Below, one piece after another: positions 1 through 64,000 of a DNA stretch of 64,000 nucleotides. This stretch comes from Treponema sp. (GTDB lineage Bacteria > Spirochaetota > Spirochaetia > Treponematales > Treponemataceae): the NCBI GenBank assembly GCA_016290335.1, contig JAEETM010000001.1, forward strand, positions 48,288 to 112,287, read 5' to 3'. Both the position numbers and the translations under genes were made by a program. The notes under the pieces are model-generated. The model was not told where the DNA came from, ran no database searches, and saw only the letters and a program-made list of their open reading frames with translations. Each line of letters starts with the position of its first letter. Positions within the stretch are counted from its first letter, which is position 1.

Positions 1-729
1 TACCATTGGTACTGTAATCTTCCAGAGACTTTCCCATGAAGTACAACCTTCCATCTGAGCTGCTTCATACATACTTGGAGAAATGTTCTGAAGACCAGAA
101 AGGAAGATAATAATCTGAATACCGGAAGCCATTGCAACATCGTAGATTGAGTCAATAATGTCAAACAGGATATTGAATACCTTTCCACTAATTCCGTTTA
201 CACCACCAGTATTTGAAACAAGTATTTGCTCCAGAACATCGGTAATTGTATTGGAGTTTCCAGATTCCTCAATAGTTGCTTTGAGCTGTGCCATCAAGGT
301 GTTGTTATACTCAAGTCCAACAAGAACACCAGAAGAAAGAATTACAGCAAGGAAGAATATTGAACGTGCAAGAGTTCTTCCCTTGAACTTCTGATTAAGA
401 ATAAGAGCTACGAAGAAGCTGAATACAATGGTTGCCAGAGACCTGTAGAACATCTGTGCTACAGAATTAACTACCATTCGGTTAAACTCAGGGTCGATTG
501 TAAGTGCCCTTATATAGTTTGCCCAATTGTTCCAGTTCAGAACAAAGCCCTGATTGGAAATAACAACTTCACTAACGCTCATTCTAAAGGACTGATAAAG
601 CGGTTTTATCATAAAAAGAATAAAACCAAGTATAAAAGGTAAAATAAAAATATACCCATATATTGCTCTTCGCTGTGTTAGTCCTACCTTTCGCTTGATT
701 TTAATAATCAAATCATTCATCTTAGACAT
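1..729 (-). CDS. Sugar ABC transporter permease, CUT1 family (partial, runs off the window start)
   Basis: This is an inner-membrane permease subunit of a CUT1-type carbohydrate importer. The visible 243 codons begin MSKMNDLIIKIKRK and show a membrane segment at about residues 20-40, further hydrophobic helices, and the cytoplasmic EAA-loop signature (YEAAQMEGCTSWESLWKI) that docks on the ATPase. The start at 729 is set by a GGAGG six bases upstream; a second ATG at 720 is possible. Only 1 bp separates it from the stop of the DUF5696 gene, so both are co-transcribed. The C-terminus lies outside the window. It is a third permease in the locus, so it may begin a second importer whose partner permease and binding protein lie further left. 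Confidence 0.88.
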   Translation of the reverse strand, partial: MSKMNDLIIKIKRKVGLTQRRAIYGYIFILPFILGFILFMIKPLYQSFRMSVSEVVISNQGFVLNWNNWANYIRALTIDPEFNRMVVNSVAQMFYRSLATIVFSFFVALILNQKFKGRTLARSIFFLAVILSSGVLVGLEYNNTLMAQLKATIEESGNSNTITDVLEQILVSNTGGVNGISGKVFNILFDIIDSIYDVAMASGIQIIIFLSGLQNISPSMYEAAQMEGCTSWESLWKITVPMV

Positions 730-730
730 C

Positions 731-3511
731 TTAGTCCTCCACCTTCATAACTTTATACTCACGGGCAGGAATATACAGGCCTGAATCATCGGTATAATCA
801 AGATAACCAAAGTTTACATAAACCTGATAGTTATTATCGTAAGTTGTAACAGTTACATCATCATCAATAAACTCATGATTTACAATTGTACTGTTCTTTA
901 CAGGGCCCATTTCTTTGTTATATTTGTTGTAAATATCAGCAAACTTGTCTTTCCAGCTGTTAAAGCAGGCTGCATAATATTCTGTATATGAGGTTTCCTG
1001 AAGAGCTTTTTCAGATTCATACATAAAGGAGAAGTACAAGCCTGCACCACTCTCTGCTGATTCAAGAATAATCTGGTCAGCTTCGAAACCAAGATTTACA
1101 GGAATACCGGTAAAGTTTTTATAACCGTGGAGTGCAATTTCATAGAAAGGAATGTGCTTATCCAGAATTGCATAGCTGTTACCATGAAGTGTCATATTAG
1201 TAATAAGATCTGTATTCTTAAGGGCATAATCATTACCAATATTTATTGCAACAGCTAAGCCTTTTTCTTTTGCTTCCTGCATTCTTGCATCCTGCTGTTT
1301 ACGGGAAGCAGCACGGCTAAGAGCTTTATTTGGAGAATCATTATAATCTCCAGCCAATTGATAACCATTATCTCTGTAAGAAATACCATCCAAATCATAC
1401 TTCAAGGCATTTTTGATTAATACTTCGCTAGCATAATCAATATTAGATGGTTTGAGCAGATAGTATTTATCTTTCTTTTCGTCCTTACCATACCAGATTA
1501 ATGAGTATTCATTAAGTTCGCAAACTTCATCATTAGCAAAACGGGCAGGATCTCTATAGCGGAAGAAACCGTCTCTAAGCTTTGAATTATAAGCCGTCTG
1601 CACAGAGGCATCCAGATAAAGCTTAGCTGAAGTATTCTCAACAGAATCTGTCATTTTCTTAAAGCCTGATGTACCGCCCAACTTGTTTATAAACTTAAAC
1701 TTCTTGAGCATTTTCTGCTTGATACCGCCATTAATAAAGCCTGAAAGCTTGTACTGAACATCTTTTATACCAAGTTCTTCAACTTCATTAATGATTTTTC
1801 CAGCCTGAGAATAAGTAGTAAGCTTATAAGGTAATTTCTTTGGCATACCAAGAATCTGTTGAACCTTATCAATAGCACCTACAATTTCAATTGCAAGAGG
1901 AGTTTCTTTGTTAGCAAGCTTTTTCTGACCGCCGAACAAATACTTCTGATATTCTTTAGCCATATCAACATAAGAAGGAGAATTAACAAAGGCATAAACC
2001 TGAGTAATTCTTTCTCCTGCTGGAAGAGATTTTTCATAAGAATACTGAGCACTTGTGTTTCTTGCAGAAACTTCGAACTGTTCGCCGTGAACCATCTTGT
2101 AGTTAGCACGTACATAGTTGTAGCTTCCAAGCTTACCGCTAATTTCTGCAACAACAGTTCCGTATTCAGCACCGTTTTCCATAATTGAAATATAGCTTGA
2201 ATCACCAAAGGATTCACCGAATACAGGATAAGCAGTACGGGTTTCGGTAATAATAGCCTTTCTGTCAGAAGCAGTATCCCAACCGTAAACATCAGCATAA
2301 TAACCGTTCTGCTTTGTTTTTCCGTTGTTAAAGTAGATTATGCTTCCGCCACCTTCCGGTACAAACATATAACCTTCATCCTGTGTGCCTGCTGCACCAA
2401 AATATGGAAGAACAGAAAGCTGAACTATAGGATAAGCCTGTTTGTAAAGAATCTCATCATAAGGAATATCTACAACGAGTTTGTTTCCGTCAAGCTTGTA
2501 ATAAACAGTGAAATTGAATGCAGGGTCAACCTTTGAAGATGTTTCCTTGTACATTTCACTATGACGCATATAATCTTCGTCTGTGTAACCGATTTTTGTA
2601 AAAATCTCTTCACACTGAACTTTAAGGTATTTATTAAGCTTATCAGGGTCAAAAATAAGGAAAAGTGTATCTTCTTCAAGACCTGGATATTTTCTAAGCA
2701 AATCTTCCTTATTGTCGGAAGGTCTGAGTCGGTCAATATCTACCTCGCGGTAACAGCGTTTTGTAATTACATTCTGGTCTGACGGATTCATTTTTTCCAG
2801 ATATTCGTCCATTTCCTCGGCATAAATAGCTTTTGGATAGCGGTATTCACGCTGCATTGTACTTGCAGTGTATTTTACCTGAACAGCATCACCCTTCTTT
2901 GATACTTCAAAGAAGTTACGGTCAATACTGTAAACCTGTGTATCGTAAGTATTTTCAACACCATTTTCTGTTGAATACTTTACAAGGAATGTAGACTTCA
3001 TATTGTTCTTTTCTTTTGTAAGAGCAATAGGGTCTTTTTCAAGCTCTGGTGGATTTGAATACCACATGTGGTTTGTATCTTTCTGGAGGACTGTAAACTG
3101 AGTTGTTCTTCCATCCAGAACAAACTTGAGCTTGTCGTTTTCAAGAGTAAAGCTTTCCGGTGTATTTTCTGCATCGTATTCATAGGCTTTAATAAAGGCA
3201 TCTGTTACTTTAGATACATTTACAAGCGCAAGAATCAACCAGGTAAGTAATCCAAGAAGAATAAGGATAAAGCCAAGACCAATGTAAAACTTCTTTGTTG
3301 GTTTATGGAACTCGAACTTCTTTGTCTTCATTGGCTTTGGTCGACCAATATAACCTTCCGGCATTTTAGATTTCTTAGACTTCTTTTCTTTTTTAACCTT
3401 AGGCTCTTTTGTTTTCTTAACCTTTGGTTCTTTATCTGTAGCAGCTTCTACAGGTATTGATTCCTTTGTCTTCAAATCTTCTTTCTTCATATTTTCTTTC
3501 TCTTTCTTCAT
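731..3511 (-). CDS. DUF5696 domain-containing membrane-anchored protein
   Basis: This 926-aa protein has a very Lys-rich cytoplasmic tail (residues 1-72), one transmembrane helix (about 76-98) and a long extracytoplasmic part. The C-terminal half has a glycosidase-like TIM-barrel flavour, with strand-plus-acid segments such as DLDGISYRDNG and a run of Asp/Glu/Tyr-rich motifs. I assign it to the DUF5696 family from memory of that family's size and of its usual neighbourhood beside CUT1 importers and YIP1 proteins. Its biochemical role is unknown; extracytoplasmic glycan binding or cleavage is an inference. A GGGAGGA Shine-Dalgarno supports the start at 3511. It follows the YIP1 gene by 16 bp and precedes a permease by 1 bp, so it belongs to the transporter operon. 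Confidence 0.72.
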   Translation of the reverse strand: MKKEKENMKKEDLKTKESIPVEAATDKEPKVKKTKEPKVKKEKKSKKSKMPEGYIGRPKPMKTKKFEFHKPTKKFYIGLGFILILLGLLTWLILALVNVSKVTDAFIKAYEYDAENTPESFTLENDKLKFVLDGRTTQFTVLQKDTNHMWYSNPPELEKDPIALTKEKNNMKSTFLVKYSTENGVENTYDTQVYSIDRNFFEVSKKGDAVQVKYTASTMQREYRYPKAIYAEEMDEYLEKMNPSDQNVITKRCYREVDIDRLRPSDNKEDLLRKYPGLEEDTLFLIFDPDKLNKYLKVQCEEIFTKIGYTDEDYMRHSEMYKETSSKVDPAFNFTVYYKLDGNKLVVDIPYDEILYKQAYPIVQLSVLPYFGAAGTQDEGYMFVPEGGGSIIYFNNGKTKQNGYYADVYGWDTASDRKAIITETRTAYPVFGESFGDSSYISIMENGAEYGTVVAEISGKLGSYNYVRANYKMVHGEQFEVSARNTSAQYSYEKSLPAGERITQVYAFVNSPSYVDMAKEYQKYLFGGQKKLANKETPLAIEIVGAIDKVQQILGMPKKLPYKLTTYSQAGKIINEVEELGIKDVQYKLSGFINGGIKQKMLKKFKFINKLGGTSGFKKMTDSVENTSAKLYLDASVQTAYNSKLRDGFFRYRDPARFANDEVCELNEYSLIWYGKDEKKDKYYLLKPSNIDYASEVLIKNALKYDLDGISYRDNGYQLAGDYNDSPNKALSRAASRKQQDARMQEAKEKGLAVAINIGNDYALKNTDLITNMTLHGNSYAILDKHIPFYEIALHGYKNFTGIPVNLGFEADQIILESAESGAGLYFSFMYESEKALQETSYTEYYAACFNSWKDKFADIYNKYNKEMGPVKNSTIVNHEFIDDDVTVTTYDNNYQVYVNFGYLDYTDDSGLYIPAREYKVMKVED

Positions 3512-3527
3512 TATAGCCGTCCTCCCA

Positions 3528-4205
3528 TCAGTTCAACCTGAACATCAATTCTCGTGCGAGAGATACGAAATATGCAACACCCTGCGAAATCATACTGAAG
3601 AACAGAAGCATGATAAATATAAATACAAGCATTCCGAACAAAGTAAAGACCGTAAAGACAAGTGTTTTACCAAAACCATATTGATGAATCATCATCATCG
3701 CCATAAATATTAGAGCAGCACACCAAATAAGTGATATATTGCTGAATACTGTATAGAAGGTACCCTCTTCTATTGTAACAAAATTACTCAAGAAGATGAT
3801 TGGAATCTGAATCAGCGGATAAGGAGTAAGCGCATAAGCCGTTCCCATATAAATCTGCCCCAGCTTACCTTTACCGTCAAACAGAGTTGTTACACCCCAG
3901 TTACAGATACAGAAAATTGCAAGAGGAAGAAGGATTGTAGCCATCTCCATAAAGATATTTACCTTTTCCCAGTTTCTGTTGTTGAAAAGGAAGCTGGTGT
4001 ATCGCAATTTCCAGATGTGTGTGAGCAGCGTAAGTATAATCATAAAGTTAGCTGCAGAATAAGAGCCGCGCTTTGCGTGTATTAAATCCCAGAAACCGTC
4101 TGCCGGATGGGTTATTACATACAAGCTGTAGCGAAGCGTTTCAAAAAAGTGTCTGTATGTTTCTTTTTTGGTTAATTTCTTTAATCTTCGTGATATATAA
4201 CTCAT
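3528..4205 (-). CDS. YIP1-family integral membrane protein
   Basis: This 225-aa polytopic protein has about five hydrophobic helices (near residues 50-68, 88-106, 118-142, 148-172, 183-208) and a basic N-terminus. Its layout and sequence style match bacterial Yip1-domain proteins. Its start overlaps the stop of the upstream NHL/TPR gene by 4 bp (ATGA), so the two are translationally coupled. It stands between an extracytoplasmic propeller protein and the DUF5696 protein, an arrangement I associate with CUT1 importer loci in Paenibacillus-type Firmicutes as well. No catalytic residues are apparent. A structural or assembly role for the locus is an inference. Confidence 0.65.
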   Translation of the reverse strand: MSYISRRLKKLTKKETYRHFFETLRYSLYVITHPADGFWDLIHAKRGSYSAANFMIILTLLTHIWKLRYTSFLFNNRNWEKVNIFMEMATILLPLAIFCICNWGVTTLFDGKGKLGQIYMGTAYALTPYPLIQIPIIFLSNFVTIEEGTFYTVFSNISLIWCAALIFMAMMMIHQYGFGKTLVFTVFTLFGMLVFIFIMLLFFSMISQGVAYFVSLARELMFRLN

Positions 4206-5671
4206 AACGTTTTCATCTCCCAGGCAATTTTCCTACAAATCTTAACAATGATAGGTATGAAAATAATTGCCAAAATCAATGCAAAAACCCAGCCGATATT
4301 GTCTTCTACCCATTCTTTGCGGTAATACTGATATGCCTTTGAATAATTCTTTTTGTCTCTCTTAAGACGGAAGTAATCCATTGCATCCTTGAACTTATTC
4401 TGTCTGAAGCAGGATTTACCAAGACCAATGTAAGCAAGGTCGTAGTTACCGTTTTTCTCAAGAACCTTATTCCATTTTTCTGCTGAACCGTCATAATCAC
4501 CTACAGAATAAAGCTCAAGAGCTTCGTAGATAAGGTTGCCGTATTCAGTTGGAGTAAAGATTGTGAGAGAAGCATTCATAAGATCTAGAACAATTAAATC
4601 TTTACCGATGTGCTCAATTGCAGATGGTGAACGGAAATAACCGTCAATGTTACCTCTGTTACCAAAAGCAAAAAGCAGGTAGCCCTGGTTATTATAAGCA
4701 AAGAGACGACCACGTGATTCATCACAAACTACATAAACTTCGTTATCAAGAACAGTAATATCTGTAAAATGTGAAGGATCAGAAATACCGGCGGCATTAC
4801 TCCACTCAAGGTCTCCAATTGGAGGATATTCTGCATTTTTAATGAGGATATCGTTTCCAAGTGCATTAAGTCGGCGGATTGGTTTAGCTTTATCTGAACG
4901 CAAATCCCACTGACTGAAGGTTTTTAATACACTGTAGATAAAGCCTTCGTTATCAATATAAGCATTTGAATATTCAGTAGGAACAAAGGATTCCATTTGA
5001 GCTCTCTGTGCCCTTGTAGAAAAATATTTTTTCCATACATAAGTTGAAAAGTCATAATTTACTTCGCTGGCACCATAGAAGCCTGTAAAGGAACCATCAT
5101 ACTCATATTTCAAGAAACCTTTATTAACGTTCTTTGCAATTACATAAGCTCGTCCCTTTGAATCTGCAACAACTTTCTGAGGGAAGAAGGTCTTTCCTTT
5201 CTCATAAGTTGGATCATCAGGTTCTGTAAGACTGAGAACGTAATTCAAATCTGAATCAAGCTTAACAACTCGTCCGTTGCCTGTATCTGCAATAAAGAAG
5301 GAACCGTCTTCCTGGTTTACAAAGATATCCATTGGACCATTAAAGGTTTCTGTAACCTGACCGCCAGAATAAAATCTGTCTATTACACGGTTAAGGGAAA
5401 CAGTTTTGTTATCTCCGTAAACTAATTCAATAATTCGGTTGTTATCTGTATCGACAATGTAAATTAAATTATCGATTGCAAACATTCCGGCAGGACTTTT
5501 TAATCCTACATCGAGGTCAAGATCATCTGCATACAAAACAGATGAAACTCTGTAAACATCCGGGGATTTTTCAATTTCGCCCCAGTAATCATAAATGTAT
5601 GTATCTCCTTTGGCAAAAAGACCGGCACAAAGTGAGATAAAACATACTGCTGTTAATAATATTTTTTTCAT
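4202..5671 (-). CDS. Secreted NHL-type beta-propeller / TPR protein with C-terminal membrane anchor
   Basis: The start is taken at ATG 5671, preceded by GGTGG, giving a typical signal peptide (MKKILLTAVCFISLCAGLFA). Two GTG codons just upstream are alternatives. Residues about 40-370 contain repeated D-x-x-N-N-R / DTGNGRVVKLD-type units of NHL propeller blades. Residues about 390-450 form a TPR-like helical pair (YSVGDYDGSAEKW, AYIGLGKSCFRQNKFKDA). A hydrophobic helix near residues 456-478 anchors the C-terminus. The protein is therefore probably tethered to the inner membrane with its propeller in the periplasm. It lies downstream of the two permeases and overlaps the YIP1 gene, so it is part of the uptake operon; its ligand is unknown. 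Confidence 0.75.
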   Translation of the reverse strand: MKKILLTAVCFISLCAGLFAKGDTYIYDYWGEIEKSPDVYRVSSVLYADDLDLDVGLKSPAGMFAIDNLIYIVDTDNNRIIELVYGDNKTVSLNRVIDRFYSGGQVTETFNGPMDIFVNQEDGSFFIADTGNGRVVKLDSDLNYVLSLTEPDDPTYEKGKTFFPQKVVADSKGRAYVIAKNVNKGFLKYEYDGSFTGFYGASEVNYDFSTYVWKKYFSTRAQRAQMESFVPTEYSNAYIDNEGFIYSVLKTFSQWDLRSDKAKPIRRLNALGNDILIKNAEYPPIGDLEWSNAAGISDPSHFTDITVLDNEVYVVCDESRGRLFAYNNQGYLLFAFGNRGNIDGYFRSPSAIEHIGKDLIVLDLMNASLTIFTPTEYGNLIYEALELYSVGDYDGSAEKWNKVLEKNGNYDLAYIGLGKSCFRQNKFKDAMDYFRLKRDKKNYSKAYQYYRKEWVEDNIGWVFALILAIIFIPIIVKICRKIAWEMKTL

Positions 5672-5682
5672 ACTCACCACCG

Positions 5683-6585
5683 TTAATCCTTCAAACCAGA
5701 AGAAGCCATAGTTTCCATAATCTGGCTCTGAGAGAAGATAAAGAAAATGATTGGTACAGACATTGTAAATACGATTACGGCTTGAGATTGTCCCATTCGG
5801 GCAATACCACCAAGCTGAATCTGATCCAATGCATAACGGAGCATCTTTTTAGCTTCTGTATAGATGTAAGTTGTCTGAGGGTTATTCCACAAACCATTTA
5901 TTGAGAAGATTGAAATTGTAAGCCAGGCTGGTCTTACGTTAGGCATTACGAGCTTCCAGAAAATTGTAAACTCACGTGCACCGTCAATCTTTGCAGCTTC
6001 AATCAGCGACATTGGGAAGCCTTCCATAAACTGCTTCATAAGGAAGAGTCCTAATGAACCACCTATGGCCGGCAGTATTAAAGCCCAGTATGTGTCTACA
6101 ATGTGAAGCTTACACATAATCAAATAGTTAGGAATACCAGTTACGTAACCACTGAACATCAAGGCAACAACTGCAATTCTAAAGAAGAGGTTTCCACCAG
6201 GGAAATTGTATTTTGCAAGAACGTAAGCTGCCATAGAAGCTATGATTACGTGGCCTAAGGTACCGGCAAGTGTTACGAAAATTGTGTTGAATACATAGCG
6301 TGTAAATGGTACCCACTGTGACTGGCTTAAGGTTACGAACAAGTCTGTATAGTTACGGAAGGTAGGATTCCGTGGGAATACAGTTGGCGGCCTTTTTAAA
6401 AGTTCATCGAGAGGTTTGAGAGAGCTTGCAATTGAGAATACAAGCGGGAAAACCATCATCATTGAACATAATGCCAGGAAAATATAGATTCCAACGTCAC
6501 CACCAAGAGAGCGGTTCGGTTTTCTTCTGTGTTTATAGTGATGAATTACAGGACCTTCCTGAAGATATTTATTTTTTCTGCTCAT
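5683..6585 (-). CDS. Carbohydrate ABC transporter permease, MalG/CUT1 type
   Basis: This 300-aa inner-membrane permease has six hydrophobic helices and the EAA loop SLIEAAKIDGAREFTIFWKL near residues 195-215. It follows the MalF-type permease directly. I place the start at ATG 6585 (MSRKNKYLQEG), because a GGAGG lies eight bases upstream; a TTG at 6600 would put that Shine-Dalgarno inside the coding region. The residues after the start are basic, as usual for MalG-type cytoplasmic N-termini. It should pair with the 6601-7539 product and with the solute-binding protein at 7550-10588. No ATPase gene lies in this operon; the UgpC/MsmK-like ATPase at 17723-18853 is the likely motor (inference). 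Confidence 0.92.
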   Translation of the reverse strand: MSRKNKYLQEGPVIHHYKHRRKPNRSLGGDVGIYIFLALCSMMMVFPLVFSIASSLKPLDELLKRPPTVFPRNPTFRNYTDLFVTLSQSQWVPFTRYVFNTIFVTLAGTLGHVIIASMAAYVLAKYNFPGGNLFFRIAVVALMFSGYVTGIPNYLIMCKLHIVDTYWALILPAIGGSLGLFLMKQFMEGFPMSLIEAAKIDGAREFTIFWKLVMPNVRPAWLTISIFSINGLWNNPQTTYIYTEAKKMLRYALDQIQLGGIARMGQSQAVIVFTMSVPIIFFIFSQSQIMETMASSGLKD

Positions 6586-6600
6586 TTTCAATACCTCCAA

Positions 6601-7539
6601 TTAGTGTCCAACTCTGCTCAAGAGAGCCTGAATTACTTTGTTACAAAGAATCATAGTAATAAACAATATGGTTGCAATTGCAGAAGCATAACCCATTTCA
6701 AATCGGGTGAAACCATAGTCGAACAAGTGTGTAACAACGGTTCGTACACAATAGTCTGTAGAAGGATAACCTGCCAGAGCCATTGGAACATCACAAACGT
6801 TGAAGGCACTTGTAATTGACATAACTGCTCCGAACAGCAGCATTGGCTTCATATTAGGAAGAGTAATGTACCACAATTCCTGCCAGCGGTTCTGAATACC
6901 GTCGATATAGCCTGCTTCGTACTGTGCCTGATCAATACCTTTAAGACCTGCAACAAAAGAAAGGAAGCCTGCACCAAGAGACATCCAGAGAATTACAGGA
7001 ATAATTACTTTCATTACATTACGAGGATCTGTAAGGAACATTACAGGCTGATTAACTAAACCTGTTTTAATGAGCCACTGGTTAATCCATCCGTACTGGT
7101 CATCATTGAAAAGCTCTTTGAAAATGAGGTATGCAGAACCTGCAATTGATGGAGCATAGAAGAAGAATACTACGAGTGTTCTTACCCATTTTGGAAGCTC
7201 GTTGATGAGCCAGGCAAAAATGAAAGCCATAATGTATCCTACAGGACCGGTAATAATAGCGATAAAGAATGTGTTCTTTACAGCTATGGCAAATACTTCA
7301 TCCTGCAGAAAAAGATTTATATAGTTTCTTACGCCGATAAACTCTGGCTTTTCCAAAATATTAAAGTTTGTAAAACCATAGTAAATTGAGTTTATCATTG
7401 GAAGAACATTAAAGGTCAGAAACAAAACGGCATACGGCAAAAGGAAAGCATAGCAAACCTTCATCACCTTAGCTCTGTGTATTGTTTCTGAAAGCTGAGT
7501 CTGTTTTTTATTAAAATATTTTGACCATTTTCCGCTCAT
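6601..7539 (-). CDS. Sugar ABC transporter permease, MalF/CUT1 type
   Basis: This is the MalF-like partner permease of a CUT1 importer, about 312 aa, with hydrophobic helices throughout and the EAA loop QYEAGYIDGIQNRWQELWYI near residues 205-225. The start is chosen at ATG 7539 (MSGKWSKYF), because AAGGAGA lies just upstream; a longer form from 7560 would overlap the preceding gene by 11 bp and would include that ribosome-binding site. It is transcribed after the solute-binding protein gene (stop at 7550) and is followed at 15 bp by the MalG-type gene. Substrate cannot be read from the sequence; an oligosaccharide is expected for the family. Confidence 0.92.
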   Translation of the reverse strand: MSGKWSKYFNKKQTQLSETIHRAKVMKVCYAFLLPYAVLFLTFNVLPMINSIYYGFTNFNILEKPEFIGVRNYINLFLQDEVFAIAVKNTFFIAIITGPVGYIMAFIFAWLINELPKWVRTLVVFFFYAPSIAGSAYLIFKELFNDDQYGWINQWLIKTGLVNQPVMFLTDPRNVMKVIIPVILWMSLGAGFLSFVAGLKGIDQAQYEAGYIDGIQNRWQELWYITLPNMKPMLLFGAVMSITSAFNVCDVPMALAGYPSTDYCVRTVVTHLFDYGFTRFEMGYASAIATILFITMILCNKVIQALLSRVGH

Positions 7540-7549
7540 AATATTCTCC

Positions 7550-10500
7550 TTAATCTTCAACAGGTAAGTTGAATTCCTGACGCTTACGCTTTAACTCTTC
7601 GTTAATCTTACGTGCATAGTCAATAAGCGTTTCTCGTGCATCATCTTTCTCGTTGATAACTTTTCGTGTACCGTTAACTACATGGCGTGGTGTATAGTAA
7701 CTTCCAGGTACTTCAGGAACACCGATTGTTTCATCAAGAGATTTTTCAAGAACTTCAATCTGTGCTGTTTTCCATGAAAGCTGTTTAAGAGCTTCTACGT
7801 TAGCAGTTGCGTATCGTGCAGAAGAACCAAGTACAGCTTCCATTTCGCGACCAAAGCGAACCTGTGTTTCTGTTGAAGCCCACCATTTCATGAACTTCCA
7901 GGCATCCTGAATGCGGTTTTCGTTCTTCATTACAGTAGCCCATGTTTTTTCGTCTACACCAGGAACAGCACCCTTTTCAAAGGTTCTTCCGTTGTAAGCG
8001 CTGTAAACAAGTTCTTTTGTATTAGACAAATCAAGGTCATCAAGGTTGATACCCTTCTTAATCATCATAGTACATACGGTACCGGCAATGTTAGAGCGGT
8101 CGATACTTCCGTCTTCTTTTTCTGTACCAAGAATGTAGGTAAAGTCCCAAAGACCACGGATTTCTGGAGCACCAACAACAAGTGTGTTATAAGTAGAATA
8201 GTTAGCAACACCGAGTGGCATTTCTCCTGTACGGAAACGGCTCATAAAGTCATAAACAACCGGGAGACCATAGCTGTTGAACAAGCTTGTGTAAACCTTA
8301 AAGGCTGCAACACCTTCCTCACTGTCTATAACGGTTTTCATACCGCTTGGGTTGTAAACCTGTCCGCCGTTCTGATAAAGCATTGAATAGAACATAGACA
8401 AATCAGGAGTTACAATGTTTGGATAAGGAATACCAACTGTGAGGTTGTTACCCTGGAGTGTCGGGAGGATTTCGATTAAGTCTTCCCAAGTCTGAGGAAC
8501 CTCAAGCTCAAGCTGTTCAAGAATGTCTTTGCGGTAGAAAAGGAGGTTGAAGGATTCTGTTTCAGGAAGAGCGTAAAGGCCGCCATCATACTGATAAGGA
8601 ACATAAGCACTTGGCTTGAACCAGGTGAGAACATCTTCACAGTCTGGGAAACGCATAAGGTTTACGTCGGCATTACGCAAAGCATAGTCTACAGGAGCTG
8701 AAGAATAAATTGAAATTACAACATCAGGTCCGTTACCGGCAACTACCGCATTAAGCAGTGAGTTCTGGTTGATAAGCTTTACATTTACTTTAATGTCTGA
8801 ATTAGGTGTAAAGGAATCGTCAACCATATTCTTAAGAATCTGGCTCTGGTCACGACCGGTTACAATCCATACTTCGATAAGGTGTTCTGCGCCCTTTTCG
8901 TAAACATCACCAAGACTTGCAGAATCTACAAAGAAGGATGTAAAGAATGAAAGAACTTCGTGCTTAGCGTTTTTAATAAAGCCTGCTCTAACCGGCTTGA
9001 TTTTATCGTTAGCACCCTGAACAAGAATATAGTCTACATCAAGCTTTGATTCTGTCATTGTAAGAAGTGAAGAACCAAGTGATGTAATATTATCTTTAAA
9101 GTTGGCAAAAGCCTGTGTGATTTTATCTGGACGTTTATAGAACTGTTCAAGCTGAATGGCAAGAGTTTCTGCCGGAGCAATCTTATCTGATTTTTCACCA
9201 GTTATTGCAACAAACTGGTCGATAAGCTTGTAAAGTCGGCAGCTTTCAATGTGCATTGCTTCAACTTCGTTCGGATAAACCTTATCAATTTCATAATCAC
9301 GGAAGGCATCTGGATAAGTACCTGTAAGAACAAGAATTGTTCGGTAAACCTGATTAAGACGGAAAATACTGTCCTGAAGTTCGTTTATGATTGAACCAAC
9401 TTCGCCAAGGGTAACTTCCAGTCTGATTTTGTGGGTTCCCTTTGTAAAATAGAACTTGAATGGCTTTTTATCTGCACCGGCTAAAGTGCGAAGCTTCCAG
9501 TCTGTGCTATATTCAAAACCAACGTTCTTTAAATCTTCAATTGGGATTTCGCCATCGATGTATACTGAACGGCAGGCAAGGTAACCGCGCTGATAAAGCT
9601 GACGTGCCTTAATGGAAATTGTGTACCAGCCATTTTCAGGGATTTCCATATCCCATTCAATCCACTGTCCAGGAGCTTTCCAGGAATCGCCGCCGGTAAA
9701 GTTCAAAATTGTATTTTTAACGCTGTAAGGTTCGGTTGTAGCAGAAGATCGGTCGTATCTGGCGAACAAAGAAGGATCTGAACGGAGAACAGAGTTCTCA
9801 CCCTGAATCTTAACCACTGCCGGTTTTCCTTCATAAGAATCTGGATTAGACGGCATTTTTTTCAGATACTGCTCATAAGAATCATAAGTAACTACAGGAA
9901 CAAGAGAAAGCTTGCTTATTGCTACAGGCTCATTTGTTGCTGTAAGGGAGATTGTGTTAGGACCTGCTGTAAAATAAAAACGATAAGGCTCTACCTCATA
10001 GCCCAAATCATTCTTAAAATAAGCTGTCTGATAATCAAAGATTTCTACCTGTGACGGGCGGATATTGTTTCCGCGGTTATCAAACTTTACAGGACCTCCA
10101 TCCCTCCAGAGTCTGAAGAAGGAAAGGTTTTCTGCTCCAGAGAAAGGATTTTCTCCATTGATTTTAAGAGAGCGTTCGATAGTGACGTTTCTTGAAGGAG
10201 TACCAATATATTCCATACGAATGTTATAGTACCCGGTTTCAGGAACATCAAAATTCCAAGTTACCGTTGAATCTTCATCGGTAATCACTACATCTTTACC
10301 CTTATAGTTGTTTTCAACATGTACGCCAGTTGACGCTTCTTCATCATAAGCAAAAACGTCCAAGTTAACAGTTGACTTAGCACTTTTTGCATTAGGATGC
10401 TCAGCCAAGTACTCACTGTAGCTCTTGGTTGCGCTTACGGATCCTTTCAGTGAAGAAAAATCAACGTTCTCATACTTTTCATGAAAATCTTTTTCAGGTA

Positions 10501-10588
10501 AAAGGCTCGAAATTGCGAAAACTAAAATAATTGCAGCTATGGCAATCAAGAAGTTTCGCAAGGTCTTGTTAATTTTTATTCCTACCAT
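7550..10588 (-). CDS. Membrane-anchored extracellular solute-binding protein with large N-terminal beta-sandwich extension
   Basis: The 1012-aa product is more than twice the usual CUT1 binding-protein length. Residues 12-30 form an uncleaved-looking membrane anchor (NFLIAIAAIILVFAISSLL) without a lipobox. Two similar blocks follow (about 95-230 and 280-400), each with a GYYNIRMEY / GWYTISIKA-type strand and a CBM-like pattern (WRDGGPVKFDNRG; GQWIEWDMEIPENGWY). The family-1 binding-protein fold occupies about 555-990 (NGPDVVISIYSS, PETESFNLLFYRKDILEQ, TWEDLIEIL). It is first in the operon. No Shine-Dalgarno is visible; an extended -10 box ends 9 nt before the ATG, suggesting a leaderless or near-leaderless mRNA. 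The N-terminal domains as carbohydrate binders are an inference. Confidence 0.85.
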   Translation of the reverse strand: MVGIKINKTLRNFLIAIAAIILVFAISSLLPEKDFHEKYENVDFSSLKGSVSATKSYSEYLAEHPNAKSAKSTVNLDVFAYDEEASTGVHVENNYKGKDVVITDEDSTVTWNFDVPETGYYNIRMEYIGTPSRNVTIERSLKINGENPFSGAENLSFFRLWRDGGPVKFDNRGNNIRPSQVEIFDYQTAYFKNDLGYEVEPYRFYFTAGPNTISLTATNEPVAISKLSLVPVVTYDSYEQYLKKMPSNPDSYEGKPAVVKIQGENSVLRSDPSLFARYDRSSATTEPYSVKNTILNFTGGDSWKAPGQWIEWDMEIPENGWYTISIKARQLYQRGYLACRSVYIDGEIPIEDLKNVGFEYSTDWKLRTLAGADKKPFKFYFTKGTHKIRLEVTLGEVGSIINELQDSIFRLNQVYRTILVLTGTYPDAFRDYEIDKVYPNEVEAMHIESCRLYKLIDQFVAITGEKSDKIAPAETLAIQLEQFYKRPDKITQAFANFKDNITSLGSSLLTMTESKLDVDYILVQGANDKIKPVRAGFIKNAKHEVLSFFTSFFVDSASLGDVYEKGAEHLIEVWIVTGRDQSQILKNMVDDSFTPNSDIKVNVKLINQNSLLNAVVAGNGPDVVISIYSSAPVDYALRNADVNLMRFPDCEDVLTWFKPSAYVPYQYDGGLYALPETESFNLLFYRKDILEQLELEVPQTWEDLIEILPTLQGNNLTVGIPYPNIVTPDLSMFYSMLYQNGGQVYNPSGMKTVIDSEEGVAAFKVYTSLFNSYGLPVVYDFMSRFRTGEMPLGVANYSTYNTLVVGAPEIRGLWDFTYILGTEKEDGSIDRSNIAGTVCTMMIKKGINLDDLDLSNTKELVYSAYNGRTFEKGAVPGVDEKTWATVMKNENRIQDAWKFMKWWASTETQVRFGREMEAVLGSSARYATANVEALKQLSWKTAQIEVLEKSLDETIGVPEVPGSYYTPRHVVNGTRKVINEKDDARETLIDYARKINEELKRKRQEFNLPVED

Positions 10589-10744
10589 AATGTTACCATT
10601 ATATCATAACAAAAAATTTATGAAATAGGTAAAACGCTACAATTACAAAAATTTACATTTTTATAATAACTTTTTTCAATTTTTTAGCTTTTTTTAAGCT
10701 CTTTTTAAGTGTCTTTTTAGCCTTTTGAGACCATCCTTCAAGAT
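10589..10744. other. AT-rich intergenic spacer between the PspC gene and the transporter operon
   Basis: The 156-bp spacer holds the extended -10 box next to 10588 and, nearer the PspC stop, a stretch of repeated AAAAAG/CTTAAAA units on the minus strand. I see no good hairpin terminator. Translated, the A-rich part would read as an amphipathic Lys-rich helix, but no start codon precedes it. Confidence 0.5.
10598..10606 (-). promoter_or_regulatory. Extended -10 promoter element of the solute-binding protein operon
   Basis: On the minus strand TGATATAAT (TGnTATAAT) occupies 10606-10598 and the ATG begins at 10588, nine bases later. No convincing -35 is seen at 17 bp spacing. Transcription starting about 7 nt after the box would leave at most three bases before the ATG. 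Confidence 0.5.
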
Positions 10745-11068
10745 TTATTTTTTGAAGTACTTGTTGAACTCATCATCAGTATGAGGAGCCTTGCTTTCAG
10801 GATCTGATTTCTCAGAAGCAGAAGAATTGCGGGCTTCATCAGAATCAATATTTGCACTCTTCATATTTTCAACATCATCGTTATCTGAAACACTTGCTTC
10901 CGGCATTACCAGAGCAGCAATAAGATAAAGAATAACACCTACTCCCTTGAACAAAGCAACAAGACATACACAGATTCTTACGATTGTAGGGTCAATCTTA
11001 AAATATTCAGCAAGGCCACCACAAACACCAAAAAGCATTTTCTTATTTGATTTTCTAAGTTTTTTCAT
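10745..11068 (-). CDS. PspC-domain small membrane protein
   Basis: This 107-aa protein starts with the PspC signature: a basic N-terminus, the FGVCGGLAEYFKIDPTIVR motif (residues 13-31) and a hydrophobic helix (about 32-57). A charged Asp/Glu/Ser-rich cytoplasmic tail (60-107) follows. PspC-family proteins sense or respond to envelope stress in several bacteria; here the role is inferred from the domain and from the neighbouring PadR and HAAS/DUF4097 genes, which lie upstream on the same strand. A hairpin-rich 110-bp spacer separates it from the DUF4097 gene, so expression relative to the upstream genes may be tuned. An AGGAGAAT precedes the ATG. Confidence 0.85.
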   Translation of the reverse strand: MKKLRKSNKKMLFGVCGGLAEYFKIDPTIVRICVCLVALFKGVGVILYLIAALVMPEASVSDNDDVENMKSANIDSDEARNSSASEKSDPESKAPHTDDEFNKYFKK

Positions 11069-11090
11069 TTTCTATTCTCCTGAGTTTAAA

Positions 11091-11160
11091 GAAACGCGAG
11101 CAGTCGCGCAGCGTTTCATTGAATTGCATAATAGCAGATTTGGAACGTTTACGTTTCAAA
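11091..11160 (-). other. Two intercistronic hairpins between the DUF4097 and PspC genes
   Basis: Stem 1 is GAAACGC (11091-11097) with GCGTTTC (11111-11117). Stem 2 is TTTGGAACG (11139-11147), loop TTTA, CGTTTCAAA (11152-11160) with one mismatch. Neither is followed by a clear U-tract in the minus direction, so processing or attenuation is as likely as termination. Confidence 0.5.
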
Positions 11161-11178
11161 TCTTCCTTTTTTAGTTTA

Positions 11179-12135
11179 CTAAAATCTATGAAGCGCAATG
11201 TTTACGCTTCCCATACCGCAGTTTACAGAAAAATGATTGTCTTTTTTTACATCTGCAAACTTCTGGCATACACCGCTGTATTTTTCATCATTGAACTTGA
11301 ACTCACCAAGTCCAACTTTAACATCATAAGAGCACTCTTTTGCATCGCCCTGCAAATCAAGCTTGATTGAACCCATTCCGCAGTCGATATCTGAACGTCC
11401 AGTAAGCACACCTTCTACCTTAATGTTGCCCATTCCGCATCTGATATTTACATTGTTTCCGTGCACATTTTTAAGAACAAGACTTCCAGCTTCAACTTCA
11501 AAGCTACCCTTCTGACATTCAATGAAAACATCCTTTGTTCTGAAATTGCCTGCTCCAATAAGGATTTTACACTTATTTACTTTTGCTTTTTCCGGAACAG
11601 TGATTAAGATTCTTGGAACAATTCTGGTTACCTTTTCGTGATTCCAGAAATTAAGGACATTAAGCTTTTTAAGATTTTTTACAACGAGTGTACCTTCTGA
11701 ATCTATCCGGCAAAGGAAGTTATCCCTCATCACACCTCTTGTTTCTACAGAATACTTATCGCCGGAAACTAAAACTACATCAGCAGCACCAAACTGGAAC
11801 TCTATGCCTTTAACTTCAGATTCCTTAAACTGGAAGTACATTGCATCACTTCTTCCGTCCGAGTTAGATGCTTCTGCCTTTGATTTTTTACCTTCAGCAT
11901 CAGCTTCTTCATCAGCCTTTTTGCTATTTTTATCTGTTTCTACAAGCGCATTTGCAAACTTTTCGATAATTGAAGCGGCTACTTCTTCAGGACTACCAAG
12001 CTCCTTCATAACCTTTTCGTCATCGTTAGCTTCGTCAAAATAATCAGCGTAATACTGAAGAGCTTCTTCCTGCTCATCTACAGTAAGCGATTGAATGTTA
12101 CTCTTCAATGCCTTCATGTACTCTTCTCTAGTCAT
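11179..12135 (-). CDS. HAAS-domain (DUF1700-like) protein fused to DUF4097 beta-strand repeat domain
   Basis: The 318-aa protein begins with a HAAS-type helical domain (MTREEYMKALKSNIQ to about residue 65, including QYYADYFDEA and LGSPEEVAASII), the partner domain typical of PadR-linked signalling genes. A Ser/Lys/Asp/Ala linker (about 68-95) leads to a DUF4097-like repeated beta-strand domain (100-318) with recurring GMGxIKV / CGMGSVNI strands. No transmembrane helix is obvious, which differs from many HAAS proteins. Its first 8 bases overlap the end of the PadR gene, so the two are translationally coupled. By analogy to PadR-HAAS pairs it probably acts in envelope-stress regulation (inference). 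Confidence 0.8.
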   Translation of the reverse strand: MTREEYMKALKSNIQSLTVDEQEEALQYYADYFDEANDDEKVMKELGSPEEVAASIIEKFANALVETDKNSKKADEEADAEGKKSKAEASNSDGRSDAMYFQFKESEVKGIEFQFGAADVVLVSGDKYSVETRGVMRDNFLCRIDSEGTLVVKNLKKLNVLNFWNHEKVTRIVPRILITVPEKAKVNKCKILIGAGNFRTKDVFIECQKGSFEVEAGSLVLKNVHGNNVNIRCGMGNIKVEGVLTGRSDIDCGMGSIKLDLQGDAKECSYDVKVGLGEFKFNDEKYSGVCQKFADVKKDNHFSVNCGMGSVNIALHRF

Positions 12136-12448
12136 TTTTTTCTTCTCCTAAAAGTATTAAGTCTAGATTTTTTCTATAAGAAATCCATTCCCTTCTATAA
12201 TTATCCAGCAGAATCATTCCGTTGGAGGTGATTTTATAGTAGCGGCGATTTCTCCCCTGGAACTCCATATCGTACGTTTCCAAGTATCCGTCCTTTTGTA
12301 GGCGCCTTAAGACAGGATACAGCGTACTTTCTGAAACTTCCACAACATTTCGGACATCCTGCGTAATCTTATAACCATAGGTACCTTCACGCGAAACAAC
12401 GGAAAGAACAACGGCATCCAAAAGCGCAGAACCTGTTGTAAATACCAT
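12128..12448 (-). CDS. PadR-family transcriptional regulator
   Basis: This 106-aa protein is a minimal PadR winged-helix repressor. It shows LDAVVLSVVSREGTYGYKI and the recognition helix and wing ESTLYPVLRRLQKDGYLE (about residues 35-55), then RNRRYYKIT and a short C-terminal dimerisation helix. PadR proteins bind palindromes near their own promoters; a near-perfect palindrome overlaps the promoter here (12473-12501). AAGGAG lies eight bases before the ATG. The gene overlaps the HAAS/DUF4097 gene by 8 bp and heads the operon that also contains PspC. The effector is unknown. Confidence 0.92.
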   Translation of the reverse strand: MVFTTGSALLDAVVLSVVSREGTYGYKITQDVRNVVEVSESTLYPVLRRLQKDGYLETYDMEFQGRNRRYYKITSNGMILLDNYRREWISYRKNLDLILLGEEKND

Positions 12449-12472
12449 ATTACAACTCCTTTAATATCATTT

Positions 12473-12509
12473 ATACTTATATATTATATATAATATAGTA
12501 TTGTGTCAA
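12473..12509 (-). promoter_or_regulatory. padR operon promoter with overlapping palindromic operator
   Basis: A consensus -35 TTGACA lies at 12509-12504 on the minus strand. A TATAAT occurs at 12488-12483 (15-bp spacer) and a TAATAT gives 17 bp. The -10 region lies inside an 18-bp perfect palindrome (12480-12497), flanked by ATAC at 12473 and GTAT ending 12501, the ATAC...GTAT pattern common in PadR operators. Autorepression is the natural reading. Confidence 0.7.
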
Positions 12510-12641
12510 GAAAAATATTATATTTTTATAAAAAATTATTGCTTATTTTGGATTTATTATCAATCAAACACTCATTTCCCAACTCCTCAATCACTCATTT
12601 ATATAGAATCAACTATAAATATATGCTATTCTATACGTATC

Positions 12642-13334
12642 ATGGAAACTTTAGGGTGGATTTTTCTTGGCCTACTTACAGTAAGCCTGTTTTTGTTTAT
12701 TTTGGGGAGCATTAAGAACTGGGAGATTATGATTAAAATCTCCAGGATTTTCATAGTTCCGTTTACCTGCGTGATTATCCTGCTGTTTTTAAAGCAGCTG
12801 TTCCCGGATTCAAGACACATTTTTTTCCTTACGACTATTGCACTTACTCTTATTTCTCTTTGTGAGCTTTGTTTTTCTTTTGAAAGCCTTAAGTTTTTCA
12901 GATATTTCGGACGTTTCCTTTTTCTACTGAGTAACGCCGCCTGGATTGAGCTTTTTATTTCCACTTTTTATATTTACCGCCCGGCTCAGTGGATGAACAT
13001 TCTTTTTGCCGGCATATACTTTGTGATTCTTGTACTGCTTTTAATAATCTGCGGGAAAAACAAAATTGGAACTTATATGAGCATATTAATTGGTTATGCA
13101 AGCGTAATTCTGTTGAATTATTCGGCAATTATTACCTGGATTTTCAGCAAACGTGAATATGCAGTTTTTCTTACTACAGGAACTACAATTCTGCTTTTAA
13201 GCTTTATACTTTACGAAAAGCAGAAAACAAAGCCGTGGAAAATCAATGAAAGAATTGAGCTGATTATAAGGACTTTGCTTATAACATGTGCAGAAGCCCT
13301 TATAACGGCAAGCACGATTTTTATGATACGTTAG
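12642..13334 (+). CDS. Polytopic membrane protein of unknown function
   Basis: This 230-aa protein from METLGWIFLGLL is built of seven or eight hydrophobic helices with short loops and no conserved catalytic motif that I recognise. A longer reading frame back to about 12501 runs through the promoter region and looks untranslated. No Shine-Dalgarno precedes the ATG; an extended -10-like TGCTATTCT ends 9 nt upstream, so near-leaderless translation is possible. It diverges from padR and could be controlled by the same region. Its 3' end overlaps the dapB stop by 4 bp on the opposite strand. Confidence 0.7.
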   Translation: METLGWIFLGLLTVSLFLFILGSIKNWEIMIKISRIFIVPFTCVIILLFLKQLFPDSRHIFFLTTIALTLISLCELCFSFESLKFFRYFGRFLFLLSNAAWIELFISTFYIYRPAQWMNILFAGIYFVILVLLLIICGKNKIGTYMSILIGYASVILLNYSAIITWIFSKREYAVFLTTGTTILLLSFILYEKQKTKPWKINERIELIIRTLLITCAEALITASTIFMIR

Positions 13335-14110
13335 AAAATATCATCCCAGTCAAAGAGATTACCTTTTACAAGTTTACCACTCTTAAGACCGCTGTCGAGT
13401 TTTTCGAGGGCTTTTACTGCGCCATTGGCAAAACCTTCGCGGCTGCGGGCTGTATGGGTAAGTTCGATTGTGTCGGCAGTTCCGTCAAAGAAAACCTTGT
13501 GAGTTCCCGGGATGTTGCCACAGCGTGTTGAACTTACGTGGAGTTGGTTAGCTTTTGGTCGCTCGTGGAAGGCATCTGTAACAATTTCTGTTTTGCCAGG
13601 ATTTCCAGCCATAATGCGGCGGGCAACTTCAAGAGCAGTTCCACTTGGGCTGTCTGCCTTCTGATTATGATGAGCTTCCCATGTTGCAACATCGTATTCA
13701 GAGAACTCTGCCATAAGCTTTGCTGCTTCTTCAACAATCTTATAGAACATATTTACGCCAATAGAAAAGTTTGCTGAACTCATAATTGCACCGCCTACAT
13801 CCTTTGCAAGGGCAGCAACTTCGGCTTTTTTATCGTTCCAGCCGGTAGTTCCAACAACGAGCGGCAATCCAAGAGGAAGTAAAGCCTTAATGTTTCCCAT
13901 AACGGCAGTAGGATGAGAAAACTCAATTATTCCCTCTGCCCCGCTTGATTTTACGGCACGGGCAACAGCTTCTCCGTCTCCGGCAGCAACCTTTACACTT
14001 GCATCTTCTGCAATTACATCTATTGTAGCAACAACTTCATGACCGGCACGCTTTGCAGCAGCTTCAATCATGTGTCCCATTTTTCCATATCCTACGAGTG
14101 CGATTTTCAT
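13331..14110 (-). CDS. dapB: 4-hydroxy-tetrahydrodipicolinate reductase
   Basis: DapB reduces the dihydrodipicolinate-pathway intermediate with NAD(P)H in the DAP/lysine pathway. The 259-aa product has the N-terminal nucleotide-binding loop (VGYGKMGHMIEAAA), the EFSHPTAV and VGTTGW segments, and the catalytic/substrate motif EAHHNQKADSPSGTALE near residues 150-166 with the His-His pair and Lys. A GGAGGAAAAA ribosome site precedes ATG 14110. lysC lies upstream on the same strand, separated by a heptanucleotide repeat array, so both supply the same pathway though co-transcription is uncertain. Length is typical for the family. Confidence 0.95.
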   Translation of the reverse strand: MKIALVGYGKMGHMIEAAAKRAGHEVVATIDVIAEDASVKVAAGDGEAVARAVKSSGAEGIIEFSHPTAVMGNIKALLPLGLPLVVGTTGWNDKKAEVAALAKDVGGAIMSSANFSIGVNMFYKIVEEAAKLMAEFSEYDVATWEAHHNQKADSPSGTALEVARRIMAGNPGKTEIVTDAFHERPKANQLHVSSTRCGNIPGTHKVFFDGTADTIELTHTARSREGFANGAVKALEKLDSGLKSGKLVKGNLFDWDDIF

Positions 14111-14142
14111 TTTTTCCTCCTTAACACAACCTTTTCATTCAC

Positions 14143-14240
14143 CATTATGAATTACACATTACACATTACACATTACACATTACACATTACACATTACACA
14201 TTATGCATTATGAATTATGCATTATGAATTATGAATTAAT
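14143..14240. repeat. Heptanucleotide tandem array (CATTACA / CATTATG units)
   Basis: Fourteen consecutive 7-bp units with the pattern (C/A)ATTANN fill this span: CATTATG, AATTACA, six CATTACA (14157-14198), two CATTATG, AATTATG, CATTATG, AATTATG, AATTAAT. The array occupies most of the dapB-lysC spacer and its last unit overlaps the lysC stop codon. The same unit recurs in the array at 44744-44827. Confidence 0.95.
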
Positions 14241-15561
14241 TAAAATAAGCTCCATGCAAAATCTGAACGGTGCGGTCGGCTTCATCATCATCAACAATCA
14301 TACTGATATTAACCTTGCTTGCGCCCTGGCTTATCATCTGAACGTTTATGCCTTCATCTGCAAGAGCTGCAAAACCGCCGGCAAGAATAGCGCTTGAATG
14401 AGCAGCATCGCAGATAATTGTAACGATTGCCTTGTTTTTGCGAACAGTTACTTCACTCGCCTTTTTCAAATCTTCTACAAGCCCATCAAGGTTTTCTTTT
14501 GTATTTACTGTTAGCGAAACCGAAACCTCTGAGGTTGCAATTACATCTATGCTGATTCCCCATTTTAAGAAATTATTGAAAACATGGGCAAGAAAGCCTG
14601 CTGCGCCGAGCATACGGGAGCTTACTATATCGATAAGTGTGATGTGCTTTACGGTTGTAATTGCGCAAACCGGCGGCACTTTGCCTGTATGTTTTTCTAC
14701 GATGATTGAACCCGGACTTGAAATGTTATAGCTGTTTTTTACACGGACCGGTGTGCCGGTTTTACGAACAGGCATCATTGAACGGGGATGAAGAACCTGA
14801 GCACCGAACATTGCAAGCTCCTGTGCTTCTTCGTATGTTACTTCCGGTACAGGGCGGGCATCTTTTACTACGCGCGGATCGGTTGTCATAATACCGTCTA
14901 CATCCTTCCATGTCTGAACTTCTTCTGCGTGCATTGCGGCACCAATCATTGTTGCTGTAAGGTCAGAACCACCGCGTCCAAGCGTTGTGATGTTGCCAGA
15001 TGTATTTTTTGCGATAAATCCGGTTACAATCGGGATTGAGTTTGAATAGCCGTTTTTGTAGGCATTAAGATAATCTGGAATTGTTTCCCAAACTTCATCA
15101 AGGAGCTCAGCTGCCATGTAATTGCTGTCTGAAAGAATACCAATATCCCAGGCATCGTAAAACTGAGCAGGGATTCCCTCTTTTTCAAGAAAAGCTGCCA
15201 TCATTCGTACAGACATTCTTTCGCCAAAGCTTACGAGGTAATCGCGTGAACGTTTGCTTATTTCTTTGAGCATTGAAATACCGGTAAGCAGCTGTTTAAG
15301 TTCATCCAGAAGTGAACGGATTGTATCAATATTTATTCCGAGTTCAGCTGCAGTTTCTTCGTGAAGCTTTGCAACTCCCGCTACGTCAACGGTTCCTTCA
15401 ACGGCCTTGTCTGCCGCTTCCAAAAGATGGTCGGTTGTATCTCCCATTGCAGAAAGTACAACTACCGGACGTTTATCCTGATACGCCTTTATAATAGAAG
15501 CTACGTGCCTGATTCTTTCCGCATTTGCCACCGATGACCCGCCGAATTTCATTACAATCAT
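14236..15561 (-). CDS. lysC: Aspartate kinase (lysine-pathway type)
   Basis: Aspartokinase phosphorylates aspartate, the first step towards DAP, lysine, threonine and methionine. The 441-aa protein begins MIVMKFGGSSVANAERI (kinase KFGGSS motif), has TLGRGGSDLTATMIGAA near residues 205-220, and ends with two ACT regulatory domains (about 300-441; VNISMIVDDDEAD). It is monofunctional and of LysC length. I start it at ATG 15561, because GAGGTGG lies just upstream; a start at 15591 would add ten unrelated residues. The stop codon lies in the heptanucleotide array. Feedback inhibition by lysine is expected from the ACT domains but not provable here. Confidence 0.95.
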   Translation of the reverse strand: MIVMKFGGSSVANAERIRHVASIIKAYQDKRPVVVLSAMGDTTDHLLEAADKAVEGTVDVAGVAKLHEETAAELGINIDTIRSLLDELKQLLTGISMLKEISKRSRDYLVSFGERMSVRMMAAFLEKEGIPAQFYDAWDIGILSDSNYMAAELLDEVWETIPDYLNAYKNGYSNSIPIVTGFIAKNTSGNITTLGRGGSDLTATMIGAAMHAEEVQTWKDVDGIMTTDPRVVKDARPVPEVTYEEAQELAMFGAQVLHPRSMMPVRKTGTPVRVKNSYNISSPGSIIVEKHTGKVPPVCAITTVKHITLIDIVSSRMLGAAGFLAHVFNNFLKWGISIDVIATSEVSVSLTVNTKENLDGLVEDLKKASEVTVRKNKAIVTIICDAAHSSAILAGGFAALADEGINVQMISQGASKVNISMIVDDDEADRTVQILHGAYFN

Positions 15562-15593
15562 GATTCCACCTCGCAAGACTTGAATGTCCATTT

Positions 15594-15623
15594 TGTCATT
15601 GTCGGGCTTGCCCCGGCAATCTT
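15594..15623 (+). repeat. Dispersed 30-bp palindromic repeat, copy 1
   Basis: The unit runs TGTCATTGTCGG, a CTTG core, then CCGGCAATCTT. The arms form a short hairpin. It lies in the lysC/RNase spacer, in the orientation I call forward. Related copies are at 19795-19828, 28048-28077, 32767-32796 and 45925-45954. Confidence 0.8.
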
Positions 15624-15698
15624 GTATTATACGCTGATTATAGTGAATTACAGAGAGTTAGTCATCAGGATTTTTTCAGCTGTTTTTTTTGATTTTGT

Positions 15699-17639
15699 TT
15701 ACACCACCGCAAAGTTCACATTCTGCTCGACAATATCAATTTTGCCAGCCTTTAAGGTGCGGGTATCATTCAATTTTACATCATTGCAGGCTCGGATTGT
15801 GGCCTGCATGTCCAGGGTAGGAATCAGAAATAGTGCATCGTTACCGCGGCGGTCAATGCACACTCCTTCAAAAGTGAGTTCAGGGTTTTGGGTTAAATAC
15901 ACAAGCTTCCAGTGCATTTCGCTGAGGCGGGAAACCTGGCGGGCGGCAATACTGGCTGCATCTCCGGCGGCAACCCGTTCGAGCATTTCATCTTTGGGAA
16001 GAGGACGCCTTCCATCAATAAAAGCCCTGAGCTGCTGGTGTGAAATTAAATCTCCATAGCGGCGGAGGGGCGAAGTAACCTGACTGTAAAAGCTCACCCC
16101 AAGTCCTGCGTGTGGAGCCGGAGTAATACCCACCGAACGCTTGCGCATACACTTTACGCGAGCAAACTCCCCGGCCCAGCCATCTGGTAGGCTTGAAGGA
16201 AAATCCGGAGCTTCCTGGCTCACATACATAAAAGGCAGCTTGTTCTTAAACGCAAAACGGGCAGCACCTTCACCAGCCATTACCATCAGCTCGGCAATCA
16301 TATCATTGGATTCAAGGCGAACCTCAGGCTCAATCGTTACTTTTTTTGTTTCCCGGTTAACGCTGATGTTAACCTCTGGCATCTGAATAGTCACAGCTCC
16401 ATTTGCTTCCCGGCGAGCCTTGTTTTTACGTGCGATTTCAAAAAGCGGCTTTAATTCAGGCGACTCCTTCTGCTGTTCAGCCTGAGTATATGTCATTCGT
16501 TCAACATGCACCCTTGTTTTTAAAACCTCACAGGATTCAATCTGGCTGTTTTCATCAACCTTAATCTTAAATGAAAGCGCACAGGATGGATTTTTCAACC
16601 CCAGAGCATAATCTTCAAGACAGCTTTCTGCCAGCATACGTGAAGCACCTTCTGGAATATAAAGCGTAGTTCCCCTTCCCCGCGCTGCAATATCAATAGA
16701 AGAATCAGGCAAAACAGAAGATGCAGGATCTGCAATATGAACCCAAAGATATTCACCGTCAAATGCAACTGCATCATCCGGATCGGTAGAATGTTCACTG
16801 TCTATGGCATACGCAAGGCCCGGAACTTCCACTCGTTCTTCTTCCGGCATTGCACCAAGCTGTTCTTTGGCAGAATCAAAGCTGAACCCAAACCGCGTAG
16901 GATAAGGATTTTTTGTAAAATCCCAGATTCCAGTTTCTATTAAAAGCTTATGTGCCTTTTCCACAGTCTGACCGATTCCAGCCTCCTGCAAAACCTTACA
17001 CTTTTCGGTCCGATTCAAAGCAAAGGCTTCAACCTCGCCCATAAACTTTGCATCACCAGGTAAATCAAGCTTCCGATCTTTCAGTCGTTGTAAAAAAGCT
17101 GCCCTAATTTCGTTTTCATGCTCTTTTTCGTATTTTTTCTGATTAAGAGAATCGATTTCTGCCTGAGTACGCGGAACAAAAGCAATTCTTCCCTCTTTCA
17201 ATGCTTCTGCAACAGGAGCAAAATAAACTGCCCCGCAAACTGCCGCATAAAAAGCCCAGGCTTCATCAGCCGTAAAGCTACCAAGTGCATATTCAGCAAG
17301 TTCACTTAAAGATATTTCTGATGTTGCCGTAGATTCATCACTAAGCAAAAGCTCATACGTTTCCTGAATCTTAGTAAGAAAATCCGCAGAAACAGTGCCC
17401 CCGGAAAAAGAAATGTCCCCCGAATTATTTGCTAACTCAAGCACCTTTTCCAGCGACGAACACGGACCTTCATGAAGTACAACCACATCCTTTTCGCGTA
17501 CTTTCTGTTCACCGTACACCGCCTTTTTCCCGGTAGCAGTAGCCGGCTGTGTACAAAATCTTATTACATATTTATCGCCGTCTCGTTCTGAGATTACGGC
17601 AGGAGCATTCTTATATAAAACAACTGTATTTTTTTGCAT
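15699..17639 (-). CDS. RNase II-family 3'-5' exoribonuclease (RNB domain)
   Basis: The 646-aa protein matches RNase II in length. The RNB catalytic centre is visible at about residues 278-292 (AIDSEHSTDPDDAVAF), with the Asp cluster that binds two metals, followed by LWVHIADPASSV. Further conserved pieces are LYIPEGASRM, LMVMAGEGAA and TSPLRRYGDLISHQQL with the Arg that positions RNA. The C-terminal S1-like part is short. It degrades single-stranded RNA in the cytoplasm. No Shine-Dalgarno precedes the ATG; an extended -10 (TGCTAGAAT, 17654-17646) leaves exactly six bases before it, so the mRNA may be leaderless. Confidence 0.88.
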   Translation of the reverse strand: MQKNTVVLYKNAPAVISERDGDKYVIRFCTQPATATGKKAVYGEQKVREKDVVVLHEGPCSSLEKVLELANNSGDISFSGGTVSADFLTKIQETYELLLSDESTATSEISLSELAEYALGSFTADEAWAFYAAVCGAVYFAPVAEALKEGRIAFVPRTQAEIDSLNQKKYEKEHENEIRAAFLQRLKDRKLDLPGDAKFMGEVEAFALNRTEKCKVLQEAGIGQTVEKAHKLLIETGIWDFTKNPYPTRFGFSFDSAKEQLGAMPEEERVEVPGLAYAIDSEHSTDPDDAVAFDGEYLWVHIADPASSVLPDSSIDIAARGRGTTLYIPEGASRMLAESCLEDYALGLKNPSCALSFKIKVDENSQIESCEVLKTRVHVERMTYTQAEQQKESPELKPLFEIARKNKARREANGAVTIQMPEVNISVNRETKKVTIEPEVRLESNDMIAELMVMAGEGAARFAFKNKLPFMYVSQEAPDFPSSLPDGWAGEFARVKCMRKRSVGITPAPHAGLGVSFYSQVTSPLRRYGDLISHQQLRAFIDGRRPLPKDEMLERVAAGDAASIAARQVSRLSEMHWKLVYLTQNPELTFEGVCIDRRGNDALFLIPTLDMQATIRACNDVKLNDTRTLKAGKIDIVEQNVNFAVV

Positions 17640-17645
17640 GCGGCT

Positions 17646-17654
17646 ATTCTAGCA
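17646..17654 (-). promoter_or_regulatory. Extended -10 element directly upstream of the RNase II gene
   Basis: TGCTAGAAT reads on the minus strand from 17654 to 17646 and the ATG starts at 17639, so a start site seven bases after the box would coincide with the A of ATG. The corresponding -35 region falls in the T-tract of the upstream terminator. Confidence 0.55.
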
Positions 17655-17666
17655 GAAAAAAGGCAT

Positions 17667-17698
17667 AAAAAAAAGCACCGCAAGAAAACTCACGGTGC
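17667..17698 (-). terminator. Rho-independent terminator of the UgpC-type ATPase gene
   Basis: On the minus strand a GCACCG/CGGTGC stem (17698-17693 and 17680-17675) closes a 12-nt loop and is followed by eight T residues (17674-17667). It sits 25 bp after the stop codon at 17723. Confidence 0.85.
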
Positions 17699-17722
17699 CT
17701 TTATGTGCAATTTATTCAGAAA

Positions 17723-18853
17723 TTACCATTTCTTTTCAATCATATCACAGATGTTCAACTCTTCTGGAGCATCTGGGTTGATTTCAAAGAACTTAGCTTT
17801 AGCCATGTTAGGAACAACGTTAACTGTGTCGCCCAAGCGGAAGTCAGCAGTAGCAGTTGTCTTAGCGATGATGCTCTGTCCCTTATTAGAGATAAGATAA
17901 AGATGTGTTTCAGCACCAAGTGGTTCCTTGTTAGTAATCTTCATCTGCATATCATCTTTAGCAGCTGGTTTTTCTACATAAGTAAGGTCTTCTGGACGGA
18001 TACCGAATGTAACTTCTTTTCCAACATAAGCCTTAAGAGCCTTAGCCTGTTCTTCTGTAGGGTTGATTTCGAAAGAACCTTCATCACAAACGATAGCACC
18101 GTTCTTTTCAAGAACACGTACTGTAAGGAAGTTCATTGGAGGTGTTCCAATAAATCCAGCTACGAACTTGTTGATTGGGTAGTTGTACAGGTACAAAGGA
18201 GCACCAATCTGCTGGATAATACCGTCTTTCATAACAACGATCTTTGTACCAAGAGTCATAGCTTCAATCTGGTCGTGTGTTACGTAAATCATTGTAGCCT
18301 GAAGTCTGTTGTGAAGACCAGCCAATTCAGAACGCATTGTTACACGGAGCTTAGCATCAAGGTTAGAAAGAGGTTCGTCGAACAAGAATACTTTTGGTTC
18401 ACGAACGATAGCACGACCTACAGCAACACGCTGTCTCTGTCCACCAGAGAGAGCCTTTGGCTTACGATCGAGATAGATTGTAAGGTCAAGCTGTTTAGCA
18501 GCTTCACGAACACGGCGGTCGATTTCAGCCTTATCCATCTTGCGGATCTTAAGACCGAAAGCCATGTTATCATATACTGTCATATGAGGATAAAGAGCAT
18601 AGTTCTGGAATACCATGGCGATATCACGATCCTTTGGAGGAACGTCGTTCATTTCAATACCGTCGATGAAGAGCTTACCTTCAGTAATGTCTTCCAAACC
18701 AGCAATCATACGGAGAGTTGTTGACTTACCGCATCCAGAAGGACCTACGAATACGCAGAATTCCTTGTCTTCAATTGTGATATTAGCGTTGCTTACAGCA
18801 CGAACACCGCCGTCGTAAACTTTACCAATACCTTTAAGTTCTACTTTTGCCAT
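17723..18853 (-). CDS. ugpC: ABC transporter ATP-binding protein, UgpC/MsmK/MalK type
   Basis: This is the 376-aa motor subunit of CUT1 importers. It shows Walker A GPSGCGKST (about 37-45), the Q-loop (MVFQNYALYPHM), the signature LSGGQRQRVAVGRA (about 133-146), Walker B VFLFDEPLSNLDAKLR and the switch His in YVTHDQIEA. A C-terminal regulatory OB-fold domain (about 235-376; TFGIRPEDL) is present. It is monocistronic, with a strong promoter and its own terminator, and no permease is adjacent. Stand-alone MsmK-type ATPases serve several importers, so it probably energises the 1-10588 system (inference). AAGGAGG precedes the ATG. Confidence 0.95.
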   Translation of the reverse strand: MAKVELKGIGKVYDGGVRAVSNANITIEDKEFCVFVGPSGCGKSTTLRMIAGLEDITEGKLFIDGIEMNDVPPKDRDIAMVFQNYALYPHMTVYDNMAFGLKIRKMDKAEIDRRVREAAKQLDLTIYLDRKPKALSGGQRQRVAVGRAIVREPKVFLFDEPLSNLDAKLRVTMRSELAGLHNRLQATMIYVTHDQIEAMTLGTKIVVMKDGIIQQIGAPLYLYNYPINKFVAGFIGTPPMNFLTVRVLEKNGAIVCDEGSFEINPTEEQAKALKAYVGKEVTFGIRPEDLTYVEKPAAKDDMQMKITNKEPLGAETHLYLISNKGQSIIAKTTATADFRLGDTVNVVPNMAKAKFFEINPDAPEELNICDMIEKKW

Positions 18854-18910
18854 TTAAGTGGCCTCCTTAAAAAGATTCCTTTTGGAACCTAGGGTTATAT
18901 TATTATTACT

Positions 18911-18939
18911 ATTTTACGATAGTATTGCAGAGAAGTCAA
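18911..18939 (-). promoter_or_regulatory. Sigma-70-type promoter of the UgpC/MsmK ATPase gene
   Basis: TTGACT (18939-18934), a 17-bp spacer and TAAAAT (18916-18911) lie on the minus strand. The leader before the gene is about 50 nt and contains a GGTTCC-AAAA-GGAATC hairpin just ahead of the AAGGAGG. Confidence 0.8.
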
Positions 18940-18983
18940 CGAGAAAATATAGAGAAAAAAAGAGAATCTATTGGATTTTTTTT

Positions 18984-19784
18984 CTATACAAAAAGTCCCT
19001 TTATCATAGGTACAAAAATAACAAAAAGAATCTCTATTACAAGTGCTGGCAGAAAGTTTGCAGTTTTGATTTTTTTAATCCCAAGAAGATTTATACCTAT
19101 CATTACGATTATGGCACCACCGCAGGCAGAAACTTCCTGAATAAGAAGTTCGGAAACAAAAGGTTTAAGCCAGATTGAAAGCAAGGTTAAGGCTCCCTGA
19201 TAAATAAGAATGGCAAGTGCAGAAAATGCTGTTCCAATTCCCATGGCAGCAGTAAAGCCGATTGCCATAAAGCCGTCCAGAATTGATTTAGTAAAAATTG
19301 TTGTATAGTTATGATTTACACCTGCTTCGAAAGAACCAACAATTGCCATGGCGCCAACACAGAACAAAACAGATGAGTTCAAAAAAGCATAAGCAAAATT
19401 ACTGTGGGCAGGGAGATTAGTTTTAGTTGATTTTGAGGATTCTGTTGCCTTAGTTGATTCTGTGTTTTCGATCGAAGCTTCTGCCTTTTCTGGCAATACA
19501 GTTTTTTCCTTTCTTTTTGTAAGAACTTCCAGCTTTTCGCCAAGCTTTAAAACTGCACCGTCAATATCAAGAGCATAACCTATTACACCACCAATAATGA
19601 GAGACAAGGCAAGATAAATGATACTGTCGTATTTAAATGCCATTTGAAGACCTATAATAATAGAAACAACTCCGCAGGCCGTCTGAATCATATCGGAAAG
19701 CTCTTTAGTGAACTTCTTTGCAAAAAGGATTCCTAAAATTGAACCTAAAATAACAGCACCACAATTTACGAAAACGGCTAGCAT
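18984..19784 (-). CDS. DUF554 family membrane protein
   Basis: The 266-aa protein is hydrophobic, with helices near residues 5-22, 35-50, 55-72, 125-150, 165-195 and 215-262. Its opening MLAVFVNCGAVILGSILGILF and the Gly-rich helices match the DUF554 (YdfK/YqgA-like) family of putative transporters or channels. A hydrophilic Lys/Glu/Ser/Thr-rich insert (about 85-118) interrupts the middle. TAGGAG lies six bases before the ATG. The copy 2 palindromic repeat lies immediately in its leader. Function is not established for the family. Confidence 0.8.
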   Translation of the reverse strand: MLAVFVNCGAVILGSILGILFAKKFTKELSDMIQTACGVVSIIIGLQMAFKYDSIIYLALSLIIGGVIGYALDIDGAVLKLGEKLEVLTKRKEKTVLPEKAEASIENTESTKATESSKSTKTNLPAHSNFAYAFLNSSVLFCVGAMAIVGSFEAGVNHNYTTIFTKSILDGFMAIGFTAAMGIGTAFSALAILIYQGALTLLSIWLKPFVSELLIQEVSACGGAIIVMIGINLLGIKKIKTANFLPALVIEILFVIFVPMIKGLFV

Positions 19785-19794
19785 AACAAACTCC

Positions 19795-19828
19795 TAGATT
19801 TTCGGGTCAAGCCCGAAAAAAAATGATA
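19795..19828 (-). repeat. Dispersed 30-bp palindromic repeat, copy 2
   Basis: AGATTTTCGGG-TCAAG-CCCGAAA followed by an A-tract and ATGA is the reverse-orientation form of the repeat, with an extended A-tract. The hairpin stem is seven or eight base pairs. It lies in the 5' leader of the DUF554 gene, close to its Shine-Dalgarno. Confidence 0.7.
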
Positions 19829-19863
19829 AAAAAAAAGAGATTGTCGGTTTGACAATCTCTTTT
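19826..19863 (-). terminator. Rho-independent terminator following tRNA-Leu
   Basis: A 13-bp perfect stem (19833-19845 with 19851-19863) closes a GGTTT loop and is followed on the minus strand by T residues. It begins right after the tRNA 3' end. Confidence 0.85.
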
Positions 19864-19864
19864 A

Positions 19865-19946
<82 letters not shown>

Positions 19947-20091
19947 GGAACGTAAAAACTATAATATTGAAAAACGTCATTAGTGTCAAGAGTATATTCA
20001 GTCATTTTGGAAAAAATATTAATGACATTTTATTTTCTATTTATTATACTTTTATTACTTTTATTAATTATATAAAACTAAGGAGATTGCT

Positions 20092-20646
20092 ATGTCTACA
20101 CCATTAATCATCACTATTGCAGTTATTGTACTGCTTGTTCTTTGGGTAATCATTACCTACAATGGATTTATCAAGCTCAGAAATAAGTTCGATGAATCTT
20201 TTGCAACAATGGACGTTTACTTGAAAAAACGTTTTGACCTTATTCCTAACCTTGTTGAAACAGTAAAAGGCTATGCAAAACACGAAGCTGAAACTCTTGA
20301 AAAAGTAATTGCAGCAAGAAATGCAGGAACAAGAAATACAGTTGATGAGAAAGTTGAAGATGAAAATCAGATTACAGGCGCAATTCGTCAGATTTTTGCA
20401 CTGGGCGAAAGCTATCCGGAACTCAAGGCTAACACAAACTTCCAGGAGCTTCAGAAGCAGCTTTCTGATATTGAAGAAGATATTGCCAACTCACGCAAAT
20501 ACTATAACGCTGTAGTAAAGCAGTTCAATACAAAATGTCAGACTATTCCTTCTAATATTATTGCTAAAATCTTTGGTTTCAAACCTCTTCCAATGTTCAC
20601 TGTTGATTCTGCAGAAGAAAGACAGAACGTAAAGGTTGAGTTTTAA
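20092..20646 (+). CDS. lemA: LemA family protein
   Basis: The 184-aa protein has an N-terminal membrane helix (about 4-22) followed by the LemA four-helix domain: NGFIKLRNKFDESFATMDVYLKKR, then DLIPNLVETVKGYAKHE, NFQELQKQLSDIEEDIANSRKYYNAVVKQFN and IPSNIIAKIFGF. These are the classic LemA segments. AAGGAG lies seven bases before the ATG. It is first in a plus-strand pair with the DUF2207 protein (24 bp apart), a common pairing. LemA proteins are membrane-anchored with the helical domain probably facing outside; their molecular role is not settled. Confidence 0.94.
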   Translation: MSTPLIITIAVIVLLVLWVIITYNGFIKLRNKFDESFATMDVYLKKRFDLIPNLVETVKGYAKHEAETLEKVIAARNAGTRNTVDEKVEDENQITGAIRQIFALGESYPELKANTNFQELQKQLSDIEEDIANSRKYYNAVVKQFNTKCQTIPSNIIAKIFGFKPLPMFTVDSAEERQNVKVEF

Positions 20647-20670
20647 TTTTTTACAAAGACTGAAAACGGT

Positions 20671-22521
20671 ATGAAAAAACTATTCTTATCTTTCATTACC
20701 CTTTTCCTTCTTGCCGGAGCCGTATTTGCCGATGACGGTGGCTATTATATAACTCACTACGACTTTTACGGTTCCTTAAGTAAGGATAAGGTGCTCACAG
20801 TTCAGGAAACAATTGATGTTATGTTTACGGATTACAGGCATGGAATCTACCGCAATCTTCCCTACTACTATTATGTAGACCGCTTTGATGGAAAATCTGT
20901 AAAAAACATGACTTACCGCATTAATTACAATAATATTGCTACCCCTGGCGACAAACATTCTACAGAAAACGCAACCTCAGACGCTGTCATTAAAATTGGA
21001 GATGAGGATAAAACCATCATTGGGCCTCATACTTATACAATAACTTACACAAGTACAATATTCGATGATAGAATCAATTTAAGCGATTTTTTCTATTATA
21101 ATGTTCTTGGTGATGACTGGAATGTTCCAATCGAAGATTTTTATTTTAGGATTGATTTTGAAGATCCCCTTCCTGCTGGTACAGAGTTTGAGCTTTACAG
21201 CGGCTATAATTCAGAATTAAATGATTTGAATGTGGAATACACTTATAATTCCAACAGAATTAACGGCCATGCTTCAAAAATAGGTTCTAACAATGCAATT
21301 ACAATTTTCTGTGAGCTGCCGGAAGGTTACTTTGTAGGTGCAAAAAAAGTAAAACCTTTTCTTACCTGGTTCTTTGCAATTCTTGCCATAATCTGCATGC
21401 TTATAACCCTTGTAATGATTATTAAACCAGATCCGAATCGCCCGGTTCAAACCGTAGAGTTTTATCCACCAAAGGGTATTTCCTGTGCAGATGTTGGTTT
21501 TTTAATTGATAACGTTGCCGATGACAAGGATTTACTTGCCCTTTACATTGAGTGGGCTCATAAGGGATATATTAAAATCACGGAAAATGAAAAGAAAGAG
21601 CTTATTCTTACAAAGCTTGAAAACTTACCAAAAGATGCCCCGGAATATCAGAAAACTCTGTTTAATAATACTTTTTCAAAAAATAAGACAGCTTTTTCGC
21701 TTAAAAATGTTTCTAAAACCTATATAAAACAATTTGACAAGGCAAAAGAAGAGCTTGGTAATCAATTTACAGAAGAAAAGAACCTTTATGATAATGAGTT
21801 TTTTTCTTACGGAATGCATTGGGCTTCATCAATTCTTTTTGGTTTGAGTCTTTTGTTTTCCAGTCCAGTATACAAGTTAGATAATGGTTATCTTTTTATA
21901 GTTCTTGTTCCTTTCTTTTTAATAGGAAATAAGATGAACGACACAGCTTATACACGTTATTTCAGGCGACGTAAAGAAATATTTAAATATATTTTGATTG
22001 GTATTGGCGCTCTTGCCCTGGCTCCATGTGTTTATAAGCTCATAATAGAAGAAAACCTTCTTCCTATTCCAGTTATTCTTACAATGTATGTTCTTTATAT
22101 AATAATATGTTTATTTAACGGACATATTACAAAAAGAACTGCCTACAACGCCGAAATAACAGGAAAGCTGCTTGGTCTTAAGGAGTTTATTAAAACTGCT
22201 GAAATGCCAAAGCTTGAAGTTCTTTTAAAGGAAAATCCAGGTTATTATTTTGAAGTTTTCCCTTATGCTATGGTTTTTGGACTAGCTGATAAGTGGGCAA
22301 AACAATTCAAAGAGCTTAATGTTGAAAAACCTTTGTGGTTCTCCAGCTCAACCAATTCCGTGTTTAATTCTGTTGCCTTTATGTCTGCTTTTGATAGAGG
22401 TGTTGATAAAATGGAACATTCTGTAAGCGCCAAACGTACAAGTACTTACAGTAGCAGCAGCAGTGGTCACGGCGGACACTCCGGTGGCGGAGGTGGCGGA
22501 GGCGGCGGCGGAAGCTGGTAA
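20671..22521 (+). CDS. DUF2207 domain membrane protein with glycine-rich C-terminus
   Basis: The 616-aa protein has a signal peptide (MKKLFLSFITLFLLAGAVFA), an extracytoplasmic DUF2207 domain (about 22-225, ITHYDFYGSLSKDKVLTVQETIDVMF...RHGIYRNLP in separate pieces), a membrane helix near 232-252, a cytoplasmic region, and two or more helices near 385-485. The tail is SSSSSGHGGHSGGG and a run of Gly ending in SW, typical of this family and of TPM-domain partners. It follows lemA by 24 bp without a strong Shine-Dalgarno. It and the convergent TPM/zinc-ribbon/SPFH genes make one functional neighbourhood. Confidence 0.9.
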   Translation: MKKLFLSFITLFLLAGAVFADDGGYYITHYDFYGSLSKDKVLTVQETIDVMFTDYRHGIYRNLPYYYYVDRFDGKSVKNMTYRINYNNIATPGDKHSTENATSDAVIKIGDEDKTIIGPHTYTITYTSTIFDDRINLSDFFYYNVLGDDWNVPIEDFYFRIDFEDPLPAGTEFELYSGYNSELNDLNVEYTYNSNRINGHASKIGSNNAITIFCELPEGYFVGAKKVKPFLTWFFAILAIICMLITLVMIIKPDPNRPVQTVEFYPPKGISCADVGFLIDNVADDKDLLALYIEWAHKGYIKITENEKKELILTKLENLPKDAPEYQKTLFNNTFSKNKTAFSLKNVSKTYIKQFDKAKEELGNQFTEEKNLYDNEFFSYGMHWASSILFGLSLLFSSPVYKLDNGYLFIVLVPFFLIGNKMNDTAYTRYFRRRKEIFKYILIGIGALALAPCVYKLIIEENLLPIPVILTMYVLYIIICLFNGHITKRTAYNAEITGKLLGLKEFIKTAEMPKLEVLLKENPGYYFEVFPYAMVFGLADKWAKQFKELNVEKPLWFSSSTNSVFNSVAFMSAFDRGVDKMEHSVSAKRTSTYSSSSSGHGGHSGGGGGGGGGGSW

Positions 22522-22540
22522 TGCCAATGCCTTAAACAAA

Positions 22541-22568
22541 AAGCCCCGAACTTAAACATTCGGGGCTT
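22541..22568. terminator. Bidirectional terminator between DUF2207 and TPM genes
   Basis: AAGCCCCGAA and TTCGGGGCTT form a perfect 10-bp stem around CTTAAACA. It has T-rich sequence on the plus side and an A-tract before it that gives T residues on the minus strand. It lies between convergent genes. Confidence 0.8.
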
Positions 22569-22584
22569 AATAATTTACGTGTTA

Positions 22585-22608
22585 GCAGTTTTGCGGAAGC
22601 AAAACTGC
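22585..22608. other. Perfect hairpin with GGAA tetraloop in convergent 3' region
   Basis: GCAGTTTTGC-GGAA-GCAAAACTGC is a perfect 10-bp stem. AGCGAAAGC (22610-22618) and GCTTTCGCT (22650-22658) form another inverted pair just beyond, next to the TPM stop codon. These add to the terminator at 22541-22568 and may stabilise the 3' ends. Confidence 0.6.
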
Positions 22609-22664
22609 AAGCGAAAGCAGATTTAATTACCGGTAAACAAACCGTAGAAGCTTTCGCTTTCGCT

Positions 22665-23474
22665 CTAGAACTTTCCGCTTCTGTGTGAAGCACCACTACT
22701 GTGAACCGTAGTACCACCGTAATGACCTCCACCTGAACTACCACTCGAAGTAGAAATATACCTTACAGAACTTGTTGTACGTATATACTTGTCTTCTTTT
22801 CGGGTAAGCTCAATGTCTGAAGAATCCATATAAGCAAAAGCAGTTACAGCCTGAGATATTGTCTTTAAGCCTTTCTTTGCAGCCTTTGAAGAAAAATAAG
22901 CAATTATAAGAGCAAAAATCAAAGCACGCAAAATATTCATAGGAAGACCTTCAAGCTTTGCAGCAGGATTAAAGAATCCAACATCATAAGGATGACCACG
23001 CTCATACCATTTAAGCATATATTCAACCTTATCCAGATACTTTGACATACCTACAAACCATTCGTCTTCACGGAAGGCACTTGCAAATGCATCTACAAGC
23101 TTGTCTTTACCATAATCGGTAAATGCTTCATTTCCTGCACCATAAGCCATAATGTCAAAATCACGGCCAGCCATGCTCATAATCAACATAAGACCATCTT
23201 TACTTTCGTTATGGCCAAGATTGTTTTCCATGTAAAAATCTTCAGCAAATTCTTCGATTTCGTACTCACCATAATCATACTCAGCCATGTCTTCAAAAGT
23301 AACAAGATAGACTCCAAAATTGTACAAGTCTGAAATATCAGCTAAATCCTCTTCAAGCATTATTTTTTCTGATTCAGAAAGGATATTGGCATAATCCATC
23401 AGGTACTCTTCTGCAGAAACTGCATTTACAAAAAGAGCAATCGAAATAAAAATCGATAAAAATATTTTCTTCAT
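22665..23474 (-). CDS. TPM-domain (TLP18.3/Psb32/MOLO-1) membrane protein
   Basis: The 269-aa protein has a signal peptide (about 1-21), a TPM domain (22-150) with the family's YLMDYANILSESEKIMLEEDL opening split here as YLMDYANILSE and EKIMLEEDLADI, then DGLMLIMSMAGRDFDIMAYG and FREDEWFVGMSKYL. One membrane helix lies near 180-197. The C-terminus is Ser/Gly/His-rich (SSGSSGGGHYGG) like its DUF2207 neighbour. A strong AGGGGGA precedes the ATG. It follows the zinc-ribbon gene by 16 bp in the same operon. This resembles Bacillus YdjH in family and context. Confidence 0.88.
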   Translation of the reverse strand: MKKIFLSIFISIALFVNAVSAEEYLMDYANILSESEKIMLEEDLADISDLYNFGVYLVTFEDMAEYDYGEYEIEEFAEDFYMENNLGHNESKDGLMLIMSMAGRDFDIMAYGAGNEAFTDYGKDKLVDAFASAFREDEWFVGMSKYLDKVEYMLKWYERGHPYDVGFFNPAAKLEGLPMNILRALIFALIIAYFSSKAAKKGLKTISQAVTAFAYMDSSDIELTRKEDKYIRTTSSVRYISTSSGSSGGGHYGGTTVHSSGASHRSGKF

Positions 23475-23490
23475 AATTGTCCCCCTGCTC

Positions 23491-24654
23491 CTACAAAATT
23501 ATTGTAAATAATACAGTTAAGATTGCAGTCCAGATTAAAGCACGCTTAAGTATAAAAAGTCTAACCTTACCTTTATCAATTGGCAAATCACCAACAAACT
23601 TACCAGTCTGTCCGTTCATTGCAAAAAGATAATTCTGGTCGTGCCACTTTGTACTCAAAAGCCATACAGGAAGGAAGGCATAAGAAGTCTTTTCATTATG
23701 AATTGTAAGAGTTTTGCTTCTTGCACTTACTGAATCGTAACCGGATACTGTTTCTGCAAAAGCAGATACAGTTGAGTTTTCGGCACGAATCTTACAGCGG
23801 TCAAAACATTCTTCAGGCTTTACATCATAAGATTCAGCAAGATATCCCGGCAGATATGATGATGAAAACTCCTTTAATTCTTCATAATCATACGGTTCAA
23901 TGGAATCCATCTGTGCATCATCCATTTTTACAGAAGCATCTACAGGAATCTTGTGATAAGGAATTGTACCTGTTCGATATACATCATAATGCTTTGTAGT
24001 TGTTGTTTCCTTACTTCCGCTTGTATGAGTAGAACTGTCAGATGCTTCAAACATAATGTCTGCATCTACCTTTCCACTAAAAAGCCAGAAAGGAACATAA
24101 ACTCCTTTAATTTCTTCAATATGATTTTCTGCAGAAAAAACATTAGGAAGGAATCTTTTACCCTTATAGTAATTCTTAAGCCCCGCAATTGCACCTTTTT
24201 TGTCAATCTTAAAGGGAATAACGAACTCTGGCATTCTTCCGCCTTTAAATTGACTTGCAATTACAGTTGTATTTCCACAATATGGACAGCTTGAAGCTAC
24301 AGTTGTTTCTTCAAAAATGAGCTCTGCACCACAGGAAGGACAGTTAAAAGCCTTCATCTTTATTGAAGAATCCCAGTCATGCGCTTCTGGACTTGTAAAA
24401 TCTGCATTTATGGTAGTCTGACCTTCGCCTTCTCCAGAGCCGCCTGCAGCAGTTTCATTCTGTGATTCAGCTTGGGCAGCTTCGGCTTCTGCATTTTTTT
24501 CAGCTTCTTCACGAACCTTGTTGGAATACATCTTGTTCATTTCATCGATGGTATACTTTCCGCCACAATAGTCACATTCAAGCATTCCGCTGCTACCAAC
24601 AAAATGAAGAGGTCCCGTACAAGCCGGACATTTATAGTTAGTTACATTTGCCAT
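23491..24654 (-). CDS. TFIIB-type zinc-ribbon membrane protein (YdjG-like)
   Basis: The 387-aa protein carries an N-terminal zinc ribbon (YKCPACTGPL...ECDYCGG, residues 7-31), an acidic Ala/Glu/Gly-rich linker (50-82), a second ribbon (FNCPSCGAEL...SCPYCGN, about 98-127), a long domain with a VYVPFWLFSGKVDADIMFE strand and a C-terminal helix at about 366-386. Two zinc ribbons plus a tail anchor match the family found beside TPM and SPFH genes, as in B. subtilis ydjG. It sits between those two genes. A hairpin precedes it and no strong Shine-Dalgarno is seen. Confidence 0.85.
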   Translation of the reverse strand: MANVTNYKCPACTGPLHFVGSSGMLECDYCGGKYTIDEMNKMYSNKVREEAEKNAEAEAAQAESQNETAAGGSGEGEGQTTINADFTSPEAHDWDSSIKMKAFNCPSCGAELIFEETTVASSCPYCGNTTVIASQFKGGRMPEFVIPFKIDKKGAIAGLKNYYKGKRFLPNVFSAENHIEEIKGVYVPFWLFSGKVDADIMFEASDSSTHTSGSKETTTTKHYDVYRTGTIPYHKIPVDASVKMDDAQMDSIEPYDYEELKEFSSSYLPGYLAESYDVKPEECFDRCKIRAENSTVSAFAETVSGYDSVSARSKTLTIHNEKTSYAFLPVWLLSTKWHDQNYLFAMNGQTGKFVGDLPIDKGKVRLFILKRALIWTAILTVLFTIIL

Positions 24655-24678
24655 TTTTTTCTCGCATATAAAAATATT

Positions 24679-24705
24679 TGTGCGGAATTGTAAAGATTCC
24701 GCACA
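24679..24705 (-). other. Hairpin between the SPFH and zinc-ribbon genes
   Basis: TGTGCGGAAT and ATTCCGCACA form a perfect 10-bp stem with a 7-nt loop. In the minus direction it is followed by AAATATTTTTATATG, a weak U-rich run. It could partly terminate the SPFH transcript or mark a processing site before the downstream genes. Confidence 0.6.
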
Positions 24706-24724
24706 TTCTCAGGACTTTGTTATT

Positions 24725-26071
24725 TTACTGTACTATGTCGCCATCATCAAAAGGATCACCACATTCAGGGCAGAACTTAGGTGGTTTTGTACCCTTTGGA
24801 GGTTCCCAGCCACACTTGTCGCACTTATACTGAGGAATGCCGGCAGGTTTCTTTGCTCCACATTCAGAACAGAACTTACCCTTATTTTTTGCACCACAAG
24901 AACAGGTCCAGAATCCTTCATCAGAAGCAGCTGGCTTTGGTTTTCCGCATTCAGGGCAGAACTTACCTGTAGCTGTAGCACCACAAGTACAAGTCCAGGC
25001 ATTTGCAGCTGTGTTTCCGGCTCCAACTGCTGCACCACCAGCAGGCTGTTGCGGCTGTCCCTGCTGTGCGCCCATACCATAAAGGTTCTGAGCATTGTAT
25101 CCACCGGCAGCGTTTGCCATGTTCATTCCCATAAAGGCCATTGCAGCACCACCCTGGTTGTTTGCAGCGGCTCTCATTGCATCTGCCTGAGCACCAACAA
25201 GGTTAGCAGCAGCAAGAGTAGGATCCCTAAAGGCTGCATTCTTCTGAAGGTCTTTAAGCATTTTCTCGTCTTCTTCTTCAGCTTTGATAGAAGAAACGCC
25301 GACTACCTGAACTTCAATTCCGCGATATTCAGTCCATTTTGCAGAAAGCTCTGCCTTCATTGCATCAGCAAGCTCTGTTGTGTGGCCTGGCAAAGATGAA
25401 TAACGGATTCCCATTTCTGAGATTCGTGCGAAAGCTGGCTGTAAAGCAGTAAGGAACTCTGATTTAAGCTGGCTGTCAATCTTATCACGTGTATAATCAT
25501 CTTCAATGTTACCGGAAACATTTGTATAGAAAAGAATCGGGTCAACAATCTTATAGCTGTATTCACCAAAACAGCGAACATTTACATCAATATCAATACC
25601 GGCTCTAGGATCAACTACGCGGAATGGAACTGAAGAAGGAGTTCCATATTTATTGCCGATTAATTCCTTTGTGTTGAAATAGTAAACTCTCTGCTCTTTT
25701 GGAGTTTCTCCACCGAAAGTAAAACGTTTACCAATATTCTTAAAGGTCTGACCAAGGCTCTTACCAAACTTTCCTGCAAAAATTGAAGGTTCAGTAGATG
25801 TATCGTATTTGAACTCACCAGGTTCAGCACAGATTTCTGCAACTTTACCCTGATCTACAATAATCATACACTGTCCGTCTGCAACGGCAATAATAGAACC
25901 ATTGGAAATAACGTTATCTGACCCTTTAGTATTGCTTGAACGACCAGAAGTTTTTTTCTTACCTTTTACACAAATTGTGTCTGCATCCAAAGCGTCACAA
26001 TAAAAGTACTCTTTCCACTGATCAGCTAATACACCGCCTACTGCACCTCCAAGTGCCTTAATTAAACCCAT
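24725..26071 (-). CDS. SPFH-domain protein with three C-terminal zinc ribbons (YdjI-like)
   Basis: The 448-aa protein starts with a Gly-rich helix (MGLIKALGGAVGGVLADQWKEYF), then an SPFH/Band-7-type domain (about 45-275; the VPFRVVDPRAGIDIDVNVRC strand and the coiled EVQVVGVSSIKAEEEDEKML region). An Ala/Gly/Gln/Pro linker leads to three short zinc ribbons (WTCTCGA...CPECG, WTCSCGA...CSECG, YKCDKCG...CPECG; about 355-445). GGAGG precedes the ATG. In Bacillus the homologous ydjI follows a pspA homologue; no pspA is in this window. The protein probably scaffolds at the membrane during stress (inference). Confidence 0.88.
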   Translation of the reverse strand: MGLIKALGGAVGGVLADQWKEYFYCDALDADTICVKGKKKTSGRSSNTKGSDNVISNGSIIAVADGQCMIIVDQGKVAEICAEPGEFKYDTSTEPSIFAGKFGKSLGQTFKNIGKRFTFGGETPKEQRVYYFNTKELIGNKYGTPSSVPFRVVDPRAGIDIDVNVRCFGEYSYKIVDPILFYTNVSGNIEDDYTRDKIDSQLKSEFLTALQPAFARISEMGIRYSSLPGHTTELADAMKAELSAKWTEYRGIEVQVVGVSSIKAEEEDEKMLKDLQKNAAFRDPTLAAANLVGAQADAMRAAANNQGGAAMAFMGMNMANAAGGYNAQNLYGMGAQQGQPQQPAGGAAVGAGNTAANAWTCTCGATATGKFCPECGKPKPAASDEGFWTCSCGAKNKGKFCSECGAKKPAGIPQYKCDKCGWEPPKGTKPPKFCPECGDPFDDGDIVQ

Positions 26072-26151
26072 ATTAATCCTCCATTTTGTTTACATATAGA
26101 TGTCTCAAAAATATAGATAATATTATAACACGGAAATACAAAAAAGATATA

Positions 26152-26179
26152 AAAAAACAGTCCTCACGGACTGTTTTTT
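26152..26179 (-). terminator. Rho-independent terminator downstream of the GGGtGRT gene
   Basis: AAAAAACAGTCC-TCAC-GGACTGTTTTTT is a perfect 12-bp stem with A/T tails, so it can act in either direction. It follows two other hairpins after the stop at 26269. Confidence 0.85.
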
Positions 26180-26200
26180 AGTATTTTCCTACTTTCTGCT

Positions 26201-26246
26201 CGGCTAATTTATTAGCCGCCGTTGGATGCACTGTTGCGTGCATCCA
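26201..26246 (-). other. Two further hairpins in the GGGtGRT 3' region
   Basis: CGGCTAAT-TT-ATTAGCCG (26201-26218) and TGGATGCAC-TGTTGC-GTGCATCCA (26223-26246) are perfect inverted repeats. Eighteen bases of the second (26224-26241) are the exact reverse complement of coding sequence at 26296-26313. Confidence 0.75.
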
Positions 26247-26268
26247 TCTTCGTAAGTAAAACGATAAC

Positions 26269-27306
26269 TTAGAAACTACCAGCTACGGCAACAGCGCACG
26301 CAACAGTGCATCCTACCATAGGATTGTTACCCATTCCCATGAATCCCATCATTTCTACGTGTGCTGGAACTGAAGAAGATCCTGCGAACTGAGCGTCTGA
26401 GTGCATACGACCAAGAGTATCAGTAAAGCCGTAAGAAGCTGGACCTGCAGCCATGTTATCCGGGTGAAGTGTACGACCTGTACCACCACCAGAAGCTACA
26501 GAGAAGTATTTCTTACCAGCAAGGAGACGCTCCTTCTTGTAAGTACCTGCAACTGGATGCTGGAAACGTGTTGGGTTTGTTGAGTTACCAGTAATAGAAA
26601 CATCAACATCCTCGTGCCACATAATTGCAACACCTTCACGTACATCGTCAGCACCATAGCACTTTACGATAAGGCGTTCAGGATTGCTTCCATAAGGAAT
26701 CTCTTTTACAACTTTAAGAGCCTTGTCTGTTCCTTCACCGTTGAAGTAGTCAAACTCTGTCTGAACATATGTGAAGCCGTTGATTCGGCTGATAATCTGA
26801 GCAGCATCTTTTCCAAGACCGTTCAAAATAACGCGGAGCTTGTTCTTGCGAACCTTGTTAGCGTTAGCAGCGATTTTGATAGCACCTTCAGCAGCAGCGA
26901 ATGATTCGTGTCCTGCGAGGAATGCGAAGCACTGTGTTTCTTCAGAAAGAAGACGTGCACCAAGGTTTCCGTGTCCAAGACCAACCTTGCGGTCATCAGC
27001 TACAGAACCTGGCAAACAGAAAGCCTGAAGTCCTTTACCGATGTTTGCAGCAGCGGCAGAACCAGTCTTATCTCCTGTTTTTTCTGCTTCTTTGATTGCA
27101 ATTGCAGATCCGAGTACGTATGCCCATTTAGCATCTTCGAAACAAATCTGCTGTGTAGACTGACAGATTTCGTATGGATCGAAACCACGAGCCTTACAAA
27201 GGTCACGAGCTTCGTTCAAGCCAGCCTCACCTTCTTTAAATCCGTATTCTTTAAGAGCCTTATTCACCTGAGGAATGCGGCCTGCGTAATCTTCAAATAA
27301 TGCCAT
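26269..27306 (-). CDS. GGGtGRT protein
   Basis: The 345-aa product contains the name-giving motif SGGGTGRTLHPDNMAAGPAS near residues 274-293, followed by conserved MHSDAQFAGSSSVPAHVEMM and a Gly/Met-rich end. NCBI-style annotation calls this family simply GGGtGRT protein; its activity is unknown. Cys residues are spread (for example near 32, 43, 50), without a clear cluster motif. It follows the Fe-S scaffold-like gene by 18 bp, and the two are repeatedly found as a pair in anaerobes (established association from memory). AGGAGGAA precedes the ATG. Confidence 0.9.
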   Translation of the reverse strand: MALFEDYAGRIPQVNKALKEYGFKEGEAGLNEARDLCKARGFDPYEICQSTQQICFEDAKWAYVLGSAIAIKEAEKTGDKTGSAAAANIGKGLQAFCLPGSVADDRKVGLGHGNLGARLLSEETQCFAFLAGHESFAAAEGAIKIAANANKVRKNKLRVILNGLGKDAAQIISRINGFTYVQTEFDYFNGEGTDKALKVVKEIPYGSNPERLIVKCYGADDVREGVAIMWHEDVDVSITGNSTNPTRFQHPVAGTYKKERLLAGKKYFSVASGGGTGRTLHPDNMAAGPASYGFTDTLGRMHSDAQFAGSSSVPAHVEMMGFMGMGNNPMVGCTVACAVAVAGSF

Positions 27307-27324
27307 AGTATCTATTCCTCCTGA

Positions 27325-28026
27325 CTACTCTTTTCTTGGGTCGATAAGTTTTACCATACCCTGATCTGCTGTTACACGACCATAGTGTGTACGTGCACCT
27401 GCAATAGCTTCTTCAGCCGGTTTTCCAGCCTTAAGAGCATCCATCAATTTACCAAAGTTGATACAGTTGTAACCGATAATCTGATTGTCCTTATCGATTG
27501 CACAAGTTTCAACATAACCTTCTGTCATTTCGAGGTAGCGAGGACCTGTCTTGCGTGTAGCAAACATAGTTCCAACCTGTGAGCGGAGGTTCTTTCCAAG
27601 GTCTTCCAAAGAAGCACCAACTTTAAGTCCGTCCTTAGAGTAAGCAGACTGTGAACGTCCGTAAACAATCTGGAGGAAAAGCTCGCGCATAGCTGTGTTG
27701 ATAGCGTCACAAACAAGGTCAGTATTCAAAGCTTCGAGAACTGTTTTTCCAATGAGGATTTCTGAAGCCATAGCAGCTGAGTGAGTCATACCAGAACAAC
27801 CGATAGTCTCAACTAGTGCTTCTTCAATAATTCCTTTTTTGATGTTCAAAGAAAGCTTACAGGCTCCCTGCTGTGGTGCACACCAACCGATACCGTGTGT
27901 GAAACCAGAAACATCTTCAATTTTCTTAACCTTTACCCATTCGCCTTCTTCAGGGATTGGGGCAGGTCCGTGATATGCGCCTTTAGCCAAAGGACACATA
28001 TGCTCCACTTCTGCAGTGTATGTCAT
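27325..28026 (-). CDS. Iron-sulfur cluster assembly scaffold-like protein (NifU/IscU N-terminal type)
   Basis: The 233-aa protein is a long IscU/NifU-N-like protein. It has the candidate cluster Cys in GWCAPQQGACKLSL and ETIGCSGMTHSAAMASEIL, and a later DLVCDAINTAMRE matching the third scaffold Cys position. N-terminal residues 1-40 (MTYTAEVEHMCPLAKGAYHG) and a C-terminal extension with EAIAGARTHYGRV are specific to the subfamily paired with GGGtGRT proteins. AGGAGC precedes the ATG. A palindromic repeat copy lies in its leader. Cluster loading onto a specific client, maybe the neighbour, is an inference. Confidence 0.82.
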   Translation of the reverse strand: MTYTAEVEHMCPLAKGAYHGPAPIPEEGEWVKVKKIEDVSGFTHGIGWCAPQQGACKLSLNIKKGIIEEALVETIGCSGMTHSAAMASEILIGKTVLEALNTDLVCDAINTAMRELFLQIVYGRSQSAYSKDGLKVGASLEDLGKNLRSQVGTMFATRKTGPRYLEMTEGYVETCAIDKDNQIIGYNCINFGKLMDALKAGKPAEEAIAGARTHYGRVTADQGMVKLIDPRKE

Positions 28027-28047
28027 AAAATGCTCCTATATTAATTG

Positions 28048-28077
28048 TGTAATTACCGTACCTGGCACGGCAATCTT
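28048..28077 (+). repeat. Dispersed 30-bp palindromic repeat, copy 3
   Basis: TGTAATTACCGT, core ACCTGGC, ACGGCAATCTT matches the forward copy family at about 21 of 30 positions against the inverted 32767 copy. It lies in the 5' leader of the Fe-S scaffold-like gene. Confidence 0.6.
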
Positions 28078-28149
28078 TAAATCTTCTATAAAATATCATT
28101 TTTTAGGGAGTATTACAATAAGGATTTTTACATGATTTATTCCAGCGTT

Positions 28150-28181
28150 CTGCAGATTTCTCCATCTGCAGATTTCTCCAT
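28150..28181. repeat. Perfect 16-bp tandem duplication in a promoter region
   Basis: CTGCAGATTTCTCCAT occurs twice head to tail (28150-28165, 28166-28181). It directly abuts the -35 box of the phosphatase gene at 28217, so it could be a doubled regulator site. Confidence 0.9.
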
Positions 28182-28210
28182 TTGAAAAAAGTTTAAACTA
28201 ATAGTAAAAT
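28182..28210 (+). promoter_or_regulatory. Promoter of the SpoIIE-type phosphatase gene
   Basis: TTGAAA (28182-28187), 17-bp spacer, TAAAAT (28205-28210). The GTG start is at 28217, six bases after the -10 box, so transcription would begin at or next to the start codon. Confidence 0.7.
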
Positions 28211-28216
28211 ATAAGT

Positions 28217-29587
28217 GTGAAGAACGAGAAATCAGCTTCCAACATCAAGAATAAGTTCTCAAATGGTACATCTTTGCCTTACGAGTTCCGGGTTGAATTA
28301 ACGAACATGAACTTAAAAAGACTGTTTTACCTTGACTGGGTCTTTTTAGTTTCGGCAATACTGCTTTTTGTTCTATACCTTATGGGAGTATTACGTAACG
28401 GTGTAAAATACGAGAATCTTTTCTGCATGGGTTATATCACTACAACAGCTATTTCTCTTATTCTTACTTTTCTTTTCAGAAAACATACAAATCTTCCTAT
28501 TTTTGTAAGAACTATACCGTTAACTCTTTCCTATATTGTTATAATGCTCATGTGCGTTGTAATTTTTTATATAGATTTCCCATTTTTAAATGCACTGCTG
28601 ATTTTCGTATGCCTTACTGTCTTAATACCGATTTTCTTTACCGTACCGCCACTTTTCTATAACTCAGTACTTATATTAACTTACATTGCCGTATTCTTAA
28701 GACTTAAACCGACACAATCTATATCTTTTCTTGTATGTCTTGCAGTTTTTGTAATCATGATTGGTTTCTTTTCAATCTTCAAATGGCGGACAACAAAAAA
28801 CGAGCTTATCTTAAAAGATGAACAGAATCAGCGAACAAAGCTTCTTGAAAAGGAAATAAATCTTGCTGCCTTTGTGCAGAACAGCTTTTACAAGCATATT
28901 GATCTTAAAATTGAAGGCTGGAATATAGAATACTTTTCTGAACCAATGGCTGGAGTTTCGGGTGATATGCACGATATTTACACTAAAGGAAATAACCTTG
29001 AAGGTCTTGGTGTTTTTGATGTATCCGGTCATGGTATTTCTTCCGGTCTTGTAACAATGCTTGTAAAGAACATAATCCAGCAGGAGTTTGAGCTTGGCAA
29101 GGAAGAAAATCTTCAGACTGTAATGAAGAGGATTAACGACAGGATTATTATTGAAAAAGGCGATATTGAAAATTATCTTACCGGTATTCTTACACGCATT
29201 CACGACAATAAGGTTGAGCTCATAAATGCAGGAAATCCTCCGCCAATCATTCATAAGGCAGAAACAAATGAATCATATTTTTATGAAACAAATGAGCTTA
29301 CGAATTATGGTGTAATCGGTATGGCTGATTTCCCTGTGGGATATTCTGTTAACACAATAGAAATGCAGTCTGGAGATTCAATTCTGTTCTATACAGATGG
29401 TATTACCGAAAACTGCAATGATGAAAACACACCTTATGGCAAGAAAAACCTCATGCAGGTGTTCAAAAACAACACTTACAAAACGAGCAAAGACCAGCTT
29501 GCAGACATAGTAAGTGACTATAAAAAATTTAAGGGTGACGCGCGTTCATCCGACGACATCACCCTTGTTATATTAAAAAAGCTTTAA
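28217..29587 (+). CDS. Membrane-bound PP2C-type (SpoIIE/RsbU) serine phosphatase
   Basis: The 456-aa protein has a hydrophobic N-terminal half with six or seven helices (about residues 35-195), a coiled linker (EQNQRTKLLEKEINLAAFVQ) and a SpoIIE-type PP2C domain (about 225-456). Metal-binding signatures are visible: EPMAGVSGDMHDI, GVFDVSGHGISSGL, NAGNPPP, LFYTDGITE and DDITLVILK. Such enzymes dephosphorylate anti-sigma-factor antagonists; no antagonist or anti-sigma gene is adjacent. The GTG start is chosen because the reading frame opens there next to a good promoter; an ATG at about 28310 is the alternative. Its stop abuts the argG stop on the other strand. Confidence 0.87.
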   Translation: MKNEKSASNIKNKFSNGTSLPYEFRVELTNMNLKRLFYLDWVFLVSAILLFVLYLMGVLRNGVKYENLFCMGYITTTAISLILTFLFRKHTNLPIFVRTIPLTLSYIVIMLMCVVIFYIDFPFLNALLIFVCLTVLIPIFFTVPPLFYNSVLILTYIAVFLRLKPTQSISFLVCLAVFVIMIGFFSIFKWRTTKNELILKDEQNQRTKLLEKEINLAAFVQNSFYKHIDLKIEGWNIEYFSEPMAGVSGDMHDIYTKGNNLEGLGVFDVSGHGISSGLVTMLVKNIIQQEFELGKEENLQTVMKRINDRIIIEKGDIENYLTGILTRIHDNKVELINAGNPPPIIHKAETNESYFYETNELTNYGVIGMADFPVGYSVNTIEMQSGDSILFYTDGITENCNDENTPYGKKNLMQVFKNNTYKTSKDQLADIVSDYKKFKGDARSSDDITLVILKKL

Positions 29588-30853
29588 TTACTCAGTTGGT
29601 CTTTTCTTAAAGCTCTTGCTTTCGGCAATTGCCTGACCTTCTCCTACACTCTGCTCCATCATAGCGCGAACCTTCAATGGAAGTCCGAACAATGTAATAA
29701 AGCCCTGAGCATCTTTGTGGTCATAAAGTTCACCAGTTGTGAAAGAAGCAATTGATTCGTTGTACAGGCTGTACTTAGAACCGCTTCCAGCACCACGGAT
29801 TGCACCCTTAATCAGTTTTACCTTAGCCCAACCGGTAACAGTTTCTTCTGTCTTGTCAACAAAAGCCATACAGGCATCCATAAGAGTTGTAAACCATTTT
29901 CCGTCGTAGATGAGCTCACCCATTCTTACAGCAAGCTGCTGTTTGTAGTGATAAGTATCGCGGTCAAGACAAATATGATCCATCATTCTGTGCGCAAAAT
30001 AAAGGATAGCTCCACCCGGTGTTTCGTAAACGCCACGGCTCTTCATACCAACGCAGCGGTTTTCACAGATATCTACAAGGCCAACACCGTTTCTTCCACC
30101 GATTTTGTTAAGCTCGTTCAAAAGATCAACAGCATTCATCTTTTTGCCGTTCAAACCAACAGGAATACCCTTTTCAAAGTCGATTGTAACATATTCGCCC
30201 TCATCTGGAGCTTCTTCAGGTACAACTGTATTTTTGAGCATGTGCTTGTAGTTAGGTTCATTTTCAGTCTTTTCAAGCTCAAGACCTTCGTGGCTCAAGT
30301 GCCAGATGTTTTCGTCGCGGCTGTATGACTGGTCCTTCTTCATAGGAACTTCCAGTCCACGGTCTTCAAGGAACTTGATTTCTGCTTCACGGCTGTCCAT
30401 ATTCCATTTAGCATCACGCCATGCAGCAATAACTTTAATATCAGGAGCAAAAGCTTTAATTGCAAGTTCAAAACGAACCTGGTCATTTCCTTTTCCTGTA
30501 GCCCCGTGACAGATTGCAACAGCCTTTTCCTGACGTGCATATTCAACAAGGATTTTTCCAATAAGTGGACGTGCAGTTGATGTACCAAGAAGATATTCAT
30601 CTTCGTAAACTGCATTTGCCTTTAATGCAGGCCAGATATATTCTGTGATATATTCTTCACGGGCATCTACAACATAACATGCACTTGCACCAGTTTTCAA
30701 AGCACGTGATTTAATTGCTTCCCAATCATCGCCCTGTCCTACATCAATGCAGACAGCGATTACGTCATAATTGTAATTCTCTTTGAGCCATGGAATGATA
30801 ACGGTTGTATCAAGTCCGCCGGAATAAGCTAAAACTACTTTATCTTTTGCCAT
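29588..30853 (-). CDS. argG: Argininosuccinate synthase
   Basis: ArgG joins citrulline and aspartate with ATP to make argininosuccinate in arginine synthesis. The 421-aa protein starts MAKDKVVLAYSGGLDTTVII with the PP-loop SGGLDT, then has GQGDDWEAIKSRA, TSTARPLIGK, CHGATGKGNDQVRFE and the RENRCVGMKSRGVYETPGG-like region (ENRCVGMKSRGVYETPGG). The start at 30853 is fixed by AGGAGGATTCTT. An upstream in-frame extension to 30904 overlaps the promoter and is rejected. No argH or other arginine gene is next to it. The end abuts the phosphatase gene with no spacer. Confidence 0.96.
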   Translation of the reverse strand: MAKDKVVLAYSGGLDTTVIIPWLKENYNYDVIAVCIDVGQGDDWEAIKSRALKTGASACYVVDAREEYITEYIWPALKANAVYEDEYLLGTSTARPLIGKILVEYARQEKAVAICHGATGKGNDQVRFELAIKAFAPDIKVIAAWRDAKWNMDSREAEIKFLEDRGLEVPMKKDQSYSRDENIWHLSHEGLELEKTENEPNYKHMLKNTVVPEEAPDEGEYVTIDFEKGIPVGLNGKKMNAVDLLNELNKIGGRNGVGLVDICENRCVGMKSRGVYETPGGAILYFAHRMMDHICLDRDTYHYKQQLAVRMGELIYDGKWFTTLMDACMAFVDKTEETVTGWAKVKLIKGAIRGAGSGSKYSLYNESIASFTTGELYDHKDAQGFITLFGLPLKVRAMMEQSVGEGQAIAESKSFKKRPTE

Positions 30854-30895
30854 AAGAATCCTCCTGAACGGCAATAATTGCATAAATATACAGAA

Positions 30896-30924
30896 AATAT
30901 ACAATTATTTGTAAAAATATGCAA
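30896..30924 (-). promoter_or_regulatory. argG promoter
   Basis: TTGCAT (30924-30919), 17-bp spacer, TATATT (30901-30896) on the minus strand, with a leader of about 35 nt and a strong Shine-Dalgarno. The region is rich in TGCAWW...ATACA half-sites that loosely recall ArgR boxes, but I would not assign an operator. Confidence 0.7.
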
Positions 30925-30953
30925 TATAGAATGAGGAAGAAACTTATTATTCA

Positions 30954-31910
30954 CTATTTTTCATCATCAGATTTTTTTGCAGCATGTTTCTTTCGGAAGG
31001 CCATAACGCCCATAGGGTAGAAAATCATAGTGGTGATACCGAGGATGAAATATTTCAGGAGGTGGGAAAAATGAGTGCCCAGAGGAGCAAATACAAAGCC
31101 AAGGCCTACTTTTTCGGCAAAAACGATGATACCGCCAATAAGGAAGCATATGATTTTGTTTTTCCAGGCTCCGGCAGCTTCGTAGTGAATGAAACGGCGG
31201 TCTGCAAGCCAGCCAAGAAGAGCTGCACATGAAAGACCTGTGGCGGTATAGCAGTCGGTAAGCATATCGTAAGGATCAACAAGAAGAGTTCCGTCTTCAA
31301 GATAATCTAATGGATAAGGCTTAAACTGAAGATAAAGTAAACCTGCAATGGCAAGAACAATACCAATAATAACAAGCAGAATATCTTTATCCTGATGAGA
31401 AGCAAACCAGTAGCTTAAAACTTCAAATATACAGATAAAGAATGCACCTTCAAGAATTGCTACAAGAACATCCTGTATGGTATGAACGCCAAGCCAGTTT
31501 CTTGAAAAGGCTGTAAGGAAAATGAGTGTAAACATAAGGATTACAACCCACTTTTTCTTTTTCTGAAAAACTGCAACGCTGCCGAAGAATGATGCGGCAG
31601 AAACAGTATGTCCGCTTGGGAACGAATAACCTGTTGCACTTGGTTTTGCAGCTGCATAAGGAGTAAGTTCAGGATAACGAATCCATGGTCTGTAAACACA
31701 GGCTGTATTTTTTATAAGTTGATTTGAAAAAAAAGTCGTTGAATAACAGAGGAACATTTTTGTACCGGCAGTTTTACTTACACACCAGTAAATAAATGCA
31801 GGAAGCATAAAGCCCAGATTTTGAACCATATCTGAAACAAGCATAAAAAAACGGTTTATAAAATCGGGGCAAGATTCCCTTATAGTTTGAAGCATATATA
31901 AGTAATTCAT
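30954..31910 (-). CDS. PAP2-superfamily membrane phosphatase
   Basis: The 318-aa membrane protein carries the three-part acid-phosphatase signature: KNTACVYRPWIRYP (KX6RP type), SFPSGHTVSAASFFGS (PSGH) and SRNWLGVHTIQDVLVA (SRX5HX3D). Hydrophobic helices surround and follow these. It probably dephosphorylates a lipid pyrophosphate or phosphatidate outside the inner membrane. I choose the start MNYLYMLQTIRES at 31910, because a perfect extended -10 (TGATATAAT, ending 31918) leaves seven bases before this ATG and overlaps the earlier in-frame ATG at 31919. No Shine-Dalgarno is present. Confidence 0.88.
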   Translation of the reverse strand: MNYLYMLQTIRESCPDFINRFFMLVSDMVQNLGFMLPAFIYWCVSKTAGTKMFLCYSTTFFSNQLIKNTACVYRPWIRYPELTPYAAAKPSATGYSFPSGHTVSAASFFGSVAVFQKKKKWVVILMFTLIFLTAFSRNWLGVHTIQDVLVAILEGAFFICIFEVLSYWFASHQDKDILLVIIGIVLAIAGLLYLQFKPYPLDYLEDGTLLVDPYDMLTDCYTATGLSCAALLGWLADRRFIHYEAAGAWKNKIICFLIGGIIVFAEKVGLGFVFAPLGTHFSHLLKYFILGITTMIFYPMGVMAFRKKHAAKKSDDEK

Positions 31911-31917
31911 AACATTC

Positions 31918-31926
31918 ATTATATCA
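31918..31926 (-). promoter_or_regulatory. Extended -10 element upstream of the PAP2 gene
   Basis: TGATATAAT reads from 31926 to 31918 on the minus strand. Seven bases separate it from ATG 31910, which suggests a leaderless transcript. Confidence 0.55.
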
Positions 31927-32018
31927 TATAACCACAGTAAATTAAAGTTGAAAAAAAAAACAGTTTGTTTTAAAATAATTATGATGAGAGTGTAAAAATC
32001 CATTATGGCGGAAGAATT

Positions 32019-32765
32019 ATGATTATATTCTTAAAGATTCTTGGTAATATTTTTCTTGGACTGCTCTGTCTTGAGCTGTTTTACATTTTATTCATAATCC
32101 TGAGCAGCTTAATTGTAAATACCGGCAAAATCTACAGCAAAAACAGCCGTTTTTTCAGGGGACTGCTTAATTCTGCCACCTGGGAGCTTTTATTTTTCGG
32201 ACGTGTAAAGGTGCACATCACCGGTGCAGAAAAGCTTCCTAAGGATTCCCGCTTCCTCATCATCAGTAACCACCGTTCAAAGTTTGACCCTATGACAACC
32301 TGGTACGTTTTCCGGAAATACAATATTGCCTACATTTCAAAGCCGGAAAACTTTAAGGTACCTTTCTTTGGAAGAATTATACGTCCCTGCTGCTTCCTGC
32401 CGATTATCCGCGGAAATCCAAGACTTGCACTTCCTACAATAGAAAAAGCAATTGACCTTCTTAAGGCTGATGAAGTTTCAATCGGGATTTATCCTGAAGG
32501 AACAAGAAGCCAGACTCTTGAAATGCTTCCTTTCCACAACGGTGTTTTCAAGATTGCTCAGCGTGCAGAAGTTCCGGTTGTAATCTGCTCTATACAGGGA
32601 ACAGAAAAAATCCACAAAAACTTCCCGCTTCACAAAACACACGTTTATATAGATGTTCTTGATGTAATTCCGGTAGATAAGATTCTTGCGCAGAAAACCT
32701 TTGAAATTGCTGATTATTCTAAGGCTGTTATTGAGAAAAAATTACTGGAATCTAAAGCTGGATGA
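32019..32765 (+). CDS. plsC: 1-acyl-sn-glycerol-3-phosphate acyltransferase
   Basis: The 248-aa protein has an N-terminal membrane helix (about 2-30) and the acyltransferase motifs: block I ISNHRSKFDPMTT (HX4D in NHRSKFD), FKVPFFGRIIRP, block III YPEGTRSQTLEM and a later VPVVICSI. It makes phosphatidic acid at the inner membrane. GCGGAAG lies six bases before the ATG. It diverges from the PAP2 gene, and both concern phospholipid intermediates. A palindromic repeat copy separates its end from the convergent nadE. Confidence 0.93.
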   Translation: MIIFLKILGNIFLGLLCLELFYILFIILSSLIVNTGKIYSKNSRFFRGLLNSATWELLFFGRVKVHITGAEKLPKDSRFLIISNHRSKFDPMTTWYVFRKYNIAYISKPENFKVPFFGRIIRPCCFLPIIRGNPRLALPTIEKAIDLLKADEVSIGIYPEGTRSQTLEMLPFHNGVFKIAQRAEVPVVICSIQGTEKIHKNFPLHKTHVYIDVLDVIPVDKILAQKTFEIADYSKAVIEKKLLESKAG

Positions 32766-32766
32766 T

Positions 32767-32796
32767 AAGATTGTCGGATCAAGTCCGACAATGACA
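32767..32796 (-). repeat. Dispersed 30-bp palindromic repeat, copy 4
   Basis: AAGATTGTCGGA, loop TCAAG, TCCGACAATGACA. The TTGTCGGA/TCCGACAA arms (32771-32778, 32784-32791) pair perfectly. It lies between the convergent plsC and nadE stops and is the best-preserved copy here. Confidence 0.85.
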
Positions 32797-32802
32797 GTCT
32801 AT

Positions 32803-33564
32803 CTAAAAATCTTCAGGATTTTTATTCTCTGGGATATAGCATGGAAGATTCAAAAGCTTTCTCTTCCAGGAATAGCCCTTTAATCGGCTGCTGATATAAG
32901 AAACTCTTTCTGCTGTCATACCGTCTGTTTTTCCAGTGGCAACTTTTTCAAGCTCGCTGTAAGTAAAGCCAAGCTTTTCTTCATCAGTCATTCCGCACAT
33001 ACCATCTGACGGAGCTTTTTTTACAAGTTCTGTAGGCAATCCTAAATCAAGTCCAAGCTGTACAACTTCGCTTACAAAAAGATAAGCTAATGGTGCAAAA
33101 TCCCCTGCTCCGTCTCCCCACAATGTATAAAAGCCTGCAAGTCTTTCGCTCAGGTTTCCGTTACAGGATATCCGCGCATTACCAAGCATTGCGGCAACAC
33201 CATACAAGGTAGACATTCTTAAACGGCTCGGTGTATTTGTAGCAAACTGATCTGTAAGCTCCGGCTTATTCAGGGCTGATGAAATTGCACCCGAAAGTCC
33301 CCTGTATGCATCATTTATATTTACAACGTAATTTTCAATGCCAAGAAAGCTGCACAAACGTTTTGAATCATCAATATCTTTTTGAACACCGTTCGGCATC
33401 ATTACACCGACTACACGCTCTTTGCCCAGAGCCGCACAGCACAATGCAGAAACAACACTCGAATCCTTTCCGCCGGAAACACCAATAACAGCCTTCGTAT
33501 TAGCATCACCATTTTTTTCAAAATATTCTTTTATAAAGGCAATTGCACCGTCTTTTATGTTCAT
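32803..33564 (-). CDS. nadE: NAD synthetase, ammonia-dependent type
   Basis: The 253-aa protein is the short NadE that amidates nicotinate adenine dinucleotide with ammonia; no glutaminase domain is present. The PP-loop is GVSGGKDSSVVSA (residues 28-40). NLSERLAGFYTLWGDGAGDFAPLA shows the deamido-NAD site, and ELVKKAPSDGMCGMTDEEKLG is typical. AGGAAG lies seven bases before the ATG. It follows pncB by 9 bp, so the two act together in salvage of nicotinate to NAD (nadD is not in this window). Confidence 0.95.
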   Translation of the reverse strand: MNIKDGAIAFIKEYFEKNGDANTKAVIGVSGGKDSSVVSALCCAALGKERVVGVMMPNGVQKDIDDSKRLCSFLGIENYVVNINDAYRGLSGAISSALNKPELTDQFATNTPSRLRMSTLYGVAAMLGNARISCNGNLSERLAGFYTLWGDGAGDFAPLAYLFVSEVVQLGLDLGLPTELVKKAPSDGMCGMTDEEKLGFTYSELEKVATGKTDGMTAERVSYISSRLKGYSWKRKLLNLPCYIPENKNPEDF

Positions 33565-33573
33565 ATTTACTTC

Positions 33574-34815
33574 CTATTTATGATGTGTGTGTGCCAAGCG
33601 CCATTCAATTGATTTTTTCAGATACTCTACGTATTCATCATCTTCGCACATTGTCTTACCGCCAGCATTAGAAAGCTTTGCAACCGGCCGGTTATTACAT
33701 TCAGTAACCTTCATGACAATATTCAGCGATGGTACATCTGTATCGTTTGCAATGTAAGTTCCAATTCCAAAGGCAACCTTTGATTTATCCTTAAAGTAGC
33801 TGTAAAGCGCAGAAGCTCGCTCAAAATCAAGGCTGTCGCTGAAAAGCAGAGTCTTACTCTTTGGATTTACGCGCTCATCATGATATTTATCATAATACTT
33901 CTGGAAGTGAGCAACCCATTCATCACCCCACTTATACGGATCACCAGAATCGTGGCGAACACCGGCAAAGCAGATTGAATAAGTGTAGCCCATATCAAGA
34001 TGTGCAGTTTCATCACCGATTGTATCTGTAAGATAAGTTCCGTTCAAAACACCGTATTCTTTTGTCCAGGCATCCATTGCAAGCTTATTAGAGTAAGCTG
34101 GATTATACATAGGATTTCCCTGACCAACGCACATAATAAACTCGTGAGCCATTGTTCCAACTGCAAGAACCTTGTATTTTTTTGCAAGATAAACGTTCGA
34201 AGTTCCAACGCACTTAGAATCTTTGTAGTTCATGTTGTTTTCGGTCAGGACTTTTACAGCAAGCTCCTGAGCTTCCGCACTAAGACGACGGCGCAAACCA
34301 AACTCAGAAAAAGGTCCAAGATTATATTTTCCTGTAACAAGCCAGTTTTTCTTTTCTTCAAGACGGCGCTTGTACTGTTCAAAAAGCTCATCGTAATTGT
34401 ACTGCATACGGAAATAAACTTCGTTTACAATTGCAAGAACAGGAATCTCGTACATGGAAGTATTAAGCCAGGTACCAATTGCATTTATTGAGATTCCGCA
34501 TGGAGCATCCTCAGAGATTTCAAAATCTCCAAAACGAGGCTTCCAGATTTGAAGATGGTCTATATAATCCTCGTGAAGCCATTCAATTGTCTGTAAATAA
34601 GCAAGCTCTTCTTCGGTAAACCTGAGCGAACAATAATTGTGAATCTGCTCCTTTATTTCCTCTACCATTTCGTGTGTAAACTTTACGCCTTCGTTTCTGC
34701 ACTTAAAGGTCCATCTTGTTTTATATGACGGAAACTGGTGATAAATTGCCTGTCCCATAGAAAACTTGTAAAGGTCTGTTTCGAGCAGACTTGTAATAAT
34801 TGGCTTTAGCTTCAT
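33574..34815 (-). CDS. pncB: Nicotinate phosphoribosyltransferase
   Basis: The 413-aa enzyme converts nicotinate and PRPP to nicotinate mononucleotide. Seen motifs are TSLLETDLYKFSMGQAIYHQFP at the start (given here in pieces TDLYKFSMGQA and HQFP), GLRRRLSAEAQ, GTSNVYLAKKY, VGTMAHEFIM (with the regulatory-type His), GVRHDSGDPYKWGDE and LLFSDSLDFERA. The length suits the PncB class. A GGAG precedes the ATG. It is upstream of nadE in a two-gene NAD-salvage operon. Confidence 0.95.
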   Translation of the reverse strand: MKLKPIITSLLETDLYKFSMGQAIYHQFPSYKTRWTFKCRNEGVKFTHEMVEEIKEQIHNYCSLRFTEEELAYLQTIEWLHEDYIDHLQIWKPRFGDFEISEDAPCGISINAIGTWLNTSMYEIPVLAIVNEVYFRMQYNYDELFEQYKRRLEEKKNWLVTGKYNLGPFSEFGLRRRLSAEAQELAVKVLTENNMNYKDSKCVGTSNVYLAKKYKVLAVGTMAHEFIMCVGQGNPMYNPAYSNKLAMDAWTKEYGVLNGTYLTDTIGDETAHLDMGYTYSICFAGVRHDSGDPYKWGDEWVAHFQKYYDKYHDERVNPKSKTLLFSDSLDFERASALYSYFKDKSKVAFGIGTYIANDTDVPSLNIVMKVTECNNRPVAKLSNAGGKTMCEDDEYVEYLKKSIEWRLAHTHHK

Positions 34816-34863
34816 ATTAAGATCTCCATATTAGAGTATTTTGAATACTATAGCACATTATCA

Positions 34864-35985
34864 CTATTTTTTCAAAATAAACAGATATTCAGATACGTGG
34901 AGATTGCGGGCATTTAGATTACGGCTTCCGCGGAAAGTATTGTATTCAATTTCTACTGATTCAAGTTTACCGTATTTAGAAAGCATGGACTTCATCTGTT
35001 CAAAGGTGATAAAGCCTTCGGAATTATAGGAGATGATGATGTATTTTGCTTTAAGATTTGCAACTATCTGTTCAAGTGACTGCAGTGCAGTTGCAGCTTT
35101 ATTGAACTCGGAGCGGTTCCAGTCCTGCGTAATTCCGCTCACCTCGCTTATTTCTACATCAAGCCTGTTTTTGAGAATGAGGTTGAGCATAAAATAGTTT
35201 GAACCATACGGATGCTGATTATAAGGCGGGTCAAGGTAGGCAATGTCTAATCCCGGCAAATCTTTTATTTTTGAAAGCTCTACTGCATCCTTCTGGAAAA
35301 CAATAAGCCCGGAGTCAAAATTGCTTAGCACAGGAGCCTTAAGTTCAATTTTCCCCAGGATTCTTGTAAGTGCATTTTTACCGGAAGCGCCAAAGCAGCC
35401 AATCCCTGTATTTTTATCTTTATAAAAGCCTTTAAAAACTCCGCTTGTATTTACATGAATGGAAGCCTCTGTAATCAGCGGTGCAAGAAAAAACTTTCGG
35501 AGATTAGATTCGGGAAGATATTTATCAATGAGATTTCTATAAGTGTCTATAAGAAGGGCATTTTCGTGGGTGTAGAATACACGCTCGCCGGGTTTTATGT
35601 CTGAATCATTTTCTGGAGCATAATTCTGGGTTATAATCCCGGAGATTTTATTATTCGCGCAATCTGCAATAATTTTTTTACGGATTTCTTCACATTCTCG
35701 TTCCGGATAATCCTTTTTGTTAGAAAGATAGCAGCTGTTTATAATCTGCGAATAATTTTCAAGGTCATTAACGATAAGATATGAGGAATGCCTCTTTAAC
35801 ATTCGTGCGACAATTCCTGAACCGGAAAACAAATCGGCACAAACAAGCTTTTCTCTGCCAAGTTCACCCGCAATCTTCCGGACTTCTTCTTCTATTTTTC
35901 CAATAAGAAGCCTTTTATTTCCAATATAAGTGATTATCTGTTCTGAAAGAAAAGCTGGATTTTCAGATTGCGGTTCGTTCATCAT
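34864..35985 (-). CDS. D12-class N6-adenine DNA methyltransferase
   Basis: The 373-aa protein has the S-adenosylmethionine motif [16 protein letters not shown] (about 49-64), the N-terminal [12 protein letters not shown] segment usual for Dam/D12-type enzymes, and the catalytic DPPY motif in [18 protein letters not shown] (about 238-255). It should methylate adenine N6. The start overlaps the udp stop by 4 bp, so it is translated with a nucleoside-salvage enzyme. No restriction endonuclease or specificity gene lies next to it, so it looks like an orphan methyltransferase. The recognition site cannot be read from sequence. Confidence 0.88.
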
Positions 35986-36770
35986 TTACAATTTTTAGCT
36001 TTATCCTGCTCAATAAGACGGCGAAGAGCTTCAACGCCAACAGTAATTGCAAGCTCGGTATCGTGAGCCTGTTTGTTAGGCAAGCCTTTTTTAGCACGCT
36101 CCTGATTTGCAACAACAAGAAAGCAGGAACCTACCCTTACGCGTAAAAATTGTCCTGCAATAAATAAAGCTGCACTTTCCATTTCGGAAGCGAGGCACCC
36201 CATTCTAAGCCAGGCCTGCCATTTATTTTCCAGCTCATAGCTTACAGGCATAACTTCAGGTTCGTGCTGACCAAAAAATGAATCCTTGCACTGAACAACG
36301 CCTGTATGGTGGCGCACATTAAGAGACTGGGCTGCCTGAACAAGTGCATTACAACAATCAAGGTTTGCAACAGCAGGATATTCAATTGGAGCAAACTCGC
36401 GGCTTGTGCCTTCCATTCTTACGGCGCCGGTTGCAATTACAATGTCGCCGCCAAGAATATCTTCCTGCATTCCGCCGCAGGTACCTACACGAATGAACGT
36501 GTGGGCACCGCATTTAGAAAGCTCCTCTATGGCGATTGCAGCAGAAGGTCCACCAATTCCAGTTGAAGTAACACTTACCTTTTCACCGGCAAGAGTTCCT
36601 GTATAAGTGGTATATTCACGCACATCTGCAACAAGCTTTGCATTCTCAAAATGAGCGGCAATCTTTTCGCAGCGTTTCGGGTCGCCCGGCATGATAATGT
36701 ATTTACCGATATCATCCGGTCCAACTCCTGTGTGATACTGTTTTCCAGAACCTTCTGTGTAATCAACCAT
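35982..36770 (-). CDS. udp: Uridine phosphorylase
   Basis: The 262-aa NP-I family enzyme splits uridine with phosphate. Motifs are [18 protein letters not shown] (phosphate-binding Gly-Asp-Pro), [27 protein letters not shown] and [13 protein letters not shown] (the ME ribose motif). The start at [13 protein letters not shown] (36770) is chosen because GGAG lies six bases upstream; a longer frame reaching 36812 would run over the upstream gene's stop and ribosome site. It follows the beta-helix gene by 16 bp and overlaps the methyltransferase gene. Confidence 0.92.
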
Positions 36771-36786
36771 AGCTTTCTCCAATAAT

Positions 36787-38103
36787 TTATTTAGTTGGGA
36801 GTGCCTGAGCACCGTGTCCCTTTACAGCACCAAATAACTTCATAGTATTCTCTGAGAATGGATACTTGTTGGCATACATAGATACCTTTGAAGTAATTGA
36901 GCCCTGCTTGTTCATACCAAGAGCTTCGCGGAGCTTGTTAGCATCTGAATTAGGATCAAAGTCAGTTTTTTCTGTATAAGAAGCAGAAAGGAAGCCTTCA
37001 AGATAAGCCTGGTCAAGCATTCCCTTGAATACTGAAGGATCTTTAAGTGCAACATTATCTTCGCAGCTTTCAATACCATCCGTATCTTCAAAATCTTCAA
37101 AAGCAGCAGTATCAACCTTAAGATATTTTACAGATGGACTTACTGTGTAGCTTACATCACCTTTTTTGTTAAGGAAGAAGATGTTGTCATCAAGAGTAAC
37201 TTTAGCTTCTGCCTTAGTATTGTTTTTACTGTTATCAAAACCAGACATAATGCTCAAACCAAGAATATTGTGGCTGATATTTGCATCAACCTTGCTCAAA
37301 GCACGAATACCGTAACCCATGTCACCAAAATCCTTTGTTCGGCTCCATGTAAAGAGAACTGTGTTGTATTCAAAGTTCATTTTTGTTGCAAAAGCTTTTG
37401 CACTTCTGCATGAAACGTTACAAGCCATCATACGGCTGGAAAGGAATACGTTGTTTCTGATGTTTACGGTTCCTGTAAGATGGTTAAGGTTCAAAGCATA
37501 GTTAGAGCTGTTAAGGAAAAGACAGTTAGAAATAGTAATAGTTCCGTCTGTATTTCCGTACATAAGATATTTCTTCAAAGAAGCATAAGGATAATCGCCC
37601 TTTGTAGGTGGTTCAAGCCACATACCTGTTTCTACACCCTCTGGTTTTCCTTCCTTTGAGTGATAAGCGTTTACTTCACTGTGATCAAGAACAAATCCAT
37701 CGAATACTGTGTTGCCTTTAGGATCAGTGATATTGAACTCAACAGTACCATTCTTTGGTGGAGTTGCATTCATTTCCATTGAAGGTCTGATTGTTGTAAG
37801 GTTTTTAGCGATATCGCGGGAACTGAAATCAGCTGAATAACCGCCATAAAGCTCTACAGGCTTGTCTATTTCAATAAAACCACAGGCAGCCTTTCCTGTA
37901 TAATTACCGGCAGCAACAAGAATCTTGTCTCCAGGTGCAGCCTGTTCAACAGCACGCCAGATTGAGTTTAAAGGCTCTGCAGCGCTGGTTCCCGGATTCT
38001 TTTTCTTGCCATCCGGTGAAACATACCATGTAGTTGCTAAAGCTGGAACTACGATTGCTGCCGATACAATAAATGTTGCAAGCAGCTTTTTCATCTCTCT
38101 CAT
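36787..38103 (-). CDS. Secreted right-handed parallel beta-helix protein
   Basis: The 438-aa protein starts [18 protein letters not shown] with a signal peptide ending at VPALA, then [24 protein letters not shown], a DUF1565-type opening of secreted beta-helix proteins (given in part). Repeated strands follow ([52 protein letters not shown]) to about residue 300. Such folds are common in pectate lyases and surface proteins; I see no definite catalytic residues. AGGAGGT precedes the ATG. A TTGACA/TAGCAT promoter lies upstream, so it can head the operon with udp and the methyltransferase. Confidence 0.8.
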
Positions 38104-38161
38104 ATTGTAAACCTCCTGAAAATGAGAAAAAATTTTAAAAACAGTTTTTTATTATAAATTT

Positions 38162-38190
38162 ATGCTATTCTTTTTAATATAGGGTGTCAA
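38162..38190 (-). promoter_or_regulatory. Promoter upstream of the beta-helix gene
   Basis: TTGACA (38190-38185), 17-bp spacer, TAGCAT (38167-38162) on the minus strand. The -35 overlaps the stop codon of the oxidoreductase gene (38187-38189). Confidence 0.65.
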
Positions 38191-39197
38191 GAGATTAGTT
38201 TAGCCTTAATTTCTTCCAGCACACGTAAATCTGAAATTGCTTCCTGGAGCGGGCTTTTTATCGGGGCATTTCCATCAAGAAAATCGACGGCGTTTTGAAC
38301 CATATTGGCAAAGTAACCTGTCTTTTTAGGGAGATGGATTGAACGGTCCCGCGAGAGGGAATAAAAACCTGAATAGAGCTTTGATTCTTTTCGCTGATAG
38401 AACTTGGCGTAACCGTTTCCAAGGCAGATCCGGCCTTCTGTTCCAAGAATATCAAGTCCGAAACTGAAAAAACGACTGCGCCCGCTCATAAAAAGGCTTA
38501 CATCGGGACAGCTTTTTGTAGAAAAATGTGCACTGAAGTTTCGTACGGCATTTTTATCATCCTTGAACAGACCACATACAACCGGATTTTCCAAATCTTC
38601 ATCAAGCAGAAATCTGATTATATCTACAAGATGAGTTCCGTCGTGCAAAAGACTGTAGCTGCCATCCTTTTCAAACTCGGGTGCATAAATCCGTAAGCCT
38701 GAATAAAGTTCACCGCGAATGCTCTGTAATGTTCCGATTTTTTTGATATACGCCTTTGCCGCATTATAATCTGCCGCAAAACGCCTTTCGTGATTTACCA
38801 TTATAGGAACATTATTTTCTTCTGCAGCAAGACGGATTTTTTCAGCCTCTTCTGAGTTTAAGGCAACTGGTTTTTCAAGAATAATTAGCCGTGGCCTGGC
38901 CTTAATTGCTTTTATACACTCCTCCAGATGGGAATCTTCATTTACCGCTACGGTGATAATATCTGGGATTGTTGTAAGATTTTTATACAGTTCTTCGCTG
39001 TTGGAAAAAGTTTCTGCTCCGTGAACAAACTTTCCCCAGCGTTCAAGATTTTCTTTATCTGTATCGGCGGCCGCAATCAGACGGATTTTTTTGTTTGCAA
39101 GCAATGCCATTGTGTGACTTGCCGGCTGTTCGCGTTTTTTATCAAAACCGAGAGTAAATCCGATTCGTCCAGTTCCAATTATGGCCGCTGTATACAT
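38187..39197 (-). CDS. Gfo/Idh/MocA-family NAD(P)-dependent oxidoreductase
   Basis: The 336-aa protein has the N-terminal Rossmann motif AAIIGTGRIGFTLGFD, then the family's LIILEKPVALNSEEAEKI with the active-site EKP Lys, and a substrate domain with LLHDGTHLVDIIRFLL (the GxH/D segment). It probably acts on a sugar or cyclitol; the substrate is not clear. It starts 2 bp after the aconitase-family stop, so the genes are co-transcribed, an unusual partnership with isocitrate metabolism. GAGAA precedes the ATG. Confidence 0.87.
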   Translation of the reverse strand: MYTAAIIGTGRIGFTLGFDKKREQPASHTMALLANKKIRLIAAADTDKENLERWGKFVHGAETFSNSEELYKNLTTIPDIITVAVNEDSHLEECIKAIKARPRLIILEKPVALNSEEAEKIRLAAEENNVPIMVNHERRFAADYNAAKAYIKKIGTLQSIRGELYSGLRIYAPEFEKDGSYSLLHDGTHLVDIIRFLLDEDLENPVVCGLFKDDKNAVRNFSAHFSTKSCPDVSLFMSGRSRFFSFGLDILGTEGRICLGNGYAKFYQRKESKLYSGFYSLSRDRSIHLPKKTGYFANMVQNAVDFLDGNAPIKSPLQEAISDLRVLEEIKAKLIS

Positions 39198-39198
39198 T

Positions 39199-41427
39199 TT
39201 ATTCTCTGTAGAAGTTTATAAGACAACCTGCAAGAATAATCTTTCGCTCATCGTCTGTAAGATCGCCTGTGCTGAGTTCAAACTCATTTACAGTGCCGTC
39301 AGCTTTAACAGCGTAAGCCTTGCAGCTCGGGAGCTTTTCTGCAACCATCTTCTTTACATCAGGGATAAATACATAGTCTCCGTTTGCAAATGGGAGATTT
39401 TTGTCGCCATCCTTGTACAGGAATGGGAGCATACCCCAGTTGATGAGGTTTGAACGGTAGCGTTTTGTTGCATATTCGTTTGCAATGTTAGCCCAACCGC
39501 CAAGAACCTTCTGGCAGCTTGCAGCCTGTTCGCGGGCAGAACCGTCACCAGGTTTTACAGCAAAAATAGAGCTTCCTAAACCAGCAGCAGCGGCACGGCC
39601 CTTGAACTCTGGTTTTGCGGCATCCAAGGTAGCGGCAACTTTTGCAACTTCAACTTTAACTTCATCAGCACCATCGCGAACTGCTTTTGCACGACCAACA
39701 TAAGCAGGGTCGCGGCGGCTTAAAGTAAACTCTGCCAGACCAAGCGGATTAGAACGGAATGATGAAGTCTCGCCTGAAGGGATAAGTTCATCTGTTGTAG
39801 TAACCGGGTCATGAATCTCGGAAACAATCTTAATGAGAAGGTCATCTGAGAGAGGCTTCATTGCAGGCCAGTCCTTAATATTCGGACCAAACTGGATTTC
39901 TACCTCAGGATGAGCTATGCCCTTTGAATCGTATACGCGTTTTTCGTAAATTGCTTTATCAAAGAAATATTTTTTACCACTGAACTCTGTGTCGAACTCT
40001 GTTGCAGCTGTAAGGAAGCCTTTATTTGCGGCAGTTGCGGCAATTGAGCGTGCATCCATAAGGGCAACACTGGAAAGCTGTCCGTTCTGAATCTTTGAAC
40101 CTTCGCGGTTAGGGAAGTTTCTTGTTGAGTGACGGATAGAGAATGCACCGTTTGCAGGAGTATCACCGGCACCAAAGCATGGACCACAGAATGCAGTCTT
40201 AACAACAGCACCTGCATCAATAAGCGCACCAAATGCTCCGTTTTTCATAAGCTCCATGTAAACCGGCATAGAAGCAGGATAAACGCTCAATACAAACTTA
40301 CCATTTCCACTATCCTTTCCTTTAAGGATATCGGCTGCTGCACAGATGTTTTCAAATCCACCACCTGCACAACCGGCAATAATTCCCTGATCTACATAAA
40401 GTTTTCCATTGATAATTTTGTTGTGAAGATTAAAATCTACTTTATCTCCAAAGCTGACTTTAGCGCGCTTTTCAGCATCACTTAAAACATCAGAGAGATT
40501 TTTGTTTACTTCTTCAATTGTATATGCACAGCTTGGGTGGAACGGCATTGCAATCATAGGGCGGATTTCGCTGAGGTCAAGTTCGATAGCACCATCATAG
40601 TAAGCACCGTTACCAGGTTTAAGCTCCTTGTAAGCACCAGCACGGCCGTGAATTGCATACCACTCTTCTACCTTTCCGTCTGTTTCCCAGATTGAAGAAA
40701 GACAGGTTGTTTCAGTTGTCATTACATCAACGCCAATACGGAAGTCGGCCGACAAAGCAGCCACACCAGGACCGATGAACTCCATCACCTTGTTCTTAAC
40801 AAAGCCGCTTGCAAAAACTTCTTTAATAATTGCAAGAGCAACATCCTGTGGGCCAACACCTGGAACAGGCGCACCTGTAAGGTAAATTGCAACAACTCCA
40901 GGATAGTTTACGTCATAAGTTTTACCAAGCAGCTGTTTTGCAAGCTCACCGCCGCCCTCGCCGATTGCCATTGTACCAAGAGCACCATAACGTGTGTGGC
41001 TGTCTGAACCAAGAATCATTGCACCACATTCTGCAAGCATTTCGCGGGCATACTGGTGAATTACAGCCTGATGAGGTGGAACATAAACTCCGCCGTATTT
41101 CTGTGCACAGGTAAGACCAAACATATGGTCATCATCATTTATAGTACCGCCAACTGCACAAAGAGAGTTATGGCAGTTAGTCAGAACATAAGGAATCGGG
41201 AACTTCTGTAAACCGCTGGCACGTGCTGTCTGAATAATTCCAACATAAGTAATATCGTGCGAAGTGATTTTATCAAACTTAATTTTAAGTTTAGCATCAT
41301 CGCCGCTTGTGTTATGCTTTTGTAAAATTGAATAAGCGATTGTTTTTTTTGCACCATCAGCACTGGCAGCAGCCGCAGCACTAATTTTTCCGTTTTCGTA
41401 AATTGCACCAGTTTCCCAGAGTTTCAT
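39199..41427 (-). CDS. Aconitase-family hydratase
   Basis: The 742-aa protein is a four-domain aconitase-like enzyme. Three cluster-ligand Cys are visible in [14 protein letters not shown] (one) and [17 protein letters not shown] (two). Active-site pieces include [39 protein letters not shown] and [13 protein letters not shown]. The swivel domain is at the end ([20 protein letters not shown]). It is closer in design to the YbhJ-like hydratase group than to AcnA/AcnB. Its place just after icd (46 bp) suggests citrate/isocitrate isomerisation, but that is inference. AAGGAA precedes the ATG. Confidence 0.88.
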
Positions 41428-41473
41428 ATTTAATTCCTTATATTTATTTTCTATAATAAATGCTTACTATATT

Positions 41474-42688
41474 TTATTTTGCAAGTGATTCTTCAAGTCT
41501 TTTTCTGATTTCTGCAATGTATTCCCAAGAATTAAGAACAGCTTTTGCAGCAGGTTCAGCAATTCGGGCAATGTCACCTGTCATATAGCCGTCTTCAATT
41601 GTTCCAAGGGTTGCTTTTTCAAGCTTCTTTGCAAAATCAACAAGTTCTGGAGTTTCGTCGAGTTCTCCGCGTTTTGCAAGAGCACCAGTCCAGGCAAAAA
41701 TTGTAGCTACAGGGTTTGTAGATGTTTTTTCGCCTTTAAGGTAGCGGTAATAATGCTTTTGAACTGTACCGTGGCTTGCTTCGTACTCAAAGTTGCCTTC
41801 AGGACTAACAAGTACAGAAGTCATCATAGCAAGACTACCACAGGCAGAAGCAATCATATCGCTCATAACATCTCCGTCGTAGTTCTTTGTAGCCCACATA
41901 AAGCCGCCTTCGCTTCTCATAACACGGGCAACTGCATCATCAATCAAAGTATAGAAGTATTCAAGGCCGGCAGCCTCAAACTTAATTTTGTATTCTTCAT
42001 CAAAAATACGCTGGAAGATTGCCTTAAAGTTTCCATCGTAAGTCTTGCTGATAGTGTCTTTTGCACCAAACCATACGCTAACCTTTCGGTCCAAAGCATA
42101 AGTAAAGCAACAGCGGGCAAAGTTTTCTATAGATGCATCAAGATTGTGGATTCCCTGAATAATTCCAGGTCCCTTCATTTCCATAATTGTTTTGCGGATT
42201 TCCTTACCGTCAACACCGGTGAACACCAGTTCGGCGCGGCCAGCTGTAGGGCATTTAATCTCGCAGTTTTTATAAATATCTCCATAAGCGTGACGGCCAA
42301 GTACAATAGGCTTTTTCCAGCAGCTTACAGTTCCGTGGATATTGTTTACAAAAATAGGCTCGCGGAAAACTGTACCGTCAAGCTCTGCACGGATAATTCC
42401 GTTAGGACTTGGAGTGAGCTTTTTAAGCTTATACTCCTCTACTCGTGCCTGATTTGAAGTAATCGTAGCGCATTTTACGCCAACGTGAAGCCGTTTGATT
42501 GCATCTGCTGCAGCATAAGTAATTTTGTCATCTGAATCATCACGACTCTTCAATCCCAAATCATAATATTCGGTTTTAAGGTCAACAAAAGGTAAAAGAA
42601 GCTCGTCTTTAATTACCTTCCACAAAACACGTGTCATTTCGTCGCCATCAAGCTCTGCGATAGCATTTTTCATCTGAATCTTTGCCAT
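41474..42688 (-). CDS. icd: NADP-dependent isocitrate dehydrogenase, homodimeric eukaryote-like type
   Basis: The 404-aa enzyme oxidises isocitrate to 2-oxoglutarate. It belongs to the type II family: AELDGDEMTRVLWKVIK near the start, TSNQARVEEY, PSPNGIIRAELDGTVFREPI, and EASHGTVQKHYYRYLKGEKTSTNP (given in part) for NADP and substrate. Length is typical. It heads the operon with the hydratase; no citrate synthase is nearby, so the set probably serves glutamate supply. No Shine-Dalgarno is seen. A -35 TTGTAA and -10 TATAAT (42703-42698) leave nine bases before the ATG. Confidence 0.95.
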   Translation of the reverse strand: MAKIQMKNAIAELDGDEMTRVLWKVIKDELLLPFVDLKTEYYDLGLKSRDDSDDKITYAAADAIKRLHVGVKCATITSNQARVEEYKLKKLTPSPNGIIRAELDGTVFREPIFVNNIHGTVSCWKKPIVLGRHAYGDIYKNCEIKCPTAGRAELVFTGVDGKEIRKTIMEMKGPGIIQGIHNLDASIENFARCCFTYALDRKVSVWFGAKDTISKTYDGNFKAIFQRIFDEEYKIKFEAAGLEYFYTLIDDAVARVMRSEGGFMWATKNYDGDVMSDMIASACGSLAMMTSVLVSPEGNFEYEASHGTVQKHYYRYLKGEKTSTNPVATIFAWTGALAKRGELDETPELVDFAKKLEKATLGTIEDGYMTGDIARIAEPAAKAVLNSWEYIAEIRKRLEESLAK

Positions 42689-42697
42689 AATGTGAGT

Positions 42698-42726
42698 ATT
42701 ATATAAAAAAGATGGGGGCGTTACAA
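42698..42726 (-). promoter_or_regulatory. icd operon promoter
   Basis: TTGTAA (42726-42721), 17-bp spacer, TATAAT (42703-42698) on the minus strand; ATG at 42688. A start site seven bases after the -10 would leave a leader of about three nucleotides. The -35 lies inside the first codons of the antitoxin-like frame on the other strand. Confidence 0.65.
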
Positions 42727-42966
42727 TCAGATTTTTTTAGGAAGCTCAATCAATCTAAGTTGACAGTTCAACAGGTTATAAATGGTGAAGAGGTTCAGAT
42801 TTTGTACGGTCATCCAGAAAAGCCAGTAGCAAGCTTAACAAAATATCAAGAAAAATCTAAAAAACGCCCTCTTGGTAGTTATAAAGATTACGGACCTTAT
42901 TGGGAAGATGAAAGTTTCCGCCTTACTCCTGAATGGCTTTTTGATGATATGGATGATTTGATGTAG
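42712..42966 (+). CDS. Phd/YefM-like antitoxin remnant or orphan antitoxin
   Basis: The 84-aa frame contains VQQVINGEEVQILYGHPEKP and PVASLTKY (about residues 19-46), which matches the core of Phd/YefM-type antitoxins (helix, GEEV strand, KPVAxL strand). An acidic C-terminal tail with KRPLGSYKDYG and LTPEWLFDDMDDLM is typical of a toxin-binding end. The residues before it are short and atypical, and the start codon overlaps the icd promoter, so the N-terminus may be truncated. No toxin frame follows (69 bp to the next gene). A functional orphan and a decaying remnant are both possible. Confidence 0.5.
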   Translation: MGALQSDFFRKLNQSKLTVQQVINGEEVQILYGHPEKPVASLTKYQEKSKKRPLGSYKDYGPYWEDESFRLTPEWLFDDMDDLM

Positions 42967-43035
42967 GTGAAGAAAACGGATTATAGCTGATGTGGGGATA
43001 AAAATACATTAATAATGACCTTTTTTGTTTCAAGC

Positions 43036-44646
43036 TTAGTCTTCATCAAAATTAATATAATCTGAAATAATAACACCATCAGTATTTGTACGCCATTGAG
43101 CTGTAAGATCATATGCATTATCACCACCCACATCAAGATAATACAATCTTCCAGTTTCTACTTTTATTTCAGGAATATTTACATAAGAAACAGAGGATCC
43201 AATTCTCCAACCAGAAATTGCAGCTGTAGTTGTAAAAGTTTTATTATAACTTACCATTGGAACTTCAAATACCATAGATTTACCTGTATTTATTCTCTTA
43301 CCACCTGTAGATGTTATTTCTGCAAAAGAATTTGCACCTTTGTAAAGAGAAATACCAGTCTTATCATTTCCATTTGTAATTGTAATATAAGCTGCTGCAG
43401 GAGTTGAAGTATCTTTGAATGCATTTGGATCAAACCAATCTGTTGCATTAAATTCAGCTGATTTCTGACCATTTTCTTCCAAACTGAACTGGAAGAAAAC
43501 AGGTTTGTCAATATTCTTCTCTTTAGGGAAACATGTTACGATTTCACCAGTCTTTTTCTGGAATTTTCTGAATACAGGATAGATATAATAATCATCATAA
43601 GCAATATATACTTTTGTCTGTACTGTATTAGCTCCAGCAAATGCTAATGATTCGCCATAAAGTCCATTTTGACGCAATTCAACATTATAATTTGTTGAAT
43701 TGTTTATGAGTAAATAAGCTTCACCACCCATACTTGAAGAAATTGTATAAACCAAATTAGAGTTTGAATCTGAATCAGCATTGTAATAAGCATATATCAA
43801 GGCAAAAGGATTTCTTTGCAAGTCATAATAATCATATTTTCCTCGTTTATAGAGCTCATAATTTTCTGCAGTAATAACCCAAAGAACAAAATCACCAGAA
43901 TTAGAAAAAAGATATTTATTATATTTTAGACAACATGTAGCCCCTGCACGAACACCGCTAATTAAAGTTGATTCAGAAGGAGCTCCCTTAAAGCAAACCA
44001 CATTGGTATTAGATTCATTTCTTACCTTAATTGAATAATTACTATTTCTATAGTCAGTGTAATCAATCTGATAATAATCCGGCTGATAATAATAATCTGT
44101 TGCTTCAAAAAGAACCAAATCCTCTTTCCAAGAACCAGAAAGCCAAATCTTTTTTATATAAACAGTTCCGTAGGTTGCAACGTAATTATTATTATTATCG
44201 TGAATATAAAATCTAAGTCTTGTTGCTGTATCAGCACAATCTGAGTAATTTCCACCATTAGTCCAATCTATATATTGTGCACCAGCAAGACACTTTCCAC
44301 TTGGTGTCCAGGAGGGATCTTGCTCATTTTGATAAAGTGTTTCCGAAGCTTGTATTTCATTATTCCATAATTCAACACAAAGCCCAGTACCATTCGGTGA
44401 CTTCCAAGAACAATCCACATTTAATGTTGTATATCCGCTACCTTCCGGAATATACGGAATATAAAAAAAATTATCCCAATCATAACATTCCAATATATAA
44501 GGTTCTCTGACTGTTTTTTCATATACATCACCACTTCCATCAAGATAAATAATTCTCGTACGTATTGAAGATTCCATACATGAAGAAAAAACAATAACGA
44601 AAAATATTAAAGAAAAAACCGATAAACTTTTAGAATACTTTTTCAT
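43036..44646 (-). CDS. Secreted lipoprotein of unknown function
   Basis: The 536-aa protein has a lipoprotein signal peptide (MKKYSKSLSVFSLIFFVIVFSSC in two parts: hydrophobic core then FSSC lipobox with Cys at about residue 23). The mature part is rich in Tyr, Asn, Ser and aromatic-alternating strands, consistent with beta-sandwich domains. I recognise no enzyme motif. The start at 44646 is chosen for the signal peptide; ATG 44667 is in frame and lies five bases after an extended -10 (TGCTATAAT, ending 44673), so the leader is very short either way. It stands alone between an antitoxin-like gene and a heptanucleotide array, an accessory-looking spot. Confidence 0.6.
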   Translation of the reverse strand: MKKYSKSLSVFSLIFFVIVFSSCMESSIRTRIIYLDGSGDVYEKTVREPYILECYDWDNFFYIPYIPEGSGYTTLNVDCSWKSPNGTGLCVELWNNEIQASETLYQNEQDPSWTPSGKCLAGAQYIDWTNGGNYSDCADTATRLRFYIHDNNNNYVATYGTVYIKKIWLSGSWKEDLVLFEATDYYYQPDYYQIDYTDYRNSNYSIKVRNESNTNVVCFKGAPSESTLISGVRAGATCCLKYNKYLFSNSGDFVLWVITAENYELYKRGKYDYYDLQRNPFALIYAYYNADSDSNSNLVYTISSSMGGEAYLLINNSTNYNVELRQNGLYGESLAFAGANTVQTKVYIAYDDYYIYPVFRKFQKKTGEIVTCFPKEKNIDKPVFFQFSLEENGQKSAEFNATDWFDPNAFKDTSTPAAAYITITNGNDKTGISLYKGANSFAEITSTGGKRINTGKSMVFEVPMVSYNKTFTTTAAISGWRIGSSVSYVNIPEIKVETGRLYYLDVGGDNAYDLTAQWRTNTDGVIISDYINFDED

Positions 44647-44743
44647 CAAAAAATCCATTTCCAACATAAATAATTATAGCATACTCTGCCAGCATTTCCA
44701 CATTTTTACTTACCTTTAAGACCATTATCTGCCAAAAAATACT

Positions 44744-44827
44744 CATTCCACATTCCACATTCCACATTCAACATTCAGCATTATGCATTATGCATTATGC
44801 ATTACGCATTAAGCATTATGAATTATC
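44744..44827. repeat. Heptanucleotide tandem array (CATTCCA / CATTATG units)
   Basis: Twelve consecutive 7-bp units: three CATTCCA, CATTCAA, CATTCAG, three CATTATG, CATTACG, CATTAAG, CATTATG, AATTATC. It has the same CATTNNN grammar and shared CATTATG unit as the array at 14143-14240, 30 kb away. It lies upstream of the sugar-sensing operon. Confidence 0.93.
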
Positions 44828-44861
44828 ATTGCATTTCCCCCTTTTCAGCTATAAAATAAAG

Positions 44862-44881
44862 TATAATATTAAACGTTTAAT
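44862..44881 (+). promoter_or_regulatory. -10 box and LacI-type palindromic operator of the sugar-sensing operon
   Basis: TATAAT (44862-44867) is followed directly by ATTAAACGTTTAAT (44868-44881), a perfect 14-bp palindrome with the AAACGTTT core usual for LacI/GalR-family operators. It covers the likely start site, so a repressor bound there would block transcription. No lacI-family gene is in the window. Confidence 0.65.
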
Positions 44882-44890
44882 CGGAGTTCT

Positions 44891-45922
44891 ATGAATCACA
44901 CATTAAAAAAATCCCTTGTATTCGCCGTTATTTTTATTCTGCTCTGCTCACTTGTACCGCTTACGCTACTGCTTTCTTCCAACAAAAATAACCGCCGCAA
45001 AAACAGTGAACAAAATCCTGCAAACGAAGAAAAGCTTATTCTTGGTTTTTCACAGATTGGTTCCGAAAGTGCATGGCGAACACGAAACACAGAATCTATT
45101 TTTGAAGCCGCAGAAGCAAACAACATTCAGATTATTTTTGATGATGCACAGCAGAAGCAGGAAAATCAACTCAAGGCAATCCGTTCATTTATTGTATACC
45201 AGGTTGATGTAATTGCATTTGTTCCGATTGTTGAGGATGGCTGGGATAACGTTTTACAGGAAGCAAAGGAAGCCGGGATTCCGGTAATTATTGTAGACCG
45301 CCAGATAAATGCAGATTCTTCTTTATATGCGGGCTTTCTTGGCGAAAACGGTTTTGAAGAAGGTTTTTCAGCTGCAAACTTTCTTGTAAACAAATGTAAA
45401 AATAAAGAAGGTCCGATTAATATTCTGGAGCTTTACGGAACAGAAAACTCTTCGGTAGTAATTGCACGAGCAGAAGGCTTTAGAAGCGTAATCAAAAAAG
45501 ATCCAAAATATTCAATAATTTGTACAGAAAACGGAGACTTTTTACGTTCCCGCGGAAAAGAAATTGCAGATAAAATCATTCAGGAAAACGGTGGCTTTAA
45601 GCTTGGAAACACAAAGATTGATGTTATCTATTCCCACAACGATTCGATGACCCTCGGTCTTTTAGATTCCTTCAGCAATAACAAGATTTCACCCCAGGAT
45701 TTTATCATCATCTCTATTGATGCAGAACAAAAATCCATAGATGCCCTGGTACGAGGCGAGCTTAACTGCGTGGTTGAATGTAATCCAAACCTTGGACCTA
45801 CACTCATGAAGCTGGTTAAAGAAATTGCCAAGGGAAATCCAATTCAGCCTGTTACATACATGAACGAAACCATTTTCACAGAGAATGATGATTTTTCAAC
45901 TTATACGCCGCGTGGTTATTAG
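44891..45922 (+). CDS. YtfQ-like periplasmic sugar-binding protein, sensor component
   Basis: The 343-aa protein has a membrane or signal helix (residues 8-30, no lipobox), then a type I periplasmic-binding fold with GFSQIGSESAWRTRNTESI, FDDAQQKQENQLKAIRSF and VIAFVPIVEDGWDNVLQEAK. These are close to YtfQ-type galactofuranose/pentose binders. The helix may stay uncleaved as an anchor. It is followed, after a repeat copy, by a YesM-type kinase and YesN-type regulator, and no ABC permease is present. It therefore probably presents ligand to the kinase rather than to a transporter (inference). CGGAG precedes the ATG. Confidence 0.85.
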   Translation: MNHTLKKSLVFAVIFILLCSLVPLTLLLSSNKNNRRKNSEQNPANEEKLILGFSQIGSESAWRTRNTESIFEAAEANNIQIIFDDAQQKQENQLKAIRSFIVYQVDVIAFVPIVEDGWDNVLQEAKEAGIPVIIVDRQINADSSLYAGFLGENGFEEGFSAANFLVNKCKNKEGPINILELYGTENSSVVIARAEGFRSVIKKDPKYSIICTENGDFLRSRGKEIADKIIQENGGFKLGNTKIDVIYSHNDSMTLGLLDSFSNNKISPQDFIIISIDAEQKSIDALVRGELNCVVECNPNLGPTLMKLVKEIAKGNPIQPVTYMNETIFTENDDFSTYTPRGY

Positions 45923-45924
45923 AT

Positions 45925-45954
45925 TGTCATATTCGGACTTAATCCGAATATCTT
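45925..45954 (+). repeat. Dispersed 30-bp palindromic repeat, copy 5
   Basis: TGTCATATTCGGA, core CTTAA, TCCGAATATCTT. The arms form a hairpin. It lies in the 52-bp gap between the binding-protein stop and the kinase gene, just before the AAGGAG of the kinase, so it is inside an operon. Confidence 0.75.
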
Positions 45955-45974
45955 TGAAGGAGTTTTTATAATCA

Positions 45975-47429
45975 ATGGATAGAAAAAAGAAAAGCTTTAA
46001 GCATTCCCTTCAGGTCTCTTATGTTCTGCTCATCAGCATAATGATAATTCCAACAATCTATTCCATCATCGTTTCCCAAAATCATACAAAACAATATGAC
46101 GACATTATTACAAACGTAAGTAATGCTAACAGAATAAATCAGATTGCCAAAAACGACATTCCAACCGAACTCTGGGATATAGTTTGCGGACGAAAAAACT
46201 TTTCCAGCGGTCAGCAGTACAACATGATTCAAAGCATTTTTTCCGGTATTGATGAAATGCAGAAGCTCACAAAAAGCAAGGAAAATAAAGAAAAACTCAA
46301 GGTTGCTTACCGCGCCTGTACTACCCTCCAGCGCAACATAGAAATGCTGGAAGCCCAGATGAAAAGAGGCAGCTCAGTTACAGTAAACGAAACCTCTCTG
46401 GACGAAATCCGAACAATCTCTGCCCTCTTCTCTGATATCATGCAGGATTTTATCCTTTCAGAAATTGACTCTGCAAACGAAACTAATTCTTCTATTAAAA
46501 TATCTTCAATTACACTTACAATTTTGCAGATTCTTATAATTCTCTCTTCTATCGCAATTTCAATTCACGCCTACCTTACAGTTTCAAGAGCAATCAGAGA
46601 GCCTCTTTCTGACATGCAGGATTTTTCTACCCAGATTGCAAACGGAAACCTTTCTGCCCGAATTGATATTCCAGATGTAGAAGAGCTTACACCCCTTGCC
46701 GTAAACATGAACTCTATGGCCGAGCAGATTGACGTGTTAATTAAATCTAACATTGAAGAACAGAAAAACTTCCAGAAGGCAGAGATGAAAGCTCTCCAGG
46801 CCCAGATTACACCTCACTTTCTTTACAACACCTTTGATACAATTATCTGGCTGGCAGAAGAAGAAAAAACAGATGAAGTTGTCCGAATTACTAAAGCCTT
46901 CTCCGACTTCTTACGCATTTCCTTAAGCCGTGGCCATGAATGGATTACAATCGGACAGGAGCTTGACCACATTAAAAATTATCTTACAATCCAGAAAATC
47001 CGCTATGCCGATATCCTTAATTACGAAATAGAAGCCGACCCTTGTTTTATGGATTACAAGATGATTAAGCTTGTCCTCCAGCCACTTGTAGAAAATGCAA
47101 TTTATCACGGAATCAAAAATAAACGTGGCCGAGGCCATCTGAAAGTAAGTCTTGAATATTCGGATGAAGAAAAAAAATCTGTCCGTTTTACAGTTGAAGA
47201 TGATGGAGCCGGCTTTACCCCAGAAAGACTTTTAGAAGTTCAAAAAGAACTGCAGCTTGGTACAGACAATACTGAAAAGCTTTCTTCTGTTTACGGACTT
47301 TACAACGTGAATAAAAAACTTAAGCTTTATTATGGTGACAAAACCCAGGGATTAATAATAAAATCAGAGCATAACAAAGGCAGTTTGATTTCTTTTGTAA
47401 TTCCGTGTATTTCAGGAGATGATGAATAA
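45975..47429 (+). CDS. Sensor histidine kinase, YesM/LytS family
   Basis: The 484-aa protein has a membrane helix (about 13-33), an extracytoplasmic sensor region (34-175), a second helix (about 177-200) and a HAMP domain (about 200-255). The His_kinase motif LQAQITPHFLYNTFDTII carries the phosphoacceptor His (about 281). The ATPase N-box is LQPLVENAIYHGI and the G-box DDGAGF. It should phosphorylate the YesN-type regulator, whose gene overlaps its 3' end by 11 bp. The upstream sugar-binding protein probably docks on its sensor region (inference). AAGGAG lies 12 bases before the ATG. Confidence 0.93.
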   Translation: MDRKKKSFKHSLQVSYVLLISIMIIPTIYSIIVSQNHTKQYDDIITNVSNANRINQIAKNDIPTELWDIVCGRKNFSSGQQYNMIQSIFSGIDEMQKLTKSKENKEKLKVAYRACTTLQRNIEMLEAQMKRGSSVTVNETSLDEIRTISALFSDIMQDFILSEIDSANETNSSIKISSITLTILQILIILSSIAISIHAYLTVSRAIREPLSDMQDFSTQIANGNLSARIDIPDVEELTPLAVNMNSMAEQIDVLIKSNIEEQKNFQKAEMKALQAQITPHFLYNTFDTIIWLAEEEKTDEVVRITKAFSDFLRISLSRGHEWITIGQELDHIKNYLTIQKIRYADILNYEIEADPCFMDYKMIKLVLQPLVENAIYHGIKNKRGRGHLKVSLEYSDEEKKSVRFTVEDDGAGFTPERLLEVQKELQLGTDNTEKLSSVYGLYNVNKKLKLYYGDKTQGLIIKSEHNKGSLISFVIPCISGDDE

Positions 47430-49020
47430 AATGTACAGCGTTTTTTTAGTTGATGATGAGCCCATTGTTCTCGAAGGAATACGCACAAAAATTGACTGGG
47501 ATAACTCCGGCTTTTCTTTTGCGGGCGAAGCTACAGACGGTGAAATTGCCCTCTCAATGATTCATGAACTCAAACCCGATATCCTCATCACAGATATAAA
47601 AATGCCCTTTATGGATGGACTCCAGCTTGCCGCAGCCGTAAAGAAAATCCAGCCCTGGATTAAGATTATAATTCTTTCCGGCCACGATGAGTTTGATTAT
47701 GCAAAAAAAGCAATTTCAATCGGCATAGAAGATTATCTGCTCAAGCCCTTCACCTCCGAAGAAGTTATTGCAAGCCTTAAAAAAACAGCTGAGCAGATTG
47801 ACAGGGAAAGAAGGCAGCTTTCAGACATAAATAAAATGAAGGATGAGCTGAAATCTCAGGAAAAGCTTTTACAAAAGGAGTTTTTAATCAATCTTGTACA
47901 TGGCTCTGTAGATTCAAGTAACATTCTGCAAAAATGTCAGGAGCTGGGTATAGATTTGTTTTCCCGCTTTTATAAAATCCTTATAAGCAGAATTGAAAGT
48001 TCTACAGATAATAATCAAAATCAGCAGGAAGCCTGTTCCCTTTTAAACTCCTATTCCAATTCCTGGGAACAGACGGTAAGCTTTTTCCACCATAGCAACA
48101 GACTTGTGTGCATTCTTAAAAGCCTTACAAAACCGGAGCTTGAAGAAAACGTTTACCGAATTGCAGAAACAATTGAACATATTGCAACACAGAACCAGGA
48201 CTGTACTGTTGTTACTGCAATTGGAAAAACAGTTGAACATCTTTCTTCACTTCCATCTTCTTATGATGATGCAAAAAATATTCTGGAACACAGCAGCTTT
48301 GAAAATCAGAGCCGTATCATCAGCTCGGACGATATTCAACTAAACGGTGATTCAAACGGGGACAGTCTTCTTCATCTTAAAGAAAACGACCCTATGGTTG
48401 ACCGCTTAAAATATGCCGGCAAAAATGACATTTCTGCAATTATTGATGAATCAATGACGCTGATTAAAAACAATCCGGGACAGTTTAAGGTATTTGCTTC
48501 TTATCTTCTTGTTGATTTGATTTTTGCAGTTTCAAAGCTTGTAGAAACTCTTGGCGGAAACATAAAGGAAATCAACCCCGAAATTATTCAGCGCCAGTTT
48601 GTTGATGAAGCCGTACAGGATGAAAGCAACTTTGTAAAAACTCTTGAAAATGTTCTGAACTTTGCGCTCGAATACCGCGACTCTAAAAACACAGGTCGGT
48701 ACGGAGACATCATCTTAAAAGCAAAAAAATATATAGAAGAAAACTATGCAGATCCTAACACAACTCTTACTACAGTTGCCGATTTTGTCTGTCTGAGTCC
48801 TAACCACTTCAGCACAATTTTTTCACAGGAATGTAAAACAACCTTTATTGAATACTTAACAAATGTTCGCATTGAAAGTGCAAAGCGTCTTTTACGCGAA
48901 ACAGAAATGAAAGGCTATGATATTGCTTATGATTGTGGCTTCAGCGACCCACATTACTTCAGTTATATTTTTAAGAAGAATACGGGTTTTACACCAAGGG
49001 AATACAAGCAGACTTTATAA
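47419..49020 (+). CDS. YesN-type response regulator with AraC DNA-binding domain
   Basis: The 533-aa protein has a receiver domain (FLVDDEPIVLEG; phospho-Asp in ILITDIKMPFMDG; conserved Lys in LLKPF; residues about 7-125), a coiled linker (130-160), a middle region and an AraC helix-turn-helix pair at about 430-533 (VADFVCLSPNHFSTIFSQ, IAYDCGFSDPHYFSYIF). It should activate genes for uptake or use of the sensed sugar. Starts at 47419, 47422 and 47431 are possible; the last begins MYSVFLVDDE and is best spaced from AGGAG. Target genes are unknown; the lack of transport genes here means they lie elsewhere. Confidence 0.93.
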   Translation: MMNKMYSVFLVDDEPIVLEGIRTKIDWDNSGFSFAGEATDGEIALSMIHELKPDILITDIKMPFMDGLQLAAAVKKIQPWIKIIILSGHDEFDYAKKAISIGIEDYLLKPFTSEEVIASLKKTAEQIDRERRQLSDINKMKDELKSQEKLLQKEFLINLVHGSVDSSNILQKCQELGIDLFSRFYKILISRIESSTDNNQNQQEACSLLNSYSNSWEQTVSFFHHSNRLVCILKSLTKPELEENVYRIAETIEHIATQNQDCTVVTAIGKTVEHLSSLPSSYDDAKNILEHSSFENQSRIISSDDIQLNGDSNGDSLLHLKENDPMVDRLKYAGKNDISAIIDESMTLIKNNPGQFKVFASYLLVDLIFAVSKLVETLGGNIKEINPEIIQRQFVDEAVQDESNFVKTLENVLNFALEYRDSKNTGRYGDIILKAKKYIEENYADPNTTLTTVADFVCLSPNHFSTIFSQECKTTFIEYLTNVRIESAKRLLRETEMKGYDIAYDCGFSDPHYFSYIFKKNTGFTPREYKQTL

Positions 49021-49040
49021 GCTTAATTTCGCGCGAAAAA

Positions 49041-51239
49041 TTACAGCTCATTTATTGAAACAAATCGTGCACCGCAGTCTAAGAGTGCGCAGATCAGAAT
49101 ATCAATATAGTTGTAAAGAGGATCGTTTCTGTTTCCCTGAGAAAAGCCTACAGTTACAGGTACAATTCCACCTCCAAGCTGCTTTACATCATAACAGTAA
49201 TCAAGAATAATTTTTTCAGGAGTAATATCTTTATCAAGATATTCACTGTCGTTGTTTGCATGGTAAGAATTGATGTAATTGTATCCCGCCTTTGCACCAT
49301 ACGCGATTATTGAAGGATCAGTTGAATAATACGGAGCATGCCAGATTACAGAAAGCTCTTTTTTTGTTGTATCAAAAAACTCATCTTCATTTCTTGCAAG
49401 ACCGCGCCGTATAAAATCTTCATCAACTAAGAACGGATTATTAACAAGGTCTGTCTTAGAAAAGAACATGGAGCCTACGTTATAATCATTTAAAACTATC
49501 TGTTTTGTTTCTGAAGGATAACGTCTAATAAACTCACCATTCAAGAAGAAGGTTCCATCAACCTTGTACTTTTTTAGCATGGAAATAACTCTGGAAAGAC
49601 CATCTGCATTATCGTAGCAGTCAAAAACAAGGGCAACCTTTATTTCGCTTTCCATAGGTTCTATGCTTTTTGCAAACATTGGTTTTGTAACCGGCTTTTT
49701 TGTAAGTGAACGGATGTAAAGAGCATTTTCGTACTGGATATTTGGTGTTATTCCATTGAAAACTCTGTATCTGCCGTTCTGATTTTCGTGTGACGGTTTT
49801 ATATAAGCTGATTTTTTCCAGATTGAAGCTTCACGGTTATAAATAAAGCAGGAATCTTCATCATCAGCAGTAAGGGCAATTATGCTTCCGTCTGTTTTAT
49901 TCCAGAAACCAGTCTGTGCAGTTGAAAGCATAAATACATCTGCACCATTTGTAATAAGGTTCCACTTTCTTATTGTTTTTTCGCCGCCAACATAAACTAC
50001 ATTTCTTCCAGCCCATTTTAAGGAGACTATATTTTCGCCAATAAGCTCGTTTGTTTTTTTCCAGGTGTTAACCTCATAAACACAAATCCTGTTTCCTGCA
50101 AAAAAAGCAATTTTCTTTCCATCTGGAGAAAGATACGGCTTACCTGAGTTTTCAAGCTCAAGAACCGGTATTTCTTTTTCGGAAAGCATGCACGCAAGAC
50201 CTTTTTCGTTAGAACCATTGTAAGGAAGTTTTTCCTGCCAGAGAATAGGATTTCCATAATCATCCCAGAAAACATAGGAATCTATAAGTGAAGCTTCTGA
50301 ATCTGTATATGGATTAGAATAGATTACATCCATATAATCACAGGTTGCTTCGCTTTTTTTAAGCTTTAGGAATGAAAAAAGCCTGTTGTTCTGAATAACT
50401 ACAAAAGAATTAACTGCTGCATTTGCACTGAACTTATCGGTTTTAGGATTAAACTGGAACGGAAAACGGCCGATTGCCTTACCCTGCCCGATTATTCCTG
50501 AATAAAGTCCAATTGTATACAGTTCTTTTGAGTTAATCTGATAAACAAGATAGTCGTCTACGTAAACAATATTTTTTTCAGAAGCCCATTCAATTGAATT
50601 AATTGTTCCGCGACCGATTTTTCTGTATTTTTCATCCATTTCTATTCCGCGCACTACAGCATCAGGATTACAGAAATAGACATTTCCTTCTTTTTCGTAA
50701 ATAAGCAGTGATGAATCCGGTGACCATTTTACCGGCAGCTTTTCGTAGCTTTGAAGAATATTGTCGCAGAGTACGGCAGATTTTCCATTTTCTACATTTT
50801 TTACGATAAGTGTACCGGAGCTTATTGTATCTTTTTCAATTTTACAAAACCATTTTCCATCATTACTCACTGAATATAAATAAACAGGAAGTGAGTTTTC
50901 GGGAATATCGTCGTCGGCTTCTACCCAGCGAAAGTTTTCTGTGATTGTATTGAAGTGAGCAATTCCAAAACGGTTTCTAATCTGTAAGATTGTACCTTCG
51001 CGTAAAAGCTCCATCTGTTCCGGGTAACAGGTAAGTAAGGAAGGCTGCTTTGCAGGCGAACCATCCTTAAGTTTTGCATAATAAAGAGAACTGCAGGGAT
51101 TCATACCCGTCATTTCCTGACGGACAGTAAACAAAACCTCATCGTTAGAGTTTAAATCTGTAGTTCCAAAAGTTATTTTAGCAAAAGAGAAAGCCGAAAT
51201 AATTGCAAAAAAAACTACGATTAAAAAACTCTTTTTCAT
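49041..51239 (-). CDS. Secreted beta-propeller protein with degenerate polysaccharide-deacetylase domain
   Basis: The 732-aa protein has a signal peptide (MKKSFLIVVFFAIISAFSFA). It has a long beta-propeller-like region (about 25-490, with WSPDSSLLIYEKEGNVYFCN and YLSPDGKKIAFFAGNRICVY) and a NodB-type fold (about 530-732: VALVFDCYDNADG, VDGTFFLNGEF, WHAPYYS). The catalytic set is broken: the DD pair of TFDDG is D-C-Y-D here, the HX3H metal motif is absent (NVGSMFFSKTDL), and RXPY is HAPY. It is therefore probably a non-enzymatic glycan-binding or scaffold protein in the periplasm. It overlaps the upstream zinc-ribbon gene by 4 bp. Confidence 0.75.
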   Translation of the reverse strand: MKKSFLIVVFFAIISAFSFAKITFGTTDLNSNDEVLFTVRQEMTGMNPCSSLYYAKLKDGSPAKQPSLLTCYPEQMELLREGTILQIRNRFGIAHFNTITENFRWVEADDDIPENSLPVYLYSVSNDGKWFCKIEKDTISSGTLIVKNVENGKSAVLCDNILQSYEKLPVKWSPDSSLLIYEKEGNVYFCNPDAVVRGIEMDEKYRKIGRGTINSIEWASEKNIVYVDDYLVYQINSKELYTIGLYSGIIGQGKAIGRFPFQFNPKTDKFSANAAVNSFVVIQNNRLFSFLKLKKSEATCDYMDVIYSNPYTDSEASLIDSYVFWDDYGNPILWQEKLPYNGSNEKGLACMLSEKEIPVLELENSGKPYLSPDGKKIAFFAGNRICVYEVNTWKKTNELIGENIVSLKWAGRNVVYVGGEKTIRKWNLITNGADVFMLSTAQTGFWNKTDGSIIALTADDEDSCFIYNREASIWKKSAYIKPSHENQNGRYRVFNGITPNIQYENALYIRSLTKKPVTKPMFAKSIEPMESEIKVALVFDCYDNADGLSRVISMLKKYKVDGTFFLNGEFIRRYPSETKQIVLNDYNVGSMFFSKTDLVNNPFLVDEDFIRRGLARNEDEFFDTTKKELSVIWHAPYYSTDPSIIAYGAKAGYNYINSYHANNDSEYLDKDITPEKIILDYCYDVKQLGGGIVPVTVGFSQGNRNDPLYNYIDILICALLDCGARFVSINEL

Positions 51240-51484
51240 TTATGCATCTCCGTGCTTAATACTAAAACAGAAAGCTCTTTTTCAAGTTCATCAAGTTCCC
51301 TTTCCATTTCGTAAATATGCTGTTTCCTTGTATTTTTCTGATTTTCTTCAAATCTGTCAAACATTGAACTCAAGGTTTCTTCATCATCTGCAGAAACTCT
51401 GGAAAAACCGCACCAGGGACAATATAAAAACTTTCCTTCGATAGTTCTTCCGCAGCCCTTACATACAGCAATATTATTATACAT
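51236..51484 (-). CDS. Small zinc-ribbon coiled-coil protein
   Basis: The 82-aa protein has one zinc ribbon (VCKGCGRTIEGKFLYCPWCG, residues about 8-27) and a heptad-like, Glu/Lys-rich helix (about 40-78, with EMERELDELEKELSVL). GAGGT lies six bases before the ATG. It overlaps the following propeller gene by 4 bp (ATGA) and follows the LysM-M23 gene by 32 bp, so all three are likely one transcript. The partner is not known. Confidence 0.72.
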   Translation of the reverse strand: MYNNIAVCKGCGRTIEGKFLYCPWCGFSRVSADDEETLSSMFDRFEENQKNTRKQHIYEMERELDELEKELSVLVLSTEMHK

Positions 51485-51516
51485 TATAATACCTCTTTTT
51501 TCAGTAATTCAATTTT

Positions 51517-52707
51517 TTATTTCAACACCGTCATCGGGTTTATTCGCTCATTATTTTTGTACACTGTAAAATGCAGGTGTGGTCCTGTTGAATAACCTGT
51601 AGTTCCAACAAGTCCTATTTTTGCTCCCTGATTAACCCAGGCACCCTTCTTTGCAATTGTTTTGCTCATGTGGGCATACAGTGTTTTGTAGCCGTTTCCG
51701 TGGTCAATTATGATATAGTTGCCGTAAACTCTGTTCAAGCCAACTGTTACAACCCTTCCGCTCTGAGAAGCAAGAATCGGCGTACCCTTAGGACAAGCCA
51801 TATCAACACCGGTATGGAAAGATCTTACCTTGGCAATAGGATCTTCACGCCAGCCATAAGGAGAAGTCCATCTGAATGATGCCGCAATTGGAAGAATAAA
51901 CAGTTCACCAAGTGCATTTTTAAGAGTAACATTATCAAGTGCTACACCAGGAAGGAAAAGCTCCTGCCCTACAGTCAATGTTTCTGTTGTAAGCTCATTT
52001 ACATCAAGAAGTGATTCCATCCTGATTTTATATTTTGCTACAATAGAATCAATTGTATCTCCCTTTTTTACAGTATAAACAATACCATCTATAGAAGGAA
52101 TCTTAAGCTTTTGTCCTGCTGCCAGCTGCCTTACGTTGTCTATATCATTTACAGAAATAAGTGTTGAGATATTTGAAAGTCCAAACTTTCTTACAATTCC
52201 GCTTATTGTATCTCCTGACTTTACCTTGTAGTTCTGATAAGTAACCGGCTGAGTAAATACACCGATTGTGCTCATCATCATTGCATCCATAAGGTCTTCT
52301 TCAGAAATTGCATTAACCGCAGAATCCATTGCAAAGCTTGCCATAAGCTTATCAAGACTGTCGTAATCATTTTTTTCGCTTTCACAGAAAGCAATCGGTC
52401 CTGTATGATTTACAGCTTTAAGGTAAATATAGATTGCCGTGCCAGTTAAAGCGCCTGCAATAACAAGTATGGTAAGTACTGTAAGAATGATTTTTATTTT
52501 TCCGGCCAGAAAGCTTCCGGTAGATGCAGCTCCCCTCCATATTCCGGCAAACAGTCTTCTGAATGAAAAATGCTTTTCCGAGATGACATATGCTGTTGTT
52601 CCAGCAGAATGAGTCTTTCTTTTTGGAGAATAGCTGTCAGATCTATTTAGTAAGAATCCCACAAAATTATGTTTTTCGGGTTTTTGTACATAATTGATTA
52701 TTTCCAT
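51517..52707 (-). CDS. LysM-M23 family peptidoglycan peptidase
   Basis: The 396-aa protein has a cytoplasmic start, a membrane helix (about 74-96), two LysM modules (about 165-208 YKVKSGDTISGIVRKFGLSN and about 212-256 YTVKKGDTIDSIVAKYKI) and a C-terminal M23 domain (about 285-396). Zinc ligands and catalytic His are visible in RSFHTGVDMACPKG, TLYAHMSK and GPHLHFTVYK. It should cleave peptide crosslinks in the periplasm. The active site looks intact. A TATAAT sits about 30 bases upstream of the ATG. It diverges from the PBP2 gene. Confidence 0.92.
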   Translation of the reverse strand: MEIINYVQKPEKHNFVGFLLNRSDSYSPKRKTHSAGTTAYVISEKHFSFRRLFAGIWRGAASTGSFLAGKIKIILTVLTILVIAGALTGTAIYIYLKAVNHTGPIAFCESEKNDYDSLDKLMASFAMDSAVNAISEEDLMDAMMMSTIGVFTQPVTYQNYKVKSGDTISGIVRKFGLSNISTLISVNDIDNVRQLAAGQKLKIPSIDGIVYTVKKGDTIDSIVAKYKIRMESLLDVNELTTETLTVGQELFLPGVALDNVTLKNALGELFILPIAASFRWTSPYGWREDPIAKVRSFHTGVDMACPKGTPILASQSGRVVTVGLNRVYGNYIIIDHGNGYKTLYAHMSKTIAKKGAWVNQGAKIGLVGTTGYSTGPHLHFTVYKNNERINPMTVLK

Positions 52708-52816
52708 ACTTGTCTATCGGCGGAAAAAGATTTAGATATTATAAAAAAAAGACGAGCTAGTTTTTTTTTGTAATTCGTTTTATAATATAGATACTTATTT
52801 ATGGGTGGGATAAATA

Positions 52817-54682
52817 ATGAACAATTTTTTCAAGAAAACGCGGGTGATTGTATTCACTTCTGTCTGTAGTGCACTCGTAGTAGCAATTATAATAAAATAT
52901 TTTATCCTGGCAATTCAGCCCGTTCCTCAAAAGGCTAAGAACCTTCCTGTTATTGAACGCGGAGCAATCGTTGACCGTACAGGCTTTGCACTTGCAATTT
53001 CAACTAACTTTTACCGTGTTGGTATAAATACAAAAGACATAAAAGATAAAGATGAGTTCTGTAAGATTATGGCTCCTGTTCTTGATATAACAGAAAGCGA
53101 GCTTATGGAAAAAATCAGCAGAAAAAGAGATTATGTAATCTTAAAGAAAAAGGCAAGCCAGGCAGAATACGACGAGATTCGGACTACGGCACTTGAAAAC
53201 AGCTTTATTTTTGTAAATTACGAAAAGATTCCCGGCCGCATCTACCCTAATGATAATCTTGCCGCACATCTGATCGGCTACATGGGAGATGAAGGAAAAG
53301 GCTTAGCCGGAATTGAGTTCTCTCAGCAGGATATTCTTTACCCGCCTGTAGATAAAGCACTTGAAACTCCTGAACAGGGCAAAAACATCTACCTTAGTAT
53401 AGAAGCAAACCTTCAATATAAACTTGAAAAGATTGCGTTTGAAACTATGAAAAATACTCAGGCCGAAAGTATGATGATGATTGCCGCTGATTCTAATACA
53501 GGCGAAATCCTTTCCTATATAAGCTTGCCATCAGTTGACCTGAATGAATATGGTTCTGCAGAAGAATACACAAAAACAAACAGACCTATAAACGATGCTT
53601 ATGAACCTGGTTCCGTTTTCAAGATTTTTACGCTTGGTATTGTTTACGACATGCACGGAATTACATCAAATGAAAGCTTACTTTGTGACGGCAACTATGA
53701 ACACAAGCTTTCAAGTGGCGAAACAATAAGAATTAAATGTCTTGAACACCACGGCTGGCTTACTCCACGAGATGCTCTCAAATATTCCTGCAATGACGTT
53801 TTCGGTCAGATTAGCGACCGCATAAGTGATGAAGCATTTATTGAAAAAATACGTGAACTTGGATTCGGTTCACCTACAGGTATTGAACTCTCTGCAGAAA
53901 CTCCAGGTAATGTAAAAGACCCGGACAGCAGATCCTGGTCGGCACGTACAAAACCTACAATTGCCATTGGACAGGAAATAAGTGTTTCTGCCCTTCAGAT
54001 GGTTCAGGCGGCAACTGCAATTGCAAACGGCGGTGTTCCTGTAAAGCTTACTGTAATCCATAAAATCACTAACAAAGACGGAACAGTTTTCTACGAACAT
54101 ACACCGGAATACAAGGACCGTGTTTTCAGCAAGGCAACTGCCGATTATGTTCTGAGCTGTATGGAAACAACTGCAAAATCTGGTACCGGTTCACGTGCAA
54201 ATATTGGCGATGTTGCAATCGGTGTAAAAACAGGTACTGCACAAATGGCAGATAAAGTTCACGGCGGATACAGCGACACAGACTTTATTTCAAGCTGTAT
54301 TTCCATTTTCCCTGTAGATAATCCGCAGATTATTCTATATATAGTAGTTGTAAAAGCTAAGGGAGAAACTTACGGCGGACGAATTGTAGCACCTGTTATT
54401 GCAGAAGCAGCTGACACAATTATAGATTACATGGGAATGAGCCGTGGAGGTGCTTCATCTCTGGAGCATAACGGAATTATTACAATCCCGAATACTAAAG
54501 AAATAAGAATTGGTGCAGAGCTTCCTGATTTTTCAGGCCTTTCTAAAAAAGACCTTCTTCCGCTGATGGAGCTTTCAAACGTAAAACTCAATGTAAATGG
54601 CAGCGGCTGGGTAACAAGTCAGAATCCTGAACCGGGCACACCTGTAACGGAGAACATGATAATTGAACTCAATCTGGAATAA
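52817..54682 (+). CDS. Class B penicillin-binding protein (FtsI/PBP2 type) with C-terminal PASTA domain
   Basis: The 621-aa protein has a short cytoplasmic tail, a membrane helix (about 10-32), a PBP dimerisation domain (RGAIVDRTGFALA near 48-60) and a transpeptidase domain with SVFK (Ser266, Lys269), SCN (YSCNDVFGQ) and KTG (GVKTGTAQMA). A single PASTA-like module ends it (LPDFSGLSKKDL...TSQNPEPGTPV). It crosslinks peptidoglycan, probably at division or elongation. GGGTGGG precedes the ATG and a TATAAT lies upstream. Its last 20 bases overlap the DUF115 gene. Confidence 0.92.
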   Translation: MNNFFKKTRVIVFTSVCSALVVAIIIKYFILAIQPVPQKAKNLPVIERGAIVDRTGFALAISTNFYRVGINTKDIKDKDEFCKIMAPVLDITESELMEKISRKRDYVILKKKASQAEYDEIRTTALENSFIFVNYEKIPGRIYPNDNLAAHLIGYMGDEGKGLAGIEFSQQDILYPPVDKALETPEQGKNIYLSIEANLQYKLEKIAFETMKNTQAESMMMIAADSNTGEILSYISLPSVDLNEYGSAEEYTKTNRPINDAYEPGSVFKIFTLGIVYDMHGITSNESLLCDGNYEHKLSSGETIRIKCLEHHGWLTPRDALKYSCNDVFGQISDRISDEAFIEKIRELGFGSPTGIELSAETPGNVKDPDSRSWSARTKPTIAIGQEISVSALQMVQAATAIANGGVPVKLTVIHKITNKDGTVFYEHTPEYKDRVFSKATADYVLSCMETTAKSGTGSRANIGDVAIGVKTGTAQMADKVHGGYSDTDFISSCISIFPVDNPQIILYIVVVKAKGETYGGRIVAPVIAEAADTIIDYMGMSRGGASSLEHNGIITIPNTKEIRIGAELPDFSGLSKKDLLPLMELSNVKLNVNGSGWVTSQNPEPGTPVTENMIIELNLE

Positions 54683-56522
54683 AAACATTTCCCTTTTAAA
54701 AGAAAGATTTCCTTCTCTTGCAGAGCTTTACAAAGATTATTTATGTTCTACACAATTCAACCAGAATCCACCGGTGATTGATTTCTGGAATATTACACAG
54801 GCCAGAAACGGTTCGCCTACAGCAGAAGATTTATGTACTTCACCTGCAGTAAGGCTTCATTCATCTTACAATCCGGAAAGAGAAGCATACAATGCTGTTA
54901 CGCAGGCAGCTGTTCTTGAAAAATCGGCTGTTGTTTTTTCAGGATGCGGACTCGGTTACCATTTAGTGCAGCTTGCAGCTTATCCTGCATCTGCCTCTAA
55001 AAAAATCATTCTTATTGAACCACAGCCCGAATATTTTTTTGCCGCCCTTGCCCTGCTTGACTGGTCTTCAGTTTTCCGAATTAAAAAGCTTATACTTGCA
55101 ATCGGCTGCCCGCAGGAAAACCTTATTCCGCTTCTCGAAGATTCTGAATATATAAACATTGGCTCAGCCGGCGTTTCCGATTCTTACTTTTTTGATATTC
55201 CGGCTTTTACCGCACATGCTCAGGATTATTTTAGCGGAGTTCGGACGCTCATTCAGCGCAACAAAACAAAAAATGATATAAACGCGGCCACTTACCGAAA
55301 GTTTTCAAAACGATGGATTCGCAACAGCAAAAAGAATCTTGAAAACCTTACGCATTGCCGAACAGTAAATCAGTTTTTACAGAAGCAGAAGGATTCTTTT
55401 GAGGCACAAAAACCAGGCTGGTACAAGCGTGATTGCGTTATTGTTGCAGCGGGACCTTCTCTGGAAAAAATATTACCTTATATGGCCGAGCTCCAGAAGC
55501 GTTTTACAATAATCTGTGTAGAAACAGCTTTACGTGCCTTGCTGCGTTTTAACATTCAGCCCGACTTTATCATTCTTACTGACCCGCAGTATTACGCTTA
55601 CAGACACATTGCCGGTCTTTCTGCGCCGCAAAGCATTCTGGTTTGTCCGCTTTCTGTTTATTCTTCTGTGTTCAGTTTTAATTGCCGCAAAATACTTCTT
55701 TGTTCTGATTTTTTTCCTGTAAGTTCTTTTTTTGAAAAACAACTCGGCGAGTTTGGAAACCTTGGAGCCGGCGGTTCGGTTGCAAGTTCTGCTTGGAATC
55801 TGGCATATCTTCTTGGGGCACAAAGGATTTTTTTAGCCGGACTTGATTTATCTTTTCCGTCAAAACAGACACATATAAAAGGGAGCTCCGCTGAACAGAC
55901 ATTTCACACTAAGTCAAACAGGCTTACGAGTGCTGAAAAATCAAGCTGCGGTTCAATGTACAGTGCAAACCCGGAATACGGAGTTTCGTATGATGGTAAA
56001 AAAGTTTTAACAGATTCGCGTATGAAAATGTTTGCATGGTGGTTTGAAAGCCGAATTGCGGCCTGTACCGATTCAAAGACTTTTACGCTTTGTTCTGAGT
56101 CGCTCAAGATTCCAGGGGTTGAAGTTGCAGATATAGATAAAATAATAGAAGAAAAACCTTTGGAAGCGGTTTTGCAGAATCAGACAGTAACTGCTGGAAG
56201 TATTGAAAGTGCTGAAGGCGCCGAAAGAAAAGATTTAATTAACAGCGTAAAAAATGATTTCACAGCACAGCTTAAAAAGCTCACAGTGCTTGTAAACACC
56301 GCTATAGAAAAATGTTTAATTTACGAAAATGCCACCGGTGATTCACAATCAAAGCTTCAGGCAGAACTCGCCGGAATTGAAAAACAGCTTTTACAGAATC
56401 CTCTTGCAGAAATTATAAGGCTTGCTACCCCTTCTGCAAAAGCTATTGCCACTGGCACTGACAAGCCTTATCTTTCATTTTATCAACAGCTGAAAAAAGA
56501 GCTTGAGGAATATAAATTATAA
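54663..56522 (+). CDS. DUF115 / Maf-MptE-like protein
   Basis: The 619-aa protein carries a central DUF115 domain (about 235-410) with KRDCVIVAAGPSLEKILPY, IICVETALRALLRFNIQPDF and ILTDPQYYAYRHIAG. This domain is shared by motility accessory factors (flagellin glycosylation) and MptE-like pterin kinases. The first 220 residues have a Rossmann-like patch (VVFSGCGLGYHLVQLA, IILIEPQPEYFFAAL). The start is a TTG at 54663 with GGAG about ten bases before it, inside the PBP2 gene. A role in modifying flagellar proteins is plausible for a spirochaete but is an inference. Confidence 0.83.
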   Translation: MNSIWNKNISLLKERFPSLAELYKDYLCSTQFNQNPPVIDFWNITQARNGSPTAEDLCTSPAVRLHSSYNPEREAYNAVTQAAVLEKSAVVFSGCGLGYHLVQLAAYPASASKKIILIEPQPEYFFAALALLDWSSVFRIKKLILAIGCPQENLIPLLEDSEYINIGSAGVSDSYFFDIPAFTAHAQDYFSGVRTLIQRNKTKNDINAATYRKFSKRWIRNSKKNLENLTHCRTVNQFLQKQKDSFEAQKPGWYKRDCVIVAAGPSLEKILPYMAELQKRFTIICVETALRALLRFNIQPDFIILTDPQYYAYRHIAGLSAPQSILVCPLSVYSSVFSFNCRKILLCSDFFPVSSFFEKQLGEFGNLGAGGSVASSAWNLAYLLGAQRIFLAGLDLSFPSKQTHIKGSSAEQTFHTKSNRLTSAEKSSCGSMYSANPEYGVSYDGKKVLTDSRMKMFAWWFESRIAACTDSKTFTLCSESLKIPGVEVADIDKIIEEKPLEAVLQNQTVTAGSIESAEGAERKDLINSVKNDFTAQLKKLTVLVNTAIEKCLIYENATGDSQSKLQAELAGIEKQLLQNPLAEIIRLATPSAKAIATGTDKPYLSFYQQLKKELEEYKL

Positions 56523-57671
56523 CTCTTTTGCAGCGTTGCGTACATCTTCCAGATTGAACTCTTCTGCCCCACGCTGTCCTGCAAGCAATGCAGACCTGTT
56601 CAAAACACTTTCAATTTTTGCACAGCTGTAACCATCAAACATTTTTGCAAGAACAGATTCGGTACAATCCTGTGTATGAGCTTTGCCCTTACAGTACATC
56701 TGTACAAGCTGTTCGCGTGCGTGAAAATCAGGATAAGGAACCGTAAACTTTGCATCAAAGCGTCCCGGGCGGATAAGAGCTGGATCAAGTGCCTGCACAC
56801 TGTTAGTCGCGGCTACCACAAGAACCCCATCTGTTGGTTCAAAGCCGTCAAGCTCGTTGAGTAAGGCGGTTACAATTCGGGTGTTTTCTGTTTCTATTGC
56901 ACTGCCGCTGTAATTACGAACAGTTCCAATTCCATCAAACTCATCAATAAAAACAATACACGGAGCCTTGCGTCTTGCTTTCCTGAAAAGAAGCTTTACC
57001 TTCATCGGACCGATTGCCATAAACATACTTTCAAAATCGGTTGCTTTTGCAGGAATAAAGCTAATTTTGGCTTCGCCCGAAAGTGCCCTTGCAAAAAGAG
57101 TTTTACCGTTTCCAGGCTCGCCTTCCAGCAGTATTCCTTTAGGCATTCTTATTCCCTTTGCAGCATACGCCTTAGGATTCTGCATAATCTTCATCACCTG
57201 AGTCATATCGCGCTTGAGATTATCCATTCCTACAACATCATCAAACTTAACGCCGGTTTTATGGATTACCTTAAACGTATTAGGACTGATAAACTTACGG
57301 AACACAACAATAATCAAACCAAAAAAGAAGATGTAAAAGAGTGAATCAAAAATAAGGGAAAGAATCTCCGTGGAATCCTTTTCAACCGAAACATCATCAA
57401 CAAACCGCATAATGTTTTCTTCAAGCTCAGGAGAATCCGGTCTCTTAGTTTTAAAAGTAATCTGCGTAACTGAATCATGAAAAATAATCGAATCTGATTT
57501 TATTTCAACTTTATCAATATTACCGCTTTCCAGAGTTCTGTAAAAAACACTGTATGGAACGGTTTTATATTTAGTGAATAAATCATCATAAAAAAAATAA
57601 GCTGCGCCACCTGCAACAATCAGCACAAGCAAGGCAAAAATAACAGTCTTTCGTAATTTGTTTTTGTTCAT
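56517..57671 (-). CDS. FtsH-like AAA ATPase lacking the M41 protease domain
   Basis: The 384-aa protein has the FtsH N-terminal layout: helix 9-28, a small periplasmic domain (VPYSVFYRTLESGNIDKVEI), second helix about 104-124, then an AAA domain with Walker A GEPGNGKT (184-191), Walker B CIVFIDEFDGI and the arginine-finger region ALIRPGRFDAKF. The chain stops after the AAA lid, so the HEXXH zinc-protease part (about 200 residues in normal FtsH) is absent. The pore-loop F-V-G is altered to F-M-A-I-G (about 215-219). No Shine-Dalgarno; an extended -10 (TGATATATT) leaves six bases before the ATG. It overlaps the DUF115 gene end by 6 bp. Confidence 0.9.
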   Translation of the reverse strand: MNKNKLRKTVIFALLVLIVAGGAAYFFYDDLFTKYKTVPYSVFYRTLESGNIDKVEIKSDSIIFHDSVTQITFKTKRPDSPELEENIMRFVDDVSVEKDSTEILSLIFDSLFYIFFFGLIIVVFRKFISPNTFKVIHKTGVKFDDVVGMDNLKRDMTQVMKIMQNPKAYAAKGIRMPKGILLEGEPGNGKTLFARALSGEAKISFIPAKATDFESMFMAIGPMKVKLLFRKARRKAPCIVFIDEFDGIGTVRNYSGSAIETENTRIVTALLNELDGFEPTDGVLVVAATNSVQALDPALIRPGRFDAKFTVPYPDFHAREQLVQMYCKGKAHTQDCTESVLAKMFDGYSCAKIESVLNRSALLAGQRGAEEFNLEDVRNAAKEL

Positions 57672-57677
57672 ATAGTA

Positions 57678-57686
57678 AATATATCA
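57678..57686 (-). promoter_or_regulatory. Extended -10 element of the FtsH-like gene
   Basis: TGATATATT reads from 57686 to 57678 on the minus strand; ATG is at 57671, six bases away, so a leaderless transcript is predicted. Confidence 0.55.
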
Positions 57687-57718
57687 GTTTATACAGATAA
57701 ACTAAAGACTAAATCTGG

Positions 57719-57927
57719 GGAAATCAGTTTTATAAACACTTAAACAAAAAAATAGCTTCTGGTCGTGATTCATAAAGCAAAATCGCGCAATATTGCGCTA
57801 GACGCTGCTTGTGGTATAGGAACTATCAAATGCCGCTCTCGCGGCATCCACAAGCAGAGTCTTTTTGCCTTATGCCTCACTCCCTTGCGCTATTTTTTTT
57901 TGAACACTATTTATAAAACTGATTTCC
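57719..57927. repeat. Nested inverted-repeat element of about 209 bp (MITE-like or structured RNA)
   Basis: The ends are perfect 18-bp inverted repeats (GGAAATCAGTTTTATAAA at 57719-57736; complement at 57910-57927). Inside, imperfect arms pair around AAAAAAATAGC and CATAAAGCAAAA, then CTGCTTGTGG (57805-57814) with CCACAAGCAG (57848-57857), then TGCCGC-TCTC-GCGGCA (57831-57846). A self-paired palindrome GCGCAATATTGCGC (57785-57798) lies only in the left arm. The 338-bp gap 57672-58009 holds no gene. It also contains the promoters of the FtsH-like gene and of polA. I recognise neither a transposase relic nor a known RNA family. Confidence 0.85.
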
Positions 57928-57974
57928 ATAGACTAAAACTTAGTTTAATTTACATAAACTAAATCTCAGCCTAA

Positions 57975-58003
57975 ATGACAAAATCTCTTTTTCCAATTAT
58001 AAT
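57975..58003 (+). promoter_or_regulatory. polA promoter
   Basis: ATGACA (57975-57980), 17-bp spacer, TATAAT (57998-58003). The polA ATG is at 58010, exactly six bases after the -10, and no Shine-Dalgarno exists, so a leaderless mRNA is predicted. Confidence 0.7.
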
Positions 58004-58009
58004 AGCTTT

Positions 58010-60907
58010 ATGAGTAATTCTATTTCTAAAGTTGATAACAATGATAAAACTGTATATGTAATTGACAGCTACGGCTTGATTTTCCGCTGCTATTTTGCGT
58101 TTATTTCAAGGCCGCTTACAAATAAAAATGGTGAGAATGTAAGTGCGGTGTTCGGGTTCTTCCGCAACCTTCACTGGGTTCTGGAGCATTACAAGCCAGC
58201 CTGTATAGTTGCGGCAATGGATTCCAAAACAAAAACGTTCCGCCACGAAATGTACGCTGAATATAAGGCTACAAGAAATAAAACTCCTGATGACCTTCAC
58301 GCACAGGTTCCATGGATTTGCGATATTCTTGAAACACTTGGAATCCCGGTTCTTCAGTGTGACGGCTACGAAGCTGATGATATAATTGCAACTGTTGCAA
58401 AAAAATGTGCAGAACAGGGACGAGGCTGCCGAATCCTCAGTGGCGACAAGGATTTAATGCAGCTTGTTGGTGGTGATACAGAAATCTTAAAACCAGAAAG
58501 CGGTGCTTCTACCTGGAAAGTTACCAACGCCGATGCTGTTGAAGCTGAATGGGGAGTTCGTCCTGAAAAGCTTCTGGATTTGCTTTCTTTATACGGTGAT
58601 ACTGCGGACAACATTCCGGGTGTTCACGGTGTTGGTGTAAAAACAGCAGCCAAGCTTCTTGCAGATTACGGCGACCTTGACGGCATCTATGCGCACATTG
58701 ATGAAATAAAAGGCGCAATGCAGAAGAAGCTTGCTGACGGCAAAGACTCTGCTTACTTCAGCAAAAAGCTGATTACACTTTTTGATGAAGTTCCATGCCC
58801 TGATATTGATAATGCAATTAACACCCCGCGGCTTACTTTTGATTATAAGGCAGCGGCAGATAAAATGTTTTCTTACGGAGTTCCAAGCGTTGCAAAATCT
58901 TATGCAGAGATGGGTTTTTCTGCACAAAGTAAGGCACAGAAAACAGAAGCTCCAGACAGTAAAAAAACAGAATCAAATACTGAATCTGTTACCGCCCCAC
59001 AACCTGATTTTACAGAAACTCCTTATATTCAGCCGGTACAGAACGACACTTCTTCTTACAAAGCAATTACAACTTTAAGCGAACTGGAAGCTTATGTTAC
59101 CGACTGCATTAAAAAGGCAGAAGGCACCGAAAATCTTCCACTCGCCTACGATTCAGAAACTACTTCGCTTGATACAATGACCTGCAAAATACTTGGCTTC
59201 AGTCTCTGCTGTGAAAAAGGCAAAGCAGTTTACATTCCTTTACAGCAGGAAAGTTCAGATCTGTTTAGTGAGACTAACTATATTTCCATACAGGATGCCT
59301 TTACTCAACTTGCACGACTTTTTTCGAATTCAAAACTAACAATTGTAATGCACAATGCAAAGTTTGACCTTAAGGTTCTTGCTTCAAACGGATTTTTTGC
59401 AGCAACAAAGCTTAAGCTTTCTGCACTCAAGCTTGCAGATACAATGATTATCTCCTGGCTTATCAATCCTGAACATCTTGGTAAAAACGGTTATTCACTC
59501 GAATATCTTTCTGAAACAATTGTCGGACTTAAAGGCATTGAGTTCTCTGATATAGTTCAGAAGGGACAGACCTTTGCTGATGTTCCGTTAGATACAGCTT
59601 ACAAATATGCCGCTGAGGATGCAGATTTTACACTCCAGCTTTATATTAAGCTTGATGAAAAAATAAAATCCACACAAACAGAAGCTTTTACAAATCTTCT
59701 TGAACTTGAAATGAAGGTTCTTCCTATTCTGACTCAGATGGAGCTTTACGGAATCCACCTTGAACCTTCAAAGCTAAACGATTACAACGAAGAACTTACC
59801 CGAAGTATTGCCCTTATAGAACAGAACATTTATAAGGAAGTTGGTCATCAGTTTAACATTGCTTCTCCTAAGCAGCTCCAGACAGTTTTGTTTGAAGAAC
59901 GTGGATTAAAATCCGGCAAGAAAACAAAAACAGGCTACTCTACCGATACAAGCGTTCTGGAAGAGCTTTCAGAGGTTGATGAAGTTCCACGGATGATTCT
60001 TGAATACCGCGAGCTTGCAAAGCTTAAGTCAACCTATGTAGAAACTTTACCAAAGCTTGCTGATGAAAATGGCCGAATCCACACAGATTTTGTTCAGACT
60101 GGAACTGCAACAGGCAGACTTTCCTGCCGTGAACCAAACTTACAGAACATACCGGTCCGCAATGAAGCTGGAAGACGCATACGTTCAGCATTTACAGCAC
60201 CAAAAGGAAAGGTTTTAATTTCTGCAGATTATGCACAGATTGAACTTGTAGTTCTTGCACACCTGAGCGGTGATGAAAACATGAGGCAGGCATTTATAAA
60301 CGGCACGGATGTTCACAAGGCAACAGCTGCACTCATCTATGGTGTTGAACCGGAACAGGTTTTACCGGAAATGAGGCGGACTGCAAAGACAATCAACTTT
60401 GGTGTAATTTACGGAATGTCTGCGTTCAGGCTTGCAAAGGATTTAGGCATTTCGCGTACACAGGCTGCTTCGTTTATAGACAGTTATTTTATGCAGTATT
60501 CAAAAATAAAGGATTTTATAAACGGAACGGTTGCTTCTGCGGAAGAAAAAGGATATGTAGAAACTCTGTTTGGTCGCCGCCGCCCTGTTATGAATATTAA
60601 TAGTAAGAATAAGGTGGAAAAATCAGCAGCAGAACGAGTTGCCGTAAATACACCTGTTCAGGGAACTGCAGCAGACATTGTAAAAAAAGCAATGGTTGGA
60701 GTAACTTATGCATTAAAAGAAGCAGACAGTCCTGCAAAGCTTTTGCTCCAGGTTCACGATGAGCTTATTTTTGAATGCCCTGATGACAAAAAATCAATTG
60801 AAAGTGCAATTGCAATAATAAAGGACAAAATGGAAAATGCAGTGCAGTTAAGTGTTCCGCTTAGAGTAAGCATTGAATATGGAAAATCCTGGGGCGAGTT
60901 CCACTAA
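58010..60907 (+). CDS. polA: DNA polymerase I with active 5' nuclease and proofreading domains
   Basis: The 965-aa protein has the 5'-nuclease domain (about 15-300; YEADDIIATVAK, ILSGDKDLMQLV, LYGDTADNIPGVHGVG), an Ala/Ser/Gln-rich linker (about 305-355), a 3'-5' exonuclease domain (about 360-560) and the polymerase domain (about 590-965). Exonuclease residues appear intact: the DSE of AYDSETTSL, the Asp of HNAKFDLKVL and YAAEDADFTL. Polymerase motifs are ISADYAQIELVVLAHLS (A), RRTAKTINFGVIYGMSA (B) and QVHDELIFE (C). It fills gaps in repair and lagging-strand synthesis. It precedes coaE by 19 bp, a linkage seen in several bacteria. Confidence 0.96.
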   Translation: MSNSISKVDNNDKTVYVIDSYGLIFRCYFAFISRPLTNKNGENVSAVFGFFRNLHWVLEHYKPACIVAAMDSKTKTFRHEMYAEYKATRNKTPDDLHAQVPWICDILETLGIPVLQCDGYEADDIIATVAKKCAEQGRGCRILSGDKDLMQLVGGDTEILKPESGASTWKVTNADAVEAEWGVRPEKLLDLLSLYGDTADNIPGVHGVGVKTAAKLLADYGDLDGIYAHIDEIKGAMQKKLADGKDSAYFSKKLITLFDEVPCPDIDNAINTPRLTFDYKAAADKMFSYGVPSVAKSYAEMGFSAQSKAQKTEAPDSKKTESNTESVTAPQPDFTETPYIQPVQNDTSSYKAITTLSELEAYVTDCIKKAEGTENLPLAYDSETTSLDTMTCKILGFSLCCEKGKAVYIPLQQESSDLFSETNYISIQDAFTQLARLFSNSKLTIVMHNAKFDLKVLASNGFFAATKLKLSALKLADTMIISWLINPEHLGKNGYSLEYLSETIVGLKGIEFSDIVQKGQTFADVPLDTAYKYAAEDADFTLQLYIKLDEKIKSTQTEAFTNLLELEMKVLPILTQMELYGIHLEPSKLNDYNEELTRSIALIEQNIYKEVGHQFNIASPKQLQTVLFEERGLKSGKKTKTGYSTDTSVLEELSEVDEVPRMILEYRELAKLKSTYVETLPKLADENGRIHTDFVQTGTATGRLSCREPNLQNIPVRNEAGRRIRSAFTAPKGKVLISADYAQIELVVLAHLSGDENMRQAFINGTDVHKATAALIYGVEPEQVLPEMRRTAKTINFGVIYGMSAFRLAKDLGISRTQAASFIDSYFMQYSKIKDFINGTVASAEEKGYVETLFGRRRPVMNINSKNKVEKSAAERVAVNTPVQGTAADIVKKAMVGVTYALKEADSPAKLLLQVHDELIFECPDDKKSIESAIAIIKDKMENAVQLSVPLRVSIEYGKSWGEFH

Positions 60908-60926
60908 GGGCAATTAAGAGGCAATA

Positions 60927-61553
60927 TTGAAAAATAGTTTTTGCGTAAAAGAAATTGAAAAATCCTCACACAACCACTCCGTCAATTCTTTTGCAAATCT
61001 TCTTGACGGAAAAAAACTTATCTGTATTTGCGGTAAAATGGCAAGCGGAAAAAACTATGTCTGTTCAATTCTTGAAAAGCTTGGCTGGTCGTGTGTAGAT
61101 GCAGATTTACTTGTTCATCAGGCTATAAATCAATCCACAGAAAAAATCATTGCAGAGTTTTCTGATGAAGCCGCCAGAAACAACATCACAATTACAAATA
61201 CCGATGGTACTATCAACCGAAAGGCACTTGGGCAGCTTTTATTTAAAAATCCTGATCTGCTGAAAAAACAGGAAAACATCGTATATCCTGTAATCATAAA
61301 AATGATTGAAGACTTTATCAGCACGCACGAAAAGACAGCAATAAACGCAACGGTGCTTTACAAAACCCCGGAGCTTCTTTCAAAGTGTGAGCTTATTTTA
61401 TATGTTCAGGCACCATTCATCAAACGCTTTTTCAGAGTAAAAAAACGAGACAAGCTTCCGTCCAAGCAAATATTCCGCAGATTTTCCGCACAAAAAAATA
61501 TACTTTCAGCCTACAAAAAAGCCGGAATACAAATCATCGTCATCAACAATTAA
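60927..61553 (+). CDS. coaE: Dephospho-CoA kinase
   Basis: CoaE phosphorylates dephospho-CoA in the last step of CoA synthesis. The 208-aa protein has the P-loop ICGKMASGKNYVCSIL, with Asn where Ser/Thr follows GK in most P-loops, then CVDADLLVHQAI (DADxxxH acceptor site) and INRKALGQLLFKNP. The C-terminal RVKKRDKLPSKQIFRRF supplies the lid Arg region. Start is TTG 60927 with AAGAGG upstream; the first 26 residues are an extension not needed for the fold. It follows polA by 19 bp. The Asn in the P-loop is the one unusual feature. Confidence 0.85.
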   Translation: MKNSFCVKEIEKSSHNHSVNSFANLLDGKKLICICGKMASGKNYVCSILEKLGWSCVDADLLVHQAINQSTEKIIAEFSDEAARNNITITNTDGTINRKALGQLLFKNPDLLKKQENIVYPVIIKMIEDFISTHEKTAINATVLYKTPELLSKCELILYVQAPFIKRFFRVKKRDKLPSKQIFRRFSAQKNILSAYKKAGIQIIVINN

Positions 61554-61696
61554 ATCTACAATCAATAGCAAATCAACAAGCAATAACTAAATCAAAGCTC
61601 AAAACTTTTTTTCCTAAAGTTTATTTTTAGAATCCCGATAAAAGTAACAAGGTGGCCGATTTTATTCATTATATTTCGGTGCAAAGAGGAAAAAAT

Positions 61697-62608
61697 ATGG
61701 AACAGAAAAAAACATTATGGATTATTGCCGGTGTAAGTTTTTTCTTACTGGTTGTTTTTGGAGTAGCATTCATTGCATTTAAGCCTTCAATGAAATATTC
61801 TCCTACCTTCGCAAAAAGACCTGCTGTAGAAAAGAAAGCACAACTTGATAACGGATGGTCAAATCCACCAGCTCCACCTGCTCCTTCTTTTCAGGATTCT
61901 AATAAGCAGAGTTCTGAGCTTTCAACTGCAAAAGTTAACGACATGGTAGTTGTTTCAGAAAACACAACTGTTTATGATATTACAAAAGCAAATCAGCCTG
62001 CTGCTTCAGAATCACAGCCAGGTCAGTCTACAACAATTGATTTGAACGCACTTAAACGCGAGCTTACAGCTGAACTTGCTGCTCAGGCACAGGCTTCCGG
62101 ACAGACACCTCAGAACATAAACATTACAGTTACTATGCCAGAAAGAAAACCTGAACCTCAGAGTGTTGTAATTGCTTCTGATTATTATACAGGAAAAGCA
62201 AAGGAAGAAGCTCCTGCAAAACCTGCACCAAAAGCAGAACCTGCAAAGAAACAGGAGCCTGCACCTTCAAAGAATACACAGGTTGTTCAGAAACCTGCAC
62301 CAAAAGCAGAAACAAAGGCTCCTGCAAAAGCAGCTGCAGCCCCTGCTCCAAAAACTTTAACACGCTTCTGGGTACAGGTTGCTGCATATACAAACAAGAA
62401 AACTGCTGAAAATGCACGAGAAGTCCTTTCTGACAACAAGATTTCTTCTGACATTTTCACATACCAGGACAACAAAAACCGCTTATTCTACCGTGTAAGA
62501 GTTGGTCCTTATACAACAAAGAGCGAGGCTGAATACTGGCAGGCAAAAATCTCCAAGATTTCTGACTTCAGCAATGAACAGTCTTTTGTAACAAGTACTA
62601 ATGATTAA
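61697..62608 (+). CDS. SPOR-domain membrane protein
   Basis: The 303-aa protein has a short cytoplasmic end, a membrane helix (about 6-28), a long Ala/Pro/Lys/Gln-rich linker (about 40-215) and a C-terminal SPOR domain (about 222-300; FWVQVAAYTNKKTAENAREV, FYRVRVGPYTTKSEAEYW). SPOR domains bind denuded peptidoglycan at division sites. ATG 61697 (MEQKKTLWIIAG) is chosen because AGAGGA lies upstream; a GTG at 61652 would add residues without a ribosome site. It may be a division protein like DamX or FtsN, but which one cannot be said. Confidence 0.9.
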   Translation: MEQKKTLWIIAGVSFFLLVVFGVAFIAFKPSMKYSPTFAKRPAVEKKAQLDNGWSNPPAPPAPSFQDSNKQSSELSTAKVNDMVVVSENTTVYDITKANQPAASESQPGQSTTIDLNALKRELTAELAAQAQASGQTPQNINITVTMPERKPEPQSVVIASDYYTGKAKEEAPAKPAPKAEPAKKQEPAPSKNTQVVQKPAPKAETKAPAKAAAAPAPKTLTRFWVQVAAYTNKKTAENAREVLSDNKISSDIFTYQDNKNRLFYRVRVGPYTTKSEAEYWQAKISKISDFSNEQSFVTSTND

Positions 62609-62706
62609 TAACCAAATATTTACATTAATTAAAAAAATATTTAAAAATCATTAAAAAAGTTGCGGAAAAACCTCCTTTTTTTTCATAAAAATGCAATTAA
62701 CTATAC

Positions 62707-64000
62707 ATGAAAAAGATATGGTTAATTGCATTATTTTTTAACACACTGTTTGCTGCGTCCGCGGAAACTGAATTAAAAGAGCAGCTTTCTGAAAATCTTC
62801 TTTATTATGGTATACTCACCGTTCCGTATTCTCATCCGTTTGTAAAAGCCGCTTATGTCGGTAAAGCTGATAAACACTCGTTTAACATTCTGGCCTCAAC
62901 TCAAAATACCTTCGAAAATCTTTGCATAAAAGCACAGGCTGGAAATCTTTCTGCAGCAGGAGCATTGTCTAAGTTAAACAATCCTGTTCTTTCGGCATCA
63001 TCTTCCCCCTTTTCTACTGCTCAAACTACAGTAAACGGAATAACAGTTTCTGCTCCCGGAACTTCAAGCCTTTCCAAACCGGTTTCTTATTTTGCACAGT
63101 TTGATTTTACAGGCAGACAAAAAAAGCCCATAGCAATAAAAGGCCTTGCAAACCTTATCTACATTCAAAGTAACTCAGATTTTTTTTCTTTTTCTGATAA
63201 TGATACTTTTGCTTTTTCTTCCATGCTGAAAGGTTCTGCAGGTAAAAAAGCTTCTTTTTCTGTTTCAACCGCACTCGGACTTTTTCCTTATGAACAGAAT
63301 GATTCATCCTCGTGGTTTTCAAAATCTTATTATGATAATTTCTTTTATGAAGGAAAGCATTATTGTCAGAATGTTCAGGGAAACATTTTGCTGGGTAACT
63401 TTAATTCCCTGCTTTCAACTTCTGTATATGAATCGCCTTTCGGCAGCTATGACTGGACCTTCAGAAACGAAAACAGGTTTTCCAGAAATAACCTGAACTT
63501 AAGCTTTTCGCAGTTTTATTCACCGGCTCAAGTTTTTACAAGTTCACAAAAGGTTACCGGAAATATGTATCAGGCAAAAACAAGCTTACAGTACAGCTTT
63601 GTTTCTGTTATGAACGAAAAGCTTTTTCTTACAAAAACAGGGGTTGGTTTATATTATTCAAATAAAGATGATGAAAACACCATAAAGGCTTCGGCGGGAA
63701 TAAAATGCTCTTATAAAAAAACTTCCGGCTACTTAACAGGTGCAATAAGTTTTTCGCCGGAGGATAATACTTTTTCTTCTTTAAGCGTCCAGACAAAAAT
63801 CTCACTGAATGAAAAGAAAATAAAAACAAGTCTTTCTGGAAGTGTTTCCGTAACTCCATCACAGGAAAAAATCACAGCCAATGCTGCTGGCTTTTATGGA
63901 ACTACTACAGAAAAAATTACTTTGGGAATTGGTATTCCAAACTTTGGAAATCTTTCAGGGACAACTTCTCTTTCGTTATCTCAAAAAAACGGAGAAATGA
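62707..64000 (+). CDS. Secreted, probably outer-membrane beta-strand-rich protein (partial, runs off the window end)
   Basis: The visible 431 codons open with a signal peptide (MKKIWLIALFFNTLFAASA). The rest is dominated by Ser/Thr/Phe/Tyr-rich strands with alternating polar and hydrophobic residues (SFSVSTALGLFPY, TKTGVGLYYSNKDD, TSLSGSVSVTPSQ), consistent with a beta-barrel or long beta-sheet protein. No family signature is recognised and the stop lies beyond 64000. No Shine-Dalgarno precedes the ATG. It stands apart from the SPOR gene by a 98-bp AT-rich spacer. Outer-membrane location is an inference from strand pattern. Confidence 0.7.
   Translation, partial: MKKIWLIALFFNTLFAASAETELKEQLSENLLYYGILTVPYSHPFVKAAYVGKADKHSFNILASTQNTFENLCIKAQAGNLSAAGALSKLNNPVLSASSSPFSTAQTTVNGITVSAPGTSSLSKPVSYFAQFDFTGRQKKPIAIKGLANLIYIQSNSDFFSFSDNDTFAFSSMLKGSAGKKASFSVSTALGLFPYEQNDSSSWFSKSYYDNFFYEGKHYCQNVQGNILLGNFNSLLSTSVYESPFGSYDWTFRNENRFSRNNLNLSFSQFYSPAQVFTSSQKVTGNMYQAKTSLQYSFVSVMNEKLFLTKTGVGLYYSNKDDENTIKASAGIKCSYKKTSGYLTGAISFSPEDNTFSSLSVQTKISLNEKKIKTSLSGSVSVTPSQEKITANAAGFYGTTTEKITLGIGIPNFGNLSGTTSLSLSQKNGEM

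Follow-up and report, generated by a model that had tools for sequence, protein, structure and literature searches.

In Leptospira interrogans, dRNA-seq mapped leaderless transcripts, which its authors call 'a common feature', and about 440 mRNAs carry a leader of <10 nt, half of these of <2 nt (PMC5243855). A survey of 953 genomes (Zheng et al. 2011) predicts that 6 of 18 Spirochaetes genomes have leaderless genes, at 1.8-6.9% of their genes, takes a -10-like signal some 12 bp upstream of the start (TA-led genes) as the mark of a leaderless gene, and measures the change between Shine-Dalgarno (SD)-led and leaderless starts among orthologues in Actinobacteria and Streptococcaceae (PMC3160421). 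The view of the initial annotation that leaderless mRNAs are not a described feature of spirochaetes is refuted by these two sources. Within the genus, two transcription starts have been mapped in Treponema denticola; their leaders of 14 and 124 nt count against a leaderless reading (PMC9481697).

Here, we study a 64,000-nt stretch of DNA (the window) from a rumen Treponema close to T. bryantii, itself a rumen commensal, in which -10 boxes lie directly ahead of start codons. As in L. interrogans, a member of the same phylum, putative short-leader mRNAs occur alongside SD-led genes. However, L. interrogans belongs to a separate spirochaete lineage, its leaders were measured while ours are predicted, and the accessible part of that paper gives sigma-54 sites and no other promoter motif, whereas -10, -35 and TGn elements are clear here (PMC5243855). 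Deinococcus-Thermus and Actinobacteria likewise have a -10 box fused to the start codon, independent of SD, but in the survey their leaderless share is larger (average 39.4% and 19.2%, respectively) and the box is TANNNT in GC-rich genomes, whereas ours is near-consensus and often extended (PMC3160421). We consider it highly probable that the treponemal boxes belong to promoters of the sigma-70 type, joined directly to the start codon, and yield leaders of 0-3 nt. In a sizeable minority of genes the message would seem to begin at the start codon, or about three bases before it, without a ribosome-binding leader.

Nine starts in the window

The nine boxes and their gaps (nt between hexamer and start codon) are in the window sequence as the initial annotation gave them, the TGn extension is present at six, and all nine starts lack an SD match by our own rule. 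This is so although the organism uses SD elsewhere: SD precedes 13/30 operon heads in the window, in T. bryantii it is present at 52% of operon heads and at 76% of the genes inside operons, and the anti-SD is retained in the 16S tails of T. ruminis (L081) and T. saccharophilum (L080). The + strand carries genes 12642, 28217 and 58010; the remaining six lie on the - strand.

The gene for DNA polymerase I (polA, 58010..60907, +; Pfam DNA_pol_A) has a predicted leaderless start, with TATAAT at 57998..58003 (gap 6 to the ATG at 58010) and, across a 17-bp spacer, the -35 hexamer ATGACA at 57975..57980. A gap of 6 is also found at the RNase II family gene (rnb, 15699..17639, -; Pfam RNB), where the hexamer of the extended -10 TGCTAGAAT occupies 17646..17651, and at the FtsH-like AAA ATPase (56517..57671, -; Pfam AAA, FtsH_ext), with the hexamer of TGATATATT at 57678..57683. 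The PAP2 superfamily gene (30954..31910, -; Pfam PAP2) has the hexamer of extended TGATATAAT at 31918..31923, gap 7. Three genes have a gap of 9: the solute-binding protein (7550..10588, -; Pfam SBP_bac_1; hexamer of extended TGATATAAT at 10598..10603), icd of the isocitrate/isopropylmalate dehydrogenase family (41474..42688, -; Pfam Iso_dh; TATAAT at 42698..42703 and, with a 17-bp spacer, the -35 TTGTAA at 42721..42726), and a gene initially annotated as a membrane protein and without a Pfam match (12642..13334, +), whose extended -10 hexamer TGCTATTCT at 12627..12632 has two mismatches to TATAAT. For these seven genes a start that is leaderless or has a 3-nt leader is the best reading of the sequence. 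The initial proposal of leaderless starts is modified for icd and the solute-binding protein, where a 3-nt leader is more likely than none. The SpoIIE-type phosphatase gene (28217..29587, +; Pfam SpoIIE) starts with GTG, with TAAAAT at 28205..28210 (gap 6) and the -35 TTGAAA at 28182-28187; it is plausible as a leaderless gene.

The ninth example, a lipoprotein gene on the - strand, probably does not hold up. The hexamer of its extended -10 TGCTATAAT (44673..44678) lies at gap 5 from the noted start, an offset depleted in the tallies below, and its relative L376, retained after all other lipoprotein loci had been dropped as paralogues or pieces without the N-terminus, keeps an MKK start with a -10 about 27 nt upstream and GGAG between. 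The one SD-less orthologue lacks a strict -10 at 6-10 nt. Because of the depleted offset and the conserved MKK start the box is likely an ordinary promoter; the noted start is probably mis-set and the true start downstream at 44646 (ATGAAAAAG).

The same could be argued of every gene, namely that the boxes are ordinary promoters of genes that have a normal leader and SD and truly start further downstream. This explanation suits the lipoprotein, and our own neutral caller, whose calls rather than annotated starts supplied all gene starts, placed three of the nine (SpoIIE, PAP2 and lipoprotein) further downstream. Against it, orthologues align to the window protein from residue 1 in 27/27 loci for icd, 26/28 for rnb and 12/13 for the solute-binding protein, internal ATGs have little or no -10 excess (T. 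bryantii, 7/230 vs mean 5.1, max 9 in other windows; T. ruminis, 3/108 vs mean 0.8, max 2), and the pyrimidine-A start signal described below sits at the marked ATG. We regard misplaced starts as an improbable general explanation.

Offset of the -10 box from start codons

For scoring, the SD string, the -10 matrix and the consensus sequences TATAAT and TTGACA were taken as generally known values. As proposed in the initial annotation, -10 boxes were tallied by offset before the start, on samples of relatives (704 kb of the ~3.2-Mb genome of T. bryantii, 400 kb of the 2.9 Mb of T. ruminis). A Fisher test of SD against -10 is inflated because both sit on the same bases, and was replaced by a comparison of gap 6-9 with 18 other offset windows within SD-less operon heads only.

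The tally bears out the proposed enrichment at gap 6-9 of SD-less heads. In T. bryantii a strict -10 is found there in 53/141 heads, against a mean of 7.06 and a maximum of 14 in the other windows and a mean of 7.2 and a maximum of 17 in 200 dinucleotide shuffles; about 7 of the 53 are thus expected from chance. Counts rise abruptly at gap 6 (2 and 1 at gaps 4 and 5; 18, 20, 9 and 6 at gaps 6 to 9), and TATAAT at gaps 6-8 is the strongest non-SD signal in a scan of all hexamers. T. ruminis has 19/68 (other windows: mean 3.17, max 6), and E. coli has 0/70 (mean 1.33). The excess of -10-led starts in the 704-kb sample amounts to 7.8% of T. bryantii genes and 15.6% of operon heads; the survey's values for spirochaetes are 1.8-6.9% of genes, obtained by a different method (PMC3160421).

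An AT-rich genome holds TATAAT-like words everywhere, and those near starts may simply have been picked. The window by itself (5/17 SD-less heads with the neutral caller; mean 1.0 in 18 other offset windows) is only suggestive, because the best of these windows also reaches 5. The peak, however, is sharp in T. bryantii, in T. ruminis and in the 57%-GC genome G138 (5/47 vs mean 0.44, max 2), there is none in the 28%-GC spirochaete G126 (1/10 vs mean 1.44), and the layout is conserved in orthologues. Non-start intergenic ATGs in T. bryantii have little or no excess (75/2051 vs mean 62.2, max 83). Together with the offset windows, the shuffles and the internal ATGs, this control leads us to reject chance, which we hold to be extremely unlikely: the layout is real, and -10-like boxes that lie about 10-12 nt ahead of the start, with the hexamer ending about 6 nt from it, are more frequent than chance allows. 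Of two further spirochaetes, G134 has a weak -10 excess and G043 none in the offset tally.

Promoter and start-base signals

The box could also work in translation, as an A+T-rich, unstructured start region or a site of ribosomal protein S1 binding, and not as a promoter. One study indeed lists S1 among the factors that could produce an AT bias between about -20 and -10 (PMC5397173). However, the box belongs to operon heads and is near-absent from operon-internal genes (1/207 in T. bryantii), and it is accompanied by a -35 at promoter spacing, by TGn and by an initiator base. A -35-like hexamer with <=2 mismatches is present in 42/72 cases vs 317/1287 (p=4e-9), and TGn in 29/72, whereas at SD-led heads 23/148 -10-like boxes have it (p=9e-5). 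A purely translational role is in our judgement very unlikely.

A pyrimidine stands at -1 in 88/98 gap-6/7 sites vs 228/369 SD-led heads, and YA at -4/-3 in 10/16 gap-9 sites vs 46/252 (p=2e-4). These start-base counts include a pool of 59 loci (without L006, L009, L011, L032, L052, L053, L060, L062 and L068) in which polA and its neighbours recur; repeated without the pool, on the two named species alone, they give 38/47 vs 126/220 (p=0.003) and 7/11 vs 27/129 (p=0.005). AUU as the start codon of the gap-9 class was considered and put aside: several sites have ACT instead.

At a sigma-70-type promoter placed in this way, RNA polymerase would read the -10, often extended by TGn or with a -35 about 17 bp away. 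From a box 6-7 nt upstream, transcription would begin at the A of the AUG (leader of about 0 nt), and from a box 9 nt upstream at an A three bases ahead of it (leader of 3 nt), as the CATT ahead of the icd ATG suggests. As such a message would lack SD and have a leader of 0-3 nt, translation would presumably take the leaderless route, in which the ribosome takes the 5'-terminal AUG. We infer these RNA 5' ends and this mode of ribosome loading from the observed position and conservation of the box, the -35, TGn and start-base signals and the absence of SD.

Conservation and exchange with SD-led starts

Orthologues were searched in 30 genomes, from those behind 79 loci. Paralogues and pieces without the N-terminus were dropped before counting, namely icd L244-L246, FtsH-like L290-L304, solute-binding L318-L334, SpoIIE L343-L364 and PAP2 L371-L372. 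In the pooled SD-less orthologues, which are related by descent so that counts are not independent, a -10 lies at 6-10 nt in 107/144, against 17, 6, 2, 5, 6 and 10 in other five-base windows; without polA the count is 59/82 against 14, 5, 2, 4, 1 and 9. The layout is thus kept in the pool, with the lipoprotein and SpoIIE as weak cases. All 20/20 SD-less orthologues of icd (gap 6-10) and 11/11 of the solute-binding protein have the box; a strict -10 at 6-10 is present in 14/24 and absent in 10/24 for rnb, 5/10 and 5/10 for the FtsH-like gene, and 6/10 and 4/10 for the membrane protein. Both SD-less PAP2 relatives have it at gap 6, and the remaining four have SD. One close relative of the SpoIIE-type gene, L335, keeps box and GTG; the other homologues are distant and of putative orthology, and 3/4 SD-less ones lack a strict -10 at 6-10.

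SD-carrying orthologues have a -10 further upstream in 20/43. For the SD-led control gene 36787 the 30 genomes contain only two relatives. Both have SD, and the gene is therefore given as an illustration, without statistical weight. Judged from these alignments, the putatively leaderless layout is old and widespread in relatives and is replaced by an SD-led start in some. We think it fairly probable that rumen treponemes hold a large set of promoter-start-codon fusions conserved from ancient times, including the core genes polA, icd and RNase II, with 0-nt and 3-nt A-Y-U leader forms, and that single genes gain or lose an SD leader through small insertions downstream of a promoter that stays the same. 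If so, the clade would be a natural series on leaderless and SD-led initiation replacing each other. If RNA maps agree, about a sixth of T. bryantii operons lack a leader, and there are orthologue series in which a gene without a leader in one species has an SD-led counterpart in a close relative; the change would therefore be open to base-by-base study. Gene finders that score SD may misplace or doubt -10-fused starts in treponemes.

The polA series is the largest. From 82 loci entered (L001-L068, L122-L135; L121 is the same gene as L006 and stands outside the count), 80 were usable and gave 73 distinct upstreams with the window, 54 of which have TANNNT at gap 6; 14/62 SD-less orthologues lack a strict -10 at 6-10. 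In the sequences picked for TANNNT at gap 6, positions -35/-34/-33, -14, -10 to -8 and -1, numbered from the ATG, are conserved as well; the numbering of the predicted polA promoter is that of the start codon. Inspection by eye outside the count found TATAAT 8-9 nt before the ATG only in L142 and L147 among 15 more distant spirochaete loci (L136-L150), and a box, at gap 8, only in L073 among 11 non-spirochaete loci (L069-L079). Four loci counted at an earlier start chosen by our own rule have the layout, by eye, at a later ATG, L052, L068 and L132 with gap 6 and L066 with gap 8.

Predicted leaderless-type starts in the window and its relatives

For nine genes of the window, encoding a solute-binding protein, a membrane protein, RNase II (rnb), SpoIIE, PAP2, Icd, a lipoprotein, an FtsH-like protein and PolA, the initial annotation had proposed leaderless-type starts, with a -10 box 5-9 nt before the start codon and no Shine-Dalgarno (SD) sequence. 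All nine boxes are found in the sequence at the proposed gaps (nt between -10 hexamer and start codon), six carry the extended TGn -10 as claimed, and an SD match, by the rule applied here at least 4 bases, is absent from all nine starts. SD is in use at other heads of the window, with a match in 13 of the 30 operon heads called there. By identity, polA (58010-60907) is closest to rumen Treponema: it is 79% identical, over the best segment, to a MAG from water-buffalo rumen (L054) and 68-70% to three T. bryantii strains.

Wider tallies were run on relatives of the window organism, with genes called by a coding-score model which ignores upstream signals. An operon head is a divergent gene or one >60 nt from the preceding gene; a strict box has at most one mismatch to TATAAT with T1, A2 and T6 kept, and is counted when 6-9 nt separate hexamer and start. 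In the window by itself, 5 of 17 SD-less heads carry a box as compared to a mean of 1.0 (max 5) in 18 other offset ranges, an excess which is only suggestive. The tally by offset which the annotation had proposed as a check was clear in T. bryantii XBD1002 (704 kb with 588 genes and 295 heads), where a box stands at 53 of the 141 heads lacking an SD, versus a mean of 7.06 (max 14) elsewhere and 7.2 (max 17) in 200 dinucleotide shuffles. The excess corresponds to 15.6% of heads, or 7.8% when all genes are the denominator. Taking the most upstream ATG as start gave the same picture (55/143 vs 6.8, max 13), and operon-internal genes have a box in 1 of 207 cases. Control ATGs of T. bryantii showed little or no excess, whether internal (7/230 vs 5.1, max 9) or non-start intergenic ones (75/2051 vs 62.2, max 83). 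In a scan of all hexamers SD words ranked top, and the best non-SD word was TATAAT at gaps 6-8.

T. ruminis (400 kb) is boxed at 19 of 68 SD-less heads, versus 3.17 (max 6) at other offsets and at most 8 in shuffles; its intergenic ATGs stay within range (34/1352 vs 24.1, max 38) and its internal ATGs lie slightly above (3/108 vs 0.8, max 2). Further spirochaete genomes gave 8/38 vs 2.39 (max 5; G134), 5/47 vs 0.44 (max 2; G138, 57% GC) and 5/16 vs 1.39 (max 3; G109), and G063, scored over all heads, 1/31 vs 0.3. No excess was seen in the spirochaetes G126 (1/10 vs 1.44) and G043 (1/39 vs 1.89), nor in 300 kb of E. coli K-12 (0/70 vs 1.33).

Promoter features and predicted first base

Among 72 candidates from T. 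bryantii and T. ruminis, 42 have a hexamer resembling TTGACA (no more than 2 mismatches) 15-19 bp off; the background rate is 317/1287 positions (p = 4e-9). TGn accompanies 29 of the 72, compared to 23/148 of the -10-like boxes at SD-led heads (p = 9e-5). In a larger set, which repeats polA and its neighbours across many genomes, the base before the start codon is a pyrimidine in 88 of 98 candidates with gaps 6-7, compared to 228/369 SD-led heads and 139/252 heads with neither signal; at gap 9, pyrimidine-A occupies -4/-3 in 10/16 vs 46/252 (p = 2e-4), and at gap 6 in 4/61. Figures from the two species only are weaker, with the same direction: a preceding pyrimidine in 38/47 at gaps 6-7 vs 126/220 SD-led (p = 0.003) and 68/129 with neither signal (p = 0.0008), and pyrimidine-A in 7/11 at gap 9 vs 27/129 (p = 0.005) and 1/25 at gap 6. 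We read this, from sequence, as a start base that follows the box position, with leaders of 0 nt at gaps 6-7 and 3 nt at gap 9; gap 8 is left unassigned.

Conservation and gene-by-gene assessment

Pooled SD-less orthologues are boxed at 6-10 nt in 107 of 144 cases, versus 2-17 in six other five-base windows (without polA, 59/82 vs 1-14). Leaderless-type starts are strongly supported for polA (strict box at 6-10 in 48/62 SD-less orthologues), icd (20/20), the solute-binding protein (11/11) and rnb (14/24), and moderately for the FtsH-like protein (5/10), PAP2 (2/2) and the membrane protein (6/10). Beyond these seven, the proposal is plausible for SpoIIE (1/4), where box and GTG are kept in locus L335 only, and is not supported for the lipoprotein (0/1). 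The box of the latter lies at gap 5, a depleted offset, and its true start is likely ATGAAAAAG at 44646.

In 73 distinct polA upstreams, TANNNT stands exactly at gap 6 in 54, a strict box in 45 and an SD match in 11. Columns -12, -11 and -7 of the 54 are fixed by that choice; others above 0.35 bit are -35/-34/-33, -23, -14, -10 to -8 and -1, and the promoter is therefore counted from the ATG. In icd a gap-9 box occurs in 13 of 28 sequences (window included), every one of them with A at -3 and T at -1. The 13 are mutually related and also retain, in part, a run rich in T at -22 to -17. In polA of more distant spirochaetes, outside the counted set, the layout is mostly absent. In L133, a locus of 73% GC, TACTAT precedes the polA ATG at a distance of six nt; the layout may thus persist even under heavy GC pressure. 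By eye, TATAAT lies 8-9 nt ahead of the ATG in two distant AT-rich polA loci (L142, L147; 25-26% GC) and is missing there from their near relatives.

Precedents, switching and divergent pairs

The annotation's suggestion of novelty for spirochaetes fails, since about 440 mRNAs of Leptospira interrogans are described with leaders <10 nt (PMC5243855) and a 2011 survey lists leaderless genes in 6 of 18 spirochaete genomes (PMC3160421). For Treponema, no report of leaderless mRNAs was found among the titles and abstract openings of a literature search covering spirochaetes, Treponema, Borrelia and Leptospira. In T. denticola two flagellar transcription starts are mapped 14 and 124 bp before their start codons (PMC9481697), so neither is leaderless. 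We regard the leaderless starts predicted here as a further case of a phenomenon already known in bacteria.

Among 43 SD-matched orthologues, a box stands at 6-10 nt in 6 and lies 14-39 nt upstream in 20. In icd of L239, TATAAT lies 26 nt before the ATG with GAGGTG between, and in polA of L129-L131 GGAGGT is present with TATAAT upstream. These three loci (genomes G134, G027 and G039; 2.8-2.9 Mb) are SD-led, unlike most polA loci counted. Between the FtsH-like loci L276 and L277, aligned promoter bases agree at 33 of 34 positions; in L277 the distance from box to ATG is longer by about 12 nt, and the extra stretch contains AAAGGA. The principle of such switching is already known, because Zheng et al. 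report exchange of SD-led and leaderless starts in other phyla (PMC3160421).

Some divergent pairs have starts only 38-54 bp apart (L113 of T. bryantii, 1680/1728; L168, 6192/6231; L116, 17049/17104); since both members appear leaderless, the promoters of each pair have to overlap. In the full set of divergent leaderless heads the spacing is reduced only a little (median 128, n = 43, vs 155.5, n = 160; p = 0.015). In the window, the divergent polA and FtsH-like starts are separated by 338 bp (57672-58009), far above the need of two such promoters.
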